This document shows, one piece after another, positions 1 to 64,000 of a stretch of DNA of 64,000 nt. The DNA comes from Burkholderiales bacterium (GTDB lineage: Bacteria; Pseudomonadota; Gammaproteobacteria; Burkholderiales; Burkholderiaceae_C), in assembly GCA_016191525.1 (NCBI GenBank), contig JACPOK010000037.1:124001-188000 (forward strand), given 5' to 3'. The notes beneath the pieces are model-generated. The model was not told where the DNA came from. It made no database searches and worked only from the letters and a program-made list of their open reading frames with translations. The first letter of the stretch is position 1. Each line of letters begins with the position of its first letter. Made by a program: the position numbers and the translations under genes.

Positions 1-1494
<1,494 letters not shown>

Positions 1495-1498
<4 letters not shown>

Positions 1499-2361
1499 GC
1501 GCGCAGCCCTCCACCGTGTCGAATCCAGCGGCTTTGCCACAGCGCGATGGCGATCAGCACCAGGAAGACGATCGGGTCCTGCGCCAGCGCGTCGACATAG
1601 GTGCTGACGAAGGATTCGAACAGGCCCAGGCACAGCCCGGCGGGCACGCCGCGCGATGGCACCATGCCGGCCAGCGCCGCGGCGATGAAGCCGCGCAGCG
1701 TCATCGCGAGGCCCGCCTGGAAGTCCACCGAGGTCAGCGGCACCAGCAGCACGGCCGCCAGGCCACCGAGCAGCCCGGCGATGCCGAACGCGATCGCTCG
1801 CGCCTGGCCCACGTTGACGCCCAGCAATTGCGCGGCATCCGGGTTGGCGGCGCAGGCGCGTAACTGCTTGCCCACGCGGGTGGTCGCCAGGAACACGGTT
1901 ACCGCGAAGGCAGCCGCAACGCCAACGACGATCAGCAACAGCCCTTGCGGCGGCAGCGCGCCACCGAGCCAGCGCAGCGGCGGCCCGCCGACCAGGCGCG
2001 GAAACGACAGGGGATCGATGCCGGCCAGCACCAGCAGCACGCCGCGGCTGACGAATGCCACGCCGAGTGTGACGAGGATGAGCATGGGAATCGGCCAGTG
2101 GCTGCGCGGCTGCAGCACGAAGCGATCCAGCGCCACCGAGAACACCACCGCTAACGCCAGCGCGGCGACGATGGCCAGCCACACCGGCGCGCCGGCATTC
2201 ACCAGCAGCGCGACGGCGAGACCGGCGATGGCGTAGGTCTCGCCATAGGCCAGGTTGAGAATCCGTGAAGTACGGAAGGTGATGATGAGGCCGACCGCGA
2301 GCAGCGCGTAGACGGCGCCCGCCATCAGCCCGCTGATGACCGACTGGGTAAAGAGGTTCAT
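1495..2361 (-). CDS. livH: LivH-type HAAT ABC transporter permease
   Basis: This is an inner-membrane permease of the LivH family, 288 residues, the usual length. The sequence is almost wholly hydrophobic helices and starts with the typical LivH N-terminus (MNLFTQSVISGLMAGAVYAL). The cytoplasmic loop around residues 170-190 (RACAANPDAAQLLGVNV) is the family's ATPase-contact region. It overlaps the upstream receptor gene and the downstream LivM-LivG fusion by 4 bp each (ATGA), so the three form one translationally coupled importer. The symbol denotes the family only; nothing shows that leucine is the substrate. Confidence 0.9.
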
Positions 2362-3506
2362 CGGACCGGGTCTGCCTTGGTCCAGCGGTTGCCGCGGTAT
2401 TCGACGATGGCGACATCGCCGGCATTCATGCCCACGTGGCTCTGCGGTGAGAAGCGGATGGTCTGGAAGCTTTTGATCGGAGTGGTCTCAAGGTACTTTT
2501 TCACGGCGTCGGCATTGCTTGGGTCTGCCACGTTGGTCAGAATCGATTCAGCCGCGTCCGCCATGCCGAGCGCCAGCAAGTTCAGCATGTCGGCGCGCTC
2601 GCCGCCGCGCCATTGCTCGTAGCTCTTCGTGAAGTAGGCGACACGCTCGCGCTCGCCGGCATCGGTGAGCAGTTCGGGCGCCACTCCCTTGAGCGCCGTG
2701 CCGAGCAGGCGCTTGGGCAAGTCGTTCCTGATCAGCGCGATGAAGGGATCGGAGATGTTGGCGTAGCTCACCACCAGCGGCTGCGTCAGGCCGAGATTGG
2801 CGTAGCCCTTCACCACCGTGACGGCGCCGCCGCCGGTATAGGTGGAATAGAGCAGGGGCACCTCGCCCCCCGACACACGCGAAAGCTGGGTAGTCGCGTC
2901 GGTGGCGCGCAGGTCGATGCGCGCCAGGCTGTACTGGATTCCCTGCTTCGGAAACACAGCCGCCGCGCTGGCAACGCCGACTTCGCCGCTGGCGTCGGTG
3001 GCGGCCACCATGCCGATCTTGCTCACGCCGTTGGCTCTGGCATAGTCGGCCACCGCCTGCACCAGGTCAACATCCGAGGGGCTGGTCTGGAACACGTAGC
3101 TGGAGGCCTCGGGCAGGATGTTGGGTGACGGCGTCAGCATCACCGGGCCATTCTTCACCAGCGGCATGGTCGCGCGGATCGGGCCGGTCACCGAGGCGTT
3201 GAGCAGCAGCACCACGCCTTGCGCCAGCAGGTCGCGCGCGCAGGTGGCGGCTTTTTCCGGATTGGCCTCGTCGTTGCAGTGCTTGATGGCGACCTTGCGG
3301 CCCTTGATGCCTTTGCCCGCGTTGACCTCGCGCTCCCACCATTGCAGTGAGGCGAGCTGGCGTGTGCCGATCGTCGCGATGGGGCCTGTGGTGGGCGCAA
3401 TGACGCCGATCTTCCACTCCGGCGCGTTGACGATCTGCGCGCTCACCGACGCGGATGCGAGCGCCGCGATGGCGCAGGCGGCGAAGGTCATGCGGGTAGT
3501 GGACAT
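2358..3506 (-). CDS. Periplasmic HAAT substrate-binding protein (LivK-like)
   Basis: This is a periplasmic receptor of the Peripla_BP_6/LivK family, 382 residues. A clear Sec signal peptide (residues 1-23, ending ASVSA-Q) precedes the mature start, followed by the family's opening strand (WKIGVIAPTTGPIATIG). It should deliver ligand to the LivH/LivM-G membrane unit that follows it with a 4-bp overlap. Such receptors in aromatic-degradation operons commonly bind aromatic acids or other carboxylates. The upstream neighbour is an enoyl-CoA hydratase 3 bp away, which ties uptake to catabolism in one transcript. Confidence 0.9.
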   Translation of the reverse strand: MSTTRMTFAACAIAALASASVSAQIVNAPEWKIGVIAPTTGPIATIGTRQLASLQWWEREVNAGKGIKGRKVAIKHCNDEANPEKAATCARDLLAQGVVLLLNASVTGPIRATMPLVKNGPVMLTPSPNILPEASSYVFQTSPSDVDLVQAVADYARANGVSKIGMVAATDASGEVGVASAAAVFPKQGIQYSLARIDLRATDATTQLSRVSGGEVPLLYSTYTGGGAVTVVKGYANLGLTQPLVVSYANISDPFIALIRNDLPKRLLGTALKGVAPELLTDAGERERVAYFTKSYEQWRGGERADMLNLLALGMADAAESILTNVADPSNADAVKKYLETTPIKSFQTIRFSPQSHVGMNAGDVAIVEYRGNRWTKADPVR

Positions 3507-3509
3507 GGC

Positions 3510-4373
3510 TCAGACTCCCTGGAAATGAGGCGCGCGCTTGCCGAGGAAGGAGGCCATGCCCTCCTTGTTGTCCTCGGTACGGATCAGCACCGACTGGCCC
3601 AGGCGTTCCAGCAGGCGCCCGGTCTCGGTGTCGATGTTCTGGCACATGTTGATGACCTGCTTGGCCATGCCCATGGCCTGCGGCGCCTTGCCCAGCAGCT
3701 TGCGCGCGAAGGCCATCGTCTCCGGCATCAAGGCATAGGGCTCGAACACGCGGTTGACCAGTCCCCAGGCCTGCGAGGTCTGCGCGTCGATGGACTCGAC
3801 GGCCATGATCATTTCCTTGAGCCGCCCGATGCCTATCATCTGGATCATCCGCGAGCAGGCGCCCGATGCCGGGATCACGCCGAGCTGGTTCTCCGGCAGC
3901 AGGAAGCTGGCGTTGCGGGACGCCATGCGGAAGTCGCAGGCGATCGCCATCTCCACCCCGCCGCCGGCGCAGATGCCGTTGACGGCCGCGATCACCGGCT
4001 TCTCGATCGCCTCGATGTCGTCGAACAGCTCGTGGTTGGCCCGCACATAGGCGCGGTACTGCGCGGTCTTGAGGTTGTTCTCGTAGTCCAGGCCGGCGAT
4101 GTCGCGGCCGGCGCAGAAGGCACGGCCCTCGCCCGTGATCACCAGCACCCGGATGCCGTCGTCGAAGTTGGCCTTCCACACCACCGTGCGCAGCTCGCGG
4201 ATCATCCGCTCGTCGAAGGCGTTCAGCTTGTCCGGGCGAGCCAATGTGACGACCGCGATGCCGTCCTCCGTCACTTCCTGCCTGATGGTGCGGAATTCAT
4301 CCACCAGTTCGAGGAAGCCTGAAGGCCGGCCGTCTGCATCCAGCACGACGGAGGTGTTAGCGGGTGATGCCAT
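3510..4373 (-). CDS. Enoyl-CoA hydratase/isomerase (crotonase) family protein
   Basis: This is a crotonase-fold enzyme of 287 residues acting on a CoA thioester in the cytoplasm. The oxyanion-hole segment FCAGRDIAG (residues 87-95) and both acid/base glutamates are present: E141 in GGGVE and E161 in LPENQLG, spaced 20 residues as in rat enoyl-CoA hydratase (E144/E164). It is therefore likely a true hydratase or a related hydrolase. It overlaps the end of the UbiD-type decarboxylase gene by 17 bp and is followed after 3 bp by the importer receptor. It could act after CoA activation and decarboxylation of the pathway substrate; the exact reaction cannot be told from sequence. Confidence 0.9.
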   Translation of the reverse strand: MASPANTSVVLDADGRPSGFLELVDEFRTIRQEVTEDGIAVVTLARPDKLNAFDERMIRELRTVVWKANFDDGIRVLVITGEGRAFCAGRDIAGLDYENNLKTAQYRAYVRANHELFDDIEAIEKPVIAAVNGICAGGGVEMAIACDFRMASRNASFLLPENQLGVIPASGACSRMIQMIGIGRLKEMIMAVESIDAQTSQAWGLVNRVFEPYALMPETMAFARKLLGKAPQAMGMAKQVINMCQNIDTETGRLLERLGQSVLIRTEDNKEGMASFLGKRAPHFQGV

Positions 4374-5901
4374 GTTGGGTTCCTTGGTTCAGTAGTTGGT
4401 AGTGGCCGTCGTCGGTGCGGCCGATGAGACCCGCGGCGTACAGCGGATCGAGCGCGCGCACCACGTCGCGGCCGTCGCGCGAGCGCGCCGCGGCCATCAG
4501 TTCGATAAAAGTCGCCGGCCCCGCGTTCAGGGCGGCCAGTACGCCGGCGTGCGCGGACACCGGCAGCTTCGGCGGCGCCGGAATCCTGTAAGAGGCCGCG
4601 GCAGCGGGCCCCAGCGGCTTGGTGCAGTCGAAGCCGGCCTTGGCGCCCACGCGCTTGCCTTCGAGGGAAGGATCGATCGGCACCGCGCGAAAGCCTTCGC
4701 CGATGACGATGTCCTTGTCGGCCTGGAAGCGTGTCGCCATCGCCCAGTCAATCTGGCCGTCGTCGAACACGTCGACATCCTCGTCGACGACAAAGACATG
4801 CTTGATGTCGGCCACCGATGCGAACACCGCGGCGATGGCGTTGCGCGCCTCGCCGGGGTAGCGCTGGCGCAGCGAAACGCGCACGTTGTACATGCCGCCG
4901 CACGAGGCCGTGCAGCACACCGCCACCGGCTCGCGCACCGCCTGCAGCAGCGACATCCAGATCGTCGATTCGGTCTTGGCGGCCACCAGCTGCGCCGTGT
5001 CGGTGCGGGCCAGCTGCGGGCCGCCGATGGTGACGGTCTGGAACACGGCATCCGCGCGGTGCGTGATGGCCGTGAGGTGGAACACCGGGTTGCGCTTGAC
5101 GTGGCCGTAGTAGCCCAGGTATTCGCCGTAGGGCCCTTCGGCCTCGGAGAACCCCGAGGCGTCCAGGTAGCCTTCCAGCACGTATTCGGCATCGGCCGGC
5201 ACGCATACGTCGATGGTCTTGCACTTCACCACGGGCACCGACGAGCCGCGCAATGCGCCGTTCAACCCCAGCTCGTCGGAGGCGCGTGAAGAGAACGTCG
5301 CGGCCAGGAAGTCGATCGGGTGCGAGCCCACCGCATAGGCCACTTCCACCCGCTCGCCGCGCTTCTGTGCGGCCTGGTAGATCGCCCGCAGGTCGCTGGG
5401 CGCGTTCAGGTCCACGCCGGCGGCCTGTTGCCCGCGCAGCATCATGCGCCGGCAACCCAGGTTGGTGCCGCCGGTGGAAGGGTCGCGCGCGTAGTCGATG
5501 CTGGCCGAGATATAGGGCGCGCCGTCCAGCTCATGCTGCAGGTGTACCGGCAGCGCACAGAGGTCGGCGTCCAAGCCCAGCTTCACCACCTGGTGCACGG
5601 GCGCCTCGGCCGAACTCACTGCGGTGGGCGCAATCTCGGTACTGCCGCGCTCACGCAGCACACGCGGCAGGTCTGCCTCGTCAACTCCAAAGGCCAGCGC
5701 CAGCCGTCGCCGCGAGCCCATGACATTACCCACAAGTTCGGCGCCGCCCGCCGACTTGAACCAGACGGCCTGCGGCACTTCTTCCAGCCGCGCGGCAACG
5801 TCGATCAGGTCGATTGGCGCCTCGTGGACCAAGCATTCGCCCTGCGCCACCAGCGTGTCCAGGAAGCTTCGCAGACGGAAACGGTTGAAATCGATGGTCA
5901 T
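4357..5901 (-). CDS. UbiD family prenylated-FMN-dependent decarboxylase
   Basis: This is a 514-residue member of the UbiD family, which reversibly decarboxylates aromatic or alpha,beta-unsaturated acids with prenylated FMN. The catalytic Arg-Glu-Glu triad is recognisable: R152 in TNLGCRRM, and E255 and E260 in EGPYGE, spaced as in Fdc1 (E277/E282). No UbiX prenyltransferase is encoded in the window, so the cofactor must come from elsewhere in the genome. The start codon overlaps the stop of the acyl-CoA synthetase gene (ATGA). That coupling suggests that either the free acid or its CoA ester is the substrate. Candidates include hydroxyaryl acid or phthaloyl-CoA-like decarboxylation, but this is not resolved. 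Confidence 0.9.
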   Translation of the reverse strand: MTIDFNRFRLRSFLDTLVAQGECLVHEAPIDLIDVAARLEEVPQAVWFKSAGGAELVGNVMGSRRRLALAFGVDEADLPRVLRERGSTEIAPTAVSSAEAPVHQVVKLGLDADLCALPVHLQHELDGAPYISASIDYARDPSTGGTNLGCRRMMLRGQQAAGVDLNAPSDLRAIYQAAQKRGERVEVAYAVGSHPIDFLAATFSSRASDELGLNGALRGSSVPVVKCKTIDVCVPADAEYVLEGYLDASGFSEAEGPYGEYLGYYGHVKRNPVFHLTAITHRADAVFQTVTIGGPQLARTDTAQLVAAKTESTIWMSLLQAVREPVAVCCTASCGGMYNVRVSLRQRYPGEARNAIAAVFASVADIKHVFVVDEDVDVFDDGQIDWAMATRFQADKDIVIGEGFRAVPIDPSLEGKRVGAKAGFDCTKPLGPAAAASYRIPAPPKLPVSAHAGVLAALNAGPATFIELMAAARSRDGRDVVRALDPLYAAGLIGRTDDGHYQLLNQGTQHGITR

Positions 5902-7421
5902 GTGAGTCCCTTTGAAAGATAGAGCGCGCGGATCTGGGCGGTGGCGATCTTTCCCGGCCCGTTCTTGGGCAGGGGCTCCTGCGCGATGTGGATTTGCTTG
6001 GGCACCTTGTAGGCGCCGATGCGCTCGCGGCAGTGCCGCAGCAAGTCGGCTTCCAGCAGGCGGTGCCCGCCCTCGCCTTCGCCATAGACGACGGCACGCA
6101 CTTCCTCGCCCCAGGCCTTGCTGGGCAGGCCGAACACCGCGGCTTCGGTGACGCCGGGATAGGCCAGCAGCACGTTCTGCACTTCGGCCGGGTAGACGTT
6201 CTCGCCGCCGCTGATGATCATTTCCTTCTTGCGCCCGACGATCTGCAGGCGGCCTTGGCCGTCGCCCTGCCCGAGATCGCCGGTGCGGTACCAGCCTTCG
6301 TGGAACGCCGCGGCTGTGGCCTCGGGGTTGCGCCAGTACGAGGCCAGCACACGCGGGCCGCGCAGCCAGATTTCACCGGGCGTGCCGTCGGCTACCTGCT
6401 GGCCTTTCTCATCGACGAGAGCGATCACCGTATGCAGCGTCGGCCGCCCTACGGTGTTGAGCACCTGCCGCGGCTGCGAGTTGTCGCCCACCGCCTCGTG
6501 GCAGACGAAGCCCGAGCCCTCGGTCAATCCGTAGGCCTGCAACAGCGCGCAACCCAGCGTGTCGAAGCAGCGGCGGTACACCGCATCGGGCATAGGGGAA
6601 CCGCCATAGCTGATCAGCTCGAGCGACGACAAATCCGACATCGCTGTCGACGGCTCGCGCGCGATGCGATCCAGCAGCGTCGGCGGCAAGCTGGTCTTGG
6701 TGACCTTCTCGGCCGCTACCAGCGGGCCGAACAGCTCGGGCGAAAAGTGCGTGACGATGTGGCGGCCGCCGATCAGCGTAATGGCCCAGATCGCGAACGC
6801 ATCGACCAGGTGGAACATCGGTGAGGCGTGCAGCCAGCCGTCGCGCTGTCGCAGCTCCAGCGAGATGATCGCGTCGAGCGCGCTGGCCACCAGGTTGCCG
6901 TTGGTCAGGCACGCGCCCTTGGGCCGGCCGGTGGTGCCGCTGGTGTAGAAGATTTGGGCGATGTCATCGGCCGCTCCGTGCGGCACGGAGCCGGGCTCCA
7001 GCGGCGTGCTGCCGGCGACCAGCGACTCGTATGCGTTGTCGGCTCCAAGCGGATCGCCGTCTGGCCACGTGACAAGCTGTTCGGCATCGACCTCGTAGTG
7101 CGCTTCGGCGAACATCACGCGCAAGCCGGTGTCTTCGGTGATGAAGGCGATCTCCGGCGCAGCCAGGCGGAAGTTGATCGGCACCAGGATAAGGCCGAGC
7201 GCCGAACATGCCAGGTTGACCTCGATGCAGCGGAAGCTGTTGCGGCTGAGCAGGCCGACCCGGTCGCCGGTTACGAGGCCCAGCCCCGCCATGCCCGCCG
7301 CGAGCCGGTGCACCCGCTCGGCCAGCCCGGCGTAGGTCAGGTGCACGGCACCGTCGACCACGGCTTCGTTGTCACCGTACAACCTAGCGGCGCGCGTGAG
7401 CATTTGTTCGAGGATCACCAT
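5898..7421 (-). CDS. AMP-dependent acyl-CoA synthetase (ANL superfamily)
   Basis: This is a 507-residue adenylate-forming ligase that activates a carboxylic acid to its CoA thioester. The P-loop motif YTSGTTGRPKGACLTNGN, the YRTGDLG hinge-region motif and the C-terminal GRKKEMIISGGENVYPAEVQ motif are all intact. An upstream in-frame TTG exists at 7448, but the ATG at 7421 leads straight into the family's usual N-terminus, so it is preferred; no strong Shine-Dalgarno is visible for either. It lies between the IclR gene and the UbiD decarboxylase in a colinear operon. It is probably the entry step of the pathway; the acid is unknown. Confidence 0.9.
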   Translation of the reverse strand: MVILEQMLTRAARLYGDNEAVVDGAVHLTYAGLAERVHRLAAGMAGLGLVTGDRVGLLSRNSFRCIEVNLACSALGLILVPINFRLAAPEIAFITEDTGLRVMFAEAHYEVDAEQLVTWPDGDPLGADNAYESLVAGSTPLEPGSVPHGAADDIAQIFYTSGTTGRPKGACLTNGNLVASALDAIISLELRQRDGWLHASPMFHLVDAFAIWAITLIGGRHIVTHFSPELFGPLVAAEKVTKTSLPPTLLDRIAREPSTAMSDLSSLELISYGGSPMPDAVYRRCFDTLGCALLQAYGLTEGSGFVCHEAVGDNSQPRQVLNTVGRPTLHTVIALVDEKGQQVADGTPGEIWLRGPRVLASYWRNPEATAAAFHEGWYRTGDLGQGDGQGRLQIVGRKKEMIISGGENVYPAEVQNVLLAYPGVTEAAVFGLPSKAWGEEVRAVVYGEGEGGHRLLEADLLRHCRERIGAYKVPKQIHIAQEPLPKNGPGKIATAQIRALYLSKGLT

Positions 7422-7481
7422 CGCGCCAGTCTGGCATCGGGGTATCAAAGGTCTGTCAAAAAATGCCCGCTGTGCCGGAAA

Positions 7482-8291
7482 TCACGAATCGACCAATGGC
7501 CAGCTGCGCCGACGCAGGGTGGCTTCCAGCGCCGCGCAGGCCCGTGCCAGCGGCCCATGAAACCCCGCCACCGCGGCCGGCCCCATGCGCTCGTTCACGG
7601 CCGCCACACTGACGGCGCCAAAGACCCGCCCCAGCCCATCGCTGAAGCTGCGGCCGACAGCGGTGACGCCTGCTGAAATGCGGTTTCGGATCAGCGCATA
7701 GCCGTTGCGCTGGGTATCCAGAAGCGACTTGCGCAGGTAAGTCTCGGACAGGCCCCACTCGCGCTCGATCGTCGCGGCCACCGCGCGCAACGCGCGGTCC
7801 GCCTCGTGCGCGGGCAGTGCGGCCAGGATCGCGAGGCCGCCGGCGCCCAGGCCGAGCGGCCTGCGGCTGCCCACCTGCAGCCTGGTCACGCGCACCGGCG
7901 CCGGGCCTTCGACCAGGTCGATGCACACCGCTTCGTCACCGCTGCGAAGAATGAGGTAGACCGTCTCCCCGGTCTGCGAAGCCAGGTCGGCCAGCACCGG
8001 GCTGAACAGGCTTCGCATGTCAAACTGCCGCGCCGCAGCCAGGCCGATCTCGTAGGCCAGCGGGCCGAGCGCATAACGGCGGCTGCCCTCGATCTGCATG
8101 GCCAACCGCTCCTCGATCAATTGCCTGAGCAGCCGGTGCAGCGTGGCATTGGGCAGCCCGACCGCATACGCGAGGCTGGTGAGCGGAGCGCCCTGGCTGC
8201 CGACAGTGGCGAGCGTGCGCAGGATCACCGCGGCGCGCCGGACCAGGCCCGCGCCGGACAGCGCCGGCCCGTCGGGCTCGTTGGCGGGCAT
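7482..8291 (-). CDS. IclR family transcriptional regulator
   Basis: This is a 269-residue IclR-family regulator: N-terminal winged helix-turn-helix (TSLAYAVGLPNATLHRLL, about residues 34-51) and C-terminal effector-binding domain with the family's GSRRPLGLGAGGLAIL segment. It sits inside the operon it probably controls, between an alpha/beta hydrolase and the acyl-CoA synthetase. The ATG at 8291 overlaps the hydrolase stop (TGATG). A GTG at 8294 is also possible. Being embedded rather than divergent is slightly unusual for IclR and implies co-transcription and autoregulation. The effector is likely a pathway intermediate (inference). Confidence 0.9.
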   Translation of the reverse strand: MPANEPDGPALSGAGLVRRAAVILRTLATVGSQGAPLTSLAYAVGLPNATLHRLLRQLIEERLAMQIEGSRRYALGPLAYEIGLAAARQFDMRSLFSPVLADLASQTGETVYLILRSGDEAVCIDLVEGPAPVRVTRLQVGSRRPLGLGAGGLAILAALPAHEADRALRAVAATIEREWGLSETYLRKSLLDTQRNGYALIRNRISAGVTAVGRSFSDGLGRVFGAVSVAAVNERMGPAAVAGFHGPLARACAALEATLRRRSWPLVDS

Positions 8292-9043
8292 CACTGCCTC
8301 AGGAACGCCTCGATCACCGTGACCAGGTGCGCCGGCGTCTCCACCATCGGGTAGTGGCCGGCATTAGGCAGCACCTGCAGCACGGCCTGGGGGTAGAGCC
8401 TGGGGAAAGTAGCGCGCACGAATTCGTCGCTCACACCCTGGTCGTGCTGGCCGATCAGGACCAGCAGCGGGCCCTTGTAGCTTGCGCACTCGGCGGAGAA
8501 GTCCGTGCCCGTGAAAGCGTGCAGGTAGTCGGACAACACTTCGGGCGCGACGGTCTTGCGCGTGTGCGCCAGGATCATATTTGTCAGCGCCGGCGTCAGG
8601 CGGTTGCCGAGCGAGCCTTCAACCACGCCCGCGGCCGCGGCATCGTCGGTGGCGGCGGACTCGAACAGGGCCAGCACTTCCCGCGGCAGCTGCACACCGC
8701 TGGCGGGCACCGGCGTCACGCCGACCACAGCGCTGACGGCATGGGGCGCGTCGATCGCCACCCGCTGCGCCGCCATGCCGCCCATGGAGTGGCCCACCAC
8801 TGCGTAGCGCGTCCAGCCCAGGTGCGCCGCGAGTTCGCGGACATCGGCCGAAATCTGCGCCATGGTGTGCGGCCCGGAAACATCGCGCGACGCGCCGTAG
8901 CCCCGGTAGTCGACAAAGACATAGCTGAAACGCTCCGTGTCCAGCAGCGGGTAGGTGGGCTTCCAGATCCCGTGGTCGCCGAACCAGCCGTGCAGAACGA
9001 AGACGCGGGCCGGCCCGTTTCCAAGGCATTCGTGGGCAATCAT
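8291..9043 (-). CDS. Alpha/beta hydrolase
   Basis: This is a 250-residue alpha/beta hydrolase of the type common in meta-cleavage and CoA-dependent aromatic pathways. The oxyanion motif HGWFGDH (residues 18-24), nucleophile elbow GHSMGG with S86, a later Asp in LIGQHDQG and the C-terminal catalytic His in NAGHYP are all present. An AAGGAG ribosome-binding site 8 bases before the ATG at 9043 decides the start over a GTG 9 bases upstream. It has no signal peptide, so it is cytoplasmic. It overlaps the IclR start and follows the Bug receptor by 25 bp. The substrate could be an ester, a lactone-derived intermediate or a C-C bond; this is not determinable here. Confidence 0.88.
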   Translation of the reverse strand: MIAHECLGNGPARVFVLHGWFGDHGIWKPTYPLLDTERFSYVFVDYRGYGASRDVSGPHTMAQISADVRELAAHLGWTRYAVVGHSMGGMAAQRVAIDAPHAVSAVVGVTPVPASGVQLPREVLALFESAATDDAAAAGVVEGSLGNRLTPALTNMILAHTRKTVAPEVLSDYLHAFTGTDFSAECASYKGPLLVLIGQHDQGVSDEFVRATFPRLYPQAVLQVLPNAGHYPMVETPAHLVTVIEAFLRQ

Positions 9044-9068
9044 GTTTTTCACTCCTTCGCGTTTCAGA

Positions 9069-10037
9069 TTATTCGCTCTTGATGTCGGCAGCCTTGACGA
9101 TGCGGGCCCACTGGCCTTGCTCCCGCGTGATCAGCTGGCGGAACTTGGCCGGGCCGTCGCCGACGATGGCGATGCCTTGCCCATCCAGCTGCGACTTGAC
9201 GTCCGGCATCTTCAACACCGTGCGCAGCTCGCCATTGAGCTGCTCGATGATCGCGGGAGGCGTTCCCGTGGGCGCGCTCAGCCCAAACCACAGGGCCGAT
9301 TCGAAACCCGGGATGCCGGCCTCCGCAAATGTCGGCACATCGGGCAGTGCCGCCATCCGGCCCTTGCCGATGACGGCCAGTGCCTTGAGGCGGCCCGACT
9401 TGATGTGCGCCATGACCGGTGTCACGGGCGTGAAGGACAGGTCCACCACGCCCGCCAGCAGATCGGTCATCGCCGGGACGCTGCCGCGATAGGGCACATG
9501 GGTGATCCTCACGCCCGCCGTCAGCTTGAACAGCTCGCCGTACAGGTGCGTGAAAGTGCCGTTGCCCGACGACGCGTAGGTCATCCGGTCGGGCAAGACC
9601 TTGGCACGCGCGATCAGCGCCGCCACCGATCGTGGCGCGGAAGACGCGACACCGACCAGCACGACTGGGTTCTCGCCGATGAGCATCACCGGTGCCAGGT
9701 CTCGCGTGAAATCGAACTTCAGGCCGCTGGCGACACTCTGGTTGATGACGTTGGCCGACGTGCTCAACAGCAACACATACCCATCCGCCGGCGACCGGGC
9801 GACCGCCTCGGCCGCGATGCTGCTGCCCGCGCCGGTGCGGTTCTCGACTACCACGGGCTGGCCCAGCCGCTCGCTGAGTTTCTGGCCCACGGTGCGCGCC
9901 AGCAGGTCACCGGTGCTGCCTGCAGGAAAGCCCACGAGGATGCGCACCGGCTTGTCGGGATACGCGGCCCAGGCCGGCTCGACCGCGGCCAGCGCGAGAA
10001 CGGCGGCGCCAAGCGCCAGTTTCATGATTGTTCTCAT
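9069..10037 (-). CDS. Bug family tripartite tricarboxylate-type periplasmic receptor (TctC-like)
   Basis: This is a periplasmic solute receptor of the Bug/TctC family, 322 residues. The signal peptide ends near AEPAWA-AYPDKP, followed by the canonical YPDKPVRILVGFPAGSTGD start. An AAGGAG site 7 bases upstream supports the ATG at 10037. Bug proteins bind carboxylates with two bridging waters and feed TctAB carriers, but no TctA or TctB gene lies in the window. It is embedded in the decarboxylase/CoA-ligase operon, so it probably binds the same substrate as the HAAT importer or acts as a sensor (inference). It is clearly more distant from the two other Bug proteins here than they are from each other. 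Confidence 0.92.
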   Translation of the reverse strand: MRTIMKLALGAAVLALAAVEPAWAAYPDKPVRILVGFPAGSTGDLLARTVGQKLSERLGQPVVVENRTGAGSSIAAEAVARSPADGYVLLLSTSANVINQSVASGLKFDFTRDLAPVMLIGENPVVLVGVASSAPRSVAALIARAKVLPDRMTYASSGNGTFTHLYGELFKLTAGVRITHVPYRGSVPAMTDLLAGVVDLSFTPVTPVMAHIKSGRLKALAVIGKGRMAALPDVPTFAEAGIPGFESALWFGLSAPTGTPPAIIEQLNGELRTVLKMPDVKSQLDGQGIAIVGDGPAKFRQLITREQGQWARIVKAADIKSE

Positions 10038-10067
10038 TGCTTGTCTCCTTTGAATACTGCTAGCGGG

Positions 10068-10784
10068 TCAGCGCGATCCCAGCACATTGGCCAGCAGGCT
10101 TGCGCCATAGAGAACCGCCTTGCTCTCGTCCGAGCGCGGCGCATGGGCCATGAACTGCTTCACCGCATCCACCGCCTCGGGCGGGAAGGAAACAATCCTT
10201 TCCGCCGCTTCACGCGCGCGCCGCTCCAGCGCGGCCCCGTCGGCGATCTCGCTCACCACGCCGTTGGCAAGCGCCCATGCCGCATCCATCTCGCCGGCCG
10301 TGTAGACCAGGTGCGCCAATGCCTTGCCGGGCAGGCGATGAAGCAGCGGCGCCATCGCGATGCAGGGCGGGATGCCGCGTTCGAGTTCACGCAGCCGGAA
10401 GCTGCTGCCCTGCGCCGCGAAGCTCAGGTCGCACATCGCCGCCAGCACCAGCCCGATGCCCCAGGCCTTGCCTTGCACCAGGCCAACGATGGGCTGGTTG
10501 CGCCGGGCCAGCGCGGCGTAGAGCGCGATGATCGGGCCCGCGTCATCGCGCAGCACATCCAGCGCGCGCACGCCGGCACCGGGCGCCGGCGGCTCGATGT
10601 CGCGGCCCAGGCAGAAGTCCGGCCCCAGCGCCCGCAGCAGGATGACCCGGCTGTCGCCCGCCGCGTCGAGCGCATCGGCAAGCGCGCCGGCCATCTCATT
10701 GGTGAGGCGATTGCCGGCATCTGCGCGGGCTATGGAAATCGTAAGGATCACGCCGTCGCGCGACACGCGGATGTTTTCAGCCAT
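10068..10784 (-). CDS. Enoyl-CoA hydratase/isomerase homologue lacking one catalytic Glu
   Basis: This is a crotonase-fold protein of 238 residues. The oxyanion region FCLGRDIE (57-64) is present. At the position of the first acid/base glutamate the sequence reads GIGLVLA with V113, whereas E133 (in LRELERG), exactly 20 residues later, corresponds to the second. Loss of only the first Glu is seen in crotonases that do isomerase, decarboxylase or C-C cleavage chemistry, so plain hydratase activity is doubtful. GGAGG upstream of the ATG supports the start. It overlaps the preceding hydrolase gene by 8 bp and lies 30 bp before the Bug gene in the same operon. The reaction is unknown. Confidence 0.88.
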   Translation of the reverse strand: MAENIRVSRDGVILTISIARADAGNRLTNEMAGALADALDAAGDSRVILLRALGPDFCLGRDIEPPAPGAGVRALDVLRDDAGPIIALYAALARRNQPIVGLVQGKAWGIGLVLAAMCDLSFAAQGSSFRLRELERGIPPCIAMAPLLHRLPGKALAHLVYTAGEMDAAWALANGVVSEIADGAALERRAREAAERIVSFPPEAVDAVKQFMAHAPRSDESKAVLYGASLLANVLGSR

Positions 10785-11958
10785 GGAGCACCTCCTTGCC
10801 CAGGCGCTGGGCCATCCAGTCGCAGATCATGCTCAAGGCCGGTTCAGGCCGGTCCAGGTTGACGTGGGCGGCGCCGCCCTCGGCCTCGGTGAAGACGCGC
10901 AGCCGCTTGTGCGGCGAGGACACCGCGTCGTAGAGGCGCTGCGCTTCCGACGGCGGGGCATGCCGGTCGTTGGCACCGTGCACGATCATCAGGTCGCATT
11001 CGATACGCGATGCGACGGACTCCAGGCGGAAGTCTTCCAGCCTGGCGAAAGCGCTCTCCCAGTCCGGTGCGCCCAGGATGCGGAGGATGTTCTTGCCCGT
11101 GGTTCCCAGGGGCGCGTTGCCGCCCAGCTGGGTCGCGCCCTGGCCGGGCACATAGCCCACGCGCCGCGCCATGCAGGCATGTGTGTCGAAAACCGCGCCC
11201 ATCACCCCGCAGGCCTTGATGCGCTTCTCGAACGCCGCCGCACGCGGCGCGTAGTAGCCGCCCCAGCTGGCCGCCAGCAGGCCGATGCGGCCGGGGTCGA
11301 CGTCGGCGCGCTGCTGCAGCCAGTCAATGCAGGCACTCACGGGCACCTCGAAATCGTGGCGTGCGGTCATCCCTTGCAGGCGCAGCGCGGCGCCCTGCCC
11401 CGGCCCGTCGAAGGCGACGGTCGTGACGCCCCGGCGTGCCAGCGAGAGCGCGACATAGAACATCTCCTCCTTGTTGGCGTCCAGGCCATCGGACAGCAGC
11501 ACGGCGGGCGCCCGGCCCTGCACGCCGGCGGCGGGCACCACATAAGCCGGGATGGTCTGCGCGCCAAACGGAATTTCGACCACTTCGATCGCAGGGTCTC
11601 GATGCGCCGCGAAACCCGCGAAGCACGACAGGTGCTTGCCGTACATGGCGGCGGCGCGACCGTCGTCGGGGTCAAGCAGGCCTTCCGCCCACTGGTAGTA
11701 CACCGATGCGCGCAGGAACGAATCGCTGGCGCTCACAAGCGAGCCGGCATCAGCGGCCTGGACAGCGAAATCCTCCAGCTGCCGCCCCAGTTCACGCCAT
11801 GCCGCGTGCCAGGCCTCGAGATCGCCCGAAGGCCCCCGCCCCGCCGCTTCCTTCAGGCGCGAGCAGGCCCAGTCGATCTCGCCGAACAGCCCGCCCGCGG
11901 CAATCGCTCGGAGAACGGCGAGCGACCACCTATAATTTTCCGGAAAATACAAGAACAT
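10777..11958 (-). CDS. Alpha/beta hydrolase of the 2,6-dihydroxypseudooxynicotine hydrolase type
   Basis: This is a 393-residue alpha/beta hydrolase with the extra N-terminal helical domain (about residues 1-125) seen in 2,6-dihydroxypseudooxynicotine hydrolase and FrsA-like enzymes, a group that includes C-C bond hydrolases. The nucleophile is S231 in AASWGG, the Asp is in HGANDRHAPP and the His is in GGAAHVNLD. The MFLYFPENYRW beginning is typical of the group, so the 11958 start is kept. It is the first gene of the long minus-strand operon and faces the AraC gene across only 36 bp. It may cleave a carbon-carbon or ester bond of the pathway substrate (inference). Confidence 0.85.
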   Translation of the reverse strand: MFLYFPENYRWSLAVLRAIAAGGLFGEIDWACSRLKEAAGRGPSGDLEAWHAAWRELGRQLEDFAVQAADAGSLVSASDSFLRASVYYQWAEGLLDPDDGRAAAMYGKHLSCFAGFAAHRDPAIEVVEIPFGAQTIPAYVVPAAGVQGRAPAVLLSDGLDANKEEMFYVALSLARRGVTTVAFDGPGQGAALRLQGMTARHDFEVPVSACIDWLQQRADVDPGRIGLLAASWGGYYAPRAAAFEKRIKACGVMGAVFDTHACMARRVGYVPGQGATQLGGNAPLGTTGKNILRILGAPDWESAFARLEDFRLESVASRIECDLMIVHGANDRHAPPSEAQRLYDAVSSPHKRLRVFTEAEGGAAHVNLDRPEPALSMICDWMAQRLGKEVLHG

Positions 11959-11994
11959 CGATTCCCCTGCTGCAATTCAAGTTGAGGTGGTGAC

Positions 11995-12816
11995 ATGGAG
12001 ACGAAACCTCATGCCGCGGTCCTGATCGGGCCCTTCGGGCGCGCCACCGTCAGCATGGGCACGCGCGCCGTGGTGGCCCACGCGCACGCCGAATTCAATT
12101 TCCTGTTCCAGGTCGAGGGCGCCGACGCGGTGTTCCGCGTGGAGGGCGAGCCGCTGCCGCTCGACGGCGAGCACATGATCGTGCTGAACCCCTGGACGAC
12201 GCACGCCAAGGAAGAGAACGCGGGCGAGCCGACACTTTTGCTGTCGCTGCTGATCGATGCGGACTGGCTGGAGGCCAACGTCTACGGGCCGGCCGCCGGC
12301 GACGGCATGTTTCCATGCAACTCGGTGCGCACCACACCGGCCCTGCGTTCGCTGGCGGAAAAGCTGGTCAAGAGCATCCATGGCATCGGCCCCGCGCACG
12401 ACGAGCGGGCACACGCGGAACTGGTGCGCGAACTGGTGGCCGCCGTGAGCTACGCCTATGCCCAGAAAGGCCCGGCCCTGCGCATGGGCCGGGTCGATTC
12501 GCGCGTGCGCCGGGCCATCGCCTACATCCAGCAGCACGCGGCCAACAACCCGGACCTGCTGACGGTCGCCGCCCACGCCGGCTTGTCCCGTTCCCAGTTC
12601 TTCGCCCGGTTCAAGGACAGCGTGGGCGTAACGCCCCAGCACTACCTGGATTGGGTACGCCTGCACCTGGCAGTCAAGATGCTCGCGGGTTCCGACCTGC
12701 CGCTGGCGGAGGTGGCGGCGCAGCTGGGCTTTTATGCGCCCAGCCACTTCACCCGGTTTTTCGCGCAGCACATCGCGATCCCGCCAAGCGAGTTCAGGCG
12801 CTGCCTGGTGGCCTAA
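11995..12816 (+). CDS. AraC family transcriptional regulator
   Basis: This is a 273-residue AraC/XylS regulator. An N-terminal cupin-like sensor domain (HAHAEFNFLFQVEG near residue 30) is followed by a C-terminal pair of helix-turn-helix motifs (LLTVAAHAGLSRSQFFARF and LPLAEVAAQLGFYAPSHFTRFF). GAGGTGG precedes the ATG. It is divergent from the 11958-to-1 operon across 36 bp, so it probably controls that operon together with the embedded IclR. A TATAAT hexamer at 11931-11936 on the plus strand could be its -10 element, but no good -35 is visible. It converges on the IclR gene at 12969. Confidence 0.9.
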   Translation: METKPHAAVLIGPFGRATVSMGTRAVVAHAHAEFNFLFQVEGADAVFRVEGEPLPLDGEHMIVLNPWTTHAKEENAGEPTLLLSLLIDADWLEANVYGPAAGDGMFPCNSVRTTPALRSLAEKLVKSIHGIGPAHDERAHAELVRELVAAVSYAYAQKGPALRMGRVDSRVRRAIAYIQQHAANNPDLLTVAAHAGLSRSQFFARFKDSVGVTPQHYLDWVRLHLAVKMLAGSDLPLAEVAAQLGFYAPSHFTRFFAQHIAIPPSEFRRCLVA

Positions 12817-12968
12817 AGAAACTTCCGCTGGCCGGAATCTTTCCATTCTGAGGTGTGCATCGCCCATGACCGCACTGTAGGCACAGCGCTCTGGGCGGCG
12901 CGAATCGGATACTCCTGCCCCTTACCGGATCGTCCGGAAATTTCCGCTTGTTCCGCTCTACGGCAGAG
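12817..12968. promoter_or_regulatory. Convergent intergenic gap dense in GGAA/TTCC inverted repeats
   Basis: This 152-bp gap lies between the AraC gene and the IclR gene, both ending here. It holds a stem TTCCG-N5-CGGAA (about 12822-12837), a GGAA-N3-TTCC element (12834-12844), CCGGA-N3-TCCGG (12925-12937) and a perfect 12-bp palindrome CGGAAATTTCCG (12935-12946). The last closely resembles the GGAAAT/ATTTCC dyads bound by several IclR-family proteins. A matching half-site, CGGAAATT, occurs at 13767-13774 in the IclR/SDR divergent promoter. The function at a convergent position is unclear. The hairpins may simply act in termination. Confidence 0.35.
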
Positions 12969-13742
12969 CTATCGCCCGCCGGCCCGCAGCTTGCGCTCCA
13001 CTTCGGCGCACGCGGCCTTCAGGCTTTGCGCGATCCGCTGTACCCGGCGCGGCGTCATGCGCTGGCTGAGGGCGGCGACGCTTAAGGCGCCGATCGGCTG
13101 GCCCGCGGGACTGGAAAACGCCACGCCCACGCCGGTGACGCCGAGCGTGACCACGTCGCGGATGACGGCCACACCGCTGTCACACGCCTGGAGGCCGGCT
13201 TCGGCCAGCGCGCGGGCGCTGAGCTTGCCGTAGGCCTTCAATGCCGGCGCCACCCGGGCAATGATCCGGTCGCGCTCGCCGGGCTCGATGGCGGACAGGA
13301 TCGCCAGCCCCCCGGCACCTACGCCCAGCGGTCGCCGGCTGCCGACCTGAAGCACCAGCGTCCGGATGGGAAACGAGCCTTCGATGCGGTGCATGCAGAC
13401 AGCCTCGAAGCCGCTGCGCGCCACCAGGTACACCGTGTCCTCGGTCTCGAAGGCCAGCCCGGCCATCGGCTCCTGGCAGAGGTCGCGGATGTCGTGCAGC
13501 GCCGAGCCCGCCAAGCCCAGCTCGAACGCCAGCGGCCCCAGGCGGTAGCGGCGCGTCTCGTGCACGTATTCGGCCAGGCCCTCGGCGATCAGCTGGCCCA
13601 GTACACGGTGGGTTGAAGGATGCGGCGTGCCGGCCTGTTGTGAAACTTCAGTGAGCGCCAGGCCGCGGGCGCCCGCCGTTGCCAGGGCCTTGAGCAGGAG
13701 CACGCCGCGCTTCAGGGAGCCGGTATCGGGTTGATTCGCCAT
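12969..13742 (-). CDS. IclR family transcriptional regulator
   Basis: This is a 257-residue IclR regulator. The winged helix (LALTEVSQQAGTPHPSTHRVL) lies in the first 60 residues, and the effector domain carries the GSRRPLGVGAGGLAIL segment and a C-terminal regulatory loop with GALSVAAL. The ATG at 13742 is preferred to an in-frame TTG at 13751. It is transcribed divergently from the SDR/fumarylacetoacetase/homogentisate dioxygenase operon and is the natural candidate for its regulator, as HmgR is for hmg genes in pseudomonads. It is paralogous to the IclR protein at 7482-8291, with the same domain layout but a distinct sequence. Confidence 0.9.
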   Translation of the reverse strand: MANQPDTGSLKRGVLLLKALATAGARGLALTEVSQQAGTPHPSTHRVLGQLIAEGLAEYVHETRRYRLGPLAFELGLAGSALHDIRDLCQEPMAGLAFETEDTVYLVARSGFEAVCMHRIEGSFPIRTLVLQVGSRRPLGVGAGGLAILSAIEPGERDRIIARVAPALKAYGKLSARALAEAGLQACDSGVAVIRDVVTLGVTGVGVAFSSPAGQPIGALSVAALSQRMTPRRVQRIAQSLKAACAEVERKLRAGGR

Positions 13743-13857
13743 CAGCTGCAAGCCATGTCCATTAAACGGAAATTGTACTGATGGAATCGGGCCGGGCGAA
13801 CATAATCCGCCTGGGCATGGCCAGGGTTTCGCGCCGGCCGCACGAAGGGAATCAAGA
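13743..13857. promoter_or_regulatory. Divergent promoter region between IclR and SDR genes
   Basis: The 115 bp between the IclR gene and the SDR gene must hold both promoters. The only motif worth naming is CGGAAATT at 13767-13774, one half of the 12-bp palindrome found downstream of the same IclR gene at 12935-12946, and so a possible IclR contact. AAGGGAA lies about 7 bases before the SDR ATG as its ribosome-binding site. No convincing -35/-10 pair was found by eye. Confidence 0.3.
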
Positions 13858-14619
13858 ATGAATCAAACGGACACCCGCCAGGCGCTGCGGGGGAAAAGAG
13901 CTGTCGTCACAGGCGGCAGCAACGGCATCGGCGCCGCGACGGTGGCCGCGCTGGCGGCCGAGGGTGCACAGGTCGTCATCGGCTACAACCAGGGGCAGGA
14001 GCGGGCCGAAGCGTTGCGCGCATCGCTGCCGGGAGATGGCCACCGCACCGCGCATATTCCGCTGGACGATGCCGCCGCGCACGCTGGGCTGGCCGACAGC
14101 CTGGCCCGGGACGGCGGGCAGGTCGACGTGCTGGTGAATTGTGCGGGCTACACCACGCGCATTCCCCACAACGACCTGGAGCGGCTGGACAGCCGCCTGT
14201 TCAACGAAGTGCTGCTGGCCAATGCCGGCGGCACCTATTCCATCATGCGCGCCCTGATGCCGCTGTTGCGCAAATCGGGCGACGCCGCCGTGGTGTCGGT
14301 CTCTTCGGTGGCGGCATTCACCGGCTCGGGCAGCAACATCGCCTATTGCGCGGCCAAGGCCGCGATCGATACCATGACGCTGTCGTTTGCCCGTGCCTTC
14401 GGCCCGCAGGTTCGCTTCCTCTGCGTATCGCCGGCTTCGGTGGACACGGATTTTGTTCCCGGCCGGTCCCGCGACGACGTGCGCAAGAAGGGTGAGGCCA
14501 CGCCGCTCGGGCGCGCCGTCACGCCCGAGGATGTCGCGCTGGCCGTGGTCGGCTGCGTCACACATTTGCGCACGGCCACGGGCACCCGCATCGTCATCGA
14601 CGGGGGATTCACTTTATGA
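13858..14619 (+). CDS. Short-chain dehydrogenase/reductase (SDR)
   Basis: This is a classical SDR oxidoreductase of 253 residues. The nucleotide-binding motif TGGSNGIG (18-25), structural NCAG (94-97), and catalytic S150, Y163 and K167 (YCAAK) are all present. The C-terminus DGGFTL is typical of FabG-like members. It is the first gene of the homogentisate-type operon and overlaps the fumarylacetoacetase start (ATGA). An SDR is not part of the textbook homogentisate route, so it may oxidise or reduce a side-chain alcohol or ketone of the substrate before ring cleavage (inference). Confidence 0.9.
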   Translation: MNQTDTRQALRGKRAVVTGGSNGIGAATVAALAAEGAQVVIGYNQGQERAEALRASLPGDGHRTAHIPLDDAAAHAGLADSLARDGGQVDVLVNCAGYTTRIPHNDLERLDSRLFNEVLLANAGGTYSIMRALMPLLRKSGDAAVVSVSSVAAFTGSGSNIAYCAAKAAIDTMTLSFARAFGPQVRFLCVSPASVDTDFVPGRSRDDVRKKGEATPLGRAVTPEDVALAVVGCVTHLRTATGTRIVIDGGFTL

Positions 14620-15965
14620 GCTCCCCCGCCCCCAACGCCACCCATGCCGCGGCGCTGCGCAGCTGGGTGAAGTCGGCCAATGTGCCCGGCGCTGAATTCC
14701 CCATCCAGAACCTGCCCTTCGCCGTCTTTTCACCGGGCACGGCGAGCCCCCACCACCCCAGATGCGGTGTCGGCATCGGTGACCAGATCCTGGACGTCGG
14801 TGCCTGCGCCGACCTGATGGGCGACGCACTCGCACGGGCCGCCGCATACGCCTGCCGCGCGGCGTCGCTCAATGACCTGATGAAGCTCGGCCAACCTGCG
14901 GCCTCGGCGCTGCGCCGGCGCCTGTCGCAGCTGCTGGCGTCCGGCAGCGACGACCGCGAAGCCGTGGCGGCGGCACTCATTCCCCTGTCGCAGGTCGAGC
15001 TGCACCTGCCAGTGCGCATCGGCGGCTTCACCGACTTCTACGCCTCGGTGCACCATGCGACCAATGTGGGCCGGCTGATGCGGCCCGACAATCCGCTGCT
15101 GCCCAACTACAAGTACGTGCCTATCGGCTATAACGGCCGCGCCAACAGCGTGCGCGTCAGCGGCGAGCCGGTTCGCAGGCCGCGCGGGCAGGCCAAGGGG
15201 CTAAGCGAAACCGCGCCTGTATTCGGGCCTTCGCGCCGGCTGGATTACGAAGTCGAACTCGGGCTCTACATCGGCGCGCCGTCCACGCGCGACGAACCCA
15301 TCCCGGTCGATGGCGCCTGGGACCACGTCTTCGGCTTCTCGCTGCTGAACGACTGGTCGGCGCGCGACATCCAGTCCTGGGAGTACCAGCCGCTGGGGCC
15401 GTTTCTCTCCAAGAGCTTCGCCACCACTGTTTCTCCCTGGGTAGTCACCGCCGAGGCGTTGATTCCCTTCCGGGTGCCGGCGGCGCCGCGGGACGCCGGC
15501 GACCCACGGCCCTTGCCGCACCTGTTTTCCGGCACGGACCAGGAGAGCGGAGGCCTGGCGGTGATGCTGGACGCGAGCCTGCGCACGCGGCGCATGGCCG
15601 AGCTGGGCCTGCCGCCGAAGCGGCTCAGCCGCTCAAACACCGCCAGCCTGTACTGGACTTTCGGCCAGATGGTGGCCCACCACACCAGCAATGGCTGCGC
15701 GCTGGACAGCGGCGACCTGCTCGGCTCCGGCACGGTTTCCGGCGAAGGCGAAGGCGCGCAAGGCGCCTTGCTGGAGCTGACCGCGGGCGGCAGCCGGGCG
15801 CTGCACCTGGAAGCCACCGGTGAGCAGCGCAGCTTTCTGGAAGATGGCGACGAGGTGATCTTTGGCGGCCGATGCGAACGTGAGGGTTTCGTTTCCATCG
15901 GCTTCGGCCAATGCCAGGCGGCCATCCTTGCGGTTGATGCGGAGGCAGAAAACCATGCTGGTTGA
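14616..15965 (+). CDS. fahA: Fumarylacetoacetase
   Basis: This is a 449-residue full-length fumarylacetoacetase, the last enzyme of the homogentisate pathway, hydrolysing fumarylacetoacetate to fumarate and acetoacetate. The N-terminal SH3-like domain begins with FPIQNLPFAVF. The C-terminal catalytic domain shows the diagnostic DFYASVHHATNVGRLMR segment, YEVELGLYIG with metal-binding acidic residues, and FGFSLLNDWSARDIQSWEY. It overlaps the SDR by 4 bp and the NIPSNAP gene by 11 bp, so the cluster is translationally coupled. Homogentisate dioxygenase follows in the same operon; the intermediate isomerase (maiA) is not in the window. Confidence 0.95.
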   Translation: MSSPAPNATHAAALRSWVKSANVPGAEFPIQNLPFAVFSPGTASPHHPRCGVGIGDQILDVGACADLMGDALARAAAYACRAASLNDLMKLGQPAASALRRRLSQLLASGSDDREAVAAALIPLSQVELHLPVRIGGFTDFYASVHHATNVGRLMRPDNPLLPNYKYVPIGYNGRANSVRVSGEPVRRPRGQAKGLSETAPVFGPSRRLDYEVELGLYIGAPSTRDEPIPVDGAWDHVFGFSLLNDWSARDIQSWEYQPLGPFLSKSFATTVSPWVVTAEALIPFRVPAAPRDAGDPRPLPHLFSGTDQESGGLAVMLDASLRTRRMAELGLPPKRLSRSNTASLYWTFGQMVAHHTSNGCALDSGDLLGSGTVSGEGEGAQGALLELTAGGSRALHLEATGEQRSFLEDGDEVIFGGRCEREGFVSIGFGQCQAAILAVDAEAENHAG

Positions 15966-16281
15966 AATGCGCACCTACACCGCGCACCCGGGCAAATGGC
16001 GCGACTACCTCAAGCTCTATGAGGCGGAGGGGCTGGCGGTGCAGAAGCGCATCCTGGGCCGCATGGTGGGCTACTACACGACGGAATTCGGCGAGCTCAA
16101 CCAGATTGTCCACCTGTGGGCCTACCAGGACCTGAACGAACGCGCGCAGCGCCGGGCCGCGCTGCTGCAGGATGCGCAATGGCAGAGCTATGTCGCCAGG
16201 ATGCTGCCGCTGCTACAACGGCAGGAGAGCAAAATCCTGACACCCACCAGCTTCTTCCAGCCGGTCTGGCAGGAAGCGTAA
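15955..16281 (+). CDS. NIPSNAP family protein
   Basis: This is a 108-residue protein of the NIPSNAP family (ferredoxin-like alpha+beta barrel), recognised from [39 protein letters not shown] and the terminal [16 protein letters not shown] about 10 bases before the ATG at 15955 fixes the start inside the end of the fumarylacetoacetase gene. A longer in-frame reading from 15862 is rejected because its extra residues are unrelated to the family. Bacterial NIPSNAP proteins often sit in aromatic and sulphonate degradation operons; their biochemical role is poorly known. It may assist an enzyme or bind an unstable intermediate. Confidence 0.85.
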
Positions 16282-16310
16282 AAGACACGCCCACGGAGGA
16301 GAAACAAGGC

Positions 16311-17630
16311 ATGGCGAATACTTCGGGCCACCCGCCCAACCCGCAGGCCGACCTGCGATACCAGAACGGCTTCGGCAACATCTTCTCGAGCGAGGCGACA
16401 GCCGGCGCGCTGCCCGTTGCACGCAACTCACCGCAGCGCGCGCCGCTGGGCCTGTACACCGAGCTGCTTTCAGGCTCCGCGTTCACCGCACCGCGCAAGC
16501 ACAACCTGCGCACCTGGATGTACCGCATCCGGCCCTCGGCCGCGCATGGAAAGTTCACGCGCTTCCAACACGCCAGCTGGCTCACCGGGCCGTTCTCCGC
16601 GACGCAGGCTCCCTCAAACCGGCTGCGCTGGAACCCCTGGCCGATGCCGGCGGAAGCCGACTTCGTGCAAGGCATGTTCACCGTGGCGGGCAACGGCCAG
16701 GCCGACGCGCAAAGCGGTGTCGCGGCCCACATCTATTGCGCAAACCGCCCGATGAAGGATCGCTACTTCGCCAACGCCGATGGCGAGATGCTCGTTGTGC
16801 CGCAGTCGGGGCAGCTGCTGATCCACACCGAGATGGGTCGGCTGCAGCTGGCGCCGGGCGAGATCGCCGTCATCCCGCGGGGCATCCGCATCCGCGTGGA
16901 GCTGCCCGACGGCCAGGCCCGCGGCTATGTCTGCGAAAACTACGGCGTCCCGTTCGCCCTGCCTGAGCTTGGGCCCATCGGCTCCAATGGCCTGGCCAAC
17001 GCGCGCGACTTCCTGGCGCCGGTGGCGGCCTACGAGCAGCGCGACGACCGCGTGAGACTAGTGAACAAGTACCTGGGCGCGTTCTGGGAAGGCGAGCAGG
17101 CCGGCTCGCCGCTGGACGTGGTGGCATGGCACGGCAACCTCACGCCGTACAAGTATGACCTGGCGGACTTCATGGCGATAGGCACGGTTTCCTTCGACCA
17201 TCCGGACCCGTCTATCAACACGGTTCTCACGTCGGCCACCGACACGCCAGGCGTGGCCAACTGCGACTTCGTGATCTTCCCGCCGCGCTGGCTGGTGGCG
17301 GAAGACACCTTCAGGCCGCCCTGGTTCCACCGCAACATCATGAGCGAGCTCATGGGGCTGGTCAAAGGCGTGTATGACGCAAAAGCCGAGGGCTTCGTGC
17401 CGGGCGGCATCAGCCTGCACAACTCCATGCTCCCGCACGGCCCCGATGCGGCGACCTTCGAGAAAGCGAGCGCGGGGCCGCTGGCCCCGCACAAGCTGGA
17501 AGACACCCTGGCCTTCATGTTCGAAAGCCGTCACGTCTTCCACCCGACCCAGCAGGCGCTGGGCACTGCCAACTTGCAGCCGGATTACGACGAAGTTTGG
17601 TCGGGCTTCAACGCCCAATTCCGCGGGTAA
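16311..17630 (+). CDS. hmgA: Homogentisate 1,2-dioxygenase
   Basis: This is a 439-residue Fe(II) ring-cleaving dioxygenase converting homogentisate to maleylacetoacetate, of normal family length. The metal ligands match the human enzyme: H340 and E346 in FHRNIMSE, and H376 in LPHGPD. GGAGGAG 9 bases upstream fixes the ATG at 16311, and the N-terminal [13 protein letters not shown] is the family's usual start. A longer in-frame ORF from 16116 overlaps the NIPSNAP gene and is rejected. It is the last gene of the SDR-fahA-NIPSNAP-hmgA operon and converges on the porin gene. The substrate could be homogentisate from tyrosine or from another hydroxyphenylacetate. Confidence 0.96.
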
Positions 17631-17652
17631 GCGGTTTCAAGGCGTCAAGCCG

Positions 17653-17683
17653 AAAAAATCCCCGCCACCTCACGGCAGCGGGG
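17653..17683 (-). terminator. Rho-independent terminator for the porin gene
   Basis: On the minus strand a stem CCCCGC (17683-17678) pairs with GCGGGG (17665-17660) around a 12-base loop and is followed by ATTTTTT (17659-17653). It lies about 85 bp beyond the porin stop and between the convergent porin and hmgA genes. The structure has only six pairs, but they are all G-C and the T-run is good. Confidence 0.6.
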
Positions 17684-17768
17684 GGAAAGGTGCCTTGTTA
17701 ATCACCTTGGAGACACTACTGATCGGGATGGAGTGTCTGCGGCTCAACTCGAGAAGCCGCATGCCTCG

Positions 17769-18848
17769 TCAGAACCTGTGCCGCACGCCCACGGCGAACG
17801 TGGTGCCGGACTTGAGATTGGTGACCTGGTCCTTCATCGCGACGGCATAGACGTCGGTGCGCTTGGACAGGAAGTAGTCGTAGCCCAGCGTGTAGGTAGA
17901 CCGCTTGATGTCAGCCAGCGCGGTTTCGCGCTTGGTGGTCTTGGCCCCCGACAGCAGGATGGCGCCCGCGCCGACGGGGATGGATGTTCCCAGTTGCGTA
18001 GTCCTGAATCGGCGCGTGTTCGGCACGGGCAGGTCGATGTCGGTGCGGCTGTGCGAGGCAAAAACGCGCGCCACGCCGAAATCGTAAGCACCGCCGAACT
18101 GGATGGTGTCCTGTTCGCTCTTCTGGTTCGCCGCGGGCACCGCCGGCGGGGCGGCCAGGGTCGGGCGGTGCACGCGCTCACCGCCGAGGCCGACGAATAC
18201 CGGTCCCTGGTCATAGGTGAGGCTGTAGCTGATGCGCCGGTTGTCGCTGGCGCTTGCCGCCTCGCCCATCGAGTAGGAGGCCATTCCCTGGAAACCGCCC
18301 ATCTTCGGGGAGGCGTAAGTCACCGCGTTGCTGTAACCGGAGTCGGACGCCGCTGCGGGACCGCCCGGTGCGACCGAGGCGTCCAGCGGCTGGCCGCCGA
18401 CATAGGTGTGCAGCATGTACGGTCCGAACGAGGTCGATTCGGCATACGGGCTCAACCGGATGGCCAGCAGGAAGTTCGGCGAGCTCATGCGGCCCGCGCG
18501 CACCACGCCCCAGGGGCCTTGCATGCCGACCCAGCTGGACCTGGAGAAGATCGGGTCGCCGGCGAATCGGCCCACATCGCCGATGTCGGCCCGGACGTTT
18601 CCGGTGATATCGAAGATCGCGGCCAGCCCGCCGCCCAGGTCCTCCGTGCCGCGAAAGCCGAAGTACGACGTCGTCAGGCCGCCTGCGTCCACGTTGCTGG
18701 TGTGCGCGCCGGTCGCGCTGGCCAGCTGTTTCTTTCCGACGTATTCGTCGATGACTCCGTAGATCGCGACGCTGGATTGCGCCGCCACGCCGCCGCAAGT
18801 CAAAAGAAGGCCCGCGGCCAGCCCCGAAAGGCGCCGATAGTCGCTCAT
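17769..18848 (-). CDS. Beta-proteobacterial general porin (OmpC/Omp32-like)
   Basis: This is a 359-residue outer-membrane trimeric porin. The signal peptide (about residues 1-23, ending GGVAA-Q) is followed by SSVAIYGVIDEYVG. Typical porin strands follow, the PEFG-type FGFRGTEDLGGGLAAIF segment near residues 64-80, and a C-terminal strand ending in FAVGVRHRF with the terminal Phe needed for BAM-dependent insertion. It stands alone with its own terminator. A pair of ATAC-N7-GTAT-type LysR sites lies 128 bp upstream of the ATG, so it is probably induced with the neighbouring catabolic operons and would admit the pathway's acidic substrate (inference). Confidence 0.93.
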   Translation of the reverse strand: MSDYRRLSGLAAGLLLTCGGVAAQSSVAIYGVIDEYVGKKQLASATGAHTSNVDAGGLTTSYFGFRGTEDLGGGLAAIFDITGNVRADIGDVGRFAGDPIFSRSSWVGMQGPWGVVRAGRMSSPNFLLAIRLSPYAESTSFGPYMLHTYVGGQPLDASVAPGGPAAASDSGYSNAVTYASPKMGGFQGMASYSMGEAASASDNRRISYSLTYDQGPVFVGLGGERVHRPTLAAPPAVPAANQKSEQDTIQFGGAYDFGVARVFASHSRTDIDLPVPNTRRFRTTQLGTSIPVGAGAILLSGAKTTKRETALADIKRSTYTLGYDYFLSKRTDVYAVAMKDQVTNLKSGTTFAVGVRHRF

Positions 18849-18975
18849 GATTAGTCTCCGTCCGTTAGATTGCTAGGGGTCGTTGTGCCCGGTTTCGATT
18901 TGCTCTCCCTGCCGCTGACGCTGCATCTGCAGCAGGGATGTTTCGAATCGTAGGCAAGGTGCCCAATACGCACAA

Positions 18976-19013
18976 ATACTGCTTTGATATCCATTGCAAT
19001 ACTTGCGACGTAT
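18976..19013 (-). promoter_or_regulatory. Paired BenM/CatM-type LysR operator upstream of the porin gene
   Basis: There are two dyads of the ATAC-N7-GTAT form (T-N11-A). The proximal one, ATACTGCTTTGATAT at 18976-18990, matches 7 of 8 consensus bases; the distal one, ATACTTGCGACGTAT at 18999-19013, is perfect. They start 23 bp apart, about two helical turns on one DNA face, as in LysR recognition/activation pairs. The porin ATG is 128 bp away. The same arrangement precedes five other units in the window. Confidence 0.65.
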
Positions 19014-19019
19014 GAGACT

Positions 19020-20147
19020 CTATTGCCGTATCTGGCCGGCCTTGCTGATGATGGTCAGCTCCACGTAATGCGATCCGGTACGCGCGCCGGGCTTGAACGA
19101 GACGACATAGCCGCCAAGGTCGTATCGCTGCAGACCCTCCAGCGCCGTGACGAAGGCCTCCCGGCTGATGCGGGCTCCCGTCCGGCGCGCGGCTTCGACG
19201 ATGACCTTGGCATTGATGAAGCCTTCCATCATCGCGTAGCTGACCGTGCCGCCATCGTCGCTCTTCTTCTGCGGCGCCTCCTGCAGCTGCCTGACCAGGG
19301 CGCCGGACAGCTTGTAGGGGTTTGGCGTGACCTGTGCGATCGCGACACCCTGCATTTGTTCCTCGGACAGCCGCTTGGCCAGTTGCTCTATATCGGCCCC
19401 TGAATGCGCGAATATCTGGGCGTTGCCGCCAAGAACCCTGTAGTGCTCGACAAAGGCGCCGGTCGCCGCGGCGGATGCCACAACGATCACCACCTGCGGC
19501 GTGGCCTTCGCGACCGCCTGGGCTGCGCTGCCCGTCTTCACGGTGCCGGCGGGATAGCTTCCCGCCGCCACGATGGCGGCGCCGGCGTCGCGGGCGACCT
19601 GTTCCGTCACGCTCAGCACGAGCCTTCCCGCGGGCCCGTCCTCATGCACGACCGCCAGCCGCTTCACTCCCACCGTCGCCACATGCTCGATGATCTTGCT
19701 GATCTCGTCCTTCAGCGATGCCCTGACGTTGTAGAGCCATGGCGTCTCGGGGCGAATGTCTCCCGCGCGGTAGCCGACCAGCGCGAGCCGCTCCCTGTCA
19801 AGCAGCCCGGAGGTCACAAGATTGGTGATCCCCTGCGATCCGAAGTAGCCCGCCAGCAGCAGCGGCCGGTGTTCCTGCAGCAGACTTTGCGTAACCGCCG
19901 CGGTTTCCTCGGCCCGACCGCCGTCGTCCTTTCGCACAAGCAGGAAGGTGTGGCCATTGACGCCGCCGGCCTTGTTGATCTGGTCGAAACAAAGCTGCAT
20001 GCCGGCGGAGTAGGCGCGGCCCTGCGCCGCCTCCAGGCCTGTGAGCGGGGCGACCTGCCCGATCACGATCTGGCCCGCGGCCGCGGCGCCCACGTAGATT
20101 CCCAGGCCCAGAGCCAGTGCCCCGCGCCATATGCGTTGAATGCCCAT
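19020..20147 (-). CDS. Periplasmic HAAT substrate-binding protein (LivK-like), no adjacent permease
   Basis: This is a Peripla_BP_6/LivK-type receptor of 375 residues with signal peptide MGIQRIWRGALALGLGIYVG and mature start near GQIVIGQVAPLTG. ACGGAGGA about 5 bases before the ATG at 20147 decides this start; an in-frame extension to 20177 is rejected. It follows a Bug receptor gene by 57 bp in the same direction, a pairing of two unrelated receptor families in one unit. No permease or ATPase is adjacent, so it would use an importer encoded elsewhere (for example the livHMGF set at 39633-42992) or act in sensing. Confidence 0.88.
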   Translation of the reverse strand: MGIQRIWRGALALGLGIYVGAAAAGQIVIGQVAPLTGLEAAQGRAYSAGMQLCFDQINKAGGVNGHTFLLVRKDDGGRAEETAAVTQSLLQEHRPLLLAGYFGSQGITNLVTSGLLDRERLALVGYRAGDIRPETPWLYNVRASLKDEISKIIEHVATVGVKRLAVVHEDGPAGRLVLSVTEQVARDAGAAIVAAGSYPAGTVKTGSAAQAVAKATPQVVIVVASAAATGAFVEHYRVLGGNAQIFAHSGADIEQLAKRLSEEQMQGVAIAQVTPNPYKLSGALVRQLQEAPQKKSDDGGTVSYAMMEGFINAKVIVEAARRTGARISREAFVTALEGLQRYDLGGYVVSFKPGARTGSHYVELTIISKAGQIRQ

Positions 20148-20204
20148 TGCATCCTCCGTCAGTTCAAGAAGGTTCACTGGGCCGAACGCCGGCCTTGGGG
20201 CGGC

Positions 20205-21170
20205 TCAGTCGAGCTTGATGTTCTTCGCCTTGATCAGGGTGCCCATGAATTGCGCCTCGCGCTTGATGGCCGCGGCGGTTTCGACCGGCGTCGGGCTGAT
20301 CGGGTCGTTGCCAGCCTCGTCGATGTAGCGCTGCATTTCCGGCGTCTTGGTGATCGCGGTGATGGTGGAATACAGGCGTTGAACGATGGCGGGTGGCGTC
20401 GATTTTGGCACCCAGACACCGACCCAGGTAAAGACTTCCAGCCCCGGATAGATCTCGGCCAGGGTCGGCACGTCGGGCAGCACGCTGCTGCGCTTGCTGC
20501 CGGTATAGGCGAGGGCGCGGACGCGGCCGGCCTTGATGTGGGGCAGCGCGGACACGGGCGGCTCCCATCCCACCATAACCTGCCCGCCGATGACATCGAC
20601 CAAGGCGCCTTGCTTGTAGGGGATGTGAAGCATGTCCACGCCCGCAGCGTCCTGCAAGAGCTCAAGCCCCAGGTGCGACGTGGTGCCGGGGCCGTAGGAG
20701 GCAAAGGTCACCTTGCCCGGCTTGCTCTTGGCCATGATGATCAGGTCACGCAAAGACTTCACCGGAACATCCTTGTTGACGACAAGGAAAGAGCCGCCGC
20801 GGAAGATCTGCGTTACGGGGATGAAATCCTTCTCGGGGTTGTACGGCAGCCTCGACAACAGGAAAGGCGCCATCGTGAAAGGGTTGCCCGTTGAAAAAAG
20901 GATGGTGTAGCCATCGCCAGGCGCCTTGGCGACCGCATCAACCCCGAGCGTCGAAAGCGCACCGGGCTTGTTCTCCACCACGACGGGGACTTTCAGGGCC
21001 TTGGATAGCTTGTCTGCATACAGCCGGGAGAACGCATCGGAACCCACCCCCGCCGGCGTCGGCGTGACGATCCTGATCGGCTTGGATGGCCAAGAATCCT
21101 TCTGGCCATACGCAGGCAGTATCGCCAGCCAGGCTGCGCAAAGTGCCACAAATATTCTAAAGTACGTCAT
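20205..21170 (-). CDS. Bug family periplasmic receptor
   Basis: This is a 321-residue Bug/TctC-type receptor with a signal peptide ending LPAYG-Q and the motif RIVTPTPAGVGSDAFSRLYA. A GGAGA site precedes the ATG at 21170; a longer in-frame reading to 21455 would run over the operator at 21234-21271 and is rejected. It is close in sequence to the Bug protein at 23662-24654. Both share LLQDAAG, IPYKQ and GGQVMVGWEPP, which argues for local duplication. No TctA/TctB carrier lies nearby. It heads a two-gene unit with the LivK-like receptor, behind a paired LysR site 64 bp upstream. Confidence 0.92.
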   Translation of the reverse strand: MTYFRIFVALCAAWLAILPAYGQKDSWPSKPIRIVTPTPAGVGSDAFSRLYADKLSKALKVPVVVENKPGALSTLGVDAVAKAPGDGYTILFSTGNPFTMAPFLLSRLPYNPEKDFIPVTQIFRGGSFLVVNKDVPVKSLRDLIIMAKSKPGKVTFASYGPGTTSHLGLELLQDAAGVDMLHIPYKQGALVDVIGGQVMVGWEPPVSALPHIKAGRVRALAYTGSKRSSVLPDVPTLAEIYPGLEVFTWVGVWVPKSTPPAIVQRLYSTITAITKTPEMQRYIDEAGNDPISPTPVETAAAIKREAQFMGTLIKAKNIKLD

Positions 21171-21233
21171 GTTTGTCTCCTGCGGGGGGTTGTGCTGTTT
21201 CCGGATGTTAAAAACTGGCGGGTGAAAGCGCCA

Positions 21234-21271
21234 ATACTGGTTGTGCATCGAAGCCCATACTTGTCGGGTAT
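21234..21271 (-). promoter_or_regulatory. Paired BenM/CatM-type LysR operator upstream of a Bug/LivK receptor unit
   Basis: The proximal dyad ATACTGGTTGTGCAT (21234-21248) matches 7 of 8 consensus bases. The distal dyad ATACTTGTCGGGTAT (21257-21271) is perfect and is flanked by C and G, giving CATAC-N7-GTATG. Start-to-start spacing is 23 bp, and the proximal site begins 64 bp before the Bug ATG at 21170. This is exactly the same offset as the operator before the GlcG/HbpS gene at 37111. Confidence 0.68.
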
Positions 21272-21333
21272 GGATGCGCGGCTTTATACGTAGGAACTGG
21301 GATGGTTCGTGGCGCCATGCCAGCAGGTAGCGC

Positions 21334-22512
21334 TCAGGCGCGGGATGGCCGCCGCGGATAGCCGATGTTGGTGAATCCGGGGACGACCACTTCGGCGGGG
21401 CGGTTGTTGCTTTCGCACAGCGCGTCGACGATGTAGGGCGCGACGGAGTTGGCAAGCTGCTGCATCGGGTCCTCCATCACGAAACGCAGGCGCGTCATGA
21501 CGGCGCGCCGATCATCGGCCGACTGCACGGCCGGCATTTCGCTGATCGTTTGCGTGGTTTCGTCGATGACGGGGCCGCTCTTGATCATCGGCGTGAAGGA
21601 CGGAAAGCCCTTGTACATCTCGCGGCCGACTTCAACGGTGCACCGGGTGCTGAACCAGATCTTGCGGAACTGGAACTCGAGCGCGGTGCATTTGGTCTCG
21701 TCTTTCAGGTCGTCCAGCGCCAGCGTCGGCGCGTGCGCGGCAAGATAAAGCCGGTCCGGCGCCAGCTTCTGGCCGGAGGCCTGCCACAGCAGGTGGCACA
21801 TGGTGTTGGTTGCCCAGGTCAGGCCCGCCGTGGGCCGGCCGGCGCGGCCGCTGACGATCACCATCATGCGTTGCCAGTCAAGGCCCTGCTCCCGCAACCA
21901 GCGGATGATGCGGTACCCGATATCGAGAAAGACCAGCCCGAAGGTCCCGGCCATCATGTCGTTCATGGGCACCGGAATATCCGGCGAATCGACCGGCTCG
22001 AGGAAGTGCTCGCGCAGATGGTCGAAGGTGAAGAGAGTGTGATCCTTCAAACCGCGCTGGATGTAGTCCTGCGTCACCGCGCAGCTGTACTCGACCATGT
22101 CGGTGATCTTTTCCTCCATGCCGGCCCAGGCTTCCACGGCGACCGTCTCACGCCAGTACGCTTCGGTGTTGATCTCGCGCACTTTAACGATCTGGTCCAG
22201 GATGCGATGCGCGTGCGCTTCCCAAGCCGGTTCGCCGAGTTCTCGCATGCGCGTCAGAAACGGCACGGCGATGCCGAGATGGGAGATGGCCGTGAGCTCG
22301 ACGAACCCGCGTGTGGAATTGCGAAAGCTCTCCATCAGCGGTGGGCGCCCCGAGCCCGGGAATATGACCAGGTCGCTGCCAGTGGCCACTAACAGGGGAT
22401 CGTCGGACGCGACGCGCGCCCGCAAGGCGTTCAGATCCCCGCCGATGCTGCCGATGTCGGGCGTGAAAATCGAATACAGGGTCTTGAACTCGGGATGCGG
22501 GATATAGGCCAT
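21334..22512 (-). CDS. Unrecognised conserved-looking protein in a catabolic operon
   Basis: This is a 392-residue soluble protein that I do not recognise. It has no signal peptide, no lipobox and no convincing membrane helix. Codon use and composition match its neighbours, and the reading frame is long with a clean 18-bp gap from the upstream EAR-propeller gene, so it is real. Visible traits are a run of Trp, His and Met-rich segments (for example HLLWQASGQKLAPDRLYLAAH), several Cys, and conserved-looking Gly/Pro turns such as LVIFPGSGRPPLMES. It is the last gene of the aldolase-amidohydrolase-Bug-EAR operon. It could be an enzyme working with the propeller protein; no function is assigned. 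Confidence 0.75.
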   Translation of the reverse strand: MAYIPHPEFKTLYSIFTPDIGSIGGDLNALRARVASDDPLLVATGSDLVIFPGSGRPPLMESFRNSTRGFVELTAISHLGIAVPFLTRMRELGEPAWEAHAHRILDQIVKVREINTEAYWRETVAVEAWAGMEEKITDMVEYSCAVTQDYIQRGLKDHTLFTFDHLREHFLEPVDSPDIPVPMNDMMAGTFGLVFLDIGYRIIRWLREQGLDWQRMMVIVSGRAGRPTAGLTWATNTMCHLLWQASGQKLAPDRLYLAAHAPTLALDDLKDETKCTALEFQFRKIWFSTRCTVEVGREMYKGFPSFTPMIKSGPVIDETTQTISEMPAVQSADDRRAVMTRLRFVMEDPMQQLANSVAPYIVDALCESNNRPAEVVVPGFTNIGYPRRPSRA

Positions 22513-22530
22513 GGTGCGGATTCCCTCTGC

Positions 22531-23649
22531 TCAATCGTTGAAGCGATAGACCACCGAGTCCTGGCGGAAGCGCAGTTCGGGGTTCATATTGTTGCTGACT
22601 GCAACATAGGTCTGGCCGCCGGCGCTGAAAGCCGCCGCTCCAGTGCCGCCGAAGGTGGGGAACTCCTGCACCAGCGTGAGCTGGCCGCCGTCGAAGCGGT
22701 ACAGCTGCGAATTCAGGTCGACCGTCGGCGTCGGGGGCGTGCCGCGGATGAAGTTGACGCGCACCACGTACAGGCCCTTGGCCGTGCGCACCTGCGCAAG
22801 CTCCCGGCCGCCGGTGCCCTCCAGTGTCTGAGCCAGTTCGAAGCGCTCGCCGCTCCAGCGGTACAGCTGCGAGTCGCTCAGGATGTTGAGGAACACCAGG
22901 TACGCGCCGCCGTCGTCTTCGAAGAAGCTGAAGGCCCGTCCGCCTTTTTCGGCAAGCTCCTGGAAAGGGGCGAAACGGCTGCCGTCCCAGCGGTAGATGC
23001 GTGAGCCGTCGACATGGTCGGCATAGGCCAGGAAGCGCTGGCCGGCCAGCTCGAAATAGGCGCAGCTGTAGCCCCAGCGGCCTTCCAGGTCCTGGAACGG
23101 GACGAAGCGTTCGCCGTTCCACTCGAAGATCATGGAGGTCCGCGGATGGCGCACCACGATCTTGTCGTTGGTCACGCCCTGCGAGAGCGCGAGGAAATGC
23201 CGCCCGTCGAAGCTGAAGTAGTGCCAGTGCTTGGACACCACGCCTTCCATCGCCTGGAACTGCGCCCATTCGCTGCCGTCCCACTTGTAGATTTTCGAGA
23301 CGCTGTTCTCATCGTAAGGGCCGCTGCCGGTGCGCGCGGAGGAGATGGCCAGGAACTCGGCGCTGCCGATCCTGAAGTATTCGAAGCATTCGGCGCCGGT
23401 GGTCGGCAGGCGAGCATCTTCGACAAAGCGGCCGCCTTCCCAGCGGTAGATCGGCGAGTCGATGTCGGCGTTGCCCGAGTGCATGCCGGGCTTGTGTCCG
23501 GGCACATCCAGCGCGAACTGGGGCACGGCCAGGTATTGCTGGCCGTTGCGCTGGAAGGCAAGCACCGAACGGCCACCGGAAGTGGGTAGGCGCTGGTGTT
23601 CGGTGAGGAAGGGGCGGGTGTCGGCGGTGGTGGGCATGGAATCTCTCAT
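22531..23649 (-). CDS. Seven-repeat EAR (EPTP) beta-propeller protein
   Basis: This is a 372-residue protein built entirely of seven tandem repeats of 44-60 residues, each ending in a signature like IYRWDGSRF. The repeat ends are near residues 75, 128, 182, 226, 270, 324 and 370. Each repeat starts with a FQ-L-GG-type strand and contains Y/F-L-A. This matches the epilepsy-associated repeat (EAR/EPTP), best known from animal LGI1, whose seven copies form a beta-propeller. No signal peptide is visible, so it is probably cytoplasmic. The start could be the first codon or M5. It lies 12 bp after a Bug gene and 18 bp before the unknown gene in the LysR-linked operon. Its role may be binding or scaffolding; catalysis is not evident. 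Confidence 0.85.
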   Translation of the reverse strand: MRDSMPTTADTRPFLTEHQRLPTSGGRSVLAFQRNGQQYLAVPQFALDVPGHKPGMHSGNADIDSPIYRWEGGRFVEDARLPTTGAECFEYFRIGSAEFLAISSARTGSGPYDENSVSKIYKWDGSEWAQFQAMEGVVSKHWHYFSFDGRHFLALSQGVTNDKIVVRHPRTSMIFEWNGERFVPFQDLEGRWGYSCAYFELAGQRFLAYADHVDGSRIYRWDGSRFAPFQELAEKGGRAFSFFEDDGGAYLVFLNILSDSQLYRWSGERFELAQTLEGTGGRELAQVRTAKGLYVVRVNFIRGTPPTPTVDLNSQLYRFDGGQLTLVQEFPTFGGTGAAAFSAGGQTYVAVSNNMNPELRFRQDSVVYRFND

Positions 23650-23661
23650 TTTCTTTAAGGC

Positions 23662-24654
23662 TCAGTCGAGCGTGATGTTCTTGGCCTTGACCAGGCGGGT
23701 GGTCATCTCCAGCTCGCGCTGGATGGCGGCGGCCATTTCCGCCTGCGTAACGTTTTTGGGTTCGGCGCCGGAGTCGGCCAGAATCTTGAGCAAGACCGGG
23801 TCCTTATTGACGGCGCCGACGGCATCTTGGAGGCGCTTGACGATGGGCGCGGGCGTCCCGGCGGGCGTCCACAGGCCGACCCAGGTCGGAATCATGTCAA
23901 AGCCCGGCACGATCTCGGCCGCATTGGGCACGTCGGGCAAGGCCGCGCTGCGGCGCTCGCCGACAAAGGCCAGCGCCTTGACCTTGCCCGACCGGATACC
24001 CGGCACGGCGGAGGCCGGCGGCTCCCATCCGACCATCACCTGCCCACCCATCAGGTCGGGCATTGCGCTCTGCTTGTACGGTATCTGGAGCATTTCCATG
24101 CCCGCGGCGTCCTGCAGCAGCTCCATGCCCAGGCGGGCGGTGCTGGCCCCGCCGTAGGAGGCGTAGCTGAGGTAGCGCGGCCGTTGCCTGGCGATCGCGA
24201 TCAGGTCCTTCAAGCTGTTGCCGGGAAAGGTGCTGCCGGCAATGATGAACGAGCCGCTGTGGTACAGCTGGGTGACCGCGACAAGATTTTGCGCCGGGCT
24301 GGACGGCATTTTTGGCAAGAGCTCGGCCGGGGTCGTGAAAGGGCGGCTGACGGAAATCAGCAGCGTCAAGCCGTTGGGCGGCGACTTGGCAACCGCGTCC
24401 ATGCCGAGCATGCCCGAGGCGCCCGGACGATTCTCGACAATGATTGCGGTATTGAGTTCCCTGCCCAAACGTTCGGCGTAGACGCGCGCGAAGAGGTCCG
24501 TGCCGACGCCGACAGGTGTGGGCGTCACGATCTTGATCGACGCGCCCGCCGGCCAAGCAGGCTGGGCTGCGCTCCAGAGCGGTTGGCACAAAGCGGCACA
24601 GGCGCAAAGGACCAGCGTGTAGCGGCGGCTCACCATGTTTTCCATGTGCGCCAT
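23662..24654 (-). CDS. Bug family periplasmic receptor
   Basis: This is a 330-residue Bug/TctC-type receptor. The signal peptide ends near WSAAQ, followed by SIKIVTPTPVGVGTDLFARVYA. It is paralogous to the Bug protein at 20205-21170, with LGMELLQDAAG, IPYKQ, GGQVMVGWEPP and LPDVPNAAEIVPG in the same places. Three nearby ATGs (codons 1, 4 and 7) leave the exact start open. It sits between the amidohydrolase and the EAR-propeller gene, 12-23 bp from each, so it is part of that operon. Ligand: an unknown carboxylate, probably shared with the paralogue. Confidence 0.9.
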   Translation of the reverse strand: MAHMENMVSRRYTLVLCACAALCQPLWSAAQPAWPAGASIKIVTPTPVGVGTDLFARVYAERLGRELNTAIIVENRPGASGMLGMDAVAKSPPNGLTLLISVSRPFTTPAELLPKMPSSPAQNLVAVTQLYHSGSFIIAGSTFPGNSLKDLIAIARQRPRYLSYASYGGASTARLGMELLQDAAGMEMLQIPYKQSAMPDLMGGQVMVGWEPPASAVPGIRSGKVKALAFVGERRSAALPDVPNAAEIVPGFDMIPTWVGLWTPAGTPAPIVKRLQDAVGAVNKDPVLLKILADSGAEPKNVTQAEMAAAIQRELEMTTRLVKAKNITLD

Positions 24655-24677
24655 TGCCTGGTACTTCTTTCTGCGGG

Positions 24678-25562
24678 CTACTGGCCAAAGCCGAACAGGC
24701 GCGCCGGGTTGCCCGACAGGATGCGCTGCTGCGCGTCCGCTTCCGGAATCCAGTCCGCCAGCAGGTTGAGCAACTCACCAGTGTCGCGCCCGCCGTTGGG
24801 AATGTGCGGCCAGTCGCTGCCCCAGATCACGCGGTCGGGAAGCTCCTGCACGATGGCCCGGGCCAGCGGCCGCAGCTTTTCGTAGTTGCCGTCCTTGGCC
24901 AAGCGGTAGGGGCCGGAGAGCTTCATCCAGCCGCGGCCGCTCTTGAGCGCGGACAGGAGCCGATCAAAGTCCTCGCGGGTCAGGCCGTCGCTCTCGAGCA
25001 TGTAGCCCATGTGGTCGATGACGAAGTCCACGTCCAGGTGGCCTAGGAACGGGATGAGGTCGCGCACAATCTTTCCCGGGGTGTAGAACTGCAGGTGCCA
25101 GCCCAGGGCTTTGACGCGTTTCGCGCTGCGCTCGATGTACTGGACGATCTGCGCGGTGGGCAGTCCGGCGCGCAGGAAGAGGTCCAGGCGCAGGGCCCGC
25201 ACGCCACGGCGGTGCATGTCCTGCAGTTCCGCATCCGTGACCGTTTCGTCGACCATCGCCACGCCCCGTGCGCGATCGCGGGCCTTGTCCAGTGCATCCA
25301 GCAGGCAGCGGTTGTCGGTGCCGTAGAAGCTGGACTGGACAATGGCGTAGTGGGCCAGGCCCAGGAAGTCGGCCATCTGGTTCAGCTTGGTGAGGGGCCC
25401 GTCGGGCAGCGTGTAGTGCGGCTTGTCGACATGGGGGTACTTGTCTTCAGACTCGAACACGTGAACGTGCGAATCCCAGGCGCCGGCCGGAACCGTGAAG
25501 CTGGGCTTGGTGAGGGTGAAGGCGTCCCGCGTGGGCGTGGATGTCAGAACTTCGTTACTCAT
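24678..25562 (-). CDS. Amidohydrolase-2 family protein (2-pyrone-4,6-dicarboxylate lactonase-like)
   Basis: This is a 294-residue TIM-barrel hydrolase of the amidohydrolase_2 family. WDSHVHVF carries the HxH pair, IDHMGY a further His, and WGSDWPH the catalytic Asp. The closest characterised relatives by motif are 2-pyrone-4,6-dicarboxylate lactonase (LigI) and related lactonases. The ATG at 25562 is 4 bp after the aldolase stop; the in-frame TTG upstream lies inside the aldolase gene and is rejected. With an aldolase upstream, a lactone hydrolysis step leading to the aldol substrate is plausible (inference). Confidence 0.85.
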   Translation of the reverse strand: MSNEVLTSTPTRDAFTLTKPSFTVPAGAWDSHVHVFESEDKYPHVDKPHYTLPDGPLTKLNQMADFLGLAHYAIVQSSFYGTDNRCLLDALDKARDRARGVAMVDETVTDAELQDMHRRGVRALRLDLFLRAGLPTAQIVQYIERSAKRVKALGWHLQFYTPGKIVRDLIPFLGHLDVDFVIDHMGYMLESDGLTREDFDRLLSALKSGRGWMKLSGPYRLAKDGNYEKLRPLARAIVQELPDRVIWGSDWPHIPNGGRDTGELLNLLADWIPEADAQQRILSGNPARLFGFGQ

Positions 25563-25566
25563 GATG

Positions 25567-26385
25567 CTACTGATGGTTGATGGATTCAAGGGCCTGCTTG
25601 GCGCGGGCCTGCGCTATGGAAAGGAGCATGTCGGTGTCGATGCCGGTCATGAGAAAGGGCGCCGCGCCCTTGCGGATCAGCTCGGCTGAATAGGCCGCGT
25701 CGGCGATGCCGCCGATCATCAGCGGCTTGCCAGCCTTCTTGCCGGCCGCGATCGCTTCCTCATGGGCCTGGCGCACGCTGGCGTGCTGGTACTGGCCCGC
25801 GACACCCATCTCGGCCGTGAGGTCGTTGGTCCCTATGCCCAGCATGTCGACGCCCGGCACCGCGGCGATCTCTCCGATATTCCTGATGCCCACCGGGCTC
25901 TCGATCAGCACCTTGAGTATGGTTGACCGGTTCATGGCCTCGTTGAAGGCCGTGACGGGCATCTTCTGGTAGCCCACGTGCGGCAGCGTACCGATGGCGG
26001 AACGATGGCCCAAGGGCGGGAAGCGGCAAGCCTCCACCAGGTCTCGTGCCTGGGCGGCGGTTTCGACGCGCGGGGCCATGATGCCCATCGCGCCACCGTC
26101 GAGCAGGCGGCCGATGACGCCGTACTCACGCTCGGGGATCCGCACGAACGGCGTCAGGCCGATGTCGAGCGCGGTGGCGCAGATCTGGGTCGCAGCGTCA
26201 ATGGAAATCGAACTGTGCTCCAGGTCGATCCAGATCACGTCGTGGCCGCTGGCCTTGGCCAGCCGGGCGATGTCGGCGGTGCGGCTGCTCCGCACACCGA
26301 GCGCCAGCACCGGCAGGCCCGCCTTCAGCCGCTCAACGACATTGCCCGCTGAGCCGGGCACCAGTTCATTTTTGTTGTCTTGCAT
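25567..26385 (-). CDS. HpcH/HpaI family aldolase
   Basis: This is a 272-residue class II, divalent-metal pyruvate aldolase of the HpcH/HpaI family. The signature segments are WIDLEHSSIS (about 57-66), the Glu and Asp metal ligands in VLIESPVGIRNI and VDMLGIGTNDL, and the conserved Gly-rich turn near GGAMGIMAPRV. AGGAG five bases before the ATG at 26385 decides the start over a GTG at 26406. HpaI cleaves 4-hydroxy-2-oxoheptanedioate to pyruvate and succinic semialdehyde. This gene could supply that last step to the meta-cleavage operon at 27415-36522, which lacks its own aldolase. It is divergent from the LysR gene across a shared operator. Confidence 0.9.
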   Translation of the reverse strand: MQDNKNELVPGSAGNVVERLKAGLPVLALGVRSSRTADIARLAKASGHDVIWIDLEHSSISIDAATQICATALDIGLTPFVRIPEREYGVIGRLLDGGAMGIMAPRVETAAQARDLVEACRFPPLGHRSAIGTLPHVGYQKMPVTAFNEAMNRSTILKVLIESPVGIRNIGEIAAVPGVDMLGIGTNDLTAEMGVAGQYQHASVRQAHEEAIAAGKKAGKPLMIGGIADAAYSAELIRKGAAPFLMTGIDTDMLLSIAQARAKQALESINHQ

Positions 26386-26468
26386 TTTTCTCCTCTGTGG
26401 CCGCACGGCCGCCGGGATTGTTCGCCATTTGATGGAGGAATCGTAGAGAATCGGCGCTATATTCGGAA

Positions 26469-26506
26469 ATACTCAATCTGGATAGATTCCCATATGCTGG
26501 AGGTAT
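26469..26506. promoter_or_regulatory. Paired BenM/CatM-type LysR operator in the LysR/aldolase divergent promoter
   Basis: Two dyads, each matching 7 of 8 bases of ATAC-N7-GTAT, are present: ATACTCAATCTGGAT at 26469-26483 and ATATGCTGGAGGTAT at 26492-26506. They start 23 bp apart. The second overlaps the GGAGG ribosome-binding site of the LysR gene (26499-26503), so binding would block its own expression while the first lies 84 bp before the aldolase ATG. This is the arrangement expected of a self-repressing LysR activator. A further inverted repeat AATCT-N4-AGATT occupies 26475-26488. Confidence 0.6.
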
Positions 26507-26507
26507 C

Positions 26508-27413
26508 ATGGAGCTTCGTCACCTGCGCTATTTCGTGGCGGTCGCCGAGGAGCTGAACTTCACCCGGGCAGCGGAGCGGCTGTACATGGCGCAGCCCCCC
26601 TTGAGCACCCAGATCCGGGGTCTGGAAGAAGAGCTGGGCGTGCAGCTGCTGGAGCGCGACAAGCGTCGGGTCCACCTCACCCAGGCGGGCCGGCATTTCC
26701 TGGACCGTGCACGCACCATCCTGGCCTCGGTCCAGTCGGCGCGCGATGAAGTCAAGAGCGCGGCCTCCGGCGAGGTCGGCAGGTTGTCCATGGCCTTTAC
26801 GGCATCGTCGATGCTCACGTCCGCCCTGCCCGCGACGATCAGGAAGTACCGGGCGGCCTACCCGTCTGTCGTGCTGAATCTGGCCGAGATGACTTCCATG
26901 CACCAGCTGGATGCGATTCATCACCGCTCGCTTGACCTGGGCGTGCTGCGCAAGCCGAACATCGGCATCCCCACGGGCGTGACGATCGAGGAGTGGTATT
27001 CGGCGCCGCTCATCGCCGCCATGCCGGAGCAGCACGTGCTCACCACGGGCAAGGGCATCTACATCAAGGAACTCAAGGACGTGCCGCTCATCGTGTATCC
27101 GCGCGACTCGGGCATAGGCTTGTACTGGAAGGTCCTGGACCTGTGTTCCCGCTCCGGCTTCCGCCCGGCGGTGATGCAAGAGGCCCGCGATGCCTCTACC
27201 ATGATCGGCCTGGTCTCCTCGGGCTCGGGCGTGGCGATCGTCCCGAACGACACCCAGTGCATCCAGCTGCCGGGCGTCCTGTACAGCCAGATCCTCGACA
27301 AGGATGCCGTGTCCAGCCTTTACCTGTGTTATCGCGATGGGGACAGCAACCCGCACCTGGAGACGCTGCTGCGAATCCTGCGCTCCACGATCAACGCGCG
27401 CAAGGCGAAGTAG
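26508..27413 (+). CDS. LysR family transcriptional regulator (BenM/CatM-like)
   Basis: This is a 301-residue LysR-type regulator of normal length. The winged helix-turn-helix is at residues 1-60 (MELRHLRYFVAVAEELNFTRAAERL, then QPPLSTQIRGLEEELGVQLLER), a linker helix follows, and the effector-binding domain runs from about residue 90 to the end. The N-terminus is of the BenM/CatM/CatR type that controls aromatic catabolism and binds ATAC-N7-GTAT. Paired copies of that site lie in its own promoter and before five other units between 18976 and 38316. It is therefore proposed as the local master regulator (inference). GGAGG precedes the ATG by 4 bases. It converges with the TauE gene with one base between stops. 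Confidence 0.93.
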   Translation: MELRHLRYFVAVAEELNFTRAAERLYMAQPPLSTQIRGLEEELGVQLLERDKRRVHLTQAGRHFLDRARTILASVQSARDEVKSAASGEVGRLSMAFTASSMLTSALPATIRKYRAAYPSVVLNLAEMTSMHQLDAIHHRSLDLGVLRKPNIGIPTGVTIEEWYSAPLIAAMPEQHVLTTGKGIYIKELKDVPLIVYPRDSGIGLYWKVLDLCSRSGFRPAVMQEARDASTMIGLVSSGSGVAIVPNDTQCIQLPGVLYSQILDKDAVSSLYLCYRDGDSNPHLETLLRILRSTINARKAK

Positions 27414-27414
27414 G

Positions 27415-28236
27415 TCAAGGCAGCGCCAGCACCATTCTCGCCGCGGTCAGCACCAGGAAGACGGCGAACACCGACCGCAGCAGCCGTTCGTTCACGCGCC
27501 GGGTGAACCTGGCGCCCCAGGAGATGGCGGCCGCGCTGGCCGGAAAGATGATGGCCACCGCGGCCAGGTTGACGTAGCCGATGCTGCCCGGCGGCAGCCC
27601 GGGCGCATCCAGGCCGCCAGCGACAAACGCGAGCGCCCCGGGCAACCCGATTAATGATCCCAATGTGGCGGCGGTTCCCACGGCGACGGGCATGGGCGTG
27701 CGAAAGGCGTGGAGTACCGGCACCGTCAGGGTCGCGCCGCCGATGCCCACCAGTGTCGAGATAGAGCCGATCGCGCCGCCGATCAGCGTGGTGGCGACTG
27801 GGCCGGGCAGCCCATCGCCCAGCGCAAACCCCTTCCTGAGCGACATGTTCACCGCCACCACCCCGGCGGCCAGCGCGAACAGGAGGCTCAGGAGCCGGCC
27901 GTCGGCCTTGCCCGCCAGCGCGCCCGCGAGCACCGAGCCGAGCAGCACCGGTATCGCCATGCGCCTGAAGATACCGGGGCTGACGTTGCCGCGAAGCCAG
28001 TGCGCGCGCGCGCCGAGCAGCGAGGTGGGCACGACCGCAGCGAGCGCGGTGCCTACGGCCATGTGAGTCCTCACGCCCGGATCGACGCCCAGGCTGGCGA
28101 ACGCGTAATACAGCACGGGCACCACGATCAGCCCGCCGCCGGCACCCACCATTCCACCGAGAAAACCTGCCACGAGGCCCGCGGCCAGCAGGATGGAGGC
28201 AAAGCCTAGCAAGGCCCCGGCTTCCAGTCCCGGCAT
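27415..28236 (-). CDS. TauE/SafE family anion exporter
   Basis: This is a 273-residue polytopic membrane protein of the TauE/SafE (DUF81) family, made of two repeats of about four helices, each with the Gly-rich signature (FLGGMVGAGGGLIVVPVLYY and GAIGSISTLVGIGGATLTVPVL). Members export sulfite, sulfoacetate or other organic anions. It is the last gene of the ten-gene meta-cleavage operon and its start overlaps the dioxygenase stop (TGATG). It may relieve build-up of an acidic intermediate, or take up substrate; the direction is not settled by sequence. Confidence 0.9.
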   Translation of the reverse strand: MPGLEAGALLGFASILLAAGLVAGFLGGMVGAGGGLIVVPVLYYAFASLGVDPGVRTHMAVGTALAAVVPTSLLGARAHWLRGNVSPGIFRRMAIPVLLGSVLAGALAGKADGRLLSLLFALAAGVVAVNMSLRKGFALGDGLPGPVATTLIGGAIGSISTLVGIGGATLTVPVLHAFRTPMPVAVGTAATLGSLIGLPGALAFVAGGLDAPGLPPGSIGYVNLAAVAIIFPASAAAISWGARFTRRVNERLLRSVFAVFLVLTAARMVLALP

Positions 28237-29144
28237 CAGGGCGACCTGAATTCGGAGCCGGCGGGAGCCGCCGCCAGGCGGTGCCCGACGACATCGAACC
28301 AGACATGGATGTTGCCGGTACCGCGGGCGTTTTCATACTCGGAAAGAGGCTTGCCCTTCACACGGCACTCGGCCCCGCCCAATGCGCCGACCATCTGGAG
28401 GTAGTGCGAGCCGAACGCCTCCCAGAAAACCTTCCTGTACTCGATGTCCCATCTCTCCAGCACAAGGTCATGGCGCCCCTCTTTCAACAGATCGATGGCG
28501 CGCTTGTCGCTTTCGGCGTTGGCTTCGGAGAACACATTGCTCTCATGGAAGATGCGCGGGTTGCGCGGCTTCCAGTCGATGGGGTTGAACTTGTGGCTGA
28601 GTGCCCCCGACGCCAGCAGCACTACTCTCAGGTCGCTGCGCCGGATAGCCTCGCCGATGGCCGAGCCCGACTCCAGGTAGTGGTGTGGGCTGCAGTTCTG
28701 GCAGGCGCTGACGGAAACCACTTTCTCGTCCCGCTGCAGCTTGCTGACGACGTTCAGCGTGGCGTAGTGGCGGCCCAGGTCCGGGTCGGCTACCGCACGC
28801 AATTCCACCTTGCGTTCGCGCGCGACCCGTTCAGCCTCGCGGGCAAGTTCCGGACATCCTTCGTACTCATAGGGCAGGCCGTAGAGATACCAGGGCATTT
28901 CGTCCGAAACGTACTTGCCCGCGTAACGCTTGCCGGCATCCACGAGGTGGTAGCCGGTGGTGAACCAGTGCGTGTCGAAGATCACGAGCACATCCGGCTT
29001 GACGGCGTCGAGTTCGGCGCGTAACCGGTCGAACCCGCTGATGAGGTCCGAGTCGGCACCGTTGCCCTGCCGCAGGCGATAGTCCTCGCACTGCATCAAG
29101 CCCGGGTGATGCGAAACGATGGCGGCGCCGACGATCTGGCCCAT
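28236..29144 (-). CDS. hpaD: Class III extradiol dioxygenase, homoprotocatechuate 2,3-dioxygenase-like
   Basis: This is a 302-residue ring-cleaving dioxygenase of the LigB/HpaD class III family, using Fe(II) to open a catechol next to the hydroxyls. H12/H13 in IVSHHPG and H59 in FDTHWF are the expected metal and acid/base His residues, and LLASGALSHKFNP is the family's C-terminal motif. AGGAA seven bases before the ATG at 29144 fixes the start; a longer frame to 29570 runs into the dehydrogenase gene and is rejected. Neighbours HpaE-, HpaG- and HpaH-like support a homoprotocatechuate (3,4-dihydroxyphenylacetate) type substrate, though a related alkyl-carboxy catechol is possible. Confidence 0.82.
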   Translation of the reverse strand: MGQIVGAAIVSHHPGLMQCEDYRLRQGNGADSDLISGFDRLRAELDAVKPDVLVIFDTHWFTTGYHLVDAGKRYAGKYVSDEMPWYLYGLPYEYEGCPELAREAERVARERKVELRAVADPDLGRHYATLNVVSKLQRDEKVVSVSACQNCSPHHYLESGSAIGEAIRRSDLRVVLLASGALSHKFNPIDWKPRNPRIFHESNVFSEANAESDKRAIDLLKEGRHDLVLERWDIEYRKVFWEAFGSHYLQMVGALGGAECRVKGKPLSEYENARGTGNIHVWFDVVGHRLAAAPAGSEFRSP

Positions 29145-29158
29145 GATGTATTCCTGTG

Positions 29159-30631
29159 TTAGCGCGAGCTGAAGCTGGCGCGAAATGGGGTCTTGGGCAA
29201 CACGACATCCTTGACGTCGCAGAAGAACTCGAAGCTCCACGAACCGCCCTCGCGGCCGATGCCCGAACGCTTGATGCCGCCGAAAGGCGCCGCCAGATCC
29301 CGTATGCCGAACGAATTCACCCAGATGAAGCCGGTTCGCACCGCTTTCGCCACCCCGGTGGCGCGGCCGGTTTCCCCGTAGCAGACGCCACCCAGGCCAT
29401 AGTCGGTTCCGTTGGCCAGTTCGACAGCTTCGCCATCGTTGGAGAACGCCTGGACCGTGAGGACCGGCCCGAACACTTCGTTCTGGACGATCTCGCTGTC
29501 CTGCGCGACGCCGGCCAGCAGGGTCGGCTCGTAGTACTGGGGCCCGGCCGGATGCCGGCGGCCGCCCCACAGCGGCTCGGCCCCCGAGGCCACGGCCCGC
29601 TCCACATATCCGCAGATGCGGTCAACCTGACGCATGTGGATGATGGGGCCCACTTCGGTCTGGCTCAATCGCGGATCCCCCACAACCAGTTTCTCCACGT
29701 ACCCGCGCATCAGCGCGACGAACCGGTCGTAGACGCGGGCGTGGACAAGCAGGCGGGTGCCTGCCAGGCAGACCTGCCCGGCATTGCGGTACATCAGCGC
29801 CGCAGTCGCTGCGGCGTGCTCCAGGTCGGCGTCGTCCAGCACGATAAAGGCCGACTTGCCGCCCAGTTCCAGGCTGCAGGGAACCAGGTGCTCGGCCGCC
29901 TGCTTTGCGATGGCGCGCGCGGTGGGAACGGAGCCGGTGAAGGAGATGCGGGCCAGGCGCGGGTCGGCAACCAGCCTTGCGCCCGTGGTGATCCCGGCGC
30001 CGTGGACAAGGTTGAAGACGCCGGCGGGCATCTGCGCGGCGTGCGCGGCGTCGGCCAGCAGCGATGAAGTGAGGGGCGCCCACTCCGGCGACTTCAGCAC
30101 AACCGTGTTGCCCGCCGCCAGCGCCGGCCCCAGCTTCCAGGTCGCCAGCATCAGCGGCGCGTTCCAGGGCGTGATGACCGCGGCGACGCCGGCCGGGTCA
30201 TGGCGCACCAGGTGCGTCGCCTGGTCTGTCTCGATGGTGTGGTCCTGCAGGCGCAGGGCCTGCTCGGCGAACCACGAGATGTTGAGCATCGCCCGCGGCA
30301 CGACCCCGTGCTTCATGCGGGAGAGCAGCACACCCGCATCCGTGGACTCGGCCAGGCAGAAAGCTTCCGCGCGCTTTCCGATCTCCTCGGCAAACCGGTT
30401 CAGCACAATGCCGCGCTGCACCGGCCCCATCCCGGCCCAGGCTGGAAACGCCTCGCCCGCGGCGGTGACCGCTGCATCCACGTGCTCGGGAAATCCCTCG
30501 CTGACCTGTCCCAGGAAGCTCTGGTCGATCGGCGAATGCAGCTCAAAGCTCGCGGCGGAGGCCACGCGCCCGCCGTCGATGTAGTGGTCTGGTGAAATCT
30601 TGAATCCACCGATGTCTATGCAGGTGCTCAT
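29159..30631 (-). CDS. hpaE: Aldehyde dehydrogenase, 5-carboxymethyl-2-hydroxymuconate-semialdehyde dehydrogenase-like
   Basis: This is a 490-residue NAD-dependent aldehyde dehydrogenase. N157 (TPWNAP), E255 (LELGGKS) and nucleophile C288 (NAGQVCLAG) complete the catalytic set, with the FTGSVPTAR cofactor loop near 231-239. In the homoprotocatechuate pathway this step oxidises the ring-opened semialdehyde to the diacid. It lies 14 bp before the dioxygenase gene, and its start overlaps the FAD-oxidase stop (ATGA). The HpaE assignment rests on family and context; other semialdehydes cannot be excluded. Confidence 0.85.
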   Translation of the reverse strand: MSTCIDIGGFKISPDHYIDGGRVASAASFELHSPIDQSFLGQVSEGFPEHVDAAVTAAGEAFPAWAGMGPVQRGIVLNRFAEEIGKRAEAFCLAESTDAGVLLSRMKHGVVPRAMLNISWFAEQALRLQDHTIETDQATHLVRHDPAGVAAVITPWNAPLMLATWKLGPALAAGNTVVLKSPEWAPLTSSLLADAAHAAQMPAGVFNLVHGAGITTGARLVADPRLARISFTGSVPTARAIAKQAAEHLVPCSLELGGKSAFIVLDDADLEHAAATAALMYRNAGQVCLAGTRLLVHARVYDRFVALMRGYVEKLVVGDPRLSQTEVGPIIHMRQVDRICGYVERAVASGAEPLWGGRRHPAGPQYYEPTLLAGVAQDSEIVQNEVFGPVLTVQAFSNDGEAVELANGTDYGLGGVCYGETGRATGVAKAVRTGFIWVNSFGIRDLAAPFGGIKRSGIGREGGSWSFEFFCDVKDVVLPKTPFRASFSSR

Positions 30632-32079
30632 GGCGAAAGTACTTTTGCAGGGTTCATGGTTCCCAGCGGATCCAGCGCGTTCTTCACGGCTCGCATCAGC
30701 TGGATTTCTACGCCCGTCTTGTAGCGCGCCGCCTCGTCGCGGCGCAGCACACCGAGGCCGTGTTCGGCGGAGATCGACCCGCCACGCGCGGCGACGGCGT
30801 CATGCACGAGTTGATTGACGGGCGCTTCGAGCTGTTCAAAGGCCCGTGCCCGCGCCACATCGGCATTGGGCGCCGGAGACAGGTTGAAATGCAGGTTTCC
30901 GTCGCCCAGGTGTCCGAAAACGACCATTCGCGTTCCCGGGAAAGCCGCGCCCAATGCCGCGCTCGTGGATTCGATGAATTCAGGAATTGCCGAGATTGGA
31001 AGCGAGATATCGTGCTTGATCGTCCGGCCTTCCGCTGCCTGCGACTCCGAGATGTTCTCGCGCAACGCCCACAGCTCGCGAAACTGCGAGACGGATGACG
31101 ATACGGCGGCATCGCTGATGGCGCCTTCTTCCAGGGCCGTGCCCAGCACGTCCGTGAGCACGTCGGCTATGGGGTTCGCCTCGTTCTCGCCCGACGCTTC
31201 CAGCAGCGCATACCACGGCGAAATCCCGTCCAGCGGCCGGCGTGCCGCCGGGATGTGGCGCAGTACCAGGCCCAGGCAGGCTTCGCTCAGCAGCTCGAAG
31301 GCGGTGAGACGGGGACCCAGCGCCTCCTGCGCGAGCTGCAGCAGCTGCGCGGCGGCTGACGGTGACGGCACGGCGGCAAAGGCCGCGGCGCGGGCGGCAG
31401 GCGGCGGAAACAGCTTGAGCACGGCGGCGGTGATCACGCCCAGCGTGCCCTCCGAGCCGATGAAAAGGCCGCGCAGGTCGTAGCCCGTGTTGTCCTTGCG
31501 CAGCGCGCGCAGGCCATCCCAGACCTGGCCGCCGGCCGTCACCACCTCCAGGCCCAGGCAAAGGTCCCGGATGTTGCCGTAGCGCAGCACCTGTACGCCG
31601 CCCGCATTGGTGGACAGGTTGCCGCCGATGGTGCAGCTGCCCTGGGCAGCCAGGCTCAGAGGGAAGAACCGGCCGGCCGCCTCGGCGTGCTCCTGCACCT
31701 GCTGCAGCGTCACACCGGCCTCAACGACCATCACGTTGTTGACGCTGTCAACCAGCCTGACCTTGTTCAAGCGGCTGGTCGACAGGACCAGGTTGAGGCC
31801 CGTGCTCTCGGGGACGCTTCCGCCCGACAGGCCTGTGTTACCGCCCTGCGGCACCACCGCGACCGCGTTCTCCGCGCACCACGCCACGATGCTCGCGGCA
31901 TCCGCGGTGGTGTCCGGCTGAGCAATCGCGATGGCGCGGCCGGTCCACTTGCCCCGCCAGTCCCGCAGAAAGGGGGCGGCATCGCTGGGGTCGGTGATCA
32001 GGCGGCCCGCGAAGGCCGCCCGGAGGGAGGCAAGCAGCGCGGGTTGCGCGCCGGGGTCGATGCGCTGTGGCTTCATCAT
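30628..32079 (-). CDS. FAD-linked 2-hydroxyacid dehydrogenase/oxidase (FAD_binding_4 family)
   Basis: This is a 483-residue flavoprotein with an N-terminal PCMH-type FAD domain (PQGGNTGLSGGSVPES near 77-92, GGNLSTNAGG near 150) and the C-terminal FAD-oxidase_C domain ending GTMNPAKVL. Relatives are GlcD and D-2-hydroxyacid dehydrogenases that pass electrons to flavoproteins or quinone. The ATG at 32079 comes 2 bp after the hydratase stop; an in-frame TTG at 32085 is possible. Such an enzyme is not part of the standard homoprotocatechuate route. It may oxidise a hydroxy-acid precursor such as an aryl-lactate or mandelate type compound (inference). Confidence 0.88.
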   Translation of the reverse strand: MMKPQRIDPGAQPALLASLRAAFAGRLITDPSDAAPFLRDWRGKWTGRAIAIAQPDTTADAASIVAWCAENAVAVVPQGGNTGLSGGSVPESTGLNLVLSTSRLNKVRLVDSVNNVMVVEAGVTLQQVQEHAEAAGRFFPLSLAAQGSCTIGGNLSTNAGGVQVLRYGNIRDLCLGLEVVTAGGQVWDGLRALRKDNTGYDLRGLFIGSEGTLGVITAAVLKLFPPPAARAAAFAAVPSPSAAAQLLQLAQEALGPRLTAFELLSEACLGLVLRHIPAARRPLDGISPWYALLEASGENEANPIADVLTDVLGTALEEGAISDAAVSSSVSQFRELWALRENISESQAAEGRTIKHDISLPISAIPEFIESTSAALGAAFPGTRMVVFGHLGDGNLHFNLSPAPNADVARARAFEQLEAPVNQLVHDAVAARGGSISAEHGLGVLRRDEAARYKTGVEIQLMRAVKNALDPLGTMNPAKVLSP

Positions 32080-32081
32080 CG

Positions 32082-32885
32082 TCAAACGAACCGCAGGGAA
32101 ATGGAGCCCAGCGTCCCGTAGTCCGCCGTGAAGACGTCGCCGGCGGATGCTTCGACAGGGCGCGTGAAGGAGCCGGCCAGCACGATCTCGCCGGCCTCCA
32201 GGCGCTCGCCATACGGCGCGATCTTGTTAGCCAGCCACGCGACGCCCTTGGCCGGGTGATTGAGCACGCCGGCGGCAAGTCCGGTTTCCTCGAGCACGCC
32301 GTTCTTGAACAGCATGGCCCCGGTCCAGCGCAGATCGACGTCCGAGGGGCGGGCCGGCCGCCCTCCCATCACAACGCCCGCGTTCGCCGCGAAATCGGAA
32401 ATGGTGTCCACCACCTTGCGGCGGACCTTTGTTTCGCTGCAGACCGGCTCAATGCGAGCATCGATGATCTCCAGCGCCGGCACCACATACTCGGCGGCCC
32501 GCAACACGTCGGTCAGCGCCACGTGCGGCCCCTGCAATGGCGTGCCCAGCACGAATGCCAGCTCCACTTCCACCCGGGGCGCGATGAAGGCGGCGACGGG
32601 AACGTCCGCTCCTTCCTGGAAGAACATGTCGTCCATCAGGGGCGCGAAATCCGGCTCCGTGATTCCGGAGGCGAGCTGCATCGCCCGCGAGGTCAAGCCG
32701 ATCTTGTGCCCCTTGACCACGCGCCCATCGCGCATTTCCAGCCGCACCCATTGGCGCTGGATGCTGTACCCGTCCTCGATGGTCATTCCCGGATGCCGCA
32801 GGGAAAACTGCCGCACCTGCCGGCGCAGCCTGCGGGCGCCGTAGAGCTCCTGCGCCAGCGTCCGGGTGGTGTCCTCGGAAAGCAT
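32082..32885 (-). CDS. hpaH: 2-oxo-hept-4-ene-1,7-dioate hydratase-like protein
   Basis: This is a 267-residue hydratase, the same length as E. coli HpaH, of the FAH-fold hydratase/decarboxylase family. Diagnostic segments are [36 protein letters not shown] with metal-binding acidic residues, and [11 protein letters not shown]. It adds water to the 2-oxo-enedioate before aldol cleavage. A longer in-frame ORF to 33716 lies within the reductase gene and is rejected; the ATG at 32885 overlaps that gene's stop (TAATG). The product would feed the HpcH/HpaI aldolase encoded at 25567-26385. Confidence 0.88.
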
Positions 32886-33877
32886 TAGCGGGTTCCGTTC
32901 GCGGGGTAAAGGCCGTGAACACTCGCGAAGAGCCGCGCCAGGCCAAGCACCGCCGCGATATTGGGGGTTGCAACCCCGGCTCTTCCGCCCAATTCGTGCA
33001 CCGCGCCCACGATGCTGTCCAGCTCGAGCGGCCGGCCGGCCTGCGCATCCTGCAGCATGGAGGTCTTGAACGCGCCGAGCTTGCGCGTGACCTCGTGCCG
33101 GTCTTGCGGCGACTGGTTGATCACCAGTCCGATGCGCCGGCCGATTTCGGCCGCTTCTGTCATCGCATCCGAGCAAAACTGCGTAACCAGGGGATCGTCC
33201 AGCAAACGGTCGATGGTGGCGCCGGTGATCGCCGACACCGGGTTCATTGTCAGGTTGCCCCAGAGCTTGTACCAGATGTCGTTTCGGATGCTGGCGGATG
33301 CGGTCGTGTCTATTCCGGCGTCCATCAACAGCCTGGCCACGGAAAGCACGCGGTCGGAGAGCCCGCCGCAGGCTTCGCCGACAACCAGCCGGTTGCCCAT
33401 CTGGTGCTTCACGACGCCAGGGCTCACCGTTGAAGCGCTGGCATGAACGACGCAGCCAATGACTCGCCCCACGGGCAACACCGAAGCAATGACGCCCTGG
33501 GGATCGAGTGTCGCCAGCGGGCTTTTGTCGGCGAGCGGCAATACCTGCGTGATCCACCAGGGCACGCCGTTCATGGCCGGCATCACAGCGGTATCCTCGC
33601 GCAGCATGGGCTGCATCGCGCCGGCAACCGAAGCCAGCGCCGGCCCCTTGACCGCGATGATCACCAGGTCCTGGGGCCCGAGATCCGCCGGATGGTCGCT
33701 GGCCTTCACCGGGCATTGAATCAGTTCGCCCCGCTCCTGCAACTGCCAGCCATGCTGCCGCAGGGCGGCAAGCGTGGCACCGCGCGCCAACACGCTGACT
33801 TCGCAGCCTCCAGCCGAGGAAAGCCTGGCGCCCAGCCAGCCGCCGATGGCGCCGGCGCCAACGATGGCGACCTTCAT
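32885..33877 (-). CDS. 2-dehydropantoate 2-reductase (ketopantoate reductase) family protein
   Basis: This is a 330-residue NADP-dependent reductase of the ApbA/PanE family. Dinucleotide-binding [14 protein letters not shown] opens the protein, the catalytic Lys region [10 protein letters not shown] lies near residue 210, and the C-terminal helical domain follows. It is unlikely to be the housekeeping PanE. It is embedded between HpaG- and HpaH-like genes with overlaps on both sides (ATGA and TAATG), as is often seen for PanE-like paralogues in aromatic operons. It may reduce or oxidise a 2-keto/2-hydroxy acid intermediate, perhaps paired with the neighbouring FAD-linked 2-hydroxyacid dehydrogenase (inference). 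Confidence 0.87.
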
Positions 33878-34821
33878 GCCGTGGACTTCGACCGGGCCCG
33901 CGCCAGGCCGTCGCGCAAGTGCTGCGGCACCCGCTCGTCGAACCCGAGCGCGACGCGCCTCACCTCGGCGCTGTCGGTCGGCTCATGCCCCACGCCCAGC
34001 ATCGATGCCCGCGGTATCAGGCCCTGCGTCACTCGGGCGGCCAGCCGGCCGAGGCCGGTGATCTCGACCTCGACCAGGTCGCCCGGCACGACGGATCGCG
34101 AGTGGCAAGGTGTTCCCGTCAGCAGAACGTCCCCCGGCATCAAGGTGATATGCCGGGCCACGTCCGCCACCATGTAGTGCGGGCCCCAAATCATCTCGTT
34201 GCCGATATGCGCGTCCTGAACAACCTGCCCGTTCACATAAGTGGTGAGCCGCTGCTCGAAAATGTCGATGCCGCTCACGATTCCCGGCCCCAGCGGCAGC
34301 AATCCGTCCGCGCCCTTGACGCGCAGCATCGAGCCTTGGTCGGTATCCCGGAAGTTCTGCAGCCCCATGTCAAGCGCCGGAACAAAGCCTTCCATGTAAT
34401 CCCACGCTTCGTCGGGCGTCACGTTCCTGCAGACCCGGCCAATCACGACGGCGAACTCGCCTTCATAGTTGAGAAAGCCGCAATCGGCCGGCTTGACGAT
34501 CTCGCCCTGGTGGCCGGTCAGCGCCGTGGGCGGCTTTGTGAAATAGGTGGGCGTCCGTGTCGGACGCGGATTGTCCCGCGTCTCGACGCCGCGCGACGAA
34601 TAGGAGAGATGAACCGCGATGATCTTCGAAGGCTCACAGGGCGGCAGGTGAACCAGGCCCTCAAGAGACACTTGCCGGCCATCATCCAGGACCAGCTCGC
34701 CTTCGCCTCGAACCGTGCCCCAGCACGGCGTGTTGCCGACAAGGACCCTGCGGCGCTCGCGGCGCGGCCCCCGCATGACGGCCGGGAGTTCACGCACGGG
34801 GAAATCATGGAGATGCTTCAT
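33874..34821 (-). CDS. hpaG: Fumarylacetoacetate-hydrolase-family protein, HpaG-like isomerase/decarboxylase
   Basis: This is a 315-residue FAH-fold enzyme with an N-terminal segment and one catalytic domain. [12 protein letters not shown] carries the metal-binding E-x-E, and [14 protein letters not shown] and [16 protein letters not shown] are family motifs. In E. coli, HpaG has two such domains that isomerise and decarboxylate carboxymethyl-hydroxymuconate derivatives. Here only one domain is present and no separate isomerase (HpaF) was found, so one step is unaccounted for. It follows the YceI gene by 12 bp and overlaps the reductase start (ATGA). Confidence 0.8.
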
Positions 34822-34833
34822 GCGTAGGCGCGG

Positions 34834-35394
34834 TTATTCCTGCTTGATGCCTTCAACCTGCAGGAGCAGCCGGACGACGTCCGGGAAACGCGGCAGGCCC
34901 CACTCGATGCCCCAGGCACTGCGGTTGATCATGGCCTCGAAGTCGCCGCCGCAGATCTCGCGCTTGAGCATGCCGTTGAACACGCAATTGAAGCGCAGGG
35001 CCTTGAGCTTGACCGCATTCGTCTTGCCGACCATGGTGAGGTTTCCGTTGACCTCGACTACCTTGTCTCCATTGAAGACAAAGCTCTCCGCCGTGAACTT
35101 TGCCGTGGGGTACTGCTCGACGTTGAAGAAGTCCTTGGACTGCAGCTGCTTGTTGAACGGCGGGATGCCGGTGTTGATCGAGGCAGTGTCCACGGTCAAG
35201 CTGACCTTGCCGGTCCTTGCCGCCGCATCGAACTCGACCACGCCTTCCTTCTTGTCGAACTTGCCCCGGTTGGTCGAGATGACATGATCGATCTCGAAGG
35301 TGATGTTGGTGTGCAGCGGGTCGAGGCTGTAGGTGGCGGCATTCGCCGCCATGCAGGCCGATGCGGCCAGTATCAGTAGCAGGTTTTTCTTCAT
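34834..35394 (-). CDS. YceI family periplasmic lipid-binding protein
   Basis: This is a 186-residue YceI-family lipocalin-like beta-barrel with a signal peptide (MKKNLLLILAASACMAANA) and the family's opening YSLDPLHTNITFEIDHV. Later motifs NTGIPPFNKQLQSKDFFNVEQYP and FTAESFVF are typical. YceI proteins bind isoprenoid or long-chain lipids in the periplasm. The ATG at 35394 starts the signal peptide; the in-frame extension to 35424 overlaps the other YceI gene and is rejected. It is the second of two tandem YceI genes and precedes hpaG by 12 bp. Confidence 0.88.
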   Translation of the reverse strand: MKKNLLLILAASACMAANAATYSLDPLHTNITFEIDHVISTNRGKFDKKEGVVEFDAAARTGKVSLTVDTASINTGIPPFNKQLQSKDFFNVEQYPTAKFTAESFVFNGDKVVEVNGNLTMVGKTNAVKLKALRFNCVFNGMLKREICGGDFEAMINRSAWGIEWGLPRFPDVVRLLLQVEGIKQE

Positions 35395-35410
35395 GGCTTT
35401 CGTTTCGTGG

Positions 35411-35974
35411 TTAGGGCGCCGCAATGCCTGACAGCGCCAGTTTGAATTTCACCTGGACTTCGTTGGCGACCATCGATGTGTCCGACCATTCGCCTTCGCC
35501 GATCCTGAAATCCAGCCGTTTCACCGTCAGCGTGCCGGTCGCGATGTGAACGGCGCCGGCCCTGGCCAGCGTGACAGGCACCCGGACGTCTCTTGCGGTG
35601 CCTTTGATGTTCAGCTTGCCCGCGAGCTCGAACTTCCCCGGACCAGCGGAACTGATGCTTGTGGATTCCAGCGTCGCCTGTGGAAACTTGGCGATGCTGA
35701 ACCAGTCGCTCTTCGCCGCCTCGCTGTCGGTATCTGGCGAGCCGAAGCGGGCGCTCGCTGCGTCGATGTTCAGCACAACCTTGCCCGCCTCCGGCTTTTT
35801 CGGATCGAAAGTGAACTGGCCGCCGAACCTCGAGAAGCGCCCTTCGACGGGCACGCCCATCTGCCTGAAGACAAACGAGATCTCACTTTGCGCTGGCTCA
35901 AGCTTCTGCGCCAGCGCCGGATTGCAAGCCCACAGCGCCCAGGCGATGCAACTGATTTGAAGAAGATTTTTCAT
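35411..35974 (-). CDS. YceI family periplasmic protein
   Basis: This is a 187-residue YceI-family protein with a signal peptide ending CNPALA-Q and the motifs SEISFVFRQMGVPVEGRF and NIDAASARFGSPDTDSEAAKSDWFSIAKFP. It shares only the family pattern with the adjacent YceI protein at 34834-35394, so the two are old paralogues or were recruited separately. The ATG at 35974 overlaps the cytochrome b561 stop (ATGA). The cytochrome b561 plus YceI pairing is widespread and suggests quinone or isoprenoid-linked redox work at the periplasmic face; its link to ring cleavage is unclear. Confidence 0.87.
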   Translation of the reverse strand: MKNLLQISCIAWALWACNPALAQKLEPAQSEISFVFRQMGVPVEGRFSRFGGQFTFDPKKPEAGKVVLNIDAASARFGSPDTDSEAAKSDWFSIAKFPQATLESTSISSAGPGKFELAGKLNIKGTARDVRVPVTLARAGAVHIATGTLTVKRLDFRIGEGEWSDTSMVANEVQVKFKLALSGIAAP

Positions 35975-36522
35975 GTCTGCACCCTGCGGAAGTTCCACGG
36001 AGCCATGCGCGACAGGATGCCGTCACGGTCCAGCAGCTGGTGCTTGAGGACCGCCGCCACGTGCAGCACGGCGATGCCGCCCAGCGAAAGCGCCAGGCCG
36101 ATGTGGAGCGACTTCAGCGTCGCCGCGAGCTGCGTGTCCGGCGCCACCAGATCGGGCAACGGAAGCAGGCCAAAGACGACCACCGGAAAGCCGGCAGCGG
36201 AGCTGTAGGTCCAGCCCGAGAGCGGCACGGCAAAAAACAGGAAGTACATCGCCCAGTGAGCGCTGTGCGCGGCTCGCTGCTGCCACGCCGGCATCGGCAA
36301 GTCGGCCGGCGGGCGGTTCGCCATCCGCCAGGCCAGGCGCACGACGGACACCGCCAGGATGGTGACGCCCAGCCACTTGTGCCAGTTATAGAGCTTCAAC
36401 CGCATAGGCGACATCTGCAGCTGTGTCATGTAAACGCCCATGGCGATTGCGGAAAAGATCAGCATCGCCGCGAGCCAGTGAATCGCGATTGCGGCCTGTG
36501 AATATCGTGTGTTGCGCATCAT
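35971..36522 (-). CDS. Cytochrome b561 family protein
   Basis: This is a 183-residue four-helix di-haem b inner-membrane protein. RYSQAAIAIHWLAA begins helix 1 with the first haem His, LYNWHKWLGV gives the second, and AHSAHWAMYFLFFAVPLSGW and HIGLALSLGGIAVLHVAAVLKH the remaining ligands. GGAAA six bases before the ATG at 36522 supports the start; the next codon is also ATG. It is the first gene of a ten-gene operon reaching 27415, behind a paired LysR site. It may pass electrons from quinol to a periplasmic partner, probably involving the YceI proteins (inference). Confidence 0.9.
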   Translation of the reverse strand: MMRNTRYSQAAIAIHWLAAMLIFSAIAMGVYMTQLQMSPMRLKLYNWHKWLGVTILAVSVVRLAWRMANRPPADLPMPAWQQRAAHSAHWAMYFLFFAVPLSGWTYSSAAGFPVVVFGLLPLPDLVAPDTQLAATLKSLHIGLALSLGGIAVLHVAAVLKHQLLDRDGILSRMAPWNFRRVQT

Positions 36523-36570
36523 CAATATTTCCAATACGCCGATCCTAGAGTCGACTTGCAATACGTTCAA

Positions 36571-36608
36571 ATACTATATTTGTATATTTTTCGATATCTT
36601 TAACGTAC
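36571..36608 (-). promoter_or_regulatory. Paired BenM/CatM-type LysR operator upstream of the meta-cleavage operon
   Basis: The dyad ATACTATATTTGTAT at 36571-36585 is a perfect ATAC-N7-GTAT. A second, ATATCTTTAACGTAC at 36594-36608, matches 6 of 8 bases. Start-to-start distance is 23 bp, and the perfect site begins 49 bp before the cytochrome b561 ATG. This is the weakest pair of the six because of the distal half, but the spacing is identical to the others. The region is markedly AT-rich relative to its surroundings. Confidence 0.58.
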
Positions 36609-36619
36609 CGATGCGCCGC

Positions 36620-37111
36620 TTACTTGAGCTGGTCGCGCACCTTGTCGAGCCCCGCCACGGCGCATTGCTCGTCCAGCAGCCCTCGCGGCGCGCCGCTCAC
36701 GCCCACCGCGCCGATCACCTCGCTGCCCGCACGGATAGGGACGCCGCCGCCCAGCAGCAGGAAGCCCGGGATGTGCACCAGATAGCTCGCGCCCGGGTTC
36801 GTCTGCGAACCTTCCATCAGGGCCTGCGTATTGTTTTTTGCCGATGCGGAAGTGAAGGCCTTTTGCTGGCTCGACGGCAGCGCATGGGCGCCGGCGTTAT
36901 CGGCACGCAGTGCCACGCGCGGCGCCCCCGCGCGATCGACGACGGTGACCGCCACCTGGTAGCCGCCCGCCGTGCAGCTGGTGATCGCCGCCGTCGCGAT
37001 CTGCATGGCCAGTTCGAGCGAGATGTTCTTCTCGGTCCTGACGCCCTGTGCCTGGGCGACGGACAGGGACAGCAGGAGCGCGGCGGATACCGCTGTGGAA
37101 CGAAGCTTCAT
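36620..37111 (-). CDS. GlcG/HbpS family protein
   Basis: This is a 163-residue protein of the GlcG/HbpS (DUF336) family with a signal peptide (MKLRSTAVSAALLLSLSVAQAQ), so the mature chain is exported. ISLELAMQIATAAITSC and the C-terminal GGGVPIRAGSEVIGAVGVSGAP are the family marks; some members bind haem or are subunits of sensory or cobalamin-related systems. It stands alone between the cytochrome b561 operon and the transglutaminase-fold gene. A paired LysR site begins 64 bp upstream of the ATG. The function in the pathway is unknown. Confidence 0.87.
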   Translation of the reverse strand: MKLRSTAVSAALLLSLSVAQAQGVRTEKNISLELAMQIATAAITSCTAGGYQVAVTVVDRAGAPRVALRADNAGAHALPSSQQKAFTSASAKNNTQALMEGSQTNPGASYLVHIPGFLLLGGGVPIRAGSEVIGAVGVSGAPRGLLDEQCAVAGLDKVRDQLK

Positions 37112-37174
37112 GTTGCCTCCTCGGCATGCGTTGTTGGTCGCCGCGATGGTAGGCGGCCGGGACCCCTGGAGGAA

Positions 37175-37211
37175 ATATCAACTTGGTATCGCGGCCATAC
37201 TGATTTCGTAT
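37175..37211 (-). promoter_or_regulatory. Paired BenM/CatM-type LysR operator upstream of the GlcG/HbpS gene
   Basis: The proximal dyad ATATCAACTTGGTAT (37175-37189) matches 7 of 8 bases. The distal dyad ATACTGATTTCGTAT (37197-37211) is perfect and sits in CATAC-N7-GTATG. Spacing is 22 bp, one less than in the other five pairs. The proximal site starts 64 bp before the ATG at 37111. Confidence 0.66.
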
Positions 37212-37242
37212 GGATGAAAGGACCGGGATGGACCGGTTCTTG

Positions 37243-38142
37243 TCAGCGCTGCGCAGAGCGCGCGGGAACGACCGCTCCGACCATCGGTACGACGGCCTGG
37301 CAACTTTCGCCCTCGTGAGGGCGGCGCAGCTTCCTCAGCCGCCGGTTGGCCATCACGGACGTGAAGGACCATGTCTTGCGGCTGGCCCATTCCGAAAGGG
37401 CCGCAGGACCTGCCGAGGCATGAAACTGGTGAACGTCGTCATACGCGCCCAGGTCGAGTATCGGAAGGCTGCCGGGATCCTCGCTGCTGAATTGCCCAAA
37501 GGAACTGCTTTTTCCGTCCCATGACACACTGCCTTTGGTGTGGACGCCGTAGCCCGCGCTGCGGCGCTCTTCGGCCAGGCGCGTACGCGCCCTGAGATTG
37601 AGCTGCAGATCGATGACGTAGGTATCCACACCCAGCCACTCCCGGTCGACCAAGACCTCGGTGAACGCGTGCTCGACGACCGACCCGTCACCGCCCGAGA
37701 TCCCGCGCATGTAGGAAGGGCGCAGCAGCACGATGCGCAGCCGCGCGGGTATGCCGACCGAGCGCAGCAGGGCAATGAACAGCGTGCTCTTGCTGAAACC
37801 GTCACCCATCCTGGCTGCCAGCACCTCCACCGAGGGCATGTGAACCGCATCGACGGCGCAGCTGAATTTCAGGCTCCTGACGTACTCGAAGCAGGCGACC
37901 GCCTTGTCGCGATTTCCGCTCTTGAGCTGGGTCAGTTTCATGCCCAGCAACCGCACCTTCGGATGATCGTGCTGCAGCAGCGCGGTGTCCTGGATCCATC
38001 TTGCTGGAGGCTGCGCGTCGGCAGCACCGCGATAGTCCTTGTCGTAGCGGTTGTGGAACGTGCTTCCGGAGAAGATGAACCCGTCGGCCGAGCACCCGTT
38101 CATTGCGGGTTGCGGGGGCTGCGCCCTGTCCAAAGACTGCAT
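37243..38142 (-). CDS. Transglutaminase-fold protein with the catalytic Cys replaced
   Basis: This is a 299-residue protein with a transglutaminase-core pattern, GDGFSKSTLFIALLRSVGIPAR (residues 113-134, shown here only in part as a motif), HAFTEVLV with H158, and WLGVDTYVID with D173. In active members the loop before the first helix reads G-x-C-x-x-K; here it is G-D-G-F-S-K, so the Cys position is G115. It is therefore probably not a cysteine protease or transglutaminase and may bind instead. GAGG seven bases before the ATG at 38142 fixes the start. The in-frame extension to 38352 would cover a LysR operator and a terminator and is rejected. No signal peptide is visible. Confidence 0.75.
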   Translation of the reverse strand: MQSLDRAQPPQPAMNGCSADGFIFSGSTFHNRYDKDYRGAADAQPPARWIQDTALLQHDHPKVRLLGMKLTQLKSGNRDKAVACFEYVRSLKFSCAVDAVHMPSVEVLAARMGDGFSKSTLFIALLRSVGIPARLRIVLLRPSYMRGISGGDGSVVEHAFTEVLVDREWLGVDTYVIDLQLNLRARTRLAEERRSAGYGVHTKGSVSWDGKSSSFGQFSSEDPGSLPILDLGAYDDVHQFHASAGPAALSEWASRKTWSFTSVMANRRLRKLRRPHEGESCQAVVPMVGAVVPARSAQR

Positions 38143-38278
38143 GGTTACCTCGACTGCTGTTCTGGCCTCTCCCGCCTTCAGGGAGCGGTTGCTCCAAGTG
38201 CCAGGTAGAGACTGGTGTCTCCCGAATCCGGTCATCCATTTGCAACTTGATACTAGGAGTGGAAAGCGATACCGGCAA

Positions 38279-38316
38279 ATACTGGTTTTGTATCCCCAGC
38301 CATACGCATGATGTAT
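38279..38316 (-). promoter_or_regulatory. Paired BenM/CatM-type LysR operator upstream of the transglutaminase-fold gene
   Basis: There are two perfect ATAC-N7-GTAT dyads: ATACTGGTTTTGTAT at 38279-38293 and ATACGCATGATGTAT at 38302-38316, the latter inside CATAC-N7-GTATG. They start 23 bp apart. This is the best-matching pair in the window. The proximal dyad shares ATACTGGTT with the one before the Bug gene at 21170. The downstream ATG is 137 bp away. Confidence 0.72.
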
Positions 38317-38352
38317 GCCCTGGTGCCTCACATGTGAAGCGCCAAAAAGCAA

Positions 38353-38383
38353 GCCGCAGCGACTGCCTGGCAGTCGCTGCGGC
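38353..38383 (-). terminator. Strong rho-independent terminator of the paa/liv operon
   Basis: A 13-bp perfect stem, GCCGCAGCGACTG (38353-38365) with CAGTCGCTGCGGC (38371-38383), surrounds a 5-base loop. Read on the minus strand it is followed by TTGCTTTTT. It lies 32 bp after the stop of the last LivK gene and just before the LysR operator at 38279-38316, so it separates the two regulons cleanly. On the plus strand a TTTTT also follows, but no gene ends there. Confidence 0.85.
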
Positions 38384-38414
38384 GGCGGGATTTTTACCGG
38401 GCTATCGCGGGGAT

Positions 38415-39578
38415 CTATCGCGTGAACGCGCCTTCAGGCCCCACGATCAGCAGGTCGACATACCGCCCTGAGCTGTGCTGCGTGGTCGACAGCTCGACCG
38501 GGTAGCCACCTAGGTTGACGTTCTTCATGCTTTCAAGCCCGGTGATGAGGCTTTCGCGGCTGAGCTTCTTTCCCGATCGCTTCAGGCCTTCGACCAAGAA
38601 CTTGGCGGAGAGAAACCCTTCCATCTGGCTGAAGGTGAACTCCTTGATGCCCTTGGCCGCGGCAAGCGTCTGGAACTCCCTGGCGACAGGCACGGTCTTG
38701 CTCCACGGCGAGGGAACGACCTGCGACACGACAATCCCGCGCGCCCGCTCTCCCAATGCCTTGGCGAGCTGCAGGTTGCTGATGACAGACAGCATGTAGA
38801 ACGTGGAGCGATGGCCCGCCTTCAGGTAGGCATCGACAAAATCGATGCTGGGCTTGCCGGCGCTGATGACGATGATGGCTTGTGGCGTCGTCTTTGCGAC
38901 CGCTTCCACGGCCGCATCCATCCTGGAGCCATCCACTTCAAGCGGGGCCTGCGCGACAAGCGAGACCTTGTGGGCCTTGACCGACTTCTCGACCGACGCC
39001 AGGCCGCCGGTGCCGAACGCATTGTTCAGGTACACCGCGGCAATCCGGGTGATGCCCACGGTGGCGAGCTGCTTGACCATCGCGTCAAGCTCGGTGCTGT
39101 AACCCGCCTTGATGTTGAACACCTGGCGGCTGAACTTCTGCCGCAGCGCATCCGCCCCGGTGAACGGCGCGATGAAGGGAACTCCCTTCTCCTCAGCGAT
39201 CGGCACAGAAGCCATGGTCGGCGGCGTGCCGGCGTACTGGAACAGCGCCAGCACCTTCTCTTCCTCGATCAGCTTCACCGTATTTTCGGCGGCCTTTTTG
39301 GGGTCGTACGCATCGTCAAGCGCCACGACCCGGATCATGCGCCCGCGTATGCCCCCGGTCGCGTTGACGTGGTCGAAGTACAGGCTGGCGCCCTGCCGTA
39401 CTTCGCTGGACAGCGCGGCGAGCGGCCCGGTCATCTGGCATGACTGCCCGATCACTATCTCGGTATCGGACACCCCGGGGGTGGCTTGGGCAAGGGCGGC
39501 CGGGGCGCCCAGCAAAATGGAAATTCCAACGCTTGCACCGACGATGGCCCGGTGCATTTTTCTGAGAGAGGTGGTCAT
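38415..39578 (-). CDS. Periplasmic HAAT substrate-binding protein (LivK-like), second receptor of the operon
   Basis: This is a 387-residue LivK-family receptor with a signal peptide ending APAALA-Q, then VSDTEIVIGQSCQMTGPLAAL. CAGGAGA before the ATG supports the start. It is the last gene of the tannase-paaN-paaK-liv operon, 54 bp after livF, and gives the importer a second binding protein besides the one at 43002-44153. The two receptors are divergent in sequence, so they probably widen the range of ligands delivered to the same LivHMGF unit. Confidence 0.9.
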   Translation of the reverse strand: MTTSLRKMHRAIVGASVGISILLGAPAALAQATPGVSDTEIVIGQSCQMTGPLAALSSEVRQGASLYFDHVNATGGIRGRMIRVVALDDAYDPKKAAENTVKLIEEEKVLALFQYAGTPPTMASVPIAEEKGVPFIAPFTGADALRQKFSRQVFNIKAGYSTELDAMVKQLATVGITRIAAVYLNNAFGTGGLASVEKSVKAHKVSLVAQAPLEVDGSRMDAAVEAVAKTTPQAIIVISAGKPSIDFVDAYLKAGHRSTFYMLSVISNLQLAKALGERARGIVVSQVVPSPWSKTVPVAREFQTLAAAKGIKEFTFSQMEGFLSAKFLVEGLKRSGKKLSRESLITGLESMKNVNLGGYPVELSTTQHSSGRYVDLLIVGPEGAFTR

Positions 39579-39632
39579 GATGTCTCCTGTTGTGGGTTAC
39601 TACGCATGGCCGCCCGTCTTGTCCGCGGCCCT

Positions 39633-40376
39633 TTACATGCCCAGGTAGGCTTGCCTGACTTTCTCGTCAAGCAGCAGCTCCGGTCCAGGGCCCGACATCA
39701 CTACGCGGCCCAGTTCCATCACGTAGCCCCGGTCGGCAATGGACAGGGCAGCGCGGGCATTCTGTTCAACGACCAGGATGGTGATTCCCTGGTCACGCAG
39801 CCTCCTGATCAATTGGAAGATTTCCTTGACGATCAACGGGGCCAGGCCCATGCTCGGCTCGTCCAGCAGCAGCAGCCTGGGCTGGGCCATCAGGGCCCGC
39901 GCCATCGCGAGCATCTGTTGCTGGCCGCCCGACAACGTGCCGGCAGGCAGCTTTCGCTTTTCGCCGAGGATCGGGAACAAGCTGTACATGGAATCGAGGC
40001 TGGACGCCTTCTCCCTCCCCGGGCGCGTGAATGCGCCCAGCACGAGGTTGTCTTCGACGCTCATGGGCCCGAAGATCTGCCGCCCCTCCGGGACCTGGCT
40101 GATGCCCGCCCGCACGCGCCTGCTGGCCGTGAACTTTCCAATGTCCTCGCCGCCCAGTGCCACGCTGCCCCCCGTGGCGGGCTGCACACCTGAAATGGCC
40201 CGCAGCAAGGTCGTCTTGCCCGCGCCGTTCGCGCCGACCAGCGCGACGAGTTGCCCGCGCCCGACGTGGATGTCCACGCCATGGAGCGCCTGGATGCGGG
40301 CGTAGTGGCTGGTGAGGCCCCTGACCGACAGAAGGGCTTGCGGCTCGGGTACCGGGATCGGCGCCATGTTGCTCAT
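39633..40376 (-). CDS. livF: LivF-type ATPase of HAAT ABC importer
   Basis: This is a 247-residue ABC ATPase of the LivF type. Walker A GANGAGKTTLLRAISG (near 52-67), signature LSGGQQQMLAMARALM, Walker B LLLLDEPSMGLAPLI, and the C-terminal switch His segment EQNA are all intact. It overlaps livG by 4 bp (ATGA) and completes a full LivKHMGF importer next to phenylacetate-CoA ligase. The substrate is inferred to be an aryl acid, not leucine. Confidence 0.93.
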   Translation of the reverse strand: MSNMAPIPVPEPQALLSVRGLTSHYARIQALHGVDIHVGRGQLVALVGANGAGKTTLLRAISGVQPATGGSVALGGEDIGKFTASRRVRAGISQVPEGRQIFGPMSVEDNLVLGAFTRPGREKASSLDSMYSLFPILGEKRKLPAGTLSGGQQQMLAMARALMAQPRLLLLDEPSMGLAPLIVKEIFQLIRRLRDQGITILVVEQNARAALSIADRGYVMELGRVVMSGPGPELLLDEKVRQAYLGM

Positions 40377-41173
40377 GCAACTTCCTTCTGCAGCCTGGCT
40401 GCGGCCGGCTCCTGCGGCTCGGCACCCAGGTACGCGGCGATGACGTCGGAATTCGAGGACACCTCGGCCGGCGAACCTTCGGCGATCTTGCGGCCATGAT
40501 CCAGCACGGTGACGGTGTCCGAAACACTCATCACCATCTGCATGTCGTGTTCGACCAGCACCACGGTGAGCCCATCGCGCGCGAGCTGGCGGATCAACCG
40601 GCCGACGCCGGCGGTCTCGGTCGGATTCAGGCCGGCCGCCGGTTCATCCATCAACAGCAGGCTGGGGCGCGTCATGAGGGCCCGTGCGATCTCCAGGCGC
40701 TTCAGGGCGCCATAGGACATCTGGCCGGCCTCGGCACCCGCATGCTCGGCAACGCCCGCCAGGCTCATGGCTTCCAGCGCCTGGGCCCGGCAAGCCTGGT
40801 CGTCGCGTCTCAGTTTCGGCAAGGAGAGCAGGCCCGCGATCAGGCCACTGTTGTGGCGCAGGTGCGCCCCGACCATGACATTGGCAAGCGCACTCATGTT
40901 CATGCAGACCTGCAGGTTCTGGAAGGTGCGCGCAACACCCAGAGCCGCCAGCTTTTGCGGTGCGCTGCCCGTGATGTCCCTGGAGCCGAGCATCACCCGG
41001 CCCGAAGTCGGCGTGTACATGCCGGTGATGAGGTTGATCAACGTGGTCTTGCCGGCACCGTTCGGGCCGATCAGTGAATGCACGGACCCCTGACGCACCG
41101 CAAAGCTCACGTCCTGCACCGCCTTCAGTCCGCCGAAGGACTTGGTGAGCGATTGCACTTCCATCAGCGTCAC
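40373..41173 (-). CDS. livG: LivG-type ATPase of HAAT ABC importer
   Basis: This is a 266-residue ABC ATPase of the LivG type. Walker A GPNGAGKTTLINLITG, signature MSYGALKRLEIARALM and Walker B LLLMDEPAAGLNP are present, with the long LivG-specific insert between them (VARTFQNLQV and following). The signature has the SYGA variant common in LivG. It is coupled by 4-bp overlaps to livM upstream and livF downstream. It pairs with LivF as the heterodimeric motor of the importer. Confidence 0.93.
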   Translation of the reverse strand: MTLMEVQSLTKSFGGLKAVQDVSFAVRQGSVHSLIGPNGAGKTTLINLITGMYTPTSGRVMLGSRDITGSAPQKLAALGVARTFQNLQVCMNMSALANVMVGAHLRHNSGLIAGLLSLPKLRRDDQACRAQALEAMSLAGVAEHAGAEAGQMSYGALKRLEIARALMTRPSLLLMDEPAAGLNPTETAGVGRLIRQLARDGLTVVLVEHDMQMVMSVSDTVTVLDHGRKIAEGSPAEVSSNSDVIAAYLGAEPQEPAAARLQKEVA

Positions 41174-42123
41174 GGCGCGCTCCCGCTCAACCTGGCGCGC
41201 AGGCTCGGCACCACACCCCTGGGCAGAAAGATCATGGCCAGCATGAGCACCGCGCCGAAGACGACCGTCTCCCAGCCTTCGAACGATGAAAGAAGCTGGG
41301 GAAGCAGGGTCAGGACCACCGCTCCCACCACCGCACCGAAGACCGACGCCATGCCGCCCACCACGACCATGGTCACCAATTCAATGGAGTGCAGGAACCC
41401 CGCGATCCCGGGCGTGATGAAGCCGACGTAATGCGCGCTGAGGCTGCCCATCACGCTGGCTATCGCCGCGGAAAGAACGAACACCCTGACCTTCATGGCC
41501 GTCACGTCGATGCCCACCGCCAAGGCGGCGATCTCCGAACCGTGGATGGCCTGCAGCGCCCTTCCGCCCGGCGCCCTCACCAGGTTCAGCGCCGCCCACG
41601 TTATGGCCAGCAGCAGCAGTGCGCAGACGGCGTACCAGGTCTTTTCGCCGCTGATCTCCCAGCCGAAAATGGAAAACGCCGGCACGACCATTCCGTCGGG
41701 ACCGCCTGTGAATGCCGACTCGTTGGTCAGGACGATCATGATGATTACGCCGAGACCGAGCGTGGCCATGGCAAGGTAGTGGCCCTTCAGCCGCAGCACG
41801 GGCCGCGCGACCAGCAGCGCCAGCAGGGCGACGCCCCCGGTAGCCGCCGCCAGCGCAGCCAGTGAAGGCCAGCCGTAGCGGGCAGTCAGCACGGCGGAGG
41901 CATAGGCGCCCAGGCCGAAAAATCCGGCATGGCCCAGGCTGATCTGGCCGGTGTAGCCGATCAGCAGGTTCAGGCCGATGGCGATGACCGCATTGATCGC
42001 GATGCGGGTCACCACGTCGAAATAGAAACCGTTGGGCAGCACCAGTGGCAGGAACGCCAGCACGGCCGCCATCAACAGCAGGCCGCGCGATTCAGGGGAA
42101 AACCTGGCCATGTTCACTTTCAT
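41170..42123 (-). CDS. livM: LivM-type permease of HAAT ABC importer
   Basis: This is a 317-residue inner-membrane permease of the LivM family: hydrophobic helices throughout, NLLIGYTGQISLGHAGFFGLGAY near residues 55-77 as the LivM signature, and RALQAIHGSEIAALAVGIDVTAMK as the ATPase-contact loop. Unlike the LivM at the window start it is not fused to an ATPase. It is coupled to livH and livG by 4-bp overlaps. Confidence 0.93.
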   Translation of the reverse strand: MKVNMARFSPESRGLLLMAAVLAFLPLVLPNGFYFDVVTRIAINAVIAIGLNLLIGYTGQISLGHAGFFGLGAYASAVLTARYGWPSLAALAAATGGVALLALLVARPVLRLKGHYLAMATLGLGVIIMIVLTNESAFTGGPDGMVVPAFSIFGWEISGEKTWYAVCALLLLAITWAALNLVRAPGGRALQAIHGSEIAALAVGIDVTAMKVRVFVLSAAIASVMGSLSAHYVGFITPGIAGFLHSIELVTMVVVGGMASVFGAVVGAVVLTLLPQLLSSFEGWETVVFGAVLMLAMIFLPRGVVPSLRARLSGSAP

Positions 42124-42992
42124 ACCCTGTCGATCGCCCGGGCGCCGAAAAGGCCCTGCGGCATGAAGAACAACACCAGCAGGATCAGCACGAAGGGCAT
42201 GGCGTCCTTGTAGGCCGATGAGACATAACCGGCCGTCAATGCCTCCAGCACGCCAAGCAGCAGGCCGCCGACAACCGCCCCAAGGCCACTGCCCAGGCCC
42301 CCCAGCGCCGCCGCCACGAAGCCCTTGAGGCCGAGCATGATGCCCATGTCATAGGAGGTGTAGGTGATGGGCGTGACAAGGATTCCTCCTACCGCCCCCA
42401 ACGCGCCCGACAGGATAAAAGCCAGCAAGAGCACCGACCGGGTGCTGATGCCGACCAGCTCGGCCGCGAGCTTGTTGTGCGAAGTGGCCAGCATGGCCCT
42501 GCCGTGCCGCGTGAATCCGAAAAACCAGCCCAGCATCGCCACCACCACCGCGGCGACGCCCACGACCCAAAGGCTCTGGGGAAGCAGCGTGGCCCCGGCC
42601 ACGGACAGCGGTTGCTCGCCGGAGAACGCGGGCATCGAATAGGTCTTCTTGCCCAGCGTAACCTGCACCAGGCCGCGAACGACCAGCGACGCCCCGATGG
42701 TGATGATGATGAGCGGGACCACGTCGGCGCGCCCGGCCGTCTCGATCGCGAACTTCTCGATCAGCGCGCCGGCAGCACCCGCGGTCGCGACCGCCAGCAT
42801 GATCGCCAGCGGGAGCGGCAGGCCCAGTCCCGTGAGTGCCGCCGCCGCCATGCCCCCCAGCATGATGAACTCGCCCTGCGCGAAGTTGATCACGCCGCTG
42901 GCGTTGTAGATGATGGCGAAACCAAGCGCCGCGAGCGCATAGGTCGCGCCCACCGTCAAGCCGGAGAACAGGAATTGCAGAAGCTCGGACAT
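42120..42992 (-). CDS. livH: LivH-type permease of HAAT ABC importer
   Basis: This is a 290-residue LivH-family permease: GLTVGATYALAALGFAIIYNASGVINFAQGEF is the N-terminal signature (not all quoted residues are invariant), and the ATPase-contact loop lies near residues 165-185. It begins 9 bp after the LivK stop and overlaps livM by 4 bp. Together with LivM it forms the translocation channel of the paa-linked importer. Confidence 0.93.
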   Translation of the reverse strand: MSELLQFLFSGLTVGATYALAALGFAIIYNASGVINFAQGEFIMLGGMAAAALTGLGLPLPLAIMLAVATAGAAGALIEKFAIETAGRADVVPLIIITIGASLVVRGLVQVTLGKKTYSMPAFSGEQPLSVAGATLLPQSLWVVGVAAVVVAMLGWFFGFTRHGRAMLATSHNKLAAELVGISTRSVLLLAFILSGALGAVGGILVTPITYTSYDMGIMLGLKGFVAAALGGLGSGLGAVVGGLLLGVLEALTAGYVSSAYKDAMPFVLILLVLFFMPQGLFGARAIDRV

Positions 42993-43001
42993 CGCCTGGT
43001 C

Positions 43002-44153
43002 TTACTTCAGCAGGGCCCAGCCGCCGTCCTTGACTTCCAGCATCCGGAAGGCGGCCAGTGTCAGCCCCATGTGGTCGGAGGCGGACATGTTGAATTGGCC
43101 CGTCGTCCCCATGAACCCCCTGGTCTGCTCCAGCGCGGTCCGCACGGCCTCCTTGTTGGTGCTGCCCGCCCGCTTGATGGCCGTGACACCCAGCATCAAG
43201 GCGTCGAGCGCGTAGCCGCCGAACGTCGACGGCTCGTCCTTGTACTGCTTCCAGTACGTCGCCGCATAGCTTGTCACCAGCGGCCTTTGCGGGTCGCTGG
43301 CGGCGAGCGAATTCGCCACCAGCAATGCCGGCGATGGCAAACGCACGCCTTCCGCCGCCTTGCCGGCCAGCTTAATGAATTCATTGGAAGCCACGCCGTG
43401 CGACTGGTACAGCGGCAGGTTCATCCCCAGCTGCGCGTAGTTCTTGGTCACCACGGCAGGGCCCTGGCCCAGGCCAAAGACGAAGACAGCCTGCACGCCG
43501 GCGGCGCTGCGGATCTTGGCAAGCTGCGCCGTGACGTCCGTGTCCTTGGGGCCGTAGGTTTCATCGGCGACCAGCGCGATGCCGTATTTCTGCGCCACCG
43601 CCCGGGTTTCTTTCGCGCCGGACTGGCCGAACCCGCTGGTTTCGCTGAGCAGCGCAACCTTGGTGAAGCCGCGCTTCTTCATGTCTTCGAACACCTTTTC
43701 CGCCGCCATCCTGTCCGTGTGCGGCGTCTTGAAAATCCACTTCTTCACCGGCTCGACCACCACCACGGCGCCAGACAGGGAAATCAGCGGGATCGCCGCC
43801 TTGTCCACCAGCGGAGCCATCGCCATGGTGGCCCCGGTCGTGGTTCCGGCGATCAGCAGGTCCACCTTGTCGTCTTCGATCAGCCTCTTGGCGAAGCCGT
43901 TGGCCTTGGCGGCCTCCGAGGCGTCGTCGTAGTGCACCAGCTCGATCTTCCGCCCGAGCACGCCGCCCTCCTGGTTGATCTGCGCGACGTAGGTCTGCAG
44001 CGTCTTGAGCTGCGGGTCGCCCAAGTAGGCCGCCGGGCCGGTGGTCGACAGCACTGCGCCGATGCGGATGGGGTCCTTGCCCTGCGCGGCGGACGGCAAG
44101 GCTTGCGTGGCGAGCAGCAGGACCGCGAGGGAAATCAGGGTGCGCCTTTTCAT
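43002..44153 (-). CDS. Periplasmic HAAT substrate-binding protein (LivK-like) of the paa operon
   Basis: This is a 383-residue LivK-type receptor with a signal peptide (MKRRTLISLAVLLLATQALPSAAQ) and mature start DPIRIGAVLSTTGPAAYLG. AGGAGATATTC before the ATG at 44153 fixes the start; the in-frame extension to 44204 runs into the paaK end and is rejected. It lies between paaK (47 bp upstream) and livH (9 bp downstream). Such receptors next to paaK in beta-proteobacteria are commonly taken as phenylacetate or related aryl-acid receptors; this is inference from context. Confidence 0.92.
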   Translation of the reverse strand: MKRRTLISLAVLLLATQALPSAAQGKDPIRIGAVLSTTGPAAYLGDPQLKTLQTYVAQINQEGGVLGRKIELVHYDDASEAAKANGFAKRLIEDDKVDLLIAGTTTGATMAMAPLVDKAAIPLISLSGAVVVVEPVKKWIFKTPHTDRMAAEKVFEDMKKRGFTKVALLSETSGFGQSGAKETRAVAQKYGIALVADETYGPKDTDVTAQLAKIRSAAGVQAVFVFGLGQGPAVVTKNYAQLGMNLPLYQSHGVASNEFIKLAGKAAEGVRLPSPALLVANSLAASDPQRPLVTSYAATYWKQYKDEPSTFGGYALDALMLGVTAIKRAGSTNKEAVRTALEQTRGFMGTTGQFNMSASDHMGLTLAAFRMLEVKDGGWALLK

Positions 44154-44200
44154 GAATATCTCCTTGGATTGGAATGAATACGGGATTGACGGGACGGGCG

Positions 44201-45519
<1,319 letters not shown>

Positions 45520-45520
<1 letters not shown>

Positions 45521-47181
45521 CAGGCGTGCACGCGGCGCTGGACAACACGGAACCGGTTGGCGACAAACGCGGAGTCCGCGTACGAGGCATTCGCGGATGG
45601 GTTGCCGCCCGTGCCGTGGTAATCGGAGAAAGCCGCCGACTGGTTGACGAAGATGGCGCCGGTGAGGTTGATCGACAGGGCCACCTTGGTGCGCCAGGTT
45701 GCCTGGACCATCGCGTCGACAAATTCGGCGCTGGTGGAATAGATGCCCGCGGTCAGCGCGCCATGGTCTCGCGTGATGCGCTCGGCCAGCTCGATGGCGG
45801 CCTGCGCGTTCCCGGCCTTGACGACGAAGCTGATGGGGCCGAACCGTTCCGTCATGTAGGCCGCCTCGTCCCGCGCATCGCATTGCAGCAGCATGGGAGT
45901 GCGCACGTCGGCGGCGGGGAATTCCGGGTTCACCAGCTTGCGCGATGGCAACAGGACTTCGGCGTACTGGTGCGCCTCGTCGATGCGCCTCGCTGTGTCC
46001 TGCGACTGGATCGCGCCCAGCACCGCGTGCGCGACCTTGGGGTCGGCCACGAACGCGTCGATGGCCGCAGCCAGGTCGGCCGCGACTTCGTCAAAGCTTT
46101 TGTGGCCTTCGTCGGTGGCGATACCCTGCGAAGGAACAATGATGGCCTGTGTGGTGGTGCACATCTGCCCCGAATACAGCGACAGCGTGAACGCCAGGTT
46201 CTTCAGCATGGCGCGGTAGGCGTCGGTCGATTCGATCACCACGTTGTTCACACCGGCCAGCTCGGCATACACCTGGGCCTGCCTGCAGTTTTCGATCAGC
46301 CAGTTGCCGAACTGGTTGCTGCCGGTGAAGTCCACGGACTTCACGCTCGCGTGCGTGGCGAGGATCTGCGTGGCGGTGCGTTGCGGCGCCACCGCCAGCG
46401 TGATCACGTTGGGATCGATGCCGTTCTCGGCCAGCACTTCGCGTATCACCGAGACGGTGATGGCCGCGGGCAGGATGGCGTTGCTGTGCGGCTTGACGAT
46501 GACCGGGTTGCCGGTCGCCAGGGCGGCGAACACGCCGGGATAGGTATTCCAGGTGGGAAAGGTGCCGCAGCCGATGACCACCGCGACGCCGCGGCCCACG
46601 ATCTCGAAGTGCTTTTCCATGCGGATCGGGGGGTTCTTGCCCTGCGGCTTTTCCCACACCGCCATGCCCGGGATGGCCGCCTGTTCGCGCCAGGCGCATG
46701 CCACGGCTTCGAGCCCACGGTCCTGCGCGTGCGGCCCGCCGGCCTGGAACGCCATCATCCATGCCTGGCCCGTCGTCATCATCACGGCGTGGCCGATCTC
46801 GAAGCTTCGGCGGTTCAGCCGGTCGAGGGCTTCCATCAGGATGCCGCATCGGCCCTCGGCGCCCTGCCTGTTCCAGGCCGGCATCGCCGCCAGGGCGGCC
46901 TCGATGAGGGCTTCCGGGTCGCTGACCGGATAGGCGACTTCAAGCTGGATGCCATAGGGCGATCGCTCCCCGGCGTGCGTGCCCGTGACGCCGGGTTGGG
47001 CCAGCTCGAACGTCTTGCCCAGGTGCGCTTCAAACGCGCGCTTCCCATCCGCTGCTGCCGTTTCGCCATAGCTCTTGGGGCTCGGCATCTCTGCGAAAGC
47101 ACTCCAGTAGCCGCGCGTGCGCAGCGCCTCGGTCGCCTGCTCCAGGCGCGCCCTGTGTTTTTCGAATAGCGGGTAATTCAT
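45520..47181 (-). CDS. paaN: PaaN-type aldehyde dehydrogenase of phenylacetate degradation
   Basis: This is a 553-residue PaaN-family protein (aldehyde dehydrogenase fold, without the C-terminal hydratase domain of PaaZ). Recognisable features are MNYPLFEKHRARLEQA at the start, GCGTFPTWNTYPGVFAALATGNP, and the nucleophile Cys in LYSGQMCTTTQA. It oxidises the ring-opened aldehyde in the phenylacetyl-CoA route. GGAA precedes the ATG at 47181; a TTG nine bases upstream is less likely. It lies 67 bp after the tannase-family gene and overlaps paaK. Confidence 0.9.
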
Positions 47182-47248
47182 GATTTCCAACGATTTCGTT
47201 ATTTCGACGGGCGGGGCGTCTTGCGCGCACCTGGCCGTCTCTCCCGCG

Positions 47249-48901
47249 CTAGGTGCAGGTGAAGCTTGATGCGGAATTGATGTCGCCCGTGCCGTTGTAG
47301 CGCGGGTACTTCGGTGCTTCGCAGACCGGCATGCTGCGGGCAGTGGTGCCCGTGGCGAACCTGTAGGTCAGCTGGTCCGGCGCCTTGTTGGTTTCCACCC
47401 AGTCGATGATGGCGGTGAGCCAGTCGATCTCAGTGAAGTTGCCGCCGGCGCCATGGGTCGATGCGGGCACGATGAACATCCGCGCGTTGCTGCGGGGATC
47501 GGTCGGGCTTAGTGTCCTGGCGATATTGCTCATCGTGGAGAAATTGCGCATGTGGTCGTTCGCGGAGATCAGCGGATCGCCGGCGTCATGCCAGGAAAGC
47601 AGCTTCCTGCCCGATGCGACATACGCCCCGATGGCGGCCTTGTCGTGGTCGGCACCGGCCTGCTGCAGCCCGCTGGTGAAGATCGGGTACTGCACATTGA
47701 AGTCGTAGCCGGTGAGGTTGGGGGCCGGGGCCGTCGAGGGCGGCGGCGCGCCGAACCAGCGAGGATCGTTCGTCGCCAGGAAGGCGAAGGCACCACCCAG
47801 TCCGCCGTAGCTGGTGACGCCCAGGGCGGGCACGCCTTGTATGGCCGATGCCGGCGCGAAGTTTGTCCAGTTGAGCTTGCTGTACGCGGTGGCGCCGCTG
47901 GTCAGCACCAGATTGCCAAGCAGCCCGGAGAGTGTGGTCGCCTGGGCTGCGCTCAGGCACAAGGCCGGGTCGGTGCTGGCACCGGGCTGGCCGCACTGGA
48001 GCGCGGCCGCGGTGAGCGTGCAGGCGCCCGGATTGGCCAGGTAGCCGTCGGCAAGCCCATCGACGGCCGTGCCCGGCGCATCGCACACCGCGACGGCTTT
48101 CGCATACGCGTCCGCATACTGGGCCGGCGTGATGTCGGCAGGCGTGTTCGCCTTCGCGGCCGTATTCAGCATGCCCGTGATCAGCCCGCCCATGTCCATG
48201 CTTTCACAGCCGGACACGATGCCGTTGTATTCCGTGGGCCAGCGTTGCGCGGCGGTGTACGCGTTGCGCCCGCCATTGGAGCAGCCGTTGAAGTAGGTGT
48301 AGGTGGGCACTTTGGCGTAGAACGCTTTGGCGATGCCCTTGGCGAATGTCACGGTGGTGCCCAGCGCCCGGTATGCGTAGTCGGTGGCGGATGCCTGCGC
48401 GTCGGCGGAGCCGCCGATCCATACGGCGGGGGAGGCCTGGGCGGGCACCGCTGCACGGTTGCCCCCGTTGGAGGCCGCATAGATCGCGCCCTTCTGCGCA
48501 ACCGACGCGTGCACCGCGGCAAGGGTGCCGTTGGCCAGCGTGACCGCCGACGCCAGGCGGCCGTCCAGGCCGCCGCCTCCTTGCTGGTACAGCCGGCCGG
48601 ACCAGTTGTCGGGAACAGTGACTTCGATATCCAGGAAAGGGGCACGCGTGCCCAGCACCTGGCACATGCCTGCGTCAGCCACGCCGGTTTTCGCTTCGAT
48701 CCTGTTGGTGGCGGTGATCAGCACGCCTTCCACGGTCTGCCCTTTGAGCGAGGCACAGGTCGCCTTCAGCGCCTCGGCCGTGGGGCCCGCGGGTTCCGCC
48801 ACCCCCCCGCCTGAACCGCCGCAACCCGCCAGCGCTACGGCCACGAAGCCCGCTGCCAACAGGCGCGGGGACTGCCCCAATTTGCTACCGTAGATAATCA
48901 T
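47249..48901 (-). CDS. Tannase/feruloyl esterase family lipoprotein
   Basis: This is a 550-residue exported esterase of the tannase/feruloyl esterase family. A lipoprotein signal with lipobox LAGC (C27), followed by a Gly/Ser linker, predicts membrane anchoring. The nucleophile lies in FNGCSNGG (C207, S208), and the catalytic His is in PASTHGAGG near residue 485. The family's CS-D-HC motif normally has a Cys after that His to pair with the Cys before the Ser; here it is Gly, so the disulfide cannot form as usual. It heads the paaN-paaK-liv operon, so it may release an aryl acid from an ester for import and CoA activation (inference). Confidence 0.87.
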   Translation of the reverse strand: MIIYGSKLGQSPRLLAAGFVAVALAGCGGSGGGVAEPAGPTAEALKATCASLKGQTVEGVLITATNRIEAKTGVADAGMCQVLGTRAPFLDIEVTVPDNWSGRLYQQGGGGLDGRLASAVTLANGTLAAVHASVAQKGAIYAASNGGNRAAVPAQASPAVWIGGSADAQASATDYAYRALGTTVTFAKGIAKAFYAKVPTYTYFNGCSNGGRNAYTAAQRWPTEYNGIVSGCESMDMGGLITGMLNTAAKANTPADITPAQYADAYAKAVAVCDAPGTAVDGLADGYLANPGACTLTAAALQCGQPGASTDPALCLSAAQATTLSGLLGNLVLTSGATAYSKLNWTNFAPASAIQGVPALGVTSYGGLGGAFAFLATNDPRWFGAPPPSTAPAPNLTGYDFNVQYPIFTSGLQQAGADHDKAAIGAYVASGRKLLSWHDAGDPLISANDHMRNFSTMSNIARTLSPTDPRSNARMFIVPASTHGAGGNFTEIDWLTAIIDWVETNKAPDQLTYRFATGTTARSMPVCEAPKYPRYNGTGDINSASSFTCT

Positions 48902-48990
48902 TCTTTGCTCCAGACTTCAGAATCAAACAACTGCCCACAAGGCATCCAAATCACTTAAAAACATCTAACTCATTGATTTAAAACGAGATA

Positions 48991-49020
48991 ATTAATAGAC
49001 CGAACGGTCGGTCAATTAAT
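48991..49020. promoter_or_regulatory. Large palindromic operator between the tannase-family and TetR genes
   Basis: An inner imperfect palindrome ACCGAACGGTCGGT (48999-49012) is flanked symmetrically by ATTAAT on both sides (48991-48996 and 49015-49020). The element lies in an AT-rich 219-bp divergent region, 90 bp before the tannase-family ATG and 101 bp before the TetR ATG. A TTGACC at its edge on the minus strand could be the -35 of the tannase-paa-liv operon. The ACCG-n-CGGT form is typical of TetR-family sites. The adjacent TetR protein is the obvious candidate. Confidence 0.7.
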
Positions 49021-49120
49021 TCTAGGCTGCATTGCGAAGTAACGAATAAGTAGAAACCCGCGTACGAGCATCAGCTCGATCGACGGATCGCGGACCACCG
49101 CCCACCGAACCCAGGCCGTC

Positions 49121-49756
49121 ATGGCGCGTAAAAAGACCCAAAGCTTTGATGACCAGAAAGAGGTGATCCTGCAAGGCGCTGCCGAGCTGTTTGCGCGCCG
49201 TGGATACCTGGGTGCGTCGATGAACGACGTGGCGCAAGCGTGCGGCCTTTCAAAGGCGTCGCTGTATCACTATTACCGCGACAAGGACGACCTGCTGGCC
49301 AACATCGCCGAGGCGCACGTCGCCCGGCTTGCCGAACTGGTGAAGTCGGTGCAGGGCGACGCTTCGATCGCGCCGGCCGACCGGCTTGACGTCCTGATCA
49401 CCCGCTTCCTCACGGAATACGCCGATGCCCAGAACTCCCACCGGGTACTGACCGAGGACGTCAAGTTTCTGCCGCCGGTTGCGCGGGAGCGGATTCTGCA
49501 GCTGGAGCGCGTCGTCGTGAACGGCTTCGCGCACGCCATTGGCGTGCAGCGCCCGGACCTGGCCGAGGCCGGGCTGCACAAGGCGGTGGCGATGCTGCTT
49601 TTCGGGATGCTCAACTGGATGTTCACCTGGATGCGCCCCGACGGCGCATTGAACTACGTCACCATCGCGCCCTTGGTGCGCGACCTGTTCTTCCGCGGCC
49701 TTGGCGGCATCCAGATTCCGTCACTCGCCAAGCCCCCGGTTCCACGCGAGCGGTAA
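49121..49756 (+). CDS. TetR family transcriptional regulator
   Basis: This is a 211-residue TetR regulator: the DNA-binding helix-turn-helix lies in residues 18-62 (ASMNDVAQACGLSKASLYHYY), and the rest is the helical ligand-binding and dimer domain. It is divergent from the tannase-paaN-paaK-liv operon and shares a palindromic operator with it, so it is likely a repressor lifted by an aryl-CoA such as phenylacetyl-CoA, in the manner of PaaR (inference). A hairpin and a strong terminator follow at 49814-49897. Confidence 0.9.
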   Translation: MARKKTQSFDDQKEVILQGAAELFARRGYLGASMNDVAQACGLSKASLYHYYRDKDDLLANIAEAHVARLAELVKSVQGDASIAPADRLDVLITRFLTEYADAQNSHRVLTEDVKFLPPVARERILQLERVVVNGFAHAIGVQRPDLAEAGLHKAVAMLLFGMLNWMFTWMRPDGALNYVTIAPLVRDLFFRGLGGIQIPSLAKPPVPRER

Positions 49757-49813
49757 AGCAGTACGCACATTCCGCCTGCGTGAAGGCTTTTTGGTGCGGG
49801 AGCCCGGGAGGCC

Positions 49814-49847
49814 TCGCGATATTTCAAGTTTTGTTGAAATATCGCGA
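49814..49847. repeat. 14-bp perfect inverted repeat with 6-base loop
   Basis: TCGCGATATTTCAA (49814-49827) and TTGAAATATCGCGA (49834-49847) pair perfectly around GTTTTG. No T-run follows on either strand, so it is not a standard terminator. It lies 57 bp after the TetR stop and 60 bp from the 3' end of the tRNA-Ser gene. It could be a stabilising mRNA hairpin, a protein site or a relic repeat; nothing in the window repeats it. Confidence 0.5.
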
Positions 49848-49871
49848 ATCTGGAGGCTGTAGACGGAAACA

Positions 49872-49897
49872 AAAAATGCGCCAAAAGGCGCATTTTT
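49872..49897. terminator. Bidirectional rho-independent terminator
   Basis: AAAAATGCGCC (49872-49882) pairs with GGCGCATTTTT (49887-49897) around AAAA. Read on the plus strand the stem ends in T-run and closes the TetR transcript. Read on the minus strand it equally ends in a T-run and lies 10 bp beyond the CCA end of tRNA-Ser, so it probably serves both converging transcripts. Confidence 0.85.
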
Positions 49898-49906
49898 GCT
49901 GGGTTG

Positions 49907-49997
<91 letters not shown>

Positions 49998-50036
49998 GGA
50001 ACCGGTTTCGCGTGGTGCGAAGCCCCGTATTCTAGC

Positions 50037-51356
<1,320 letters not shown>

Positions 51357-51379
51357 TTATCGGGCCGGGTGCGGCCGGC

Positions 51380-52318
51380 TCAGGACAGCGTGGCCGGGTC
51401 CAGGTTGGCGCCGCAGATCACCAGGCACACCCGCTCCTGCGCACCGGGCCGGTAAGCGCCGCTTTGCAGAGCGGCCAGGCCCAGGGCGGCCGCCGGTTCC
51501 ACCGCCAGCTTGAGCTGTTTCCACAGGGTGAGCTGGGCCTGGCGGATGGCCGCATCGGGCAGCAGCAGCGAATCCTTCACCAGCCGCTGGGTGATCTCCC
51601 AGGCGATTGCGCCAACGCGCTTGGCGCCCAGCGAATCGGCGGCGATGCCGCTCACCGCCACGTCCACCGGGTGGCCGGCCTGCCGGGCCTGGTACAGCGT
51701 GGGTGCCAGTTCAGGCTCCAGCGCGACCACGCGCGTGCGCTGCTCAAACCAGGCGGCGATGCCGGCAATCAGCCCGCCGCCGCCCACGCTGACCAGCACG
51801 CTGTCAGGCACGCCGCCCTGCAGCTCGATCTCTTTGGCCAGCGTGCCCGCCCCGGCCACCACCTCGGGCTGGTCGTAGGCGTGGGTCATCAGCGCACCGG
51901 TCTGCTGCTGGCGGGTGATGCAGGCAGCCAGCGCCTCGCCGTAGACGGCGCCCGTGACCACCAGCTCGGCGCCCAGCTCGCGCAGCTTGGCCTGCTTGGC
52001 GGGGCTGCACACGGTGGGCACGAACACCTCGCATTTCACGCCCAGCGATTTGGCCGCTGCCGCGGTGGCGATGCCGGCATTGCCGCCGGAGGCCACGATC
52101 ACGCCGCTGGCCGGGATGGGGTTGGACAGCAGCCGGTTGAGCATGCCGCGGGCCTTGAAGCTGCCGCTCACCTGGCAATGCTCGAGCTTGAGCCAGACCT
52201 CGGCGCAGGCCACGCCCAGCACCTCGCCACGCAGTTTCCATAGCGGCGTCTCGAGGAGAAAAGGCCCACGGCCCGCACCCAGTCTGCTATGGGCGCTATC
52301 AATTTCAGAGCGGTTCAT
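51380..52318 (-). CDS. PLP-dependent serine/threonine dehydratase-like protein
   Basis: This is a 312-residue fold-type II PLP enzyme. The Schiff-base lysine is K55 in SGSFKARG, the substrate/phosphate region ASGGNAGIA lies near residue 76, and the cofactor glycine loop is [10 protein letters not shown]. It lacks the C-terminal ACT-like regulatory domain of biosynthetic IlvA, so it fits catabolic threonine/serine dehydratase or serine racemase families. It is co-directional with ispH (4-bp overlap at ispH's end) and serS. Confidence 0.88.
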
Positions 52319-53289
52319 GCTGCAGACCCTTTGGTGTCAAGGCGCAGCCCCTTCGGTAGCGGAAACTTCACCGTCTCTTCAATCCCGTCAATCTTGCGCA
52401 CCGACACGGCACCGAGGCCGCGGATGCGGTCGATCACCTCGCGCACCAGCACTTCGGGGGCCGAGGCGCCGGCCGTGAGGCCGACGCGCTGCTTGCCTGC
52501 CAGCCATTCGGGCTTGAGCTCACCGGCGTTGTCCACCATGTAGCTGTCCACGCCGAGCTTGCGCGCCAGCTCGGCCAGCCGGTTGCTGTTGGAACTGGTG
52601 GGGCTGCCCACCACGATCAGCACGTCCACCTGCGGCGACATCACCTTCACCGCGTCCTGGCGGTTCTGGGTGGCGTAGCAGATGTCCTGCTGCTTGGGCT
52701 CGCGCACGCTGGGAAAGCGCGCGCGCACGGCCGCGGAAATCTCGGCCGCATCGTCCACGCTCAGCGTGGTCTGCGTCACCACCGCCAGTTTGGCCGTCTG
52801 CGCGGGCTGCACCCGGGCCACGTCCGCCACGTCCTCCACCAGGTGGATGCCGTGGTCCAGCTGGCCCATGGTGCCTTCAACTTCGGGGTGGCCCTTGTGG
52901 CCGATCATGATGAACTCATAACCCTCTTTGGCGAGCTTGGCCACCTCTACGTGCACCTTGGTGACCAGCGGACAAGTGGCGTCGAACACCTCGAAGCCGC
53001 GGCCCTGCGCCTCCAGCTGGATGGCCTTGCTCACGCCGTGCGCTGAGAAGACCAGCGTGGCGCCGGGCGGCACGTCGGCCAGGTCCTCGATGAAGATCGC
53101 GCCCTTGGATTTCAGGTCGTTCACCACGAAGGTGTTGTGCACGATTTCGTGGCGCACGTAGATGGGCGCGCCGAATTTCTGCAGCGCCCGCTCCACGATC
53201 TCAATGGCGCGGTCCACGCCCGCGCAAAAGCCGCGCGGCTCGGCCAGGATGATTTCCGCAGGGCCGGTCACGTCGCCAACGTCGCTCAT
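52315..53289 (-). CDS. ispH: 4-hydroxy-3-methylbut-2-enyl diphosphate reductase
   Basis: This is a 324-residue iron-sulfur enzyme of the MEP isoprenoid pathway that makes IPP and DMAPP from HMBPP. Cluster cysteines are C22 in [12 protein letters not shown], the Cys in [11 protein letters not shown] and the Cys in [11 protein letters not shown]. The diphosphate-binding His and Ser/Asn residues around GTMGQ and [10 protein letters not shown] are present. Its start overlaps the stop of the FKBP gene (ATGA), the same order as fkpB-ispH in E. coli. Confidence 0.97.
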
Positions 53290-53741
53290 AGCACTCCGAT
53301 CACATGCGCTTCAAAGGTCACGGGCTGCCCCGCCAGCGGGTGGTTGAAGTCGAACAGCACCGCGCCGTCGCCGCGCACCTGCTGCACGGCACCCGCGTAG
53401 CTTCCCATGCCGTCGGGCGTGGGGAACTGCACCACGTCGCCCGCCTGGTACTGCTCATCCGGGTCGCCCAGCTGGTTGAGCAGCTTGCGCGCGACCCATT
53501 GAACCATGTCGGGGTTGCGCTCGCCGAAGGCTTCACCGGCCGGGATCTCGAAGCTGGCGCGCGCGCCCTCTTCCATGCCCAGCAGCCGCTGCTCCACGGC
53601 CGGCGACAGCTCGCCCGTGCCCAGCGACAGCGTGGCCGGCTTGTCGCTGAAGGTGTTGATGATGTCGCCACCCGGCCCCGCGAGGCGGTAATGCAGGGTG
53701 AGGAAGGAGCCCGCGTGGACGCGGGGCACTGAGGAGGCCAT
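53286..53741 (-). CDS. fkpB: FKBP-type peptidyl-prolyl isomerase, SlpA/FkpB type
   Basis: This is a 151-residue cytoplasmic prolyl isomerase/chaperone of the SlpA class, in which an insert-in-flap domain sits between the FKBP strands. It shows [49 protein letters not shown] and [14 protein letters not shown]. The ATG at 53741 is used; the frame runs open to 54953 but that extension is antisense to radC and smr. It is immediately upstream of ispH with a 4-bp overlap. Confidence 0.93.
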
Positions 53742-53796
53742 GGAAGTCCCGATAAACTGGCCTCCATTGTAGAAACCCCGCCCTGCCTGCCGCCCC

Positions 53797-54474
53797 ATGC
53801 CCCTGAAAGACCTTCCCGCCGATGCGCAGCCGCGCGAAAAACTGCTGGCCCGCGGGGCGGGTGCATTGGGCGACGCCGAGCTGCTGGCGCTGCTGCTGCG
53901 CACCGGCACCACGGGCCGCGGCGTGCTGCAGATGGCGCAGGAACTGCTGGACCAGTTCGGCGGCATCGCCGGCCTGCTGAACACCACGGCGGAGGACCTG
54001 AAGGCGTTCAAGGGCCTGGGCGGCCCGGCCAAGCGGGCCGAACTCATCGCCGTGCTGGAGCTGGCGCGAAGGGCCCTGTCGCAGCAGCTGAAGGAGCGCG
54101 AGGTGTTCAGCTCGCCCGATGCGGTGAAGCAGTACCTCCAGCTGCACTTGGCGGCCAAGGCGCACGAGGTGTTCGCGGTGCTGTTCCTCGATGCGCAGAA
54201 CCGGCTGGTGGCCATGGAAGAGCTGTTCCGCGGCACCCTCACCCAGACCAGCGTGTACCCGCGCGAGGTGGTGCTGCATGCGCTCAAGCTCGGTGCGGCT
54301 TCCGTGGTGCTGGCACACAACCATCCCAGCGGCACGGTGCAGCCCTCGCGCGCCGACGAGGCGCTGACGCAGACCCTCAAGGCGGCGCTGGCGCTGGTCG
54401 ATGTGCGCGTGCTCGACCACGTGATCGTGGCGCAGGGCGAGGCCCTGTCCATGGCCGAGAAGGGCCTGCTGTGA
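53797..54474 (+). CDS. radC: RadC family JAB1/MPN-domain protein
   Basis: This is a 225-residue protein of the RadC family. The N-terminal helix-hairpin-helix part ([24 protein letters not shown]) is followed by an MPN/JAMM metalloprotease-like domain with H174, H176 and D187 in [16 protein letters not shown]. Despite the name, a role in recombinational repair is not proven. It is divergent from the fkpB-ispH unit and its stop overlaps the GTG start of the Smr gene (GTGA). Confidence 0.94.
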
Positions 54475-55106
54475 AGATCAAGTCGCTGCAGGACCTGCAG
54501 CAAGTACAAAGGAAGCTGGCGGAGCAGCAGAAGCTTGCCGCGGAGCAGGAGGCGGCGCGCAAGGAAGCCGAGCGCAAGGCGCAGGCCGACAGCAGCCTTT
54601 TCGTGCGGGCCGCCGGCGCCGTCAAGCCGATACGCGACCGGCCGCGCGTGCCGCTGGCGCGCGAGCCCGCGCCCCCCATCGCCGTGCAGCACCAGCTTGA
54701 CGAGCAGCGCGTAATGCACGAATCCATCAGCGACGAGTTTGACGCGTCGACGCTGCTGGACGTGGATGACGCGATGAGCTACCGGCGCCCCGGAATCGGC
54801 ACCGACGTGACGCGCAAGCTGCGCAAGGGCGGCTGGAGCATCCAGCGCGAAATCGACCTGCACGGCCTGCGCCGCGAGGATGCGCGCGAGGCGCTGGCGG
54901 CTTTCATCCGCGAGGCCTGCAAACAGGGCATCCGCTGCATCCGTGTGGTCCACGGCAAGGGCCTGGGTTCACCGGGCAAGACGCCGGTACTCAAGGGCCG
55001 GGTGCAAAGCTGGCTGATCCAGAAGAATGAGGTGCTGGCCTTTGTGCAGGCCCGCGCCGACGAGGGCGGCGCCGGGGCCCTGGTGGTCCTGCTGAAGGCT
55101 TCCTAG
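54471..55106 (+). CDS. Smr domain protein
   Basis: This is a 211-residue protein with a charged N-terminal coiled-coil-like stretch (about residues 1-45, rich in Gln, Glu, Lys and Ala) and a C-terminal Smr domain: [34 protein letters not shown] and [10 protein letters not shown]. The DLHGL and HGKG motifs are those of the MutS2/Smr endonuclease fold. Translation begins at GTG 54471, coupled to radC. Small Smr proteins of this kind may act as nucleases on DNA or stalled-ribosome mRNA; the target is not known. Confidence 0.9.
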
Positions 55107-55258
55107 CCGGTGCCGAGCCGCCTCAAAGCGGCTACGCCCCCTTGGGGGGCAGCGAACGAAGTGAGCGTGGGGGCCACATTCAGCCGGTGCCGAGCCGCCT
55201 CAAAGCGGCTACGCCCCCTTGGGGGGCAGCGAACGAAGTGAGCGTGGGGGCCACATTC
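55105..55258. repeat. 77-bp perfect tandem duplication between smr and globin genes
   Basis: Two identical 77-bp units (55105-55181 and 55182-55258) lie head to tail and are followed by the first bases of a third (AGCCG). Each unit holds a GCCGC-N6-GCGGC hairpin and a CCCCC-TT-GGGGG palindrome. The array exactly fills the gap between the convergent smr and globin genes and overlaps both stop codons by 2 bp. It may act as a bidirectional terminator, and resembles dispersed intergenic hairpin repeats of beta-proteobacteria (inference). Confidence 0.85.
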
Positions 55259-55661
55259 AGCCGTTCAGGTTGCGCATCCAGTCTGCCGTCTGGAAAAAAC
55301 TTTCCTTCAGGCGGGCGCGAAGCTCGTCCGGCACGCCGGTCTCGCCCATCGCCTGGTCCATGCAGGCCAGCCACTGGTCACGCTCCTTGATGCCGATGGT
55401 GAACGGCATGTGGCGCATGCGGAGCTTCGGATGGCCAAAACGCTCGGTGTAATGTTGCGGCCCGCCCAGCCAGCCGCACAGGAACCAGAACAGGTGCTGG
55501 CGTGCCTTGGTGAGTTCGCTGCCGTGCGCGGCGCGCAGGTCCGAATACGCGGGCTCCAGGTCCATCAGGTCGTAGAAGCGCTCGACCAACGCCTTGACTT
55601 TTTCCTCGCCGCCAATCCACTCGAACGGGGTGGCGAACTGCGGCTTTTCCTGGATCTGCAT
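55257..55661 (-). CDS. Group II truncated haemoglobin
   Basis: This is a 134-residue truncated globin of the trHb2/O class, binding haem for oxygen or reactive-nitrogen chemistry in the cytoplasm. FEWIGGEEKVKALVERFYDLM is helix A-B, HLFWFLCGWLGGPQHYTERFGHPKLRMRHMPF contains the F-helix proximal His and the GG and GHP turns of the class, and the G8 Trp is in ERDQWLACM. The gene ends in the second copy of the 77-bp repeat. It follows the FtsX-type permease by 21 bp. Confidence 0.93.
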   Translation of the reverse strand: MQIQEKPQFATPFEWIGGEEKVKALVERFYDLMDLEPAYSDLRAAHGSELTKARQHLFWFLCGWLGGPQHYTERFGHPKLRMRHMPFTIGIKERDQWLACMDQAMGETGVPDELRARLKESFFQTADWMRNLNG

Positions 55662-55682
55662 GCCGCCATTGTCCCGCGAAGT

Positions 55683-58202
55683 TCATTCAGGGGCGCGGCG
55701 CAGGGTCTCCACGACGGGGCGGTTGAGCACTTCGCGCAGGCCCCACCAGCCGGCCGCCAGCGCCAGCACGGCGCCGCTGAGCGAGCCGAACAGCAGCACC
55801 CAGGGCGAAGCCGTCCATTCAAAGTCGAAGGCGTAGCGCGCCAGGCCCCAGCCCACCCCGGTGGCCACCATGCTGGCCAAAAAGCCCGCCAGCAGGCCCA
55901 CGCCGGCCAGCTCGGCCCGCTGCACCTGGCGCAGCAGGCTGGCGCGCGCACCCACGGCTCGCATGATGGCGAACTCGCGCGCCCGCTCCTCGCGAGTAGC
56001 CGTGACAGCGGCGAACAGCACCACTACACCGGCCGCCAGCGTGAAGCCGAACAGGAATTCGATGGCGCGGATCACCTTGTCCAGCACGCCCTGGATCTGG
56101 TTGATGGTGCTGGTCATGTCCACGTTGGTGATGTTGGGGAACGCCCGCACCAGCTGGTTGTCGAAGCTCTTTTTCTCGGGTGCCTTGAACGCGCTCATGT
56201 AGGTGACGGGCACGTCGGGCAGGTTGGTGACCGGGTAGATGACGAAGAAGTTGGCGCGCATCGAGCCCCAGTCCACCTTGCGCAGCGAAGTGATTTTCGC
56301 GTCGGTCTGCGTGCCGGCGATGTCGAAGCGCATGGTGTCGCCCATCTTCAGGCCCAGCGTTTTCGCGATGCCCTCTTCCACGCTGATGGCACCCGCCTCC
56401 TCGGCCTGCCAGCGGCCGGCCGTCACTTCGTTGTGCGGCGGCTGGCGGGGCGTGGCCGACAGGTTGAACTCGCGGTCCACCAGCCGCTTGGCCCGGTCTT
56501 CCAGGTAGTCGTCGGGCGTCACGGTCTTGCCGTTCACCGCGACCAGGCGGCCGCGGATCATGGGGTACCAGTCGAACTTCTTCACGCCCGCGTCCTGCAG
56601 CGCCTGGCGGAAGGCCTCGTTCTGCTCGGGCATCACGTTGATGACGAAGCGGTTGGGCGCGTCCGGCGGCGTGGCGCGGCGCCAGCTGGCAACCAGGTCG
56701 GTGCGCAGCAGCACCAGCAGCACCAGCGCCAGCAAGCCCACCGACAGCGCGCTGACCTGCACCACGGCATACGCGGGCCGCGCCGAAATCTGCCGCGTGG
56801 CCAGCACCAGCCAGCGCGGCGCCGTCTGCTCGTTCACGCTGCGGCGCAGCAGCTTCACGGCCACCCAGCTCAGGCCCGCGAAAACCAGCACCGCGACGGC
56901 GAAACCGCCCACCGCGATGGCGCCCAGCAGCAGGTCGCTGCTGGCGGCCAGCAGCAGCGCGGCAAAGCCGGCTATACCGATCGCCAGCACGGCGGCCGAT
57001 GCGGGCCGCAGGTTGCCCACGTCGCGCCGGATCACGCGCAGCGGCGGCACCTGCGCCAGCTGCAGCACCGGCGGCAGGCCAAAGGCGAACAGCAGCGTCA
57101 GGCCCATGCCGAAACCAAACGCCACCGGCCAGATGCTGGCCATGGGCAGCGAGGTCTCGACCAGCCCGGCCAGCAGCAGCACAAAGACAAAGTGCACGCC
57201 GAAGCCCACCGCCACGCCCAGCGCGCTGGCGGCCAGGCCGATCAGCGCGAACTCGAATGAATAGGCCAGCGCGATGGTGCGCTGGCTCTGCCCCAGCACG
57301 CGCAGCATGGCGCAGTCGTCCAGGTGCGCCGCGGCGAATCCGCGAGCGGCCAGGGCCACCGCCACGGCGCTCAGCAGCGCCGCCAGCAGCGCGACCAGGT
57401 TGAGGAATTTCTCGGCCCGGTCCAGCGTCTGCCGCATCTCGGGCCGCCCGCCTTCCAGCGACTCCACCCGCACGCCGCGGACGGCGGGGTTCTTCACTTC
57501 TTCCAGCGCCCATTTGACGAAGGCGCTGACCTGCCGGTCTTCACCCGCCACGGCCAGGCGGTAAGTGAGGCGGCTGGCCGGCTGCACCAGCTTTGTCGCG
57601 GGCAGGTCGGCCTGGTTGAGCATGACGCGCGGCGCGAAACTCATGAAGCCGGCGCCGCGGTCGGGCTCGATCACGATGATGCGGCCGATACGCACCTGCG
57701 CGTCGCCCAGCAGCAGCGCATCGCCGACCTTCAGGCCCAGCCCTTCCAGCAGCGGCGCATCGACCCAGGCTTCGCCCGGCGCCGGAATGTCGCGCGTCTT
57801 GGCGCCCTCGCCTTCCGCTTGCTGGCTCACGGTGAGGTTGCCGCGCAGCGGATAGCCCGCGGCCACGGCCTTCAGCGCCACCAGCCGGCTCGCGCCGCCC
57901 TGCGCATCGCTGGCGCGGCCCATGGTGGGAAAGCCCATCGTCACCGCCGTTTGCAGGCCGAGGGCACGGGCCTTGTCGGCAAAGGCTTGGGGCGTGGGGT
58001 TGTCGCTGGACACCACCGCATCGCCGCCCAGCAGCTGGCGGGCATCGCGTGCCAGGCCGCCCTTGAGCCGGTCGGCGAAGAAGCCGACGGCGGTGAGCGC
58101 GGCCACCGCCAGCGTCACGGCCACGATCAGCAGCTTGAGCTCGCCGGCGCGCAGGTCGCGCCAGAGCGTGCGCCAGCCCAGGTGCCAAAAAGTGGTGTTC
58201 AT
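55683..58202 (-). CDS. FtsX-family ABC transporter permease (YbbP-like)
   Basis: This is an 839-residue MacB/FtsX-type permease with duplicated architecture: TM1 near residues 24-44, a periplasmic domain, a three-helix FtsX bundle about 265-370, a middle pair of helices about 400-445, a second periplasmic domain with EFNLSATPRQPPHNEV, and a last FtsX bundle about 715-835. The layout matches YbbP-type permeases of lipoprotein or lipid/peptide extrusion systems. The matching ATPase (YbbA-like) is not adjacent, so it is encoded elsewhere or this is an orphan. It lies 45 bp after the C13 peptidase gene. Confidence 0.9.
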   Translation of the reverse strand: MNTTFWHLGWRTLWRDLRAGELKLLIVAVTLAVAALTAVGFFADRLKGGLARDARQLLGGDAVVSSDNPTPQAFADKARALGLQTAVTMGFPTMGRASDAQGGASRLVALKAVAAGYPLRGNLTVSQQAEGEGAKTRDIPAPGEAWVDAPLLEGLGLKVGDALLLGDAQVRIGRIIVIEPDRGAGFMSFAPRVMLNQADLPATKLVQPASRLTYRLAVAGEDRQVSAFVKWALEEVKNPAVRGVRVESLEGGRPEMRQTLDRAEKFLNLVALLAALLSAVAVALAARGFAAAHLDDCAMLRVLGQSQRTIALAYSFEFALIGLAASALGVAVGFGVHFVFVLLLAGLVETSLPMASIWPVAFGFGMGLTLLFAFGLPPVLQLAQVPPLRVIRRDVGNLRPASAAVLAIGIAGFAALLLAASSDLLLGAIAVGGFAVAVLVFAGLSWVAVKLLRRSVNEQTAPRWLVLATRQISARPAYAVVQVSALSVGLLALVLLVLLRTDLVASWRRATPPDAPNRFVINVMPEQNEAFRQALQDAGVKKFDWYPMIRGRLVAVNGKTVTPDDYLEDRAKRLVDREFNLSATPRQPPHNEVTAGRWQAEEAGAISVEEGIAKTLGLKMGDTMRFDIAGTQTDAKITSLRKVDWGSMRANFFVIYPVTNLPDVPVTYMSAFKAPEKKSFDNQLVRAFPNITNVDMTSTINQIQGVLDKVIRAIEFLFGFTLAAGVVVLFAAVTATREERAREFAIMRAVGARASLLRQVQRAELAGVGLLAGFLASMVATGVGWGLARYAFDFEWTASPWVLLFGSLSGAVLALAAGWWGLREVLNRPVVETLRRAPE

Positions 58203-58247
58203 CGCCGCACCTTAGCGCAAAAGACTCAAGCGGGGATTAGCGGGGTT

Positions 58248-59687
58248 TCAATGCTTCACGGGCTGCGCGTCGAGCCGCTGCTCCAGCTCGCGCAGCACCG
58301 GCTTGATCTTCTCGCCCACGCTGATCTGCGGGTTGGAAAATCCGTCGTCCTTGCCCGCTTCCTTCTCGCGCTGGGCGATCACGGGCACGCCCTGGGCAAA
58401 GGCCTGCTCGAACGAATGGGTCTTGCGCAGCTGCTCGTCCCATACCGCGCGGCCGAAGAAGGTCAGCTCCGACAGCCGGCCGCAGCCGTAGGAGGTGTGC
58501 GTGGCGTCCGCCGCCGTCATCACCAGCGTGGTGTCGTTCGCCAGCGGCCCGAGCCAGCCGCCGGAATAGCACGCCGACACGGCGATCACCCGGTTCCTGA
58601 TGCCGGCCTTGTCCAGCGCTTCGCGCAGCTCGCCGGGGCTCACCGTGTCCACCTCCAGCGGCGGATGCGCGGCAGCCAGCTTGTAATCGCTGGCGCCATG
58701 GGAGGTGAGGTACACCACCAGCACATCGTGCTCGAGGTCCATCCGCTTGCCGATCGCCGCGATCGCCCGCTCCAGGTTGAGCTGGGTCGCCCACGGATGG
58801 CTGCCGGTGGTGCTGATGTGGTTGACCAGGTGGATCACCCGGTCCTTCGCGTCGAAGCGCTCGGCCAGCAGCCGCGCCACCATGCTGCTTTCGCGCAGGA
58901 ACACGTCCTCGCTGGCGTAGGGCGCGAACACCAGTCCATAAACATCGGTCACACCCGGGCGTTGCGGCGCCAGGTTATCCACCGTGGTTCGCCACAGGGC
59001 CTGCTGGTCCTCAAACACTTCCTGGCTCAGCTCCAGCCGGGGCGCCTGCTCGGCCGCGCCGGCGACCTCGCCGCCCTGCCAGGGCCGGTCAGGGAACTGC
59101 CACGCGGTGAGCCCGAAGACCGCCACCAGGCCCAGCGCCAGCGCGCCCTGCCGGGCCGGCGTGGCGCCGAAGCGCGACGCCAGCCGCACCGCCACGGCCA
59201 CCGACCAGGCCCACAGCAAAAAGTAAACGCCCCAGGCGGCCCAGGCCGAAGTGGCGAGCAGCGGCGGCAGCAGCTCGTAGGCCTGGGCGATGCCCAGGGC
59301 CTGCGACACGGTGTTGGCGGGCAGCACCGCGCCCATCCACAGCGCGAACCAGGCCGCCAGGCCTTGGGGCTGGTCCGGCCCGGCTGTACCCGGCAGCACG
59401 CACCAGGCCAGCAGCACCAGGGCGGCGGTGCCCCACTGCGGCCCCAGCCAGCTCTTCAGGTCGAAGCCGGCGGTGCCGCGCATTTCCAGCCGCGCCAGCC
59501 CGATCTCCAGCAACGAGAGCGCCACCAGTAGCAGCAACATCTGCCGCACGGTGGGCTGGCTGCCGCCCACCCGGGGACGCAGCAGGACGCCGGCGCGTAT
59601 GCCCTCGGCGAGCCAGTCGAGCGTACTGGCGCGACGTGCCGCAATCAGTGGATCCGGCCGGGGTTGCGGAGAAAGAACTTCTTCCAT
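58248..59687 (-). CDS. Membrane-anchored C13 (legumain-like) caspase-fold peptidase
   Basis: This is a 479-residue protein with an N-terminal membrane domain (hydrophobic stretches near 48-66, 86-103, 109-130, 139-170 and 180-197) and a C-terminal peptidase C13 domain. The catalytic dyad is H330 in YLTSHGASDY and C373 in AVSACYSGGW, spaced as in clan CD peptidases. Legumain and GPI-transamidase cleave after Asn or Asp; targets of the bacterial proteins are unknown. The ATG at 59687 is used; a longer frame to 59744 overlaps the aminotransferase gene. It follows that gene by 7 bp, so it may share its transcript. Confidence 0.88.
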   Translation of the reverse strand: MEEVLSPQPRPDPLIAARRASTLDWLAEGIRAGVLLRPRVGGSQPTVRQMLLLLVALSLLEIGLARLEMRGTAGFDLKSWLGPQWGTAALVLLAWCVLPGTAGPDQPQGLAAWFALWMGAVLPANTVSQALGIAQAYELLPPLLATSAWAAWGVYFLLWAWSVAVAVRLASRFGATPARQGALALGLVAVFGLTAWQFPDRPWQGGEVAGAAEQAPRLELSQEVFEDQQALWRTTVDNLAPQRPGVTDVYGLVFAPYASEDVFLRESSMVARLLAERFDAKDRVIHLVNHISTTGSHPWATQLNLERAIAAIGKRMDLEHDVLVVYLTSHGASDYKLAAAHPPLEVDTVSPGELREALDKAGIRNRVIAVSACYSGGWLGPLANDTTLVMTAADATHTSYGCGRLSELTFFGRAVWDEQLRKTHSFEQAFAQGVPVIAQREKEAGKDDGFSNPQISVGEKIKPVLRELEQRLDAQPVKH

Positions 59688-59694
59688 GTGGCCA

Positions 59695-60867
59695 TCATGC
59701 CAGCGCCCCGCGCACCGCGGTGATGACCCTGGCAACCGCTTCACTGCTCAATTGGGGAGCCAGCGGCAGGCTGACCGTCGTGCGGCCGATGGCAGTCGCG
59801 ACGGGTGTGTCCTGCGGTTTCCATCCCAACCGCTCCCGGTAGTAGGTATGTTGCGGCAAGGCCGTGTAGTGAACTCCCACACCAACACCCTGGCTGGTCA
59901 TGCGCTCGAGGAACCGGTCGCGCGCCACACCGCATGCGGCTTCGTCCACCAGGAGCGTGTACAGGTGGAACGCGTGCCTGGCGTGCGGCGAAACCTCGGC
60001 GGGCAGGGTCACCGGCAAACCCCGAAAAGCCTGCTGGTAAGTGTTCCAGATGGCCTTGCGGGCTTCCCATGCCCGCTCAACGCGCTTGAGCTGGTGCAGG
60101 CCAATGGCGGCCTGCAGGTCCATCATGTTGTACTTGAAGCCGCACTCGACCACGTCGTAGTGGACAAAGCCATGGCTGGAGTAGCGCTGCCAGGCATCAC
60201 GTGTCATTCCGTGCAGCGACAGGCTCCTGATTCGCGAGAGCTTTTGCGCGTCGCGCCCCAGCACCATGCCGCCCTCGCCGGTGGTTAGGTTCTTGCTGGC
60301 GTAGAAACTGAAGCATCCGTAGTCTCCCAGGGTGCCCACCGGCTTTTCGCGCCAGCGCGCTTCGACGGCATGGGCGCAATCCTCGATGACTGCCAGTCCA
60401 TGCTCGTCCGCCACGGCCATCACCGCGTCCATGTCGCACGGGCGGCCCGCAAAGTGCACGGGGAGCACGGCCTTGGTGCGAGCAGTCACGCGAGCTGCGA
60501 TGTTGCCGGCGTCGATGTTCATCGAGGCCGGGTCCACATCGGCCAGGACGGGAATGGCGCCGGTATGCAGGATCGCGTTGGCGGTTGCGCAGAACGTCAG
60601 TGGCGTCGTGATGACCTCGTCTCCCGGGCCCACCCCGGCTGCGACCAGACTCAGGTGCAATGCCGCGGTGCCCGAGTTCACCGCCGCGGCGTGGTCAGGC
60701 CCCAGCCCCTTGTAGCGCGCGAACTGCGCCTCAAAGGAGGCCACGCGCGGCCCCGTCCCCAGCCAGCCGCTGCGCAGGGTTGCCATGACTTCGCGCGCCT
60801 CGTCATCGCCGATATCGGGTGCGCCGAACGTGACGAAAGGATCGCACGGAATGTCATCGGCGTTCAC
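59695..60867 (-). CDS. DegT/DnrJ/EryC1/StrS family aminotransferase
   Basis: This is a 390-residue PLP aminotransferase acting on keto-sugar nucleotides. The Schiff-base Lys lies in YASKNLTTGEGG (about K192), the cofactor Asp in VIEDCAHA (about D163), and the SGTAALHLSL phosphate-cup motif near residue 66. Translation starts at GTG 60867, coupled to the acyltransferase stop (GTGA); an upstream TTG is also in frame. With an acyltransferase and a glycosyltransferase-like gene it forms a small amino-sugar module, probably for a surface glycan or protein glycosylation. Confidence 0.9.
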   Translation of the reverse strand: MNADDIPCDPFVTFGAPDIGDDEAREVMATLRSGWLGTGPRVASFEAQFARYKGLGPDHAAAVNSGTAALHLSLVAAGVGPGDEVITTPLTFCATANAILHTGAIPVLADVDPASMNIDAGNIAARVTARTKAVLPVHFAGRPCDMDAVMAVADEHGLAVIEDCAHAVEARWREKPVGTLGDYGCFSFYASKNLTTGEGGMVLGRDAQKLSRIRSLSLHGMTRDAWQRYSSHGFVHYDVVECGFKYNMMDLQAAIGLHQLKRVERAWEARKAIWNTYQQAFRGLPVTLPAEVSPHARHAFHLYTLLVDEAACGVARDRFLERMTSQGVGVGVHYTALPQHTYYRERLGWKPQDTPVATAIGRTTVSLPLAPQLSSEAVARVITAVRGALA

Positions 60868-61544
60868 CAAGTGCCGCTCACTTCCATGGCGCTGCGGGCA
60901 AGCTTGCGGGCCGGGTTGCCCACGTAGACCGCGTCGGCTTCGGTGTCAGCGATGACCACGGCGCCGGCCCCGATAAAGCTGCGCGCGGCCACGTGGATGC
61001 CATCACGCAGTACGGAACCCACACCCAAAAACGCCTGTTCGCCGATCCGACAGCCCCCGCCCATCGCCGCTTCGGCGGCCACGAAAGCATGGTCCGCCAC
61101 CTCGCAATGATGGGACAGGTGGGCACCGCTGCGGATGATGCAGTTGCTGCCTATGCGGCTGAAGGGCTGCACGATCGCGTGCTCATGAATCATTACGTTG
61201 TCTCCGGTCACGAGGTCCGGCCAGGTACTCGCGCGGCTGGATATGTAGCTGGCAAAATCATAGCCGCGGCGTTTGGCCGCTTCATAGCGGGCCCGACGCA
61301 CGCCGTTGATGCCTTGGTATCCCATGGGAATGAGCAGCCTGCAATCTTCGGGCCCGAAGCGCGTTTCGAGCTCTTCGAAGGCGACGAGCGGCAGGCCTTC
61401 GTGTTCCCGGTCACGCGCATATTCCGCATCAACCGTGAAAGCGGCGACCCTGAGGGCGGAGTCGTGCTCAAGGCAGTAGCGCGCCAAGCTGGCTGAGCGA
61501 AGCGTGCCGAAAATGACGACGGGTCGCGTGACGGGCACATTCAT
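60864..61544 (-). CDS. NeuD/PglD-like sugar O/N-acyltransferase
   Basis: This is a 226-residue protein. An N-terminal nucleotide-sugar-binding part (VVIFGTLRSASLARYCLEHD) is followed by a left-handed beta-helix of hexapeptide repeats (VMIHEHAIVQPFSRIGSNCIIRSGAHLSHHCEV) ending with GAGAVVIADTEADAVYVGNPAR, the arrangement of PglD and NeuD acetyltransferases. The catalytic His is probably in LSHHCEV. The ATG at 61544 overlaps the upstream stop (ATGA). It probably acetylates the amino-sugar produced by the adjacent DegT aminotransferase. Confidence 0.88.
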   Translation of the reverse strand: MNVPVTRPVVIFGTLRSASLARYCLEHDSALRVAAFTVDAEYARDREHEGLPLVAFEELETRFGPEDCRLLIPMGYQGINGVRRARYEAAKRRGYDFASYISSRASTWPDLVTGDNVMIHEHAIVQPFSRIGSNCIIRSGAHLSHHCEVADHAFVAAEAAMGGGCRIGEQAFLGVGSVLRDGIHVAARSFIGAGAVVIADTEADAVYVGNPARKLARSAMEVSGTW

Positions 61545-63139
61545 AGGAGGGCCGGCTGTTCCCGCGCCCCCGCCTTGCGCAAGCCAAAGCATTCGATGGC
61601 CTGTTCGCAAGCGCGGACAAGTTGCGGCCCTGCCGCCGGATTGGACAGGTCCAGCTGATCGTGGAATGCCTGCCTGAGGTTGCCACCATCCCGTTTTCGC
61701 AAAGCGGGATCTGACACCCATTGCGACAGACGTGCGAAATAACCGTCTAGGTCCGGTGCCGCCAATGCCCCTATCTTGTCGCCGCCATCGCAAGCCTCCA
61801 TGGCCACGACCGGCAACGCCTGTTCCATGGCCATGGCAACACTGGTGCCTCCGCCCATGCGAGGGGGATTCAGGTAGATGTCAGCCAGGCGGATCCAGTC
61901 CGCAAGGTTGGTTTGTCCCCGCACGTGGTGAATACGTTCATGCTTTCCCGCCATCGGCGCTCGTTGCGGGTCCGGCAAACCCACCAGTAGCCAGTGCACC
62001 TGGGGATTCGCGTCCAGGAAACCGAGCATGTTGCCGGCAAAGGGTTCGGAGATTTCCTGGTCCAGGCGGCTGCCGCAGCTGACCAGCAACACGGCTCCTT
62101 CTGGCACATCGGTACCTGCGCGCGTGAGAGCGGCGGAGGCGCCGGCCGGCCAGAACCGGTAGGGAAAATGTGCGATCCGGGGCGCCGGCAAGCCTGGCCA
62201 GAAGCAGCTTTGTCCGGCAGCGGCGTCCGCCGCCAACCAGACATCGACGGGCGCTAGGGGCGCGAGCGTGTGCAATGACAACCCCAGCATGGGATAACTG
62301 CGATGCAAGGCCCAGGCCAACGGCGAAGCAAAGCCCACCAGCAGGACGAGGTCAGGTGCATAGGCACTAAGGGCGTCGGCCAGCTGGGCCCAACGAGCCG
62401 ATACTGAAAATTCTGCATCAGCAAGCACCGCGGTAATGCCACGGGGCCAGTGTGCCGGCCACGTCGCCGGCTCGGCGACGCTGGCGACCATCCGCTCCCC
62501 GCAGGCTGAATAGCCAGCCATTGCGGCAATGGTCAGCTCCTGCGCAGCAAATATCCTGGTTTCAAAGCCCTGTCCTTCAAGCAGGCCTGCCAGGTTGAAA
62601 GCAATGGAGGTGCCAGCGTGCAGGCCAGTGGACAACTGCTGCGCCAGTATGGCAACCCGAAATGCCGTTTTTGGCGGTCCTTGAGGACGTGGCGCACAGT
62701 CAAGCGTCGCACATAGCCCTCCGAGCAGTTCGACCTGCCGGGTATCGACAAAGAGCTGGCGAAATGCATCTCTTTGCGGCACGTGGGCCAACGCATAGGA
62801 CCACACCAGCAGCGCCAGCGACATCCGTCGCTGCGCATCGGGCAGGATTGCGGCCAATTCGGCCTGGGCGACCAGATGTCCAGCATCCTGGGTCAAGCCG
62901 TAGAGGGCTGAATGCCTGAACCACTGGGCCTGCAGCGAGCCCGCGGATAATTGCGATACGCGCGTGATGATCTGGGCTTTTTCCTGGGGTGGCAGCGGCA
63001 GCGAAAACCGCATCATCTGCCACCACGCAGGAACATGCTCCGGGCACACCGTGACTGCCTCCAGGGCATCGAGTGCCAAGGCGAATGACTTCATAACACT
63101 AGCTTCCATTACGTCCCCAACGCGCGATTGAACCTCCAT
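61541..63139 (-). CDS. Glycosyltransferase-like protein with helical N-terminal domain
   Basis: This is a 532-residue protein. The first 170 or so residues are helical and repeat-like (TPR-like character), and the rest looks like a GT-B glycosyltransferase. FRVAILAQQLSTGLHAGTSIAFNLAGLLEGQGFETRIFA begins the first Rossmann half, and RGQTNLADWIRLADIYLNP with GGGTSVAMAMEQALPVVAM is the nucleotide-sugar-binding half. That C-terminal pattern recalls OGT/HMW1C-type and GT4-like enzymes. ATGs at 63139, 63109 and 63094 are possible starts. It is the first gene of the glycan module, 32 bp after fdhD. Confidence 0.75.
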   Translation of the reverse strand: MEVQSRVGDVMEASVMKSFALALDALEAVTVCPEHVPAWWQMMRFSLPLPPQEKAQIITRVSQLSAGSLQAQWFRHSALYGLTQDAGHLVAQAELAAILPDAQRRMSLALLVWSYALAHVPQRDAFRQLFVDTRQVELLGGLCATLDCAPRPQGPPKTAFRVAILAQQLSTGLHAGTSIAFNLAGLLEGQGFETRIFAAQELTIAAMAGYSACGERMVASVAEPATWPAHWPRGITAVLADAEFSVSARWAQLADALSAYAPDLVLLVGFASPLAWALHRSYPMLGLSLHTLAPLAPVDVWLAADAAAGQSCFWPGLPAPRIAHFPYRFWPAGASAALTRAGTDVPEGAVLLVSCGSRLDQEISEPFAGNMLGFLDANPQVHWLLVGLPDPQRAPMAGKHERIHHVRGQTNLADWIRLADIYLNPPRMGGGTSVAMAMEQALPVVAMEACDGGDKIGALAAPDLDGYFARLSQWVSDPALRKRDGGNLRQAFHDQLDLSNPAAGPQLVRACEQAIECFGLRKAGAREQPALL

Positions 63140-63171
63140 GGTAAGCCCAGGCTCTGCCGTCGCACGCCAAA

Positions 63172-63984
63172 TCAAGTGAGCTTCAGTCGCTCCACCGCGC
63201 TGTAGCACAGGAAGTGCCGGCCGGTGGCGCGCCCGATGGCGCACAGGCCCAGCCGCTGCGCGATCTCGTGGCCCATCTGGGTGATGCCGCTGCGCGAGAC
63301 CACGATGGGCACGCCCATCTGCGCGGACTTGATCACCATCTCGCTGGTGAGGCGGCCGGTGGTGTAGAAAACCTTGTCGTGGGTGCCGGCCATCTCGGTA
63401 CCCTGCAGCCACATCCAGCCCGCGATGGTGTCGATGGCGTTGTGGCGGCCCACGTCCTCCACGAACAGCAGCATCTCCTCACCGCGGAACAGCGCGCAGG
63501 CATGCACTGAGCCTGCCGACTTGTAGGTGCTCTCCTTGAGGCGGATGGTGTTGACGATGCCGTACAACTGCTCCTGCGTGAGCGAGGCATCGGGCAGCTT
63601 CAGCGTGTCGATCTCATCCATTAGGCCGCCGAACACGCTGCCCTGCCCGCAGCCGGTGGTGACCACGCGCCGGGAGGTGCGCTCCTCGATGCGGTCTATG
63701 CCCGAGCGCGTCTTGACGCCTGCGGCGCCGGTCTCCCAGTCGACGGTGATGGAATCAACCTCGTCCAGCGAATTGACGAGCCGCTGGTTGCGCAGGTAGC
63801 CCAGCACCAGCCATTCGGGGTGGGCGCCGAGCGTCATCAGCGTGACCAGTTCGCGCTTGTCCACATACACGGTCAGCGCCCGCTCGGCGGGGATAGAAAT
63901 GGTTTCGCGGTCGCCGCGCTCGTTGACGGCCTCGACCTCGCGCGTCAGCGGCGCGCGGGCTTCGGTGAGGTGGGGGACAGGCAT
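63172..63984 (-). CDS. fdhD: Formate dehydrogenase accessory sulfurtransferase FdhD
   Basis: This is a 270-residue FdhD, which carries sulfur from IscS to the molybdenum cofactor of formate dehydrogenase. The essential loop Cys is C112 in TTGCGQGSVFGG, the single-Cys version of the E. coli CxxC. GSVHACALFRGEEMLLFVEDVGRHNAIDTIAG is the conserved core, and VSRSGITQMG the C-terminal motif. The start MPVPHLTEARAPL is near the window end. No formate dehydrogenase structural gene lies in the window. Confidence 0.95.
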   Translation of the reverse strand: MPVPHLTEARAPLTREVEAVNERGDRETISIPAERALTVYVDKRELVTLMTLGAHPEWLVLGYLRNQRLVNSLDEVDSITVDWETGAAGVKTRSGIDRIEERTSRRVVTTGCGQGSVFGGLMDEIDTLKLPDASLTQEQLYGIVNTIRLKESTYKSAGSVHACALFRGEEMLLFVEDVGRHNAIDTIAGWMWLQGTEMAGTHDKVFYTTGRLTSEMVIKSAQMGVPIVVSRSGITQMGHEIAQRLGLCAIGRATGRHFLCYSAVERLKLT

Positions 63985-64000
63985 GGCACCACGAGGCTAC

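Follow-up and report, generated by a model that had tools for sequence, protein, structure and literature searches.

A putative LysR-type regulon defined by paired ATAC-N7-GTAT operators in a Burkholderiales genome

Introduction

Several minus-strand genes in a 64,000-nucleotide stretch of a Burkholderiales genome (hereafter the window) are preceded by pairs of the dyad ATAC-N7-GTAT, and a single LysR-type gene lies among them. Here we ask whether these pairs are operators, whether the adjacent LysR protein is their regulator, and which genes it would control. In our literature search no description of this regulon was recognised, with most subscription journals lying outside its reach.

Operator pairs and promoter layout

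All 12 dyads proposed by a sequence-only reading of the window are present, forming pairs at 18976/18999, 21234/21257, 26469/26492, 36571/36594, 37175/37197, and 38279/38302. Their mismatches to ATAC-N7-GTAT (1/0, 1/0, 1/1, 0/2, 1/0, and 0/0, respectively) agree with its description of dyads that are perfect or within 1–2 bases. Start-to-start spacing is 23 bp in 5 of 6 pairs and 22 bp in the remaining one, and all 6 pairs are intergenic, both as proposed. Distances to the next minus-strand ATG, computed from gene starts (e.g., Bug ATG at 21170 and aldolase ATG at 26385), equal 128, 64, 84, 49, 64, and 137 bp, which reproduces the claimed range of 49–137 bp with 64 bp occurring twice. Two further pairs lie beyond the window edges, giving eight in total.

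A −10 box of the form TAnnAT follows at one constant distance past the pair, in exact register, in 8 of 8 cases, the pairs having been identified without use of the box. Near the six window pairs TAnnAT occurs 7 times in 864 positions, and 6 of these 7 are the in-register boxes. Because of this constant distance, the dyads are placed near −66 and −43: counted from the start that the −10 box predicts, their centres are at −66 (−65 for the HbpS-like gene) and −43. The −10 boxes, starts, and operons given below are all predicted. A recognition site near −65, an activation site near −35, and T-N11-A dyads, the layout of LysR-type promoters, are thus all found here, with site positions as in PMC4730206. 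Judged by sequence, the dyads qualify as the recognition and activation sites of a LysR protein, on putative sigma-70 promoters.

The individual promoters, all on the minus strand, share this plan. Upstream of the porin gene (Porin_4 by Pfam, 17769..18848) the recognition dyad (RBS-like, 18999..19013) has 0 mismatches and a predicted centre at −66; it is followed by the activation dyad (ABS-like, 18976..18990), a third half-site (18966–18969), and the −10 box TACGAT (18947–18952). The pair at 21234..21271, with −10 box TAACAT (21205–21210) and no third half-site (class B, see below), precedes a presumed operon (19020..21170) of two Pfam-assigned receptor genes, Bug1 (TctC, 20205–21170, start codon taken from sequence) and LivK1 (Peripla_BP_6, 19020–20177). 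Both of these promoters have an orthologous counterpart in the related genome G132. The aldolase operon pair (26469..26506) has a third half-site at 26459–26462 and the box TACGAT at 26440–26445. As for the cytochrome b561 operon (pair 36571..36608, third half-site 36561–36564, TAGGAT at 36542–36547), the weaker dyad is the upstream one, with 2 mismatches at 36594, and orthologous promoters are found in G132, G726, and G727. The HbpS-like gene has the 22-bp pair (37175..37211) with TACCAT at 37146–37151 and without a third half-site, and the transglutaminase-fold gene has a perfect pair (38279..38316), a third half-site at 38269–38272, and TAGTAT at 38250–38255.

One more perfect dyad, unpaired, lies at 21108 within the Bug gene. 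CatR has an intragenic site, and the 21108 dyad was considered as a site of that kind and rejected as probably accidental: the 4 other Bug1 genes have no dyad with ≤1 mismatch, and 1 of the 4 has a dyad with 2 mismatches.

The regulator

The LysR-type gene (26508..27413, plus strand) encodes 301 aa with an N-terminal HTH_1 and a C-terminal LysR_substrate domain according to Pfam. It is the sole LysR gene in the window, as had been stated, since tblastn with the protein (E ≤1e-3) matches only itself. The label "BenM/CatM-type" holds for the operator core and fails for the protein: identity to BenM is 36% (107 of 295 aligned columns), and the best NCBIfam profile is AlsR (273.7 bits), followed by BenM (177.7, cut-off 600) and CatM (162.4, cut-off 580), all scores being below cut-off and the latter two models being narrow "exception" models. 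The best solved-structure match is 7w06. Among ten selected DNA-binding-domain positions, 7 are identical to BenM (F18, Q29, P30, P31, S33, R50, and R53) and 3 are substituted (K20R, R34T, and N38G). Of the BenM benzoate-site residues R160 and Y293, the alignment was read at R160, a benzoate contact, which corresponds to Tyr. Since CatM itself has H160 and F293 according to PMC6628147, on alignment Tyr at 160 excludes only BenM-like benzoate sensing.

Co-occurrence ties this protein to the sites. A composite promoter with ≤1 mismatch is found in 6 of 299 family genomes (18 matches vs 1 control match, the latter in G292), and a LysR ortholog in 4 of 299. All 4 ortholog carriers have the composite promoter vs 2 of 295 genomes without the ortholog (G038 and G294, one match with 1 mismatch each); Fisher's test, which counts the window genome and treats both draws as the same genomes, gives p = 4.6e-8. 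A search of 60 genomes of the genus gave three further carriers of the ortholog (two of these genomes being only 81% and 85% complete), and each of the three has composites with ≤2 mismatches (controls 0). Given the contrast of 4 of 4 vs 2 of 295, the regulator is very probably the LysR protein encoded next to these operators. An order-level scan of 399 genomes (families of most not given) returned no LysR ortholog beyond the window genome, and a plasmid search returned one LysR relative at E ≤1e-60, 40% identical.

G132 has seven sites, distributed over five places and two contigs, and 6 of the 7 stand before orthologs of the same targets, so conservation of neighbourhood alone is an insufficient explanation. 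The HbpS gene of G727 has no dyad with ≤2 mismatches in ~250 bases upstream, and thus conservation of this target is not supported in that genome.

It is highly likely that LysR at 26508–27413 acts as master of a local regulon whose eight promoters, all on the minus strand and six of them in the window, extend over ~62 kb, with a rigid layout and both dyads bound by a tetramer. From the observed layout, genome-wide specificity, conservation, and co-occurrence with LysR we infer binding, tetramer switching, autorepression, start sites, and an inducer. In each promoter the centre of the recognition dyad would lie at about −66 and that of the activation dyad at about −43, the latter dyad abutting the −35 region and being followed after exactly 23 bases by the TAnnAT −10 box. 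The tetramer would occupy both dyads, and inducer binding would reposition it on the activation site, where sigma-70 RNA polymerase would be engaged. At the lysR/aldolase divergon bound LysR would also be expected to repress lysR, since the recognition dyad and the likely ribosome-binding site of that gene overlap: a single base separates the right dyad from the lysR ATG, and the likely Shine-Dalgarno sequence GGAGG (26499–26503) is part of the dyad. This one-base spacing is kept in four genomes including G132, G215, and Variovorax, by position also in G726 and G727, and is absent in G223 and G686.

The best-surviving alternative is that the pairs are real operators of another LysR protein in the genome, e.g., a true CatR or CatM, and that the adjacent LysR gene is merely one of its targets. 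CatM and BenM also use ATAC-N7-GTAT (PMC6628147), and among possibly many LysR genes (a loose first look gave 74 unconfirmed candidate places in the genome) others could share the motif. Similar 22-bp pairs appear in Duganella and Undibacterium among 80 loci of LysR relatives, and 6 of 21 recognition dyads in relatives have, by eye, both flanking bases, C and G, of the CatR-family consensus AkACC-N5-GGTAT given for betaproteobacteria in PMC6449761. In this genome, however, both flanks are found by eye in 0 of 8 recognition dyads, and the co-occurrence is specific to orthologs, the 3 further carriers included, which makes another regulator improbable.

The third half-site

In 4 of the 8 promoters a third half-site stands ten bases downstream of the activation half-site GTAT. 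A comparison of 29 promoters shows RTAT exactly at the third position in 18, the TTGG type in 9, and neither in 2; this count leaves out the composite matches in G038, G294, and G215 (contig C21), judged to be due to chance, and two places with 3 mismatches. The G038 match has TAT elsewhere in its spacer.

Tentatively, the third half-site (RTAT, exactly ten bases beyond the GTAT of the activation dyad and just downstream of the −35 hexamer) could be the docking point of the inducer-free tetramer, so that two hard-wired designs would exist under one LysR. Class A promoters (porin, aldolase operon, cytochrome b561/meta-cleavage operon, and transglutaminase) would be actively repressed in the absence of inducer and would switch to activation through a slide of one turn; class B promoters (Bug1-LivK1, flavodoxin-fold reductase, and esterase) would be only activated. 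If true, the activation subsites between which LysR tetramers supposedly slide would gain a natural definition in terms of sequence. According to PMC4730206, a conserved motif for the ABS'' subsite was never deduced, and 29 promoters with rigid geometry and a variably present third half-site are useful material for that question. A literature search on third half-sites in LysR promoters gave nothing related.

The split into RTAT and TTGG types could also reflect two separate controls on a common operator, in which case promoters with a third half-site would respond to proteins or states other than those acting on the class B promoters, where TTGG follows the dyad and a third half-site is absent. 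Both classes, however, occur together in G000, G132, and G727 with a common recognition dyad and −10 geometry, and one protein with two promoter designs is the simplest reading, so two controls are very unlikely.

Genome-wide specificity

Single dyads with ≤1 mismatch number 14 in the window vs 2.6 expected, a count matched by 0 of 100 shuffles. Pairs (22–24 bp spacing, total mismatches ≤3) number 6 vs a mean of 0.01 and a maximum of 1 in 300 block-Markov resamplings. Over the 5.0-Mb genome, a scan at 23 bp and ≤3 mismatches gave 7 forward pairs vs 0 in the reversed control, all seven confined to one 62-kb stretch (C35:100426-162316), and at 22 bp 1 forward pair (that of the HbpS-like gene) vs 1 control. 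Perfect single dyads number 10 genome-wide vs 8 in the control; 7 of the 10 lie in the window, 6 of these 7 in pairs.

An artefact of chance or composition in AT-rich intergenic gaps of a GC-rich genome could draw on this total of perfect dyads, not above control, and on the one control pair at 22 bp, but its probability is negligible given the excess of pairs in scan and resampling, the −10 boxes in register, and the sites kept before orthologous genes in several genera.

Presumed targets and loss of the meta-cleavage block

The earlier proposal of one regulon stands for the porin, Bug/LivK, aldolase/EAR, meta-cleavage, HbpS, and transglutaminase-fold promoters; its extent, in-window and about 19 kb, does not, as the eight promoters span ~62 kb with two beyond the window. 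Besides the genes above, the minus-strand targets in the window are a presumed operon at 21334..26385 (HpcH/HpaI-type aldolase, Amidohydro_2, Bug2 of the TctC family, EPTP/EAR-repeat protein, and DUF5624; from Pfam and relatives), another at 27415..36522 (cytochrome b561, two YceI, FAH, PanE/ApbA, HpaH hydratase, FAD-linked oxidase, ALDH, LigB-type extradiol dioxygenase, and TauE; Pfam and NCBIfam), the HbpS/GlcG-like gene (36620..37111, Pfam), and the transglutaminase-core gene (37243..38142, Pfam, start codon chosen by eye). Together with the targets beyond the window they point to uptake by the porin and the Bug and LivK receptors, to processing by the esterase, the aldolase/amidohydrolase cassette, and the meta-cleavage set, and to redox or envelope functions of cytochrome b561, YceI, the flavodoxin-fold reductase, and the HbpS-like protein. 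Through one catabolic regulator, roles of the EPTP/EAR-repeat protein, DUF5624, the YceI pairs, the HbpS-like protein, and the transglutaminase-fold protein become testable; a literature search on DUF5624 and EPTP or EAR repeats gave, among the matches listed, only papers on human or animal proteins, none with DUF5624.

By gene content, the meta-cleavage block is a variable part of the regulon. It is absent from the corresponding operon in G132 and G727. The aldolase/amidohydrolase/EAR/DUF5624 cassette stands beside or under LysR in G132, G215, G223, G686, and Variovorax; only EAR and Bug1 are present in G726, and in G727 the cassette is interrupted by a contig end. Insertion of the block into a cytochrome b561-YceI-YceI-TauE operon was considered and replaced by deletion in G132, because the cytochrome b561 operon of that genome holds a relic of the FAH start; G132 has thus apparently deleted the block. 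The two edge regions of the block have no common stretch of at least 8 bases, and a repeat search of 26300–38500 gave only short matches inside genes. This gene content suggests that a catabolic block is being lost from the regulated operon with its operator retained.

Comparison with known systems

The block resembles the homoprotocatechuate (hpa/hpc) meta-cleavage pathway in having HpaH, a LigB-type dioxygenase, ALDH, and FAH in a single operon, with HpaH above the curated NCBIfam cut-off (426.8 vs 351.5). It differs in that the HpaD_Fe (124 vs 316) and HpaE (465 vs 638) matches are below theirs, and the substrate may therefore be a compound related to homoprotocatechuate.

Likeness of the regulator to AlsR and ItcR-type proteins is limited to the best profile and to the best structure match, 7w06 being the itaconate-binding domain of ItcR according to PMC9636186; the AlsR score, however, is below the cut-off of 430, and the targets include no annotated acetoin or itaconate gene. 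Betaproteobacterial CatR/ClcR/CatM regulons, as described in PMC6449761, share a LysR regulator, aromatic catabolism, divergent genes, and COG3181 (Bug/TctC) receptor targets, whereas here AkACC-N5-GGTAT is not the rule and both the regulator and the target enzymes are others.

As for BenM and CatM of Acinetobacter baylyi, the ATAC-N7-GTAT core and the arrangement of one site upstream and another at the −35 region, both described in PMC6628147, are found here as well, including a strong dyad with a weaker neighbour. The protein differs in its 36% identity and in Tyr for R160, the annotated targets lack a cat or ben gene, and eight promoters here follow a single rigid layout. Overall, this is a clear gene circuit whose general type is well known.

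Operator pairs and promoter layout

The six ATAC-N7-GTAT dyad pairs described in the sequence-only reading (18976/18999, 21234/21257, 26469/26492, 36571/36594, 37175/37197, and 38279/38302) were all recovered, with a spacing of 23 bp in five of them and 22 bp in one, and all six lie in gaps between genes, as had been claimed. Against these 6 pairs, 300 resamplings that kept local composition gave an expectation of 0.01 per window (maximum 1). The same reading had named similar pairs at random rates inside genes as a genome-scan outcome that would speak against it; a scan of all 5,002,280 bases for the 23-bp pair (≤3 mismatches) gives 7 forward matches versus 0 for the reversed control, all 7 confined to contig C35 (100426 to 162316), of which the window covers 124001-188000. 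The 22-bp pair has one forward and one control match. Two regulon promoters fall outside the window. One precedes the gene of a flavodoxin-fold reductase, beyond which lies an HbpS-like gene; the other precedes a carboxylesterase gene.

Read along the minus strand, every pair has a TAnnAT box at a distance of exactly 23 bases beyond the end of its activation dyad; the pair search made no use of this box. The window boxes are, in pair order, TACGAT, TAACAT, TACGAT, TAGGAT, TACCAT, and TAGTAT, and the two outside promoters have TAACAT and TAGCAT. Over the 150 bases that follow each of the six window pairs, 864 positions yield 7 TAnnAT matches, 6 of which are the in-register predicted −10 boxes. 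Relative to the predicted starts, the dyads are centred at −66 and −43 (in the pair spaced 22 bp, at −65 and −43); PMC4730206 places the LysR recognition site at about −65 and two activation subsites at the −10 and −35 regions. When recognition dyad, activation half-site, and −10 box are combined into one composite motif (≤2 mismatches), it matches 7 places in the genome, all of them regulon promoters on the minus strand. Exactly 3 mismatches add two places (one on contig C11, the other at the transglutaminase pair but on its opposite strand) and one control match. The predicted promoter layout is the textbook LysR design, and unusually consistent.

Assignment of the regulator

The composite at ≤1 mismatch is present in 6 of 299 family genomes, with one control match (in G292). 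The ortholog of the LysR at 26508-27413 was found at E ≤1e-90 in four genomes of a family draw of the same size (the window genome and relatives G132, G215, and G223), and all four are among these six; the other two, G038 and G294, have one 1-mismatch match apiece. A search of 399 family genomes at E ≤1e-80 returned the identical four carriers. Within the genus, 4 of 60 genomes carry the ortholog, the window genome counted, and the three further carriers have 1, 3, and 5 composites at ≤2 mismatches and no control matches. Among the relatives, G726 is 81% complete and G727 85%, with the lysR of G727 split across two contigs. In Variovorax sp. EL159, with a LysR 80% identical, two pairs occur together with in-register −10 boxes; in that scan of 80 loci with LysR relatives, 3 loci had any such pair. 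As for G132, it has 7 sites, 6 of them upstream of target genes (porin, Bug1, aldolase operon, cytochrome b561-YceI-YceI-TauE, carboxylesterase, and flavodoxin-fold gene) in five places on two contigs. The seventh G132 site has no assigned target, nor have the composite sites G726:C618:13861 and G223:C90:7351, and the second G215 match (2 mismatches) is probably due to chance. The regulon is real and is very probably controlled by the adjacent LysR.

The seventh G132 site (L115:9940-10006) adjoins lysR, the operator being retained though the G132 aldolase operon sits elsewhere in the genome. Pairs of the same type with 22-bp spacing are seen in Duganella (L085:2011, 9961, 10924) and Undibacterium (L082:9960), near genes of LysR relatives about 40% identical.

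In the aldolase promoter, the recognition dyad stops one base short of the lysR ATG and contains GGAGG, so LysR bound there should hinder its own expression. This one-base spacing is common to G132, G215, and Variovorax and absent in G223; according to match positions, G726 and G727 share it too, and G686 has five bases. The aldolase cassette (21334-26385: HpcH aldolase, Amidohydro_2, EPTP/EAR-repeat protein, and DUF5624) accompanies LysR orthologs in several genomes. The sole NCBIfam match of its Amidohydro_2 protein is 4-sulfomuconolactone hydrolase, under cut-off.

Probable history of the meta-cleavage block

In the window, the second YceI gene and tauE flank a block made up of FAH, PanE, HpaH, FAD-oxidase, ALDH, and LigB. 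The b561-YceI-YceI-TauE operon of G132 has its operator and lacks this block; the same enzymes, 60-72% identical, are encoded there in an operon of their own next to another LysR (29% identical). That operon (L124:3755-12246) is rearranged as HpaH-HpaI-GlcD-ALDH-LigB-FAH-PanE, divergent from the different LysR, and no dyad at ≤1 mismatch occurs there in 19 kb. A second HpaI-type aldolase of the window genome (G000:C21:147084-147860), away from the regulon locus, is 59% identical to the aldolase of the G132 operon.

Between YceI and tauE, G132 has a 15-codon relic resembling the start of FAH (L116:10640-10780, compared with window 28236-34833). It is identical to the window FAH start at 26 of 39 bases, a value reached at a single place in the window, and its alignment score was equalled by none of 5000 shuffles. 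Going by this relic, FAH apparently stood at the G132 junction formerly and was later deleted, and the same probably holds for the whole block. In G727, tauE directly follows YceI. The window gene order is thus probably the older arrangement.

Third half-site and comparison with known regulators

Among 29 promoters from the seven LysR-bearing genomes and Variovorax, many of them mutually orthologous and hence fewer than 29 independent cases, 18 have TAT (GTAT or ATAT) at one fixed position, ten bases beyond the activation half-site, versus 0 of 493 at the other counted spacer positions. Nine have TTGG at −35 in its place, and the remaining two lack both; of the 8 promoters of the window genome, 4 possess the third half-site. 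Ten of the 29 were found by pairs alone (8 in the window genome, 2 in Variovorax) and 19 by the composite, after removal of three composite matches attributed to chance, and the third half-site was used in finding none of them. It is the part of the regulon that merits bench work.

The label BenM/CatM-type did not hold for the protein itself. LysR and BenM are identical in 107 of 295 aligned columns, and NCBIfam ranks AlsR first, followed by two others, BenM, and, in sixth place, CatM, all six under their cut-offs. Its best solved-structure relative is 7w06 (194 bits, versus 171 for BenM), an entry that PMC9636186 describes as ItcR, an itaconate binder. A small diacid therefore seems as likely an inducer as an aromatic acid. 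As for the operator, PMC6628147 has the BenM tetramer at Sites 1 and 3 without inducer and at Sites 1 and 2 with effector, and the position of the third half-site would suit the inducer-free placement.
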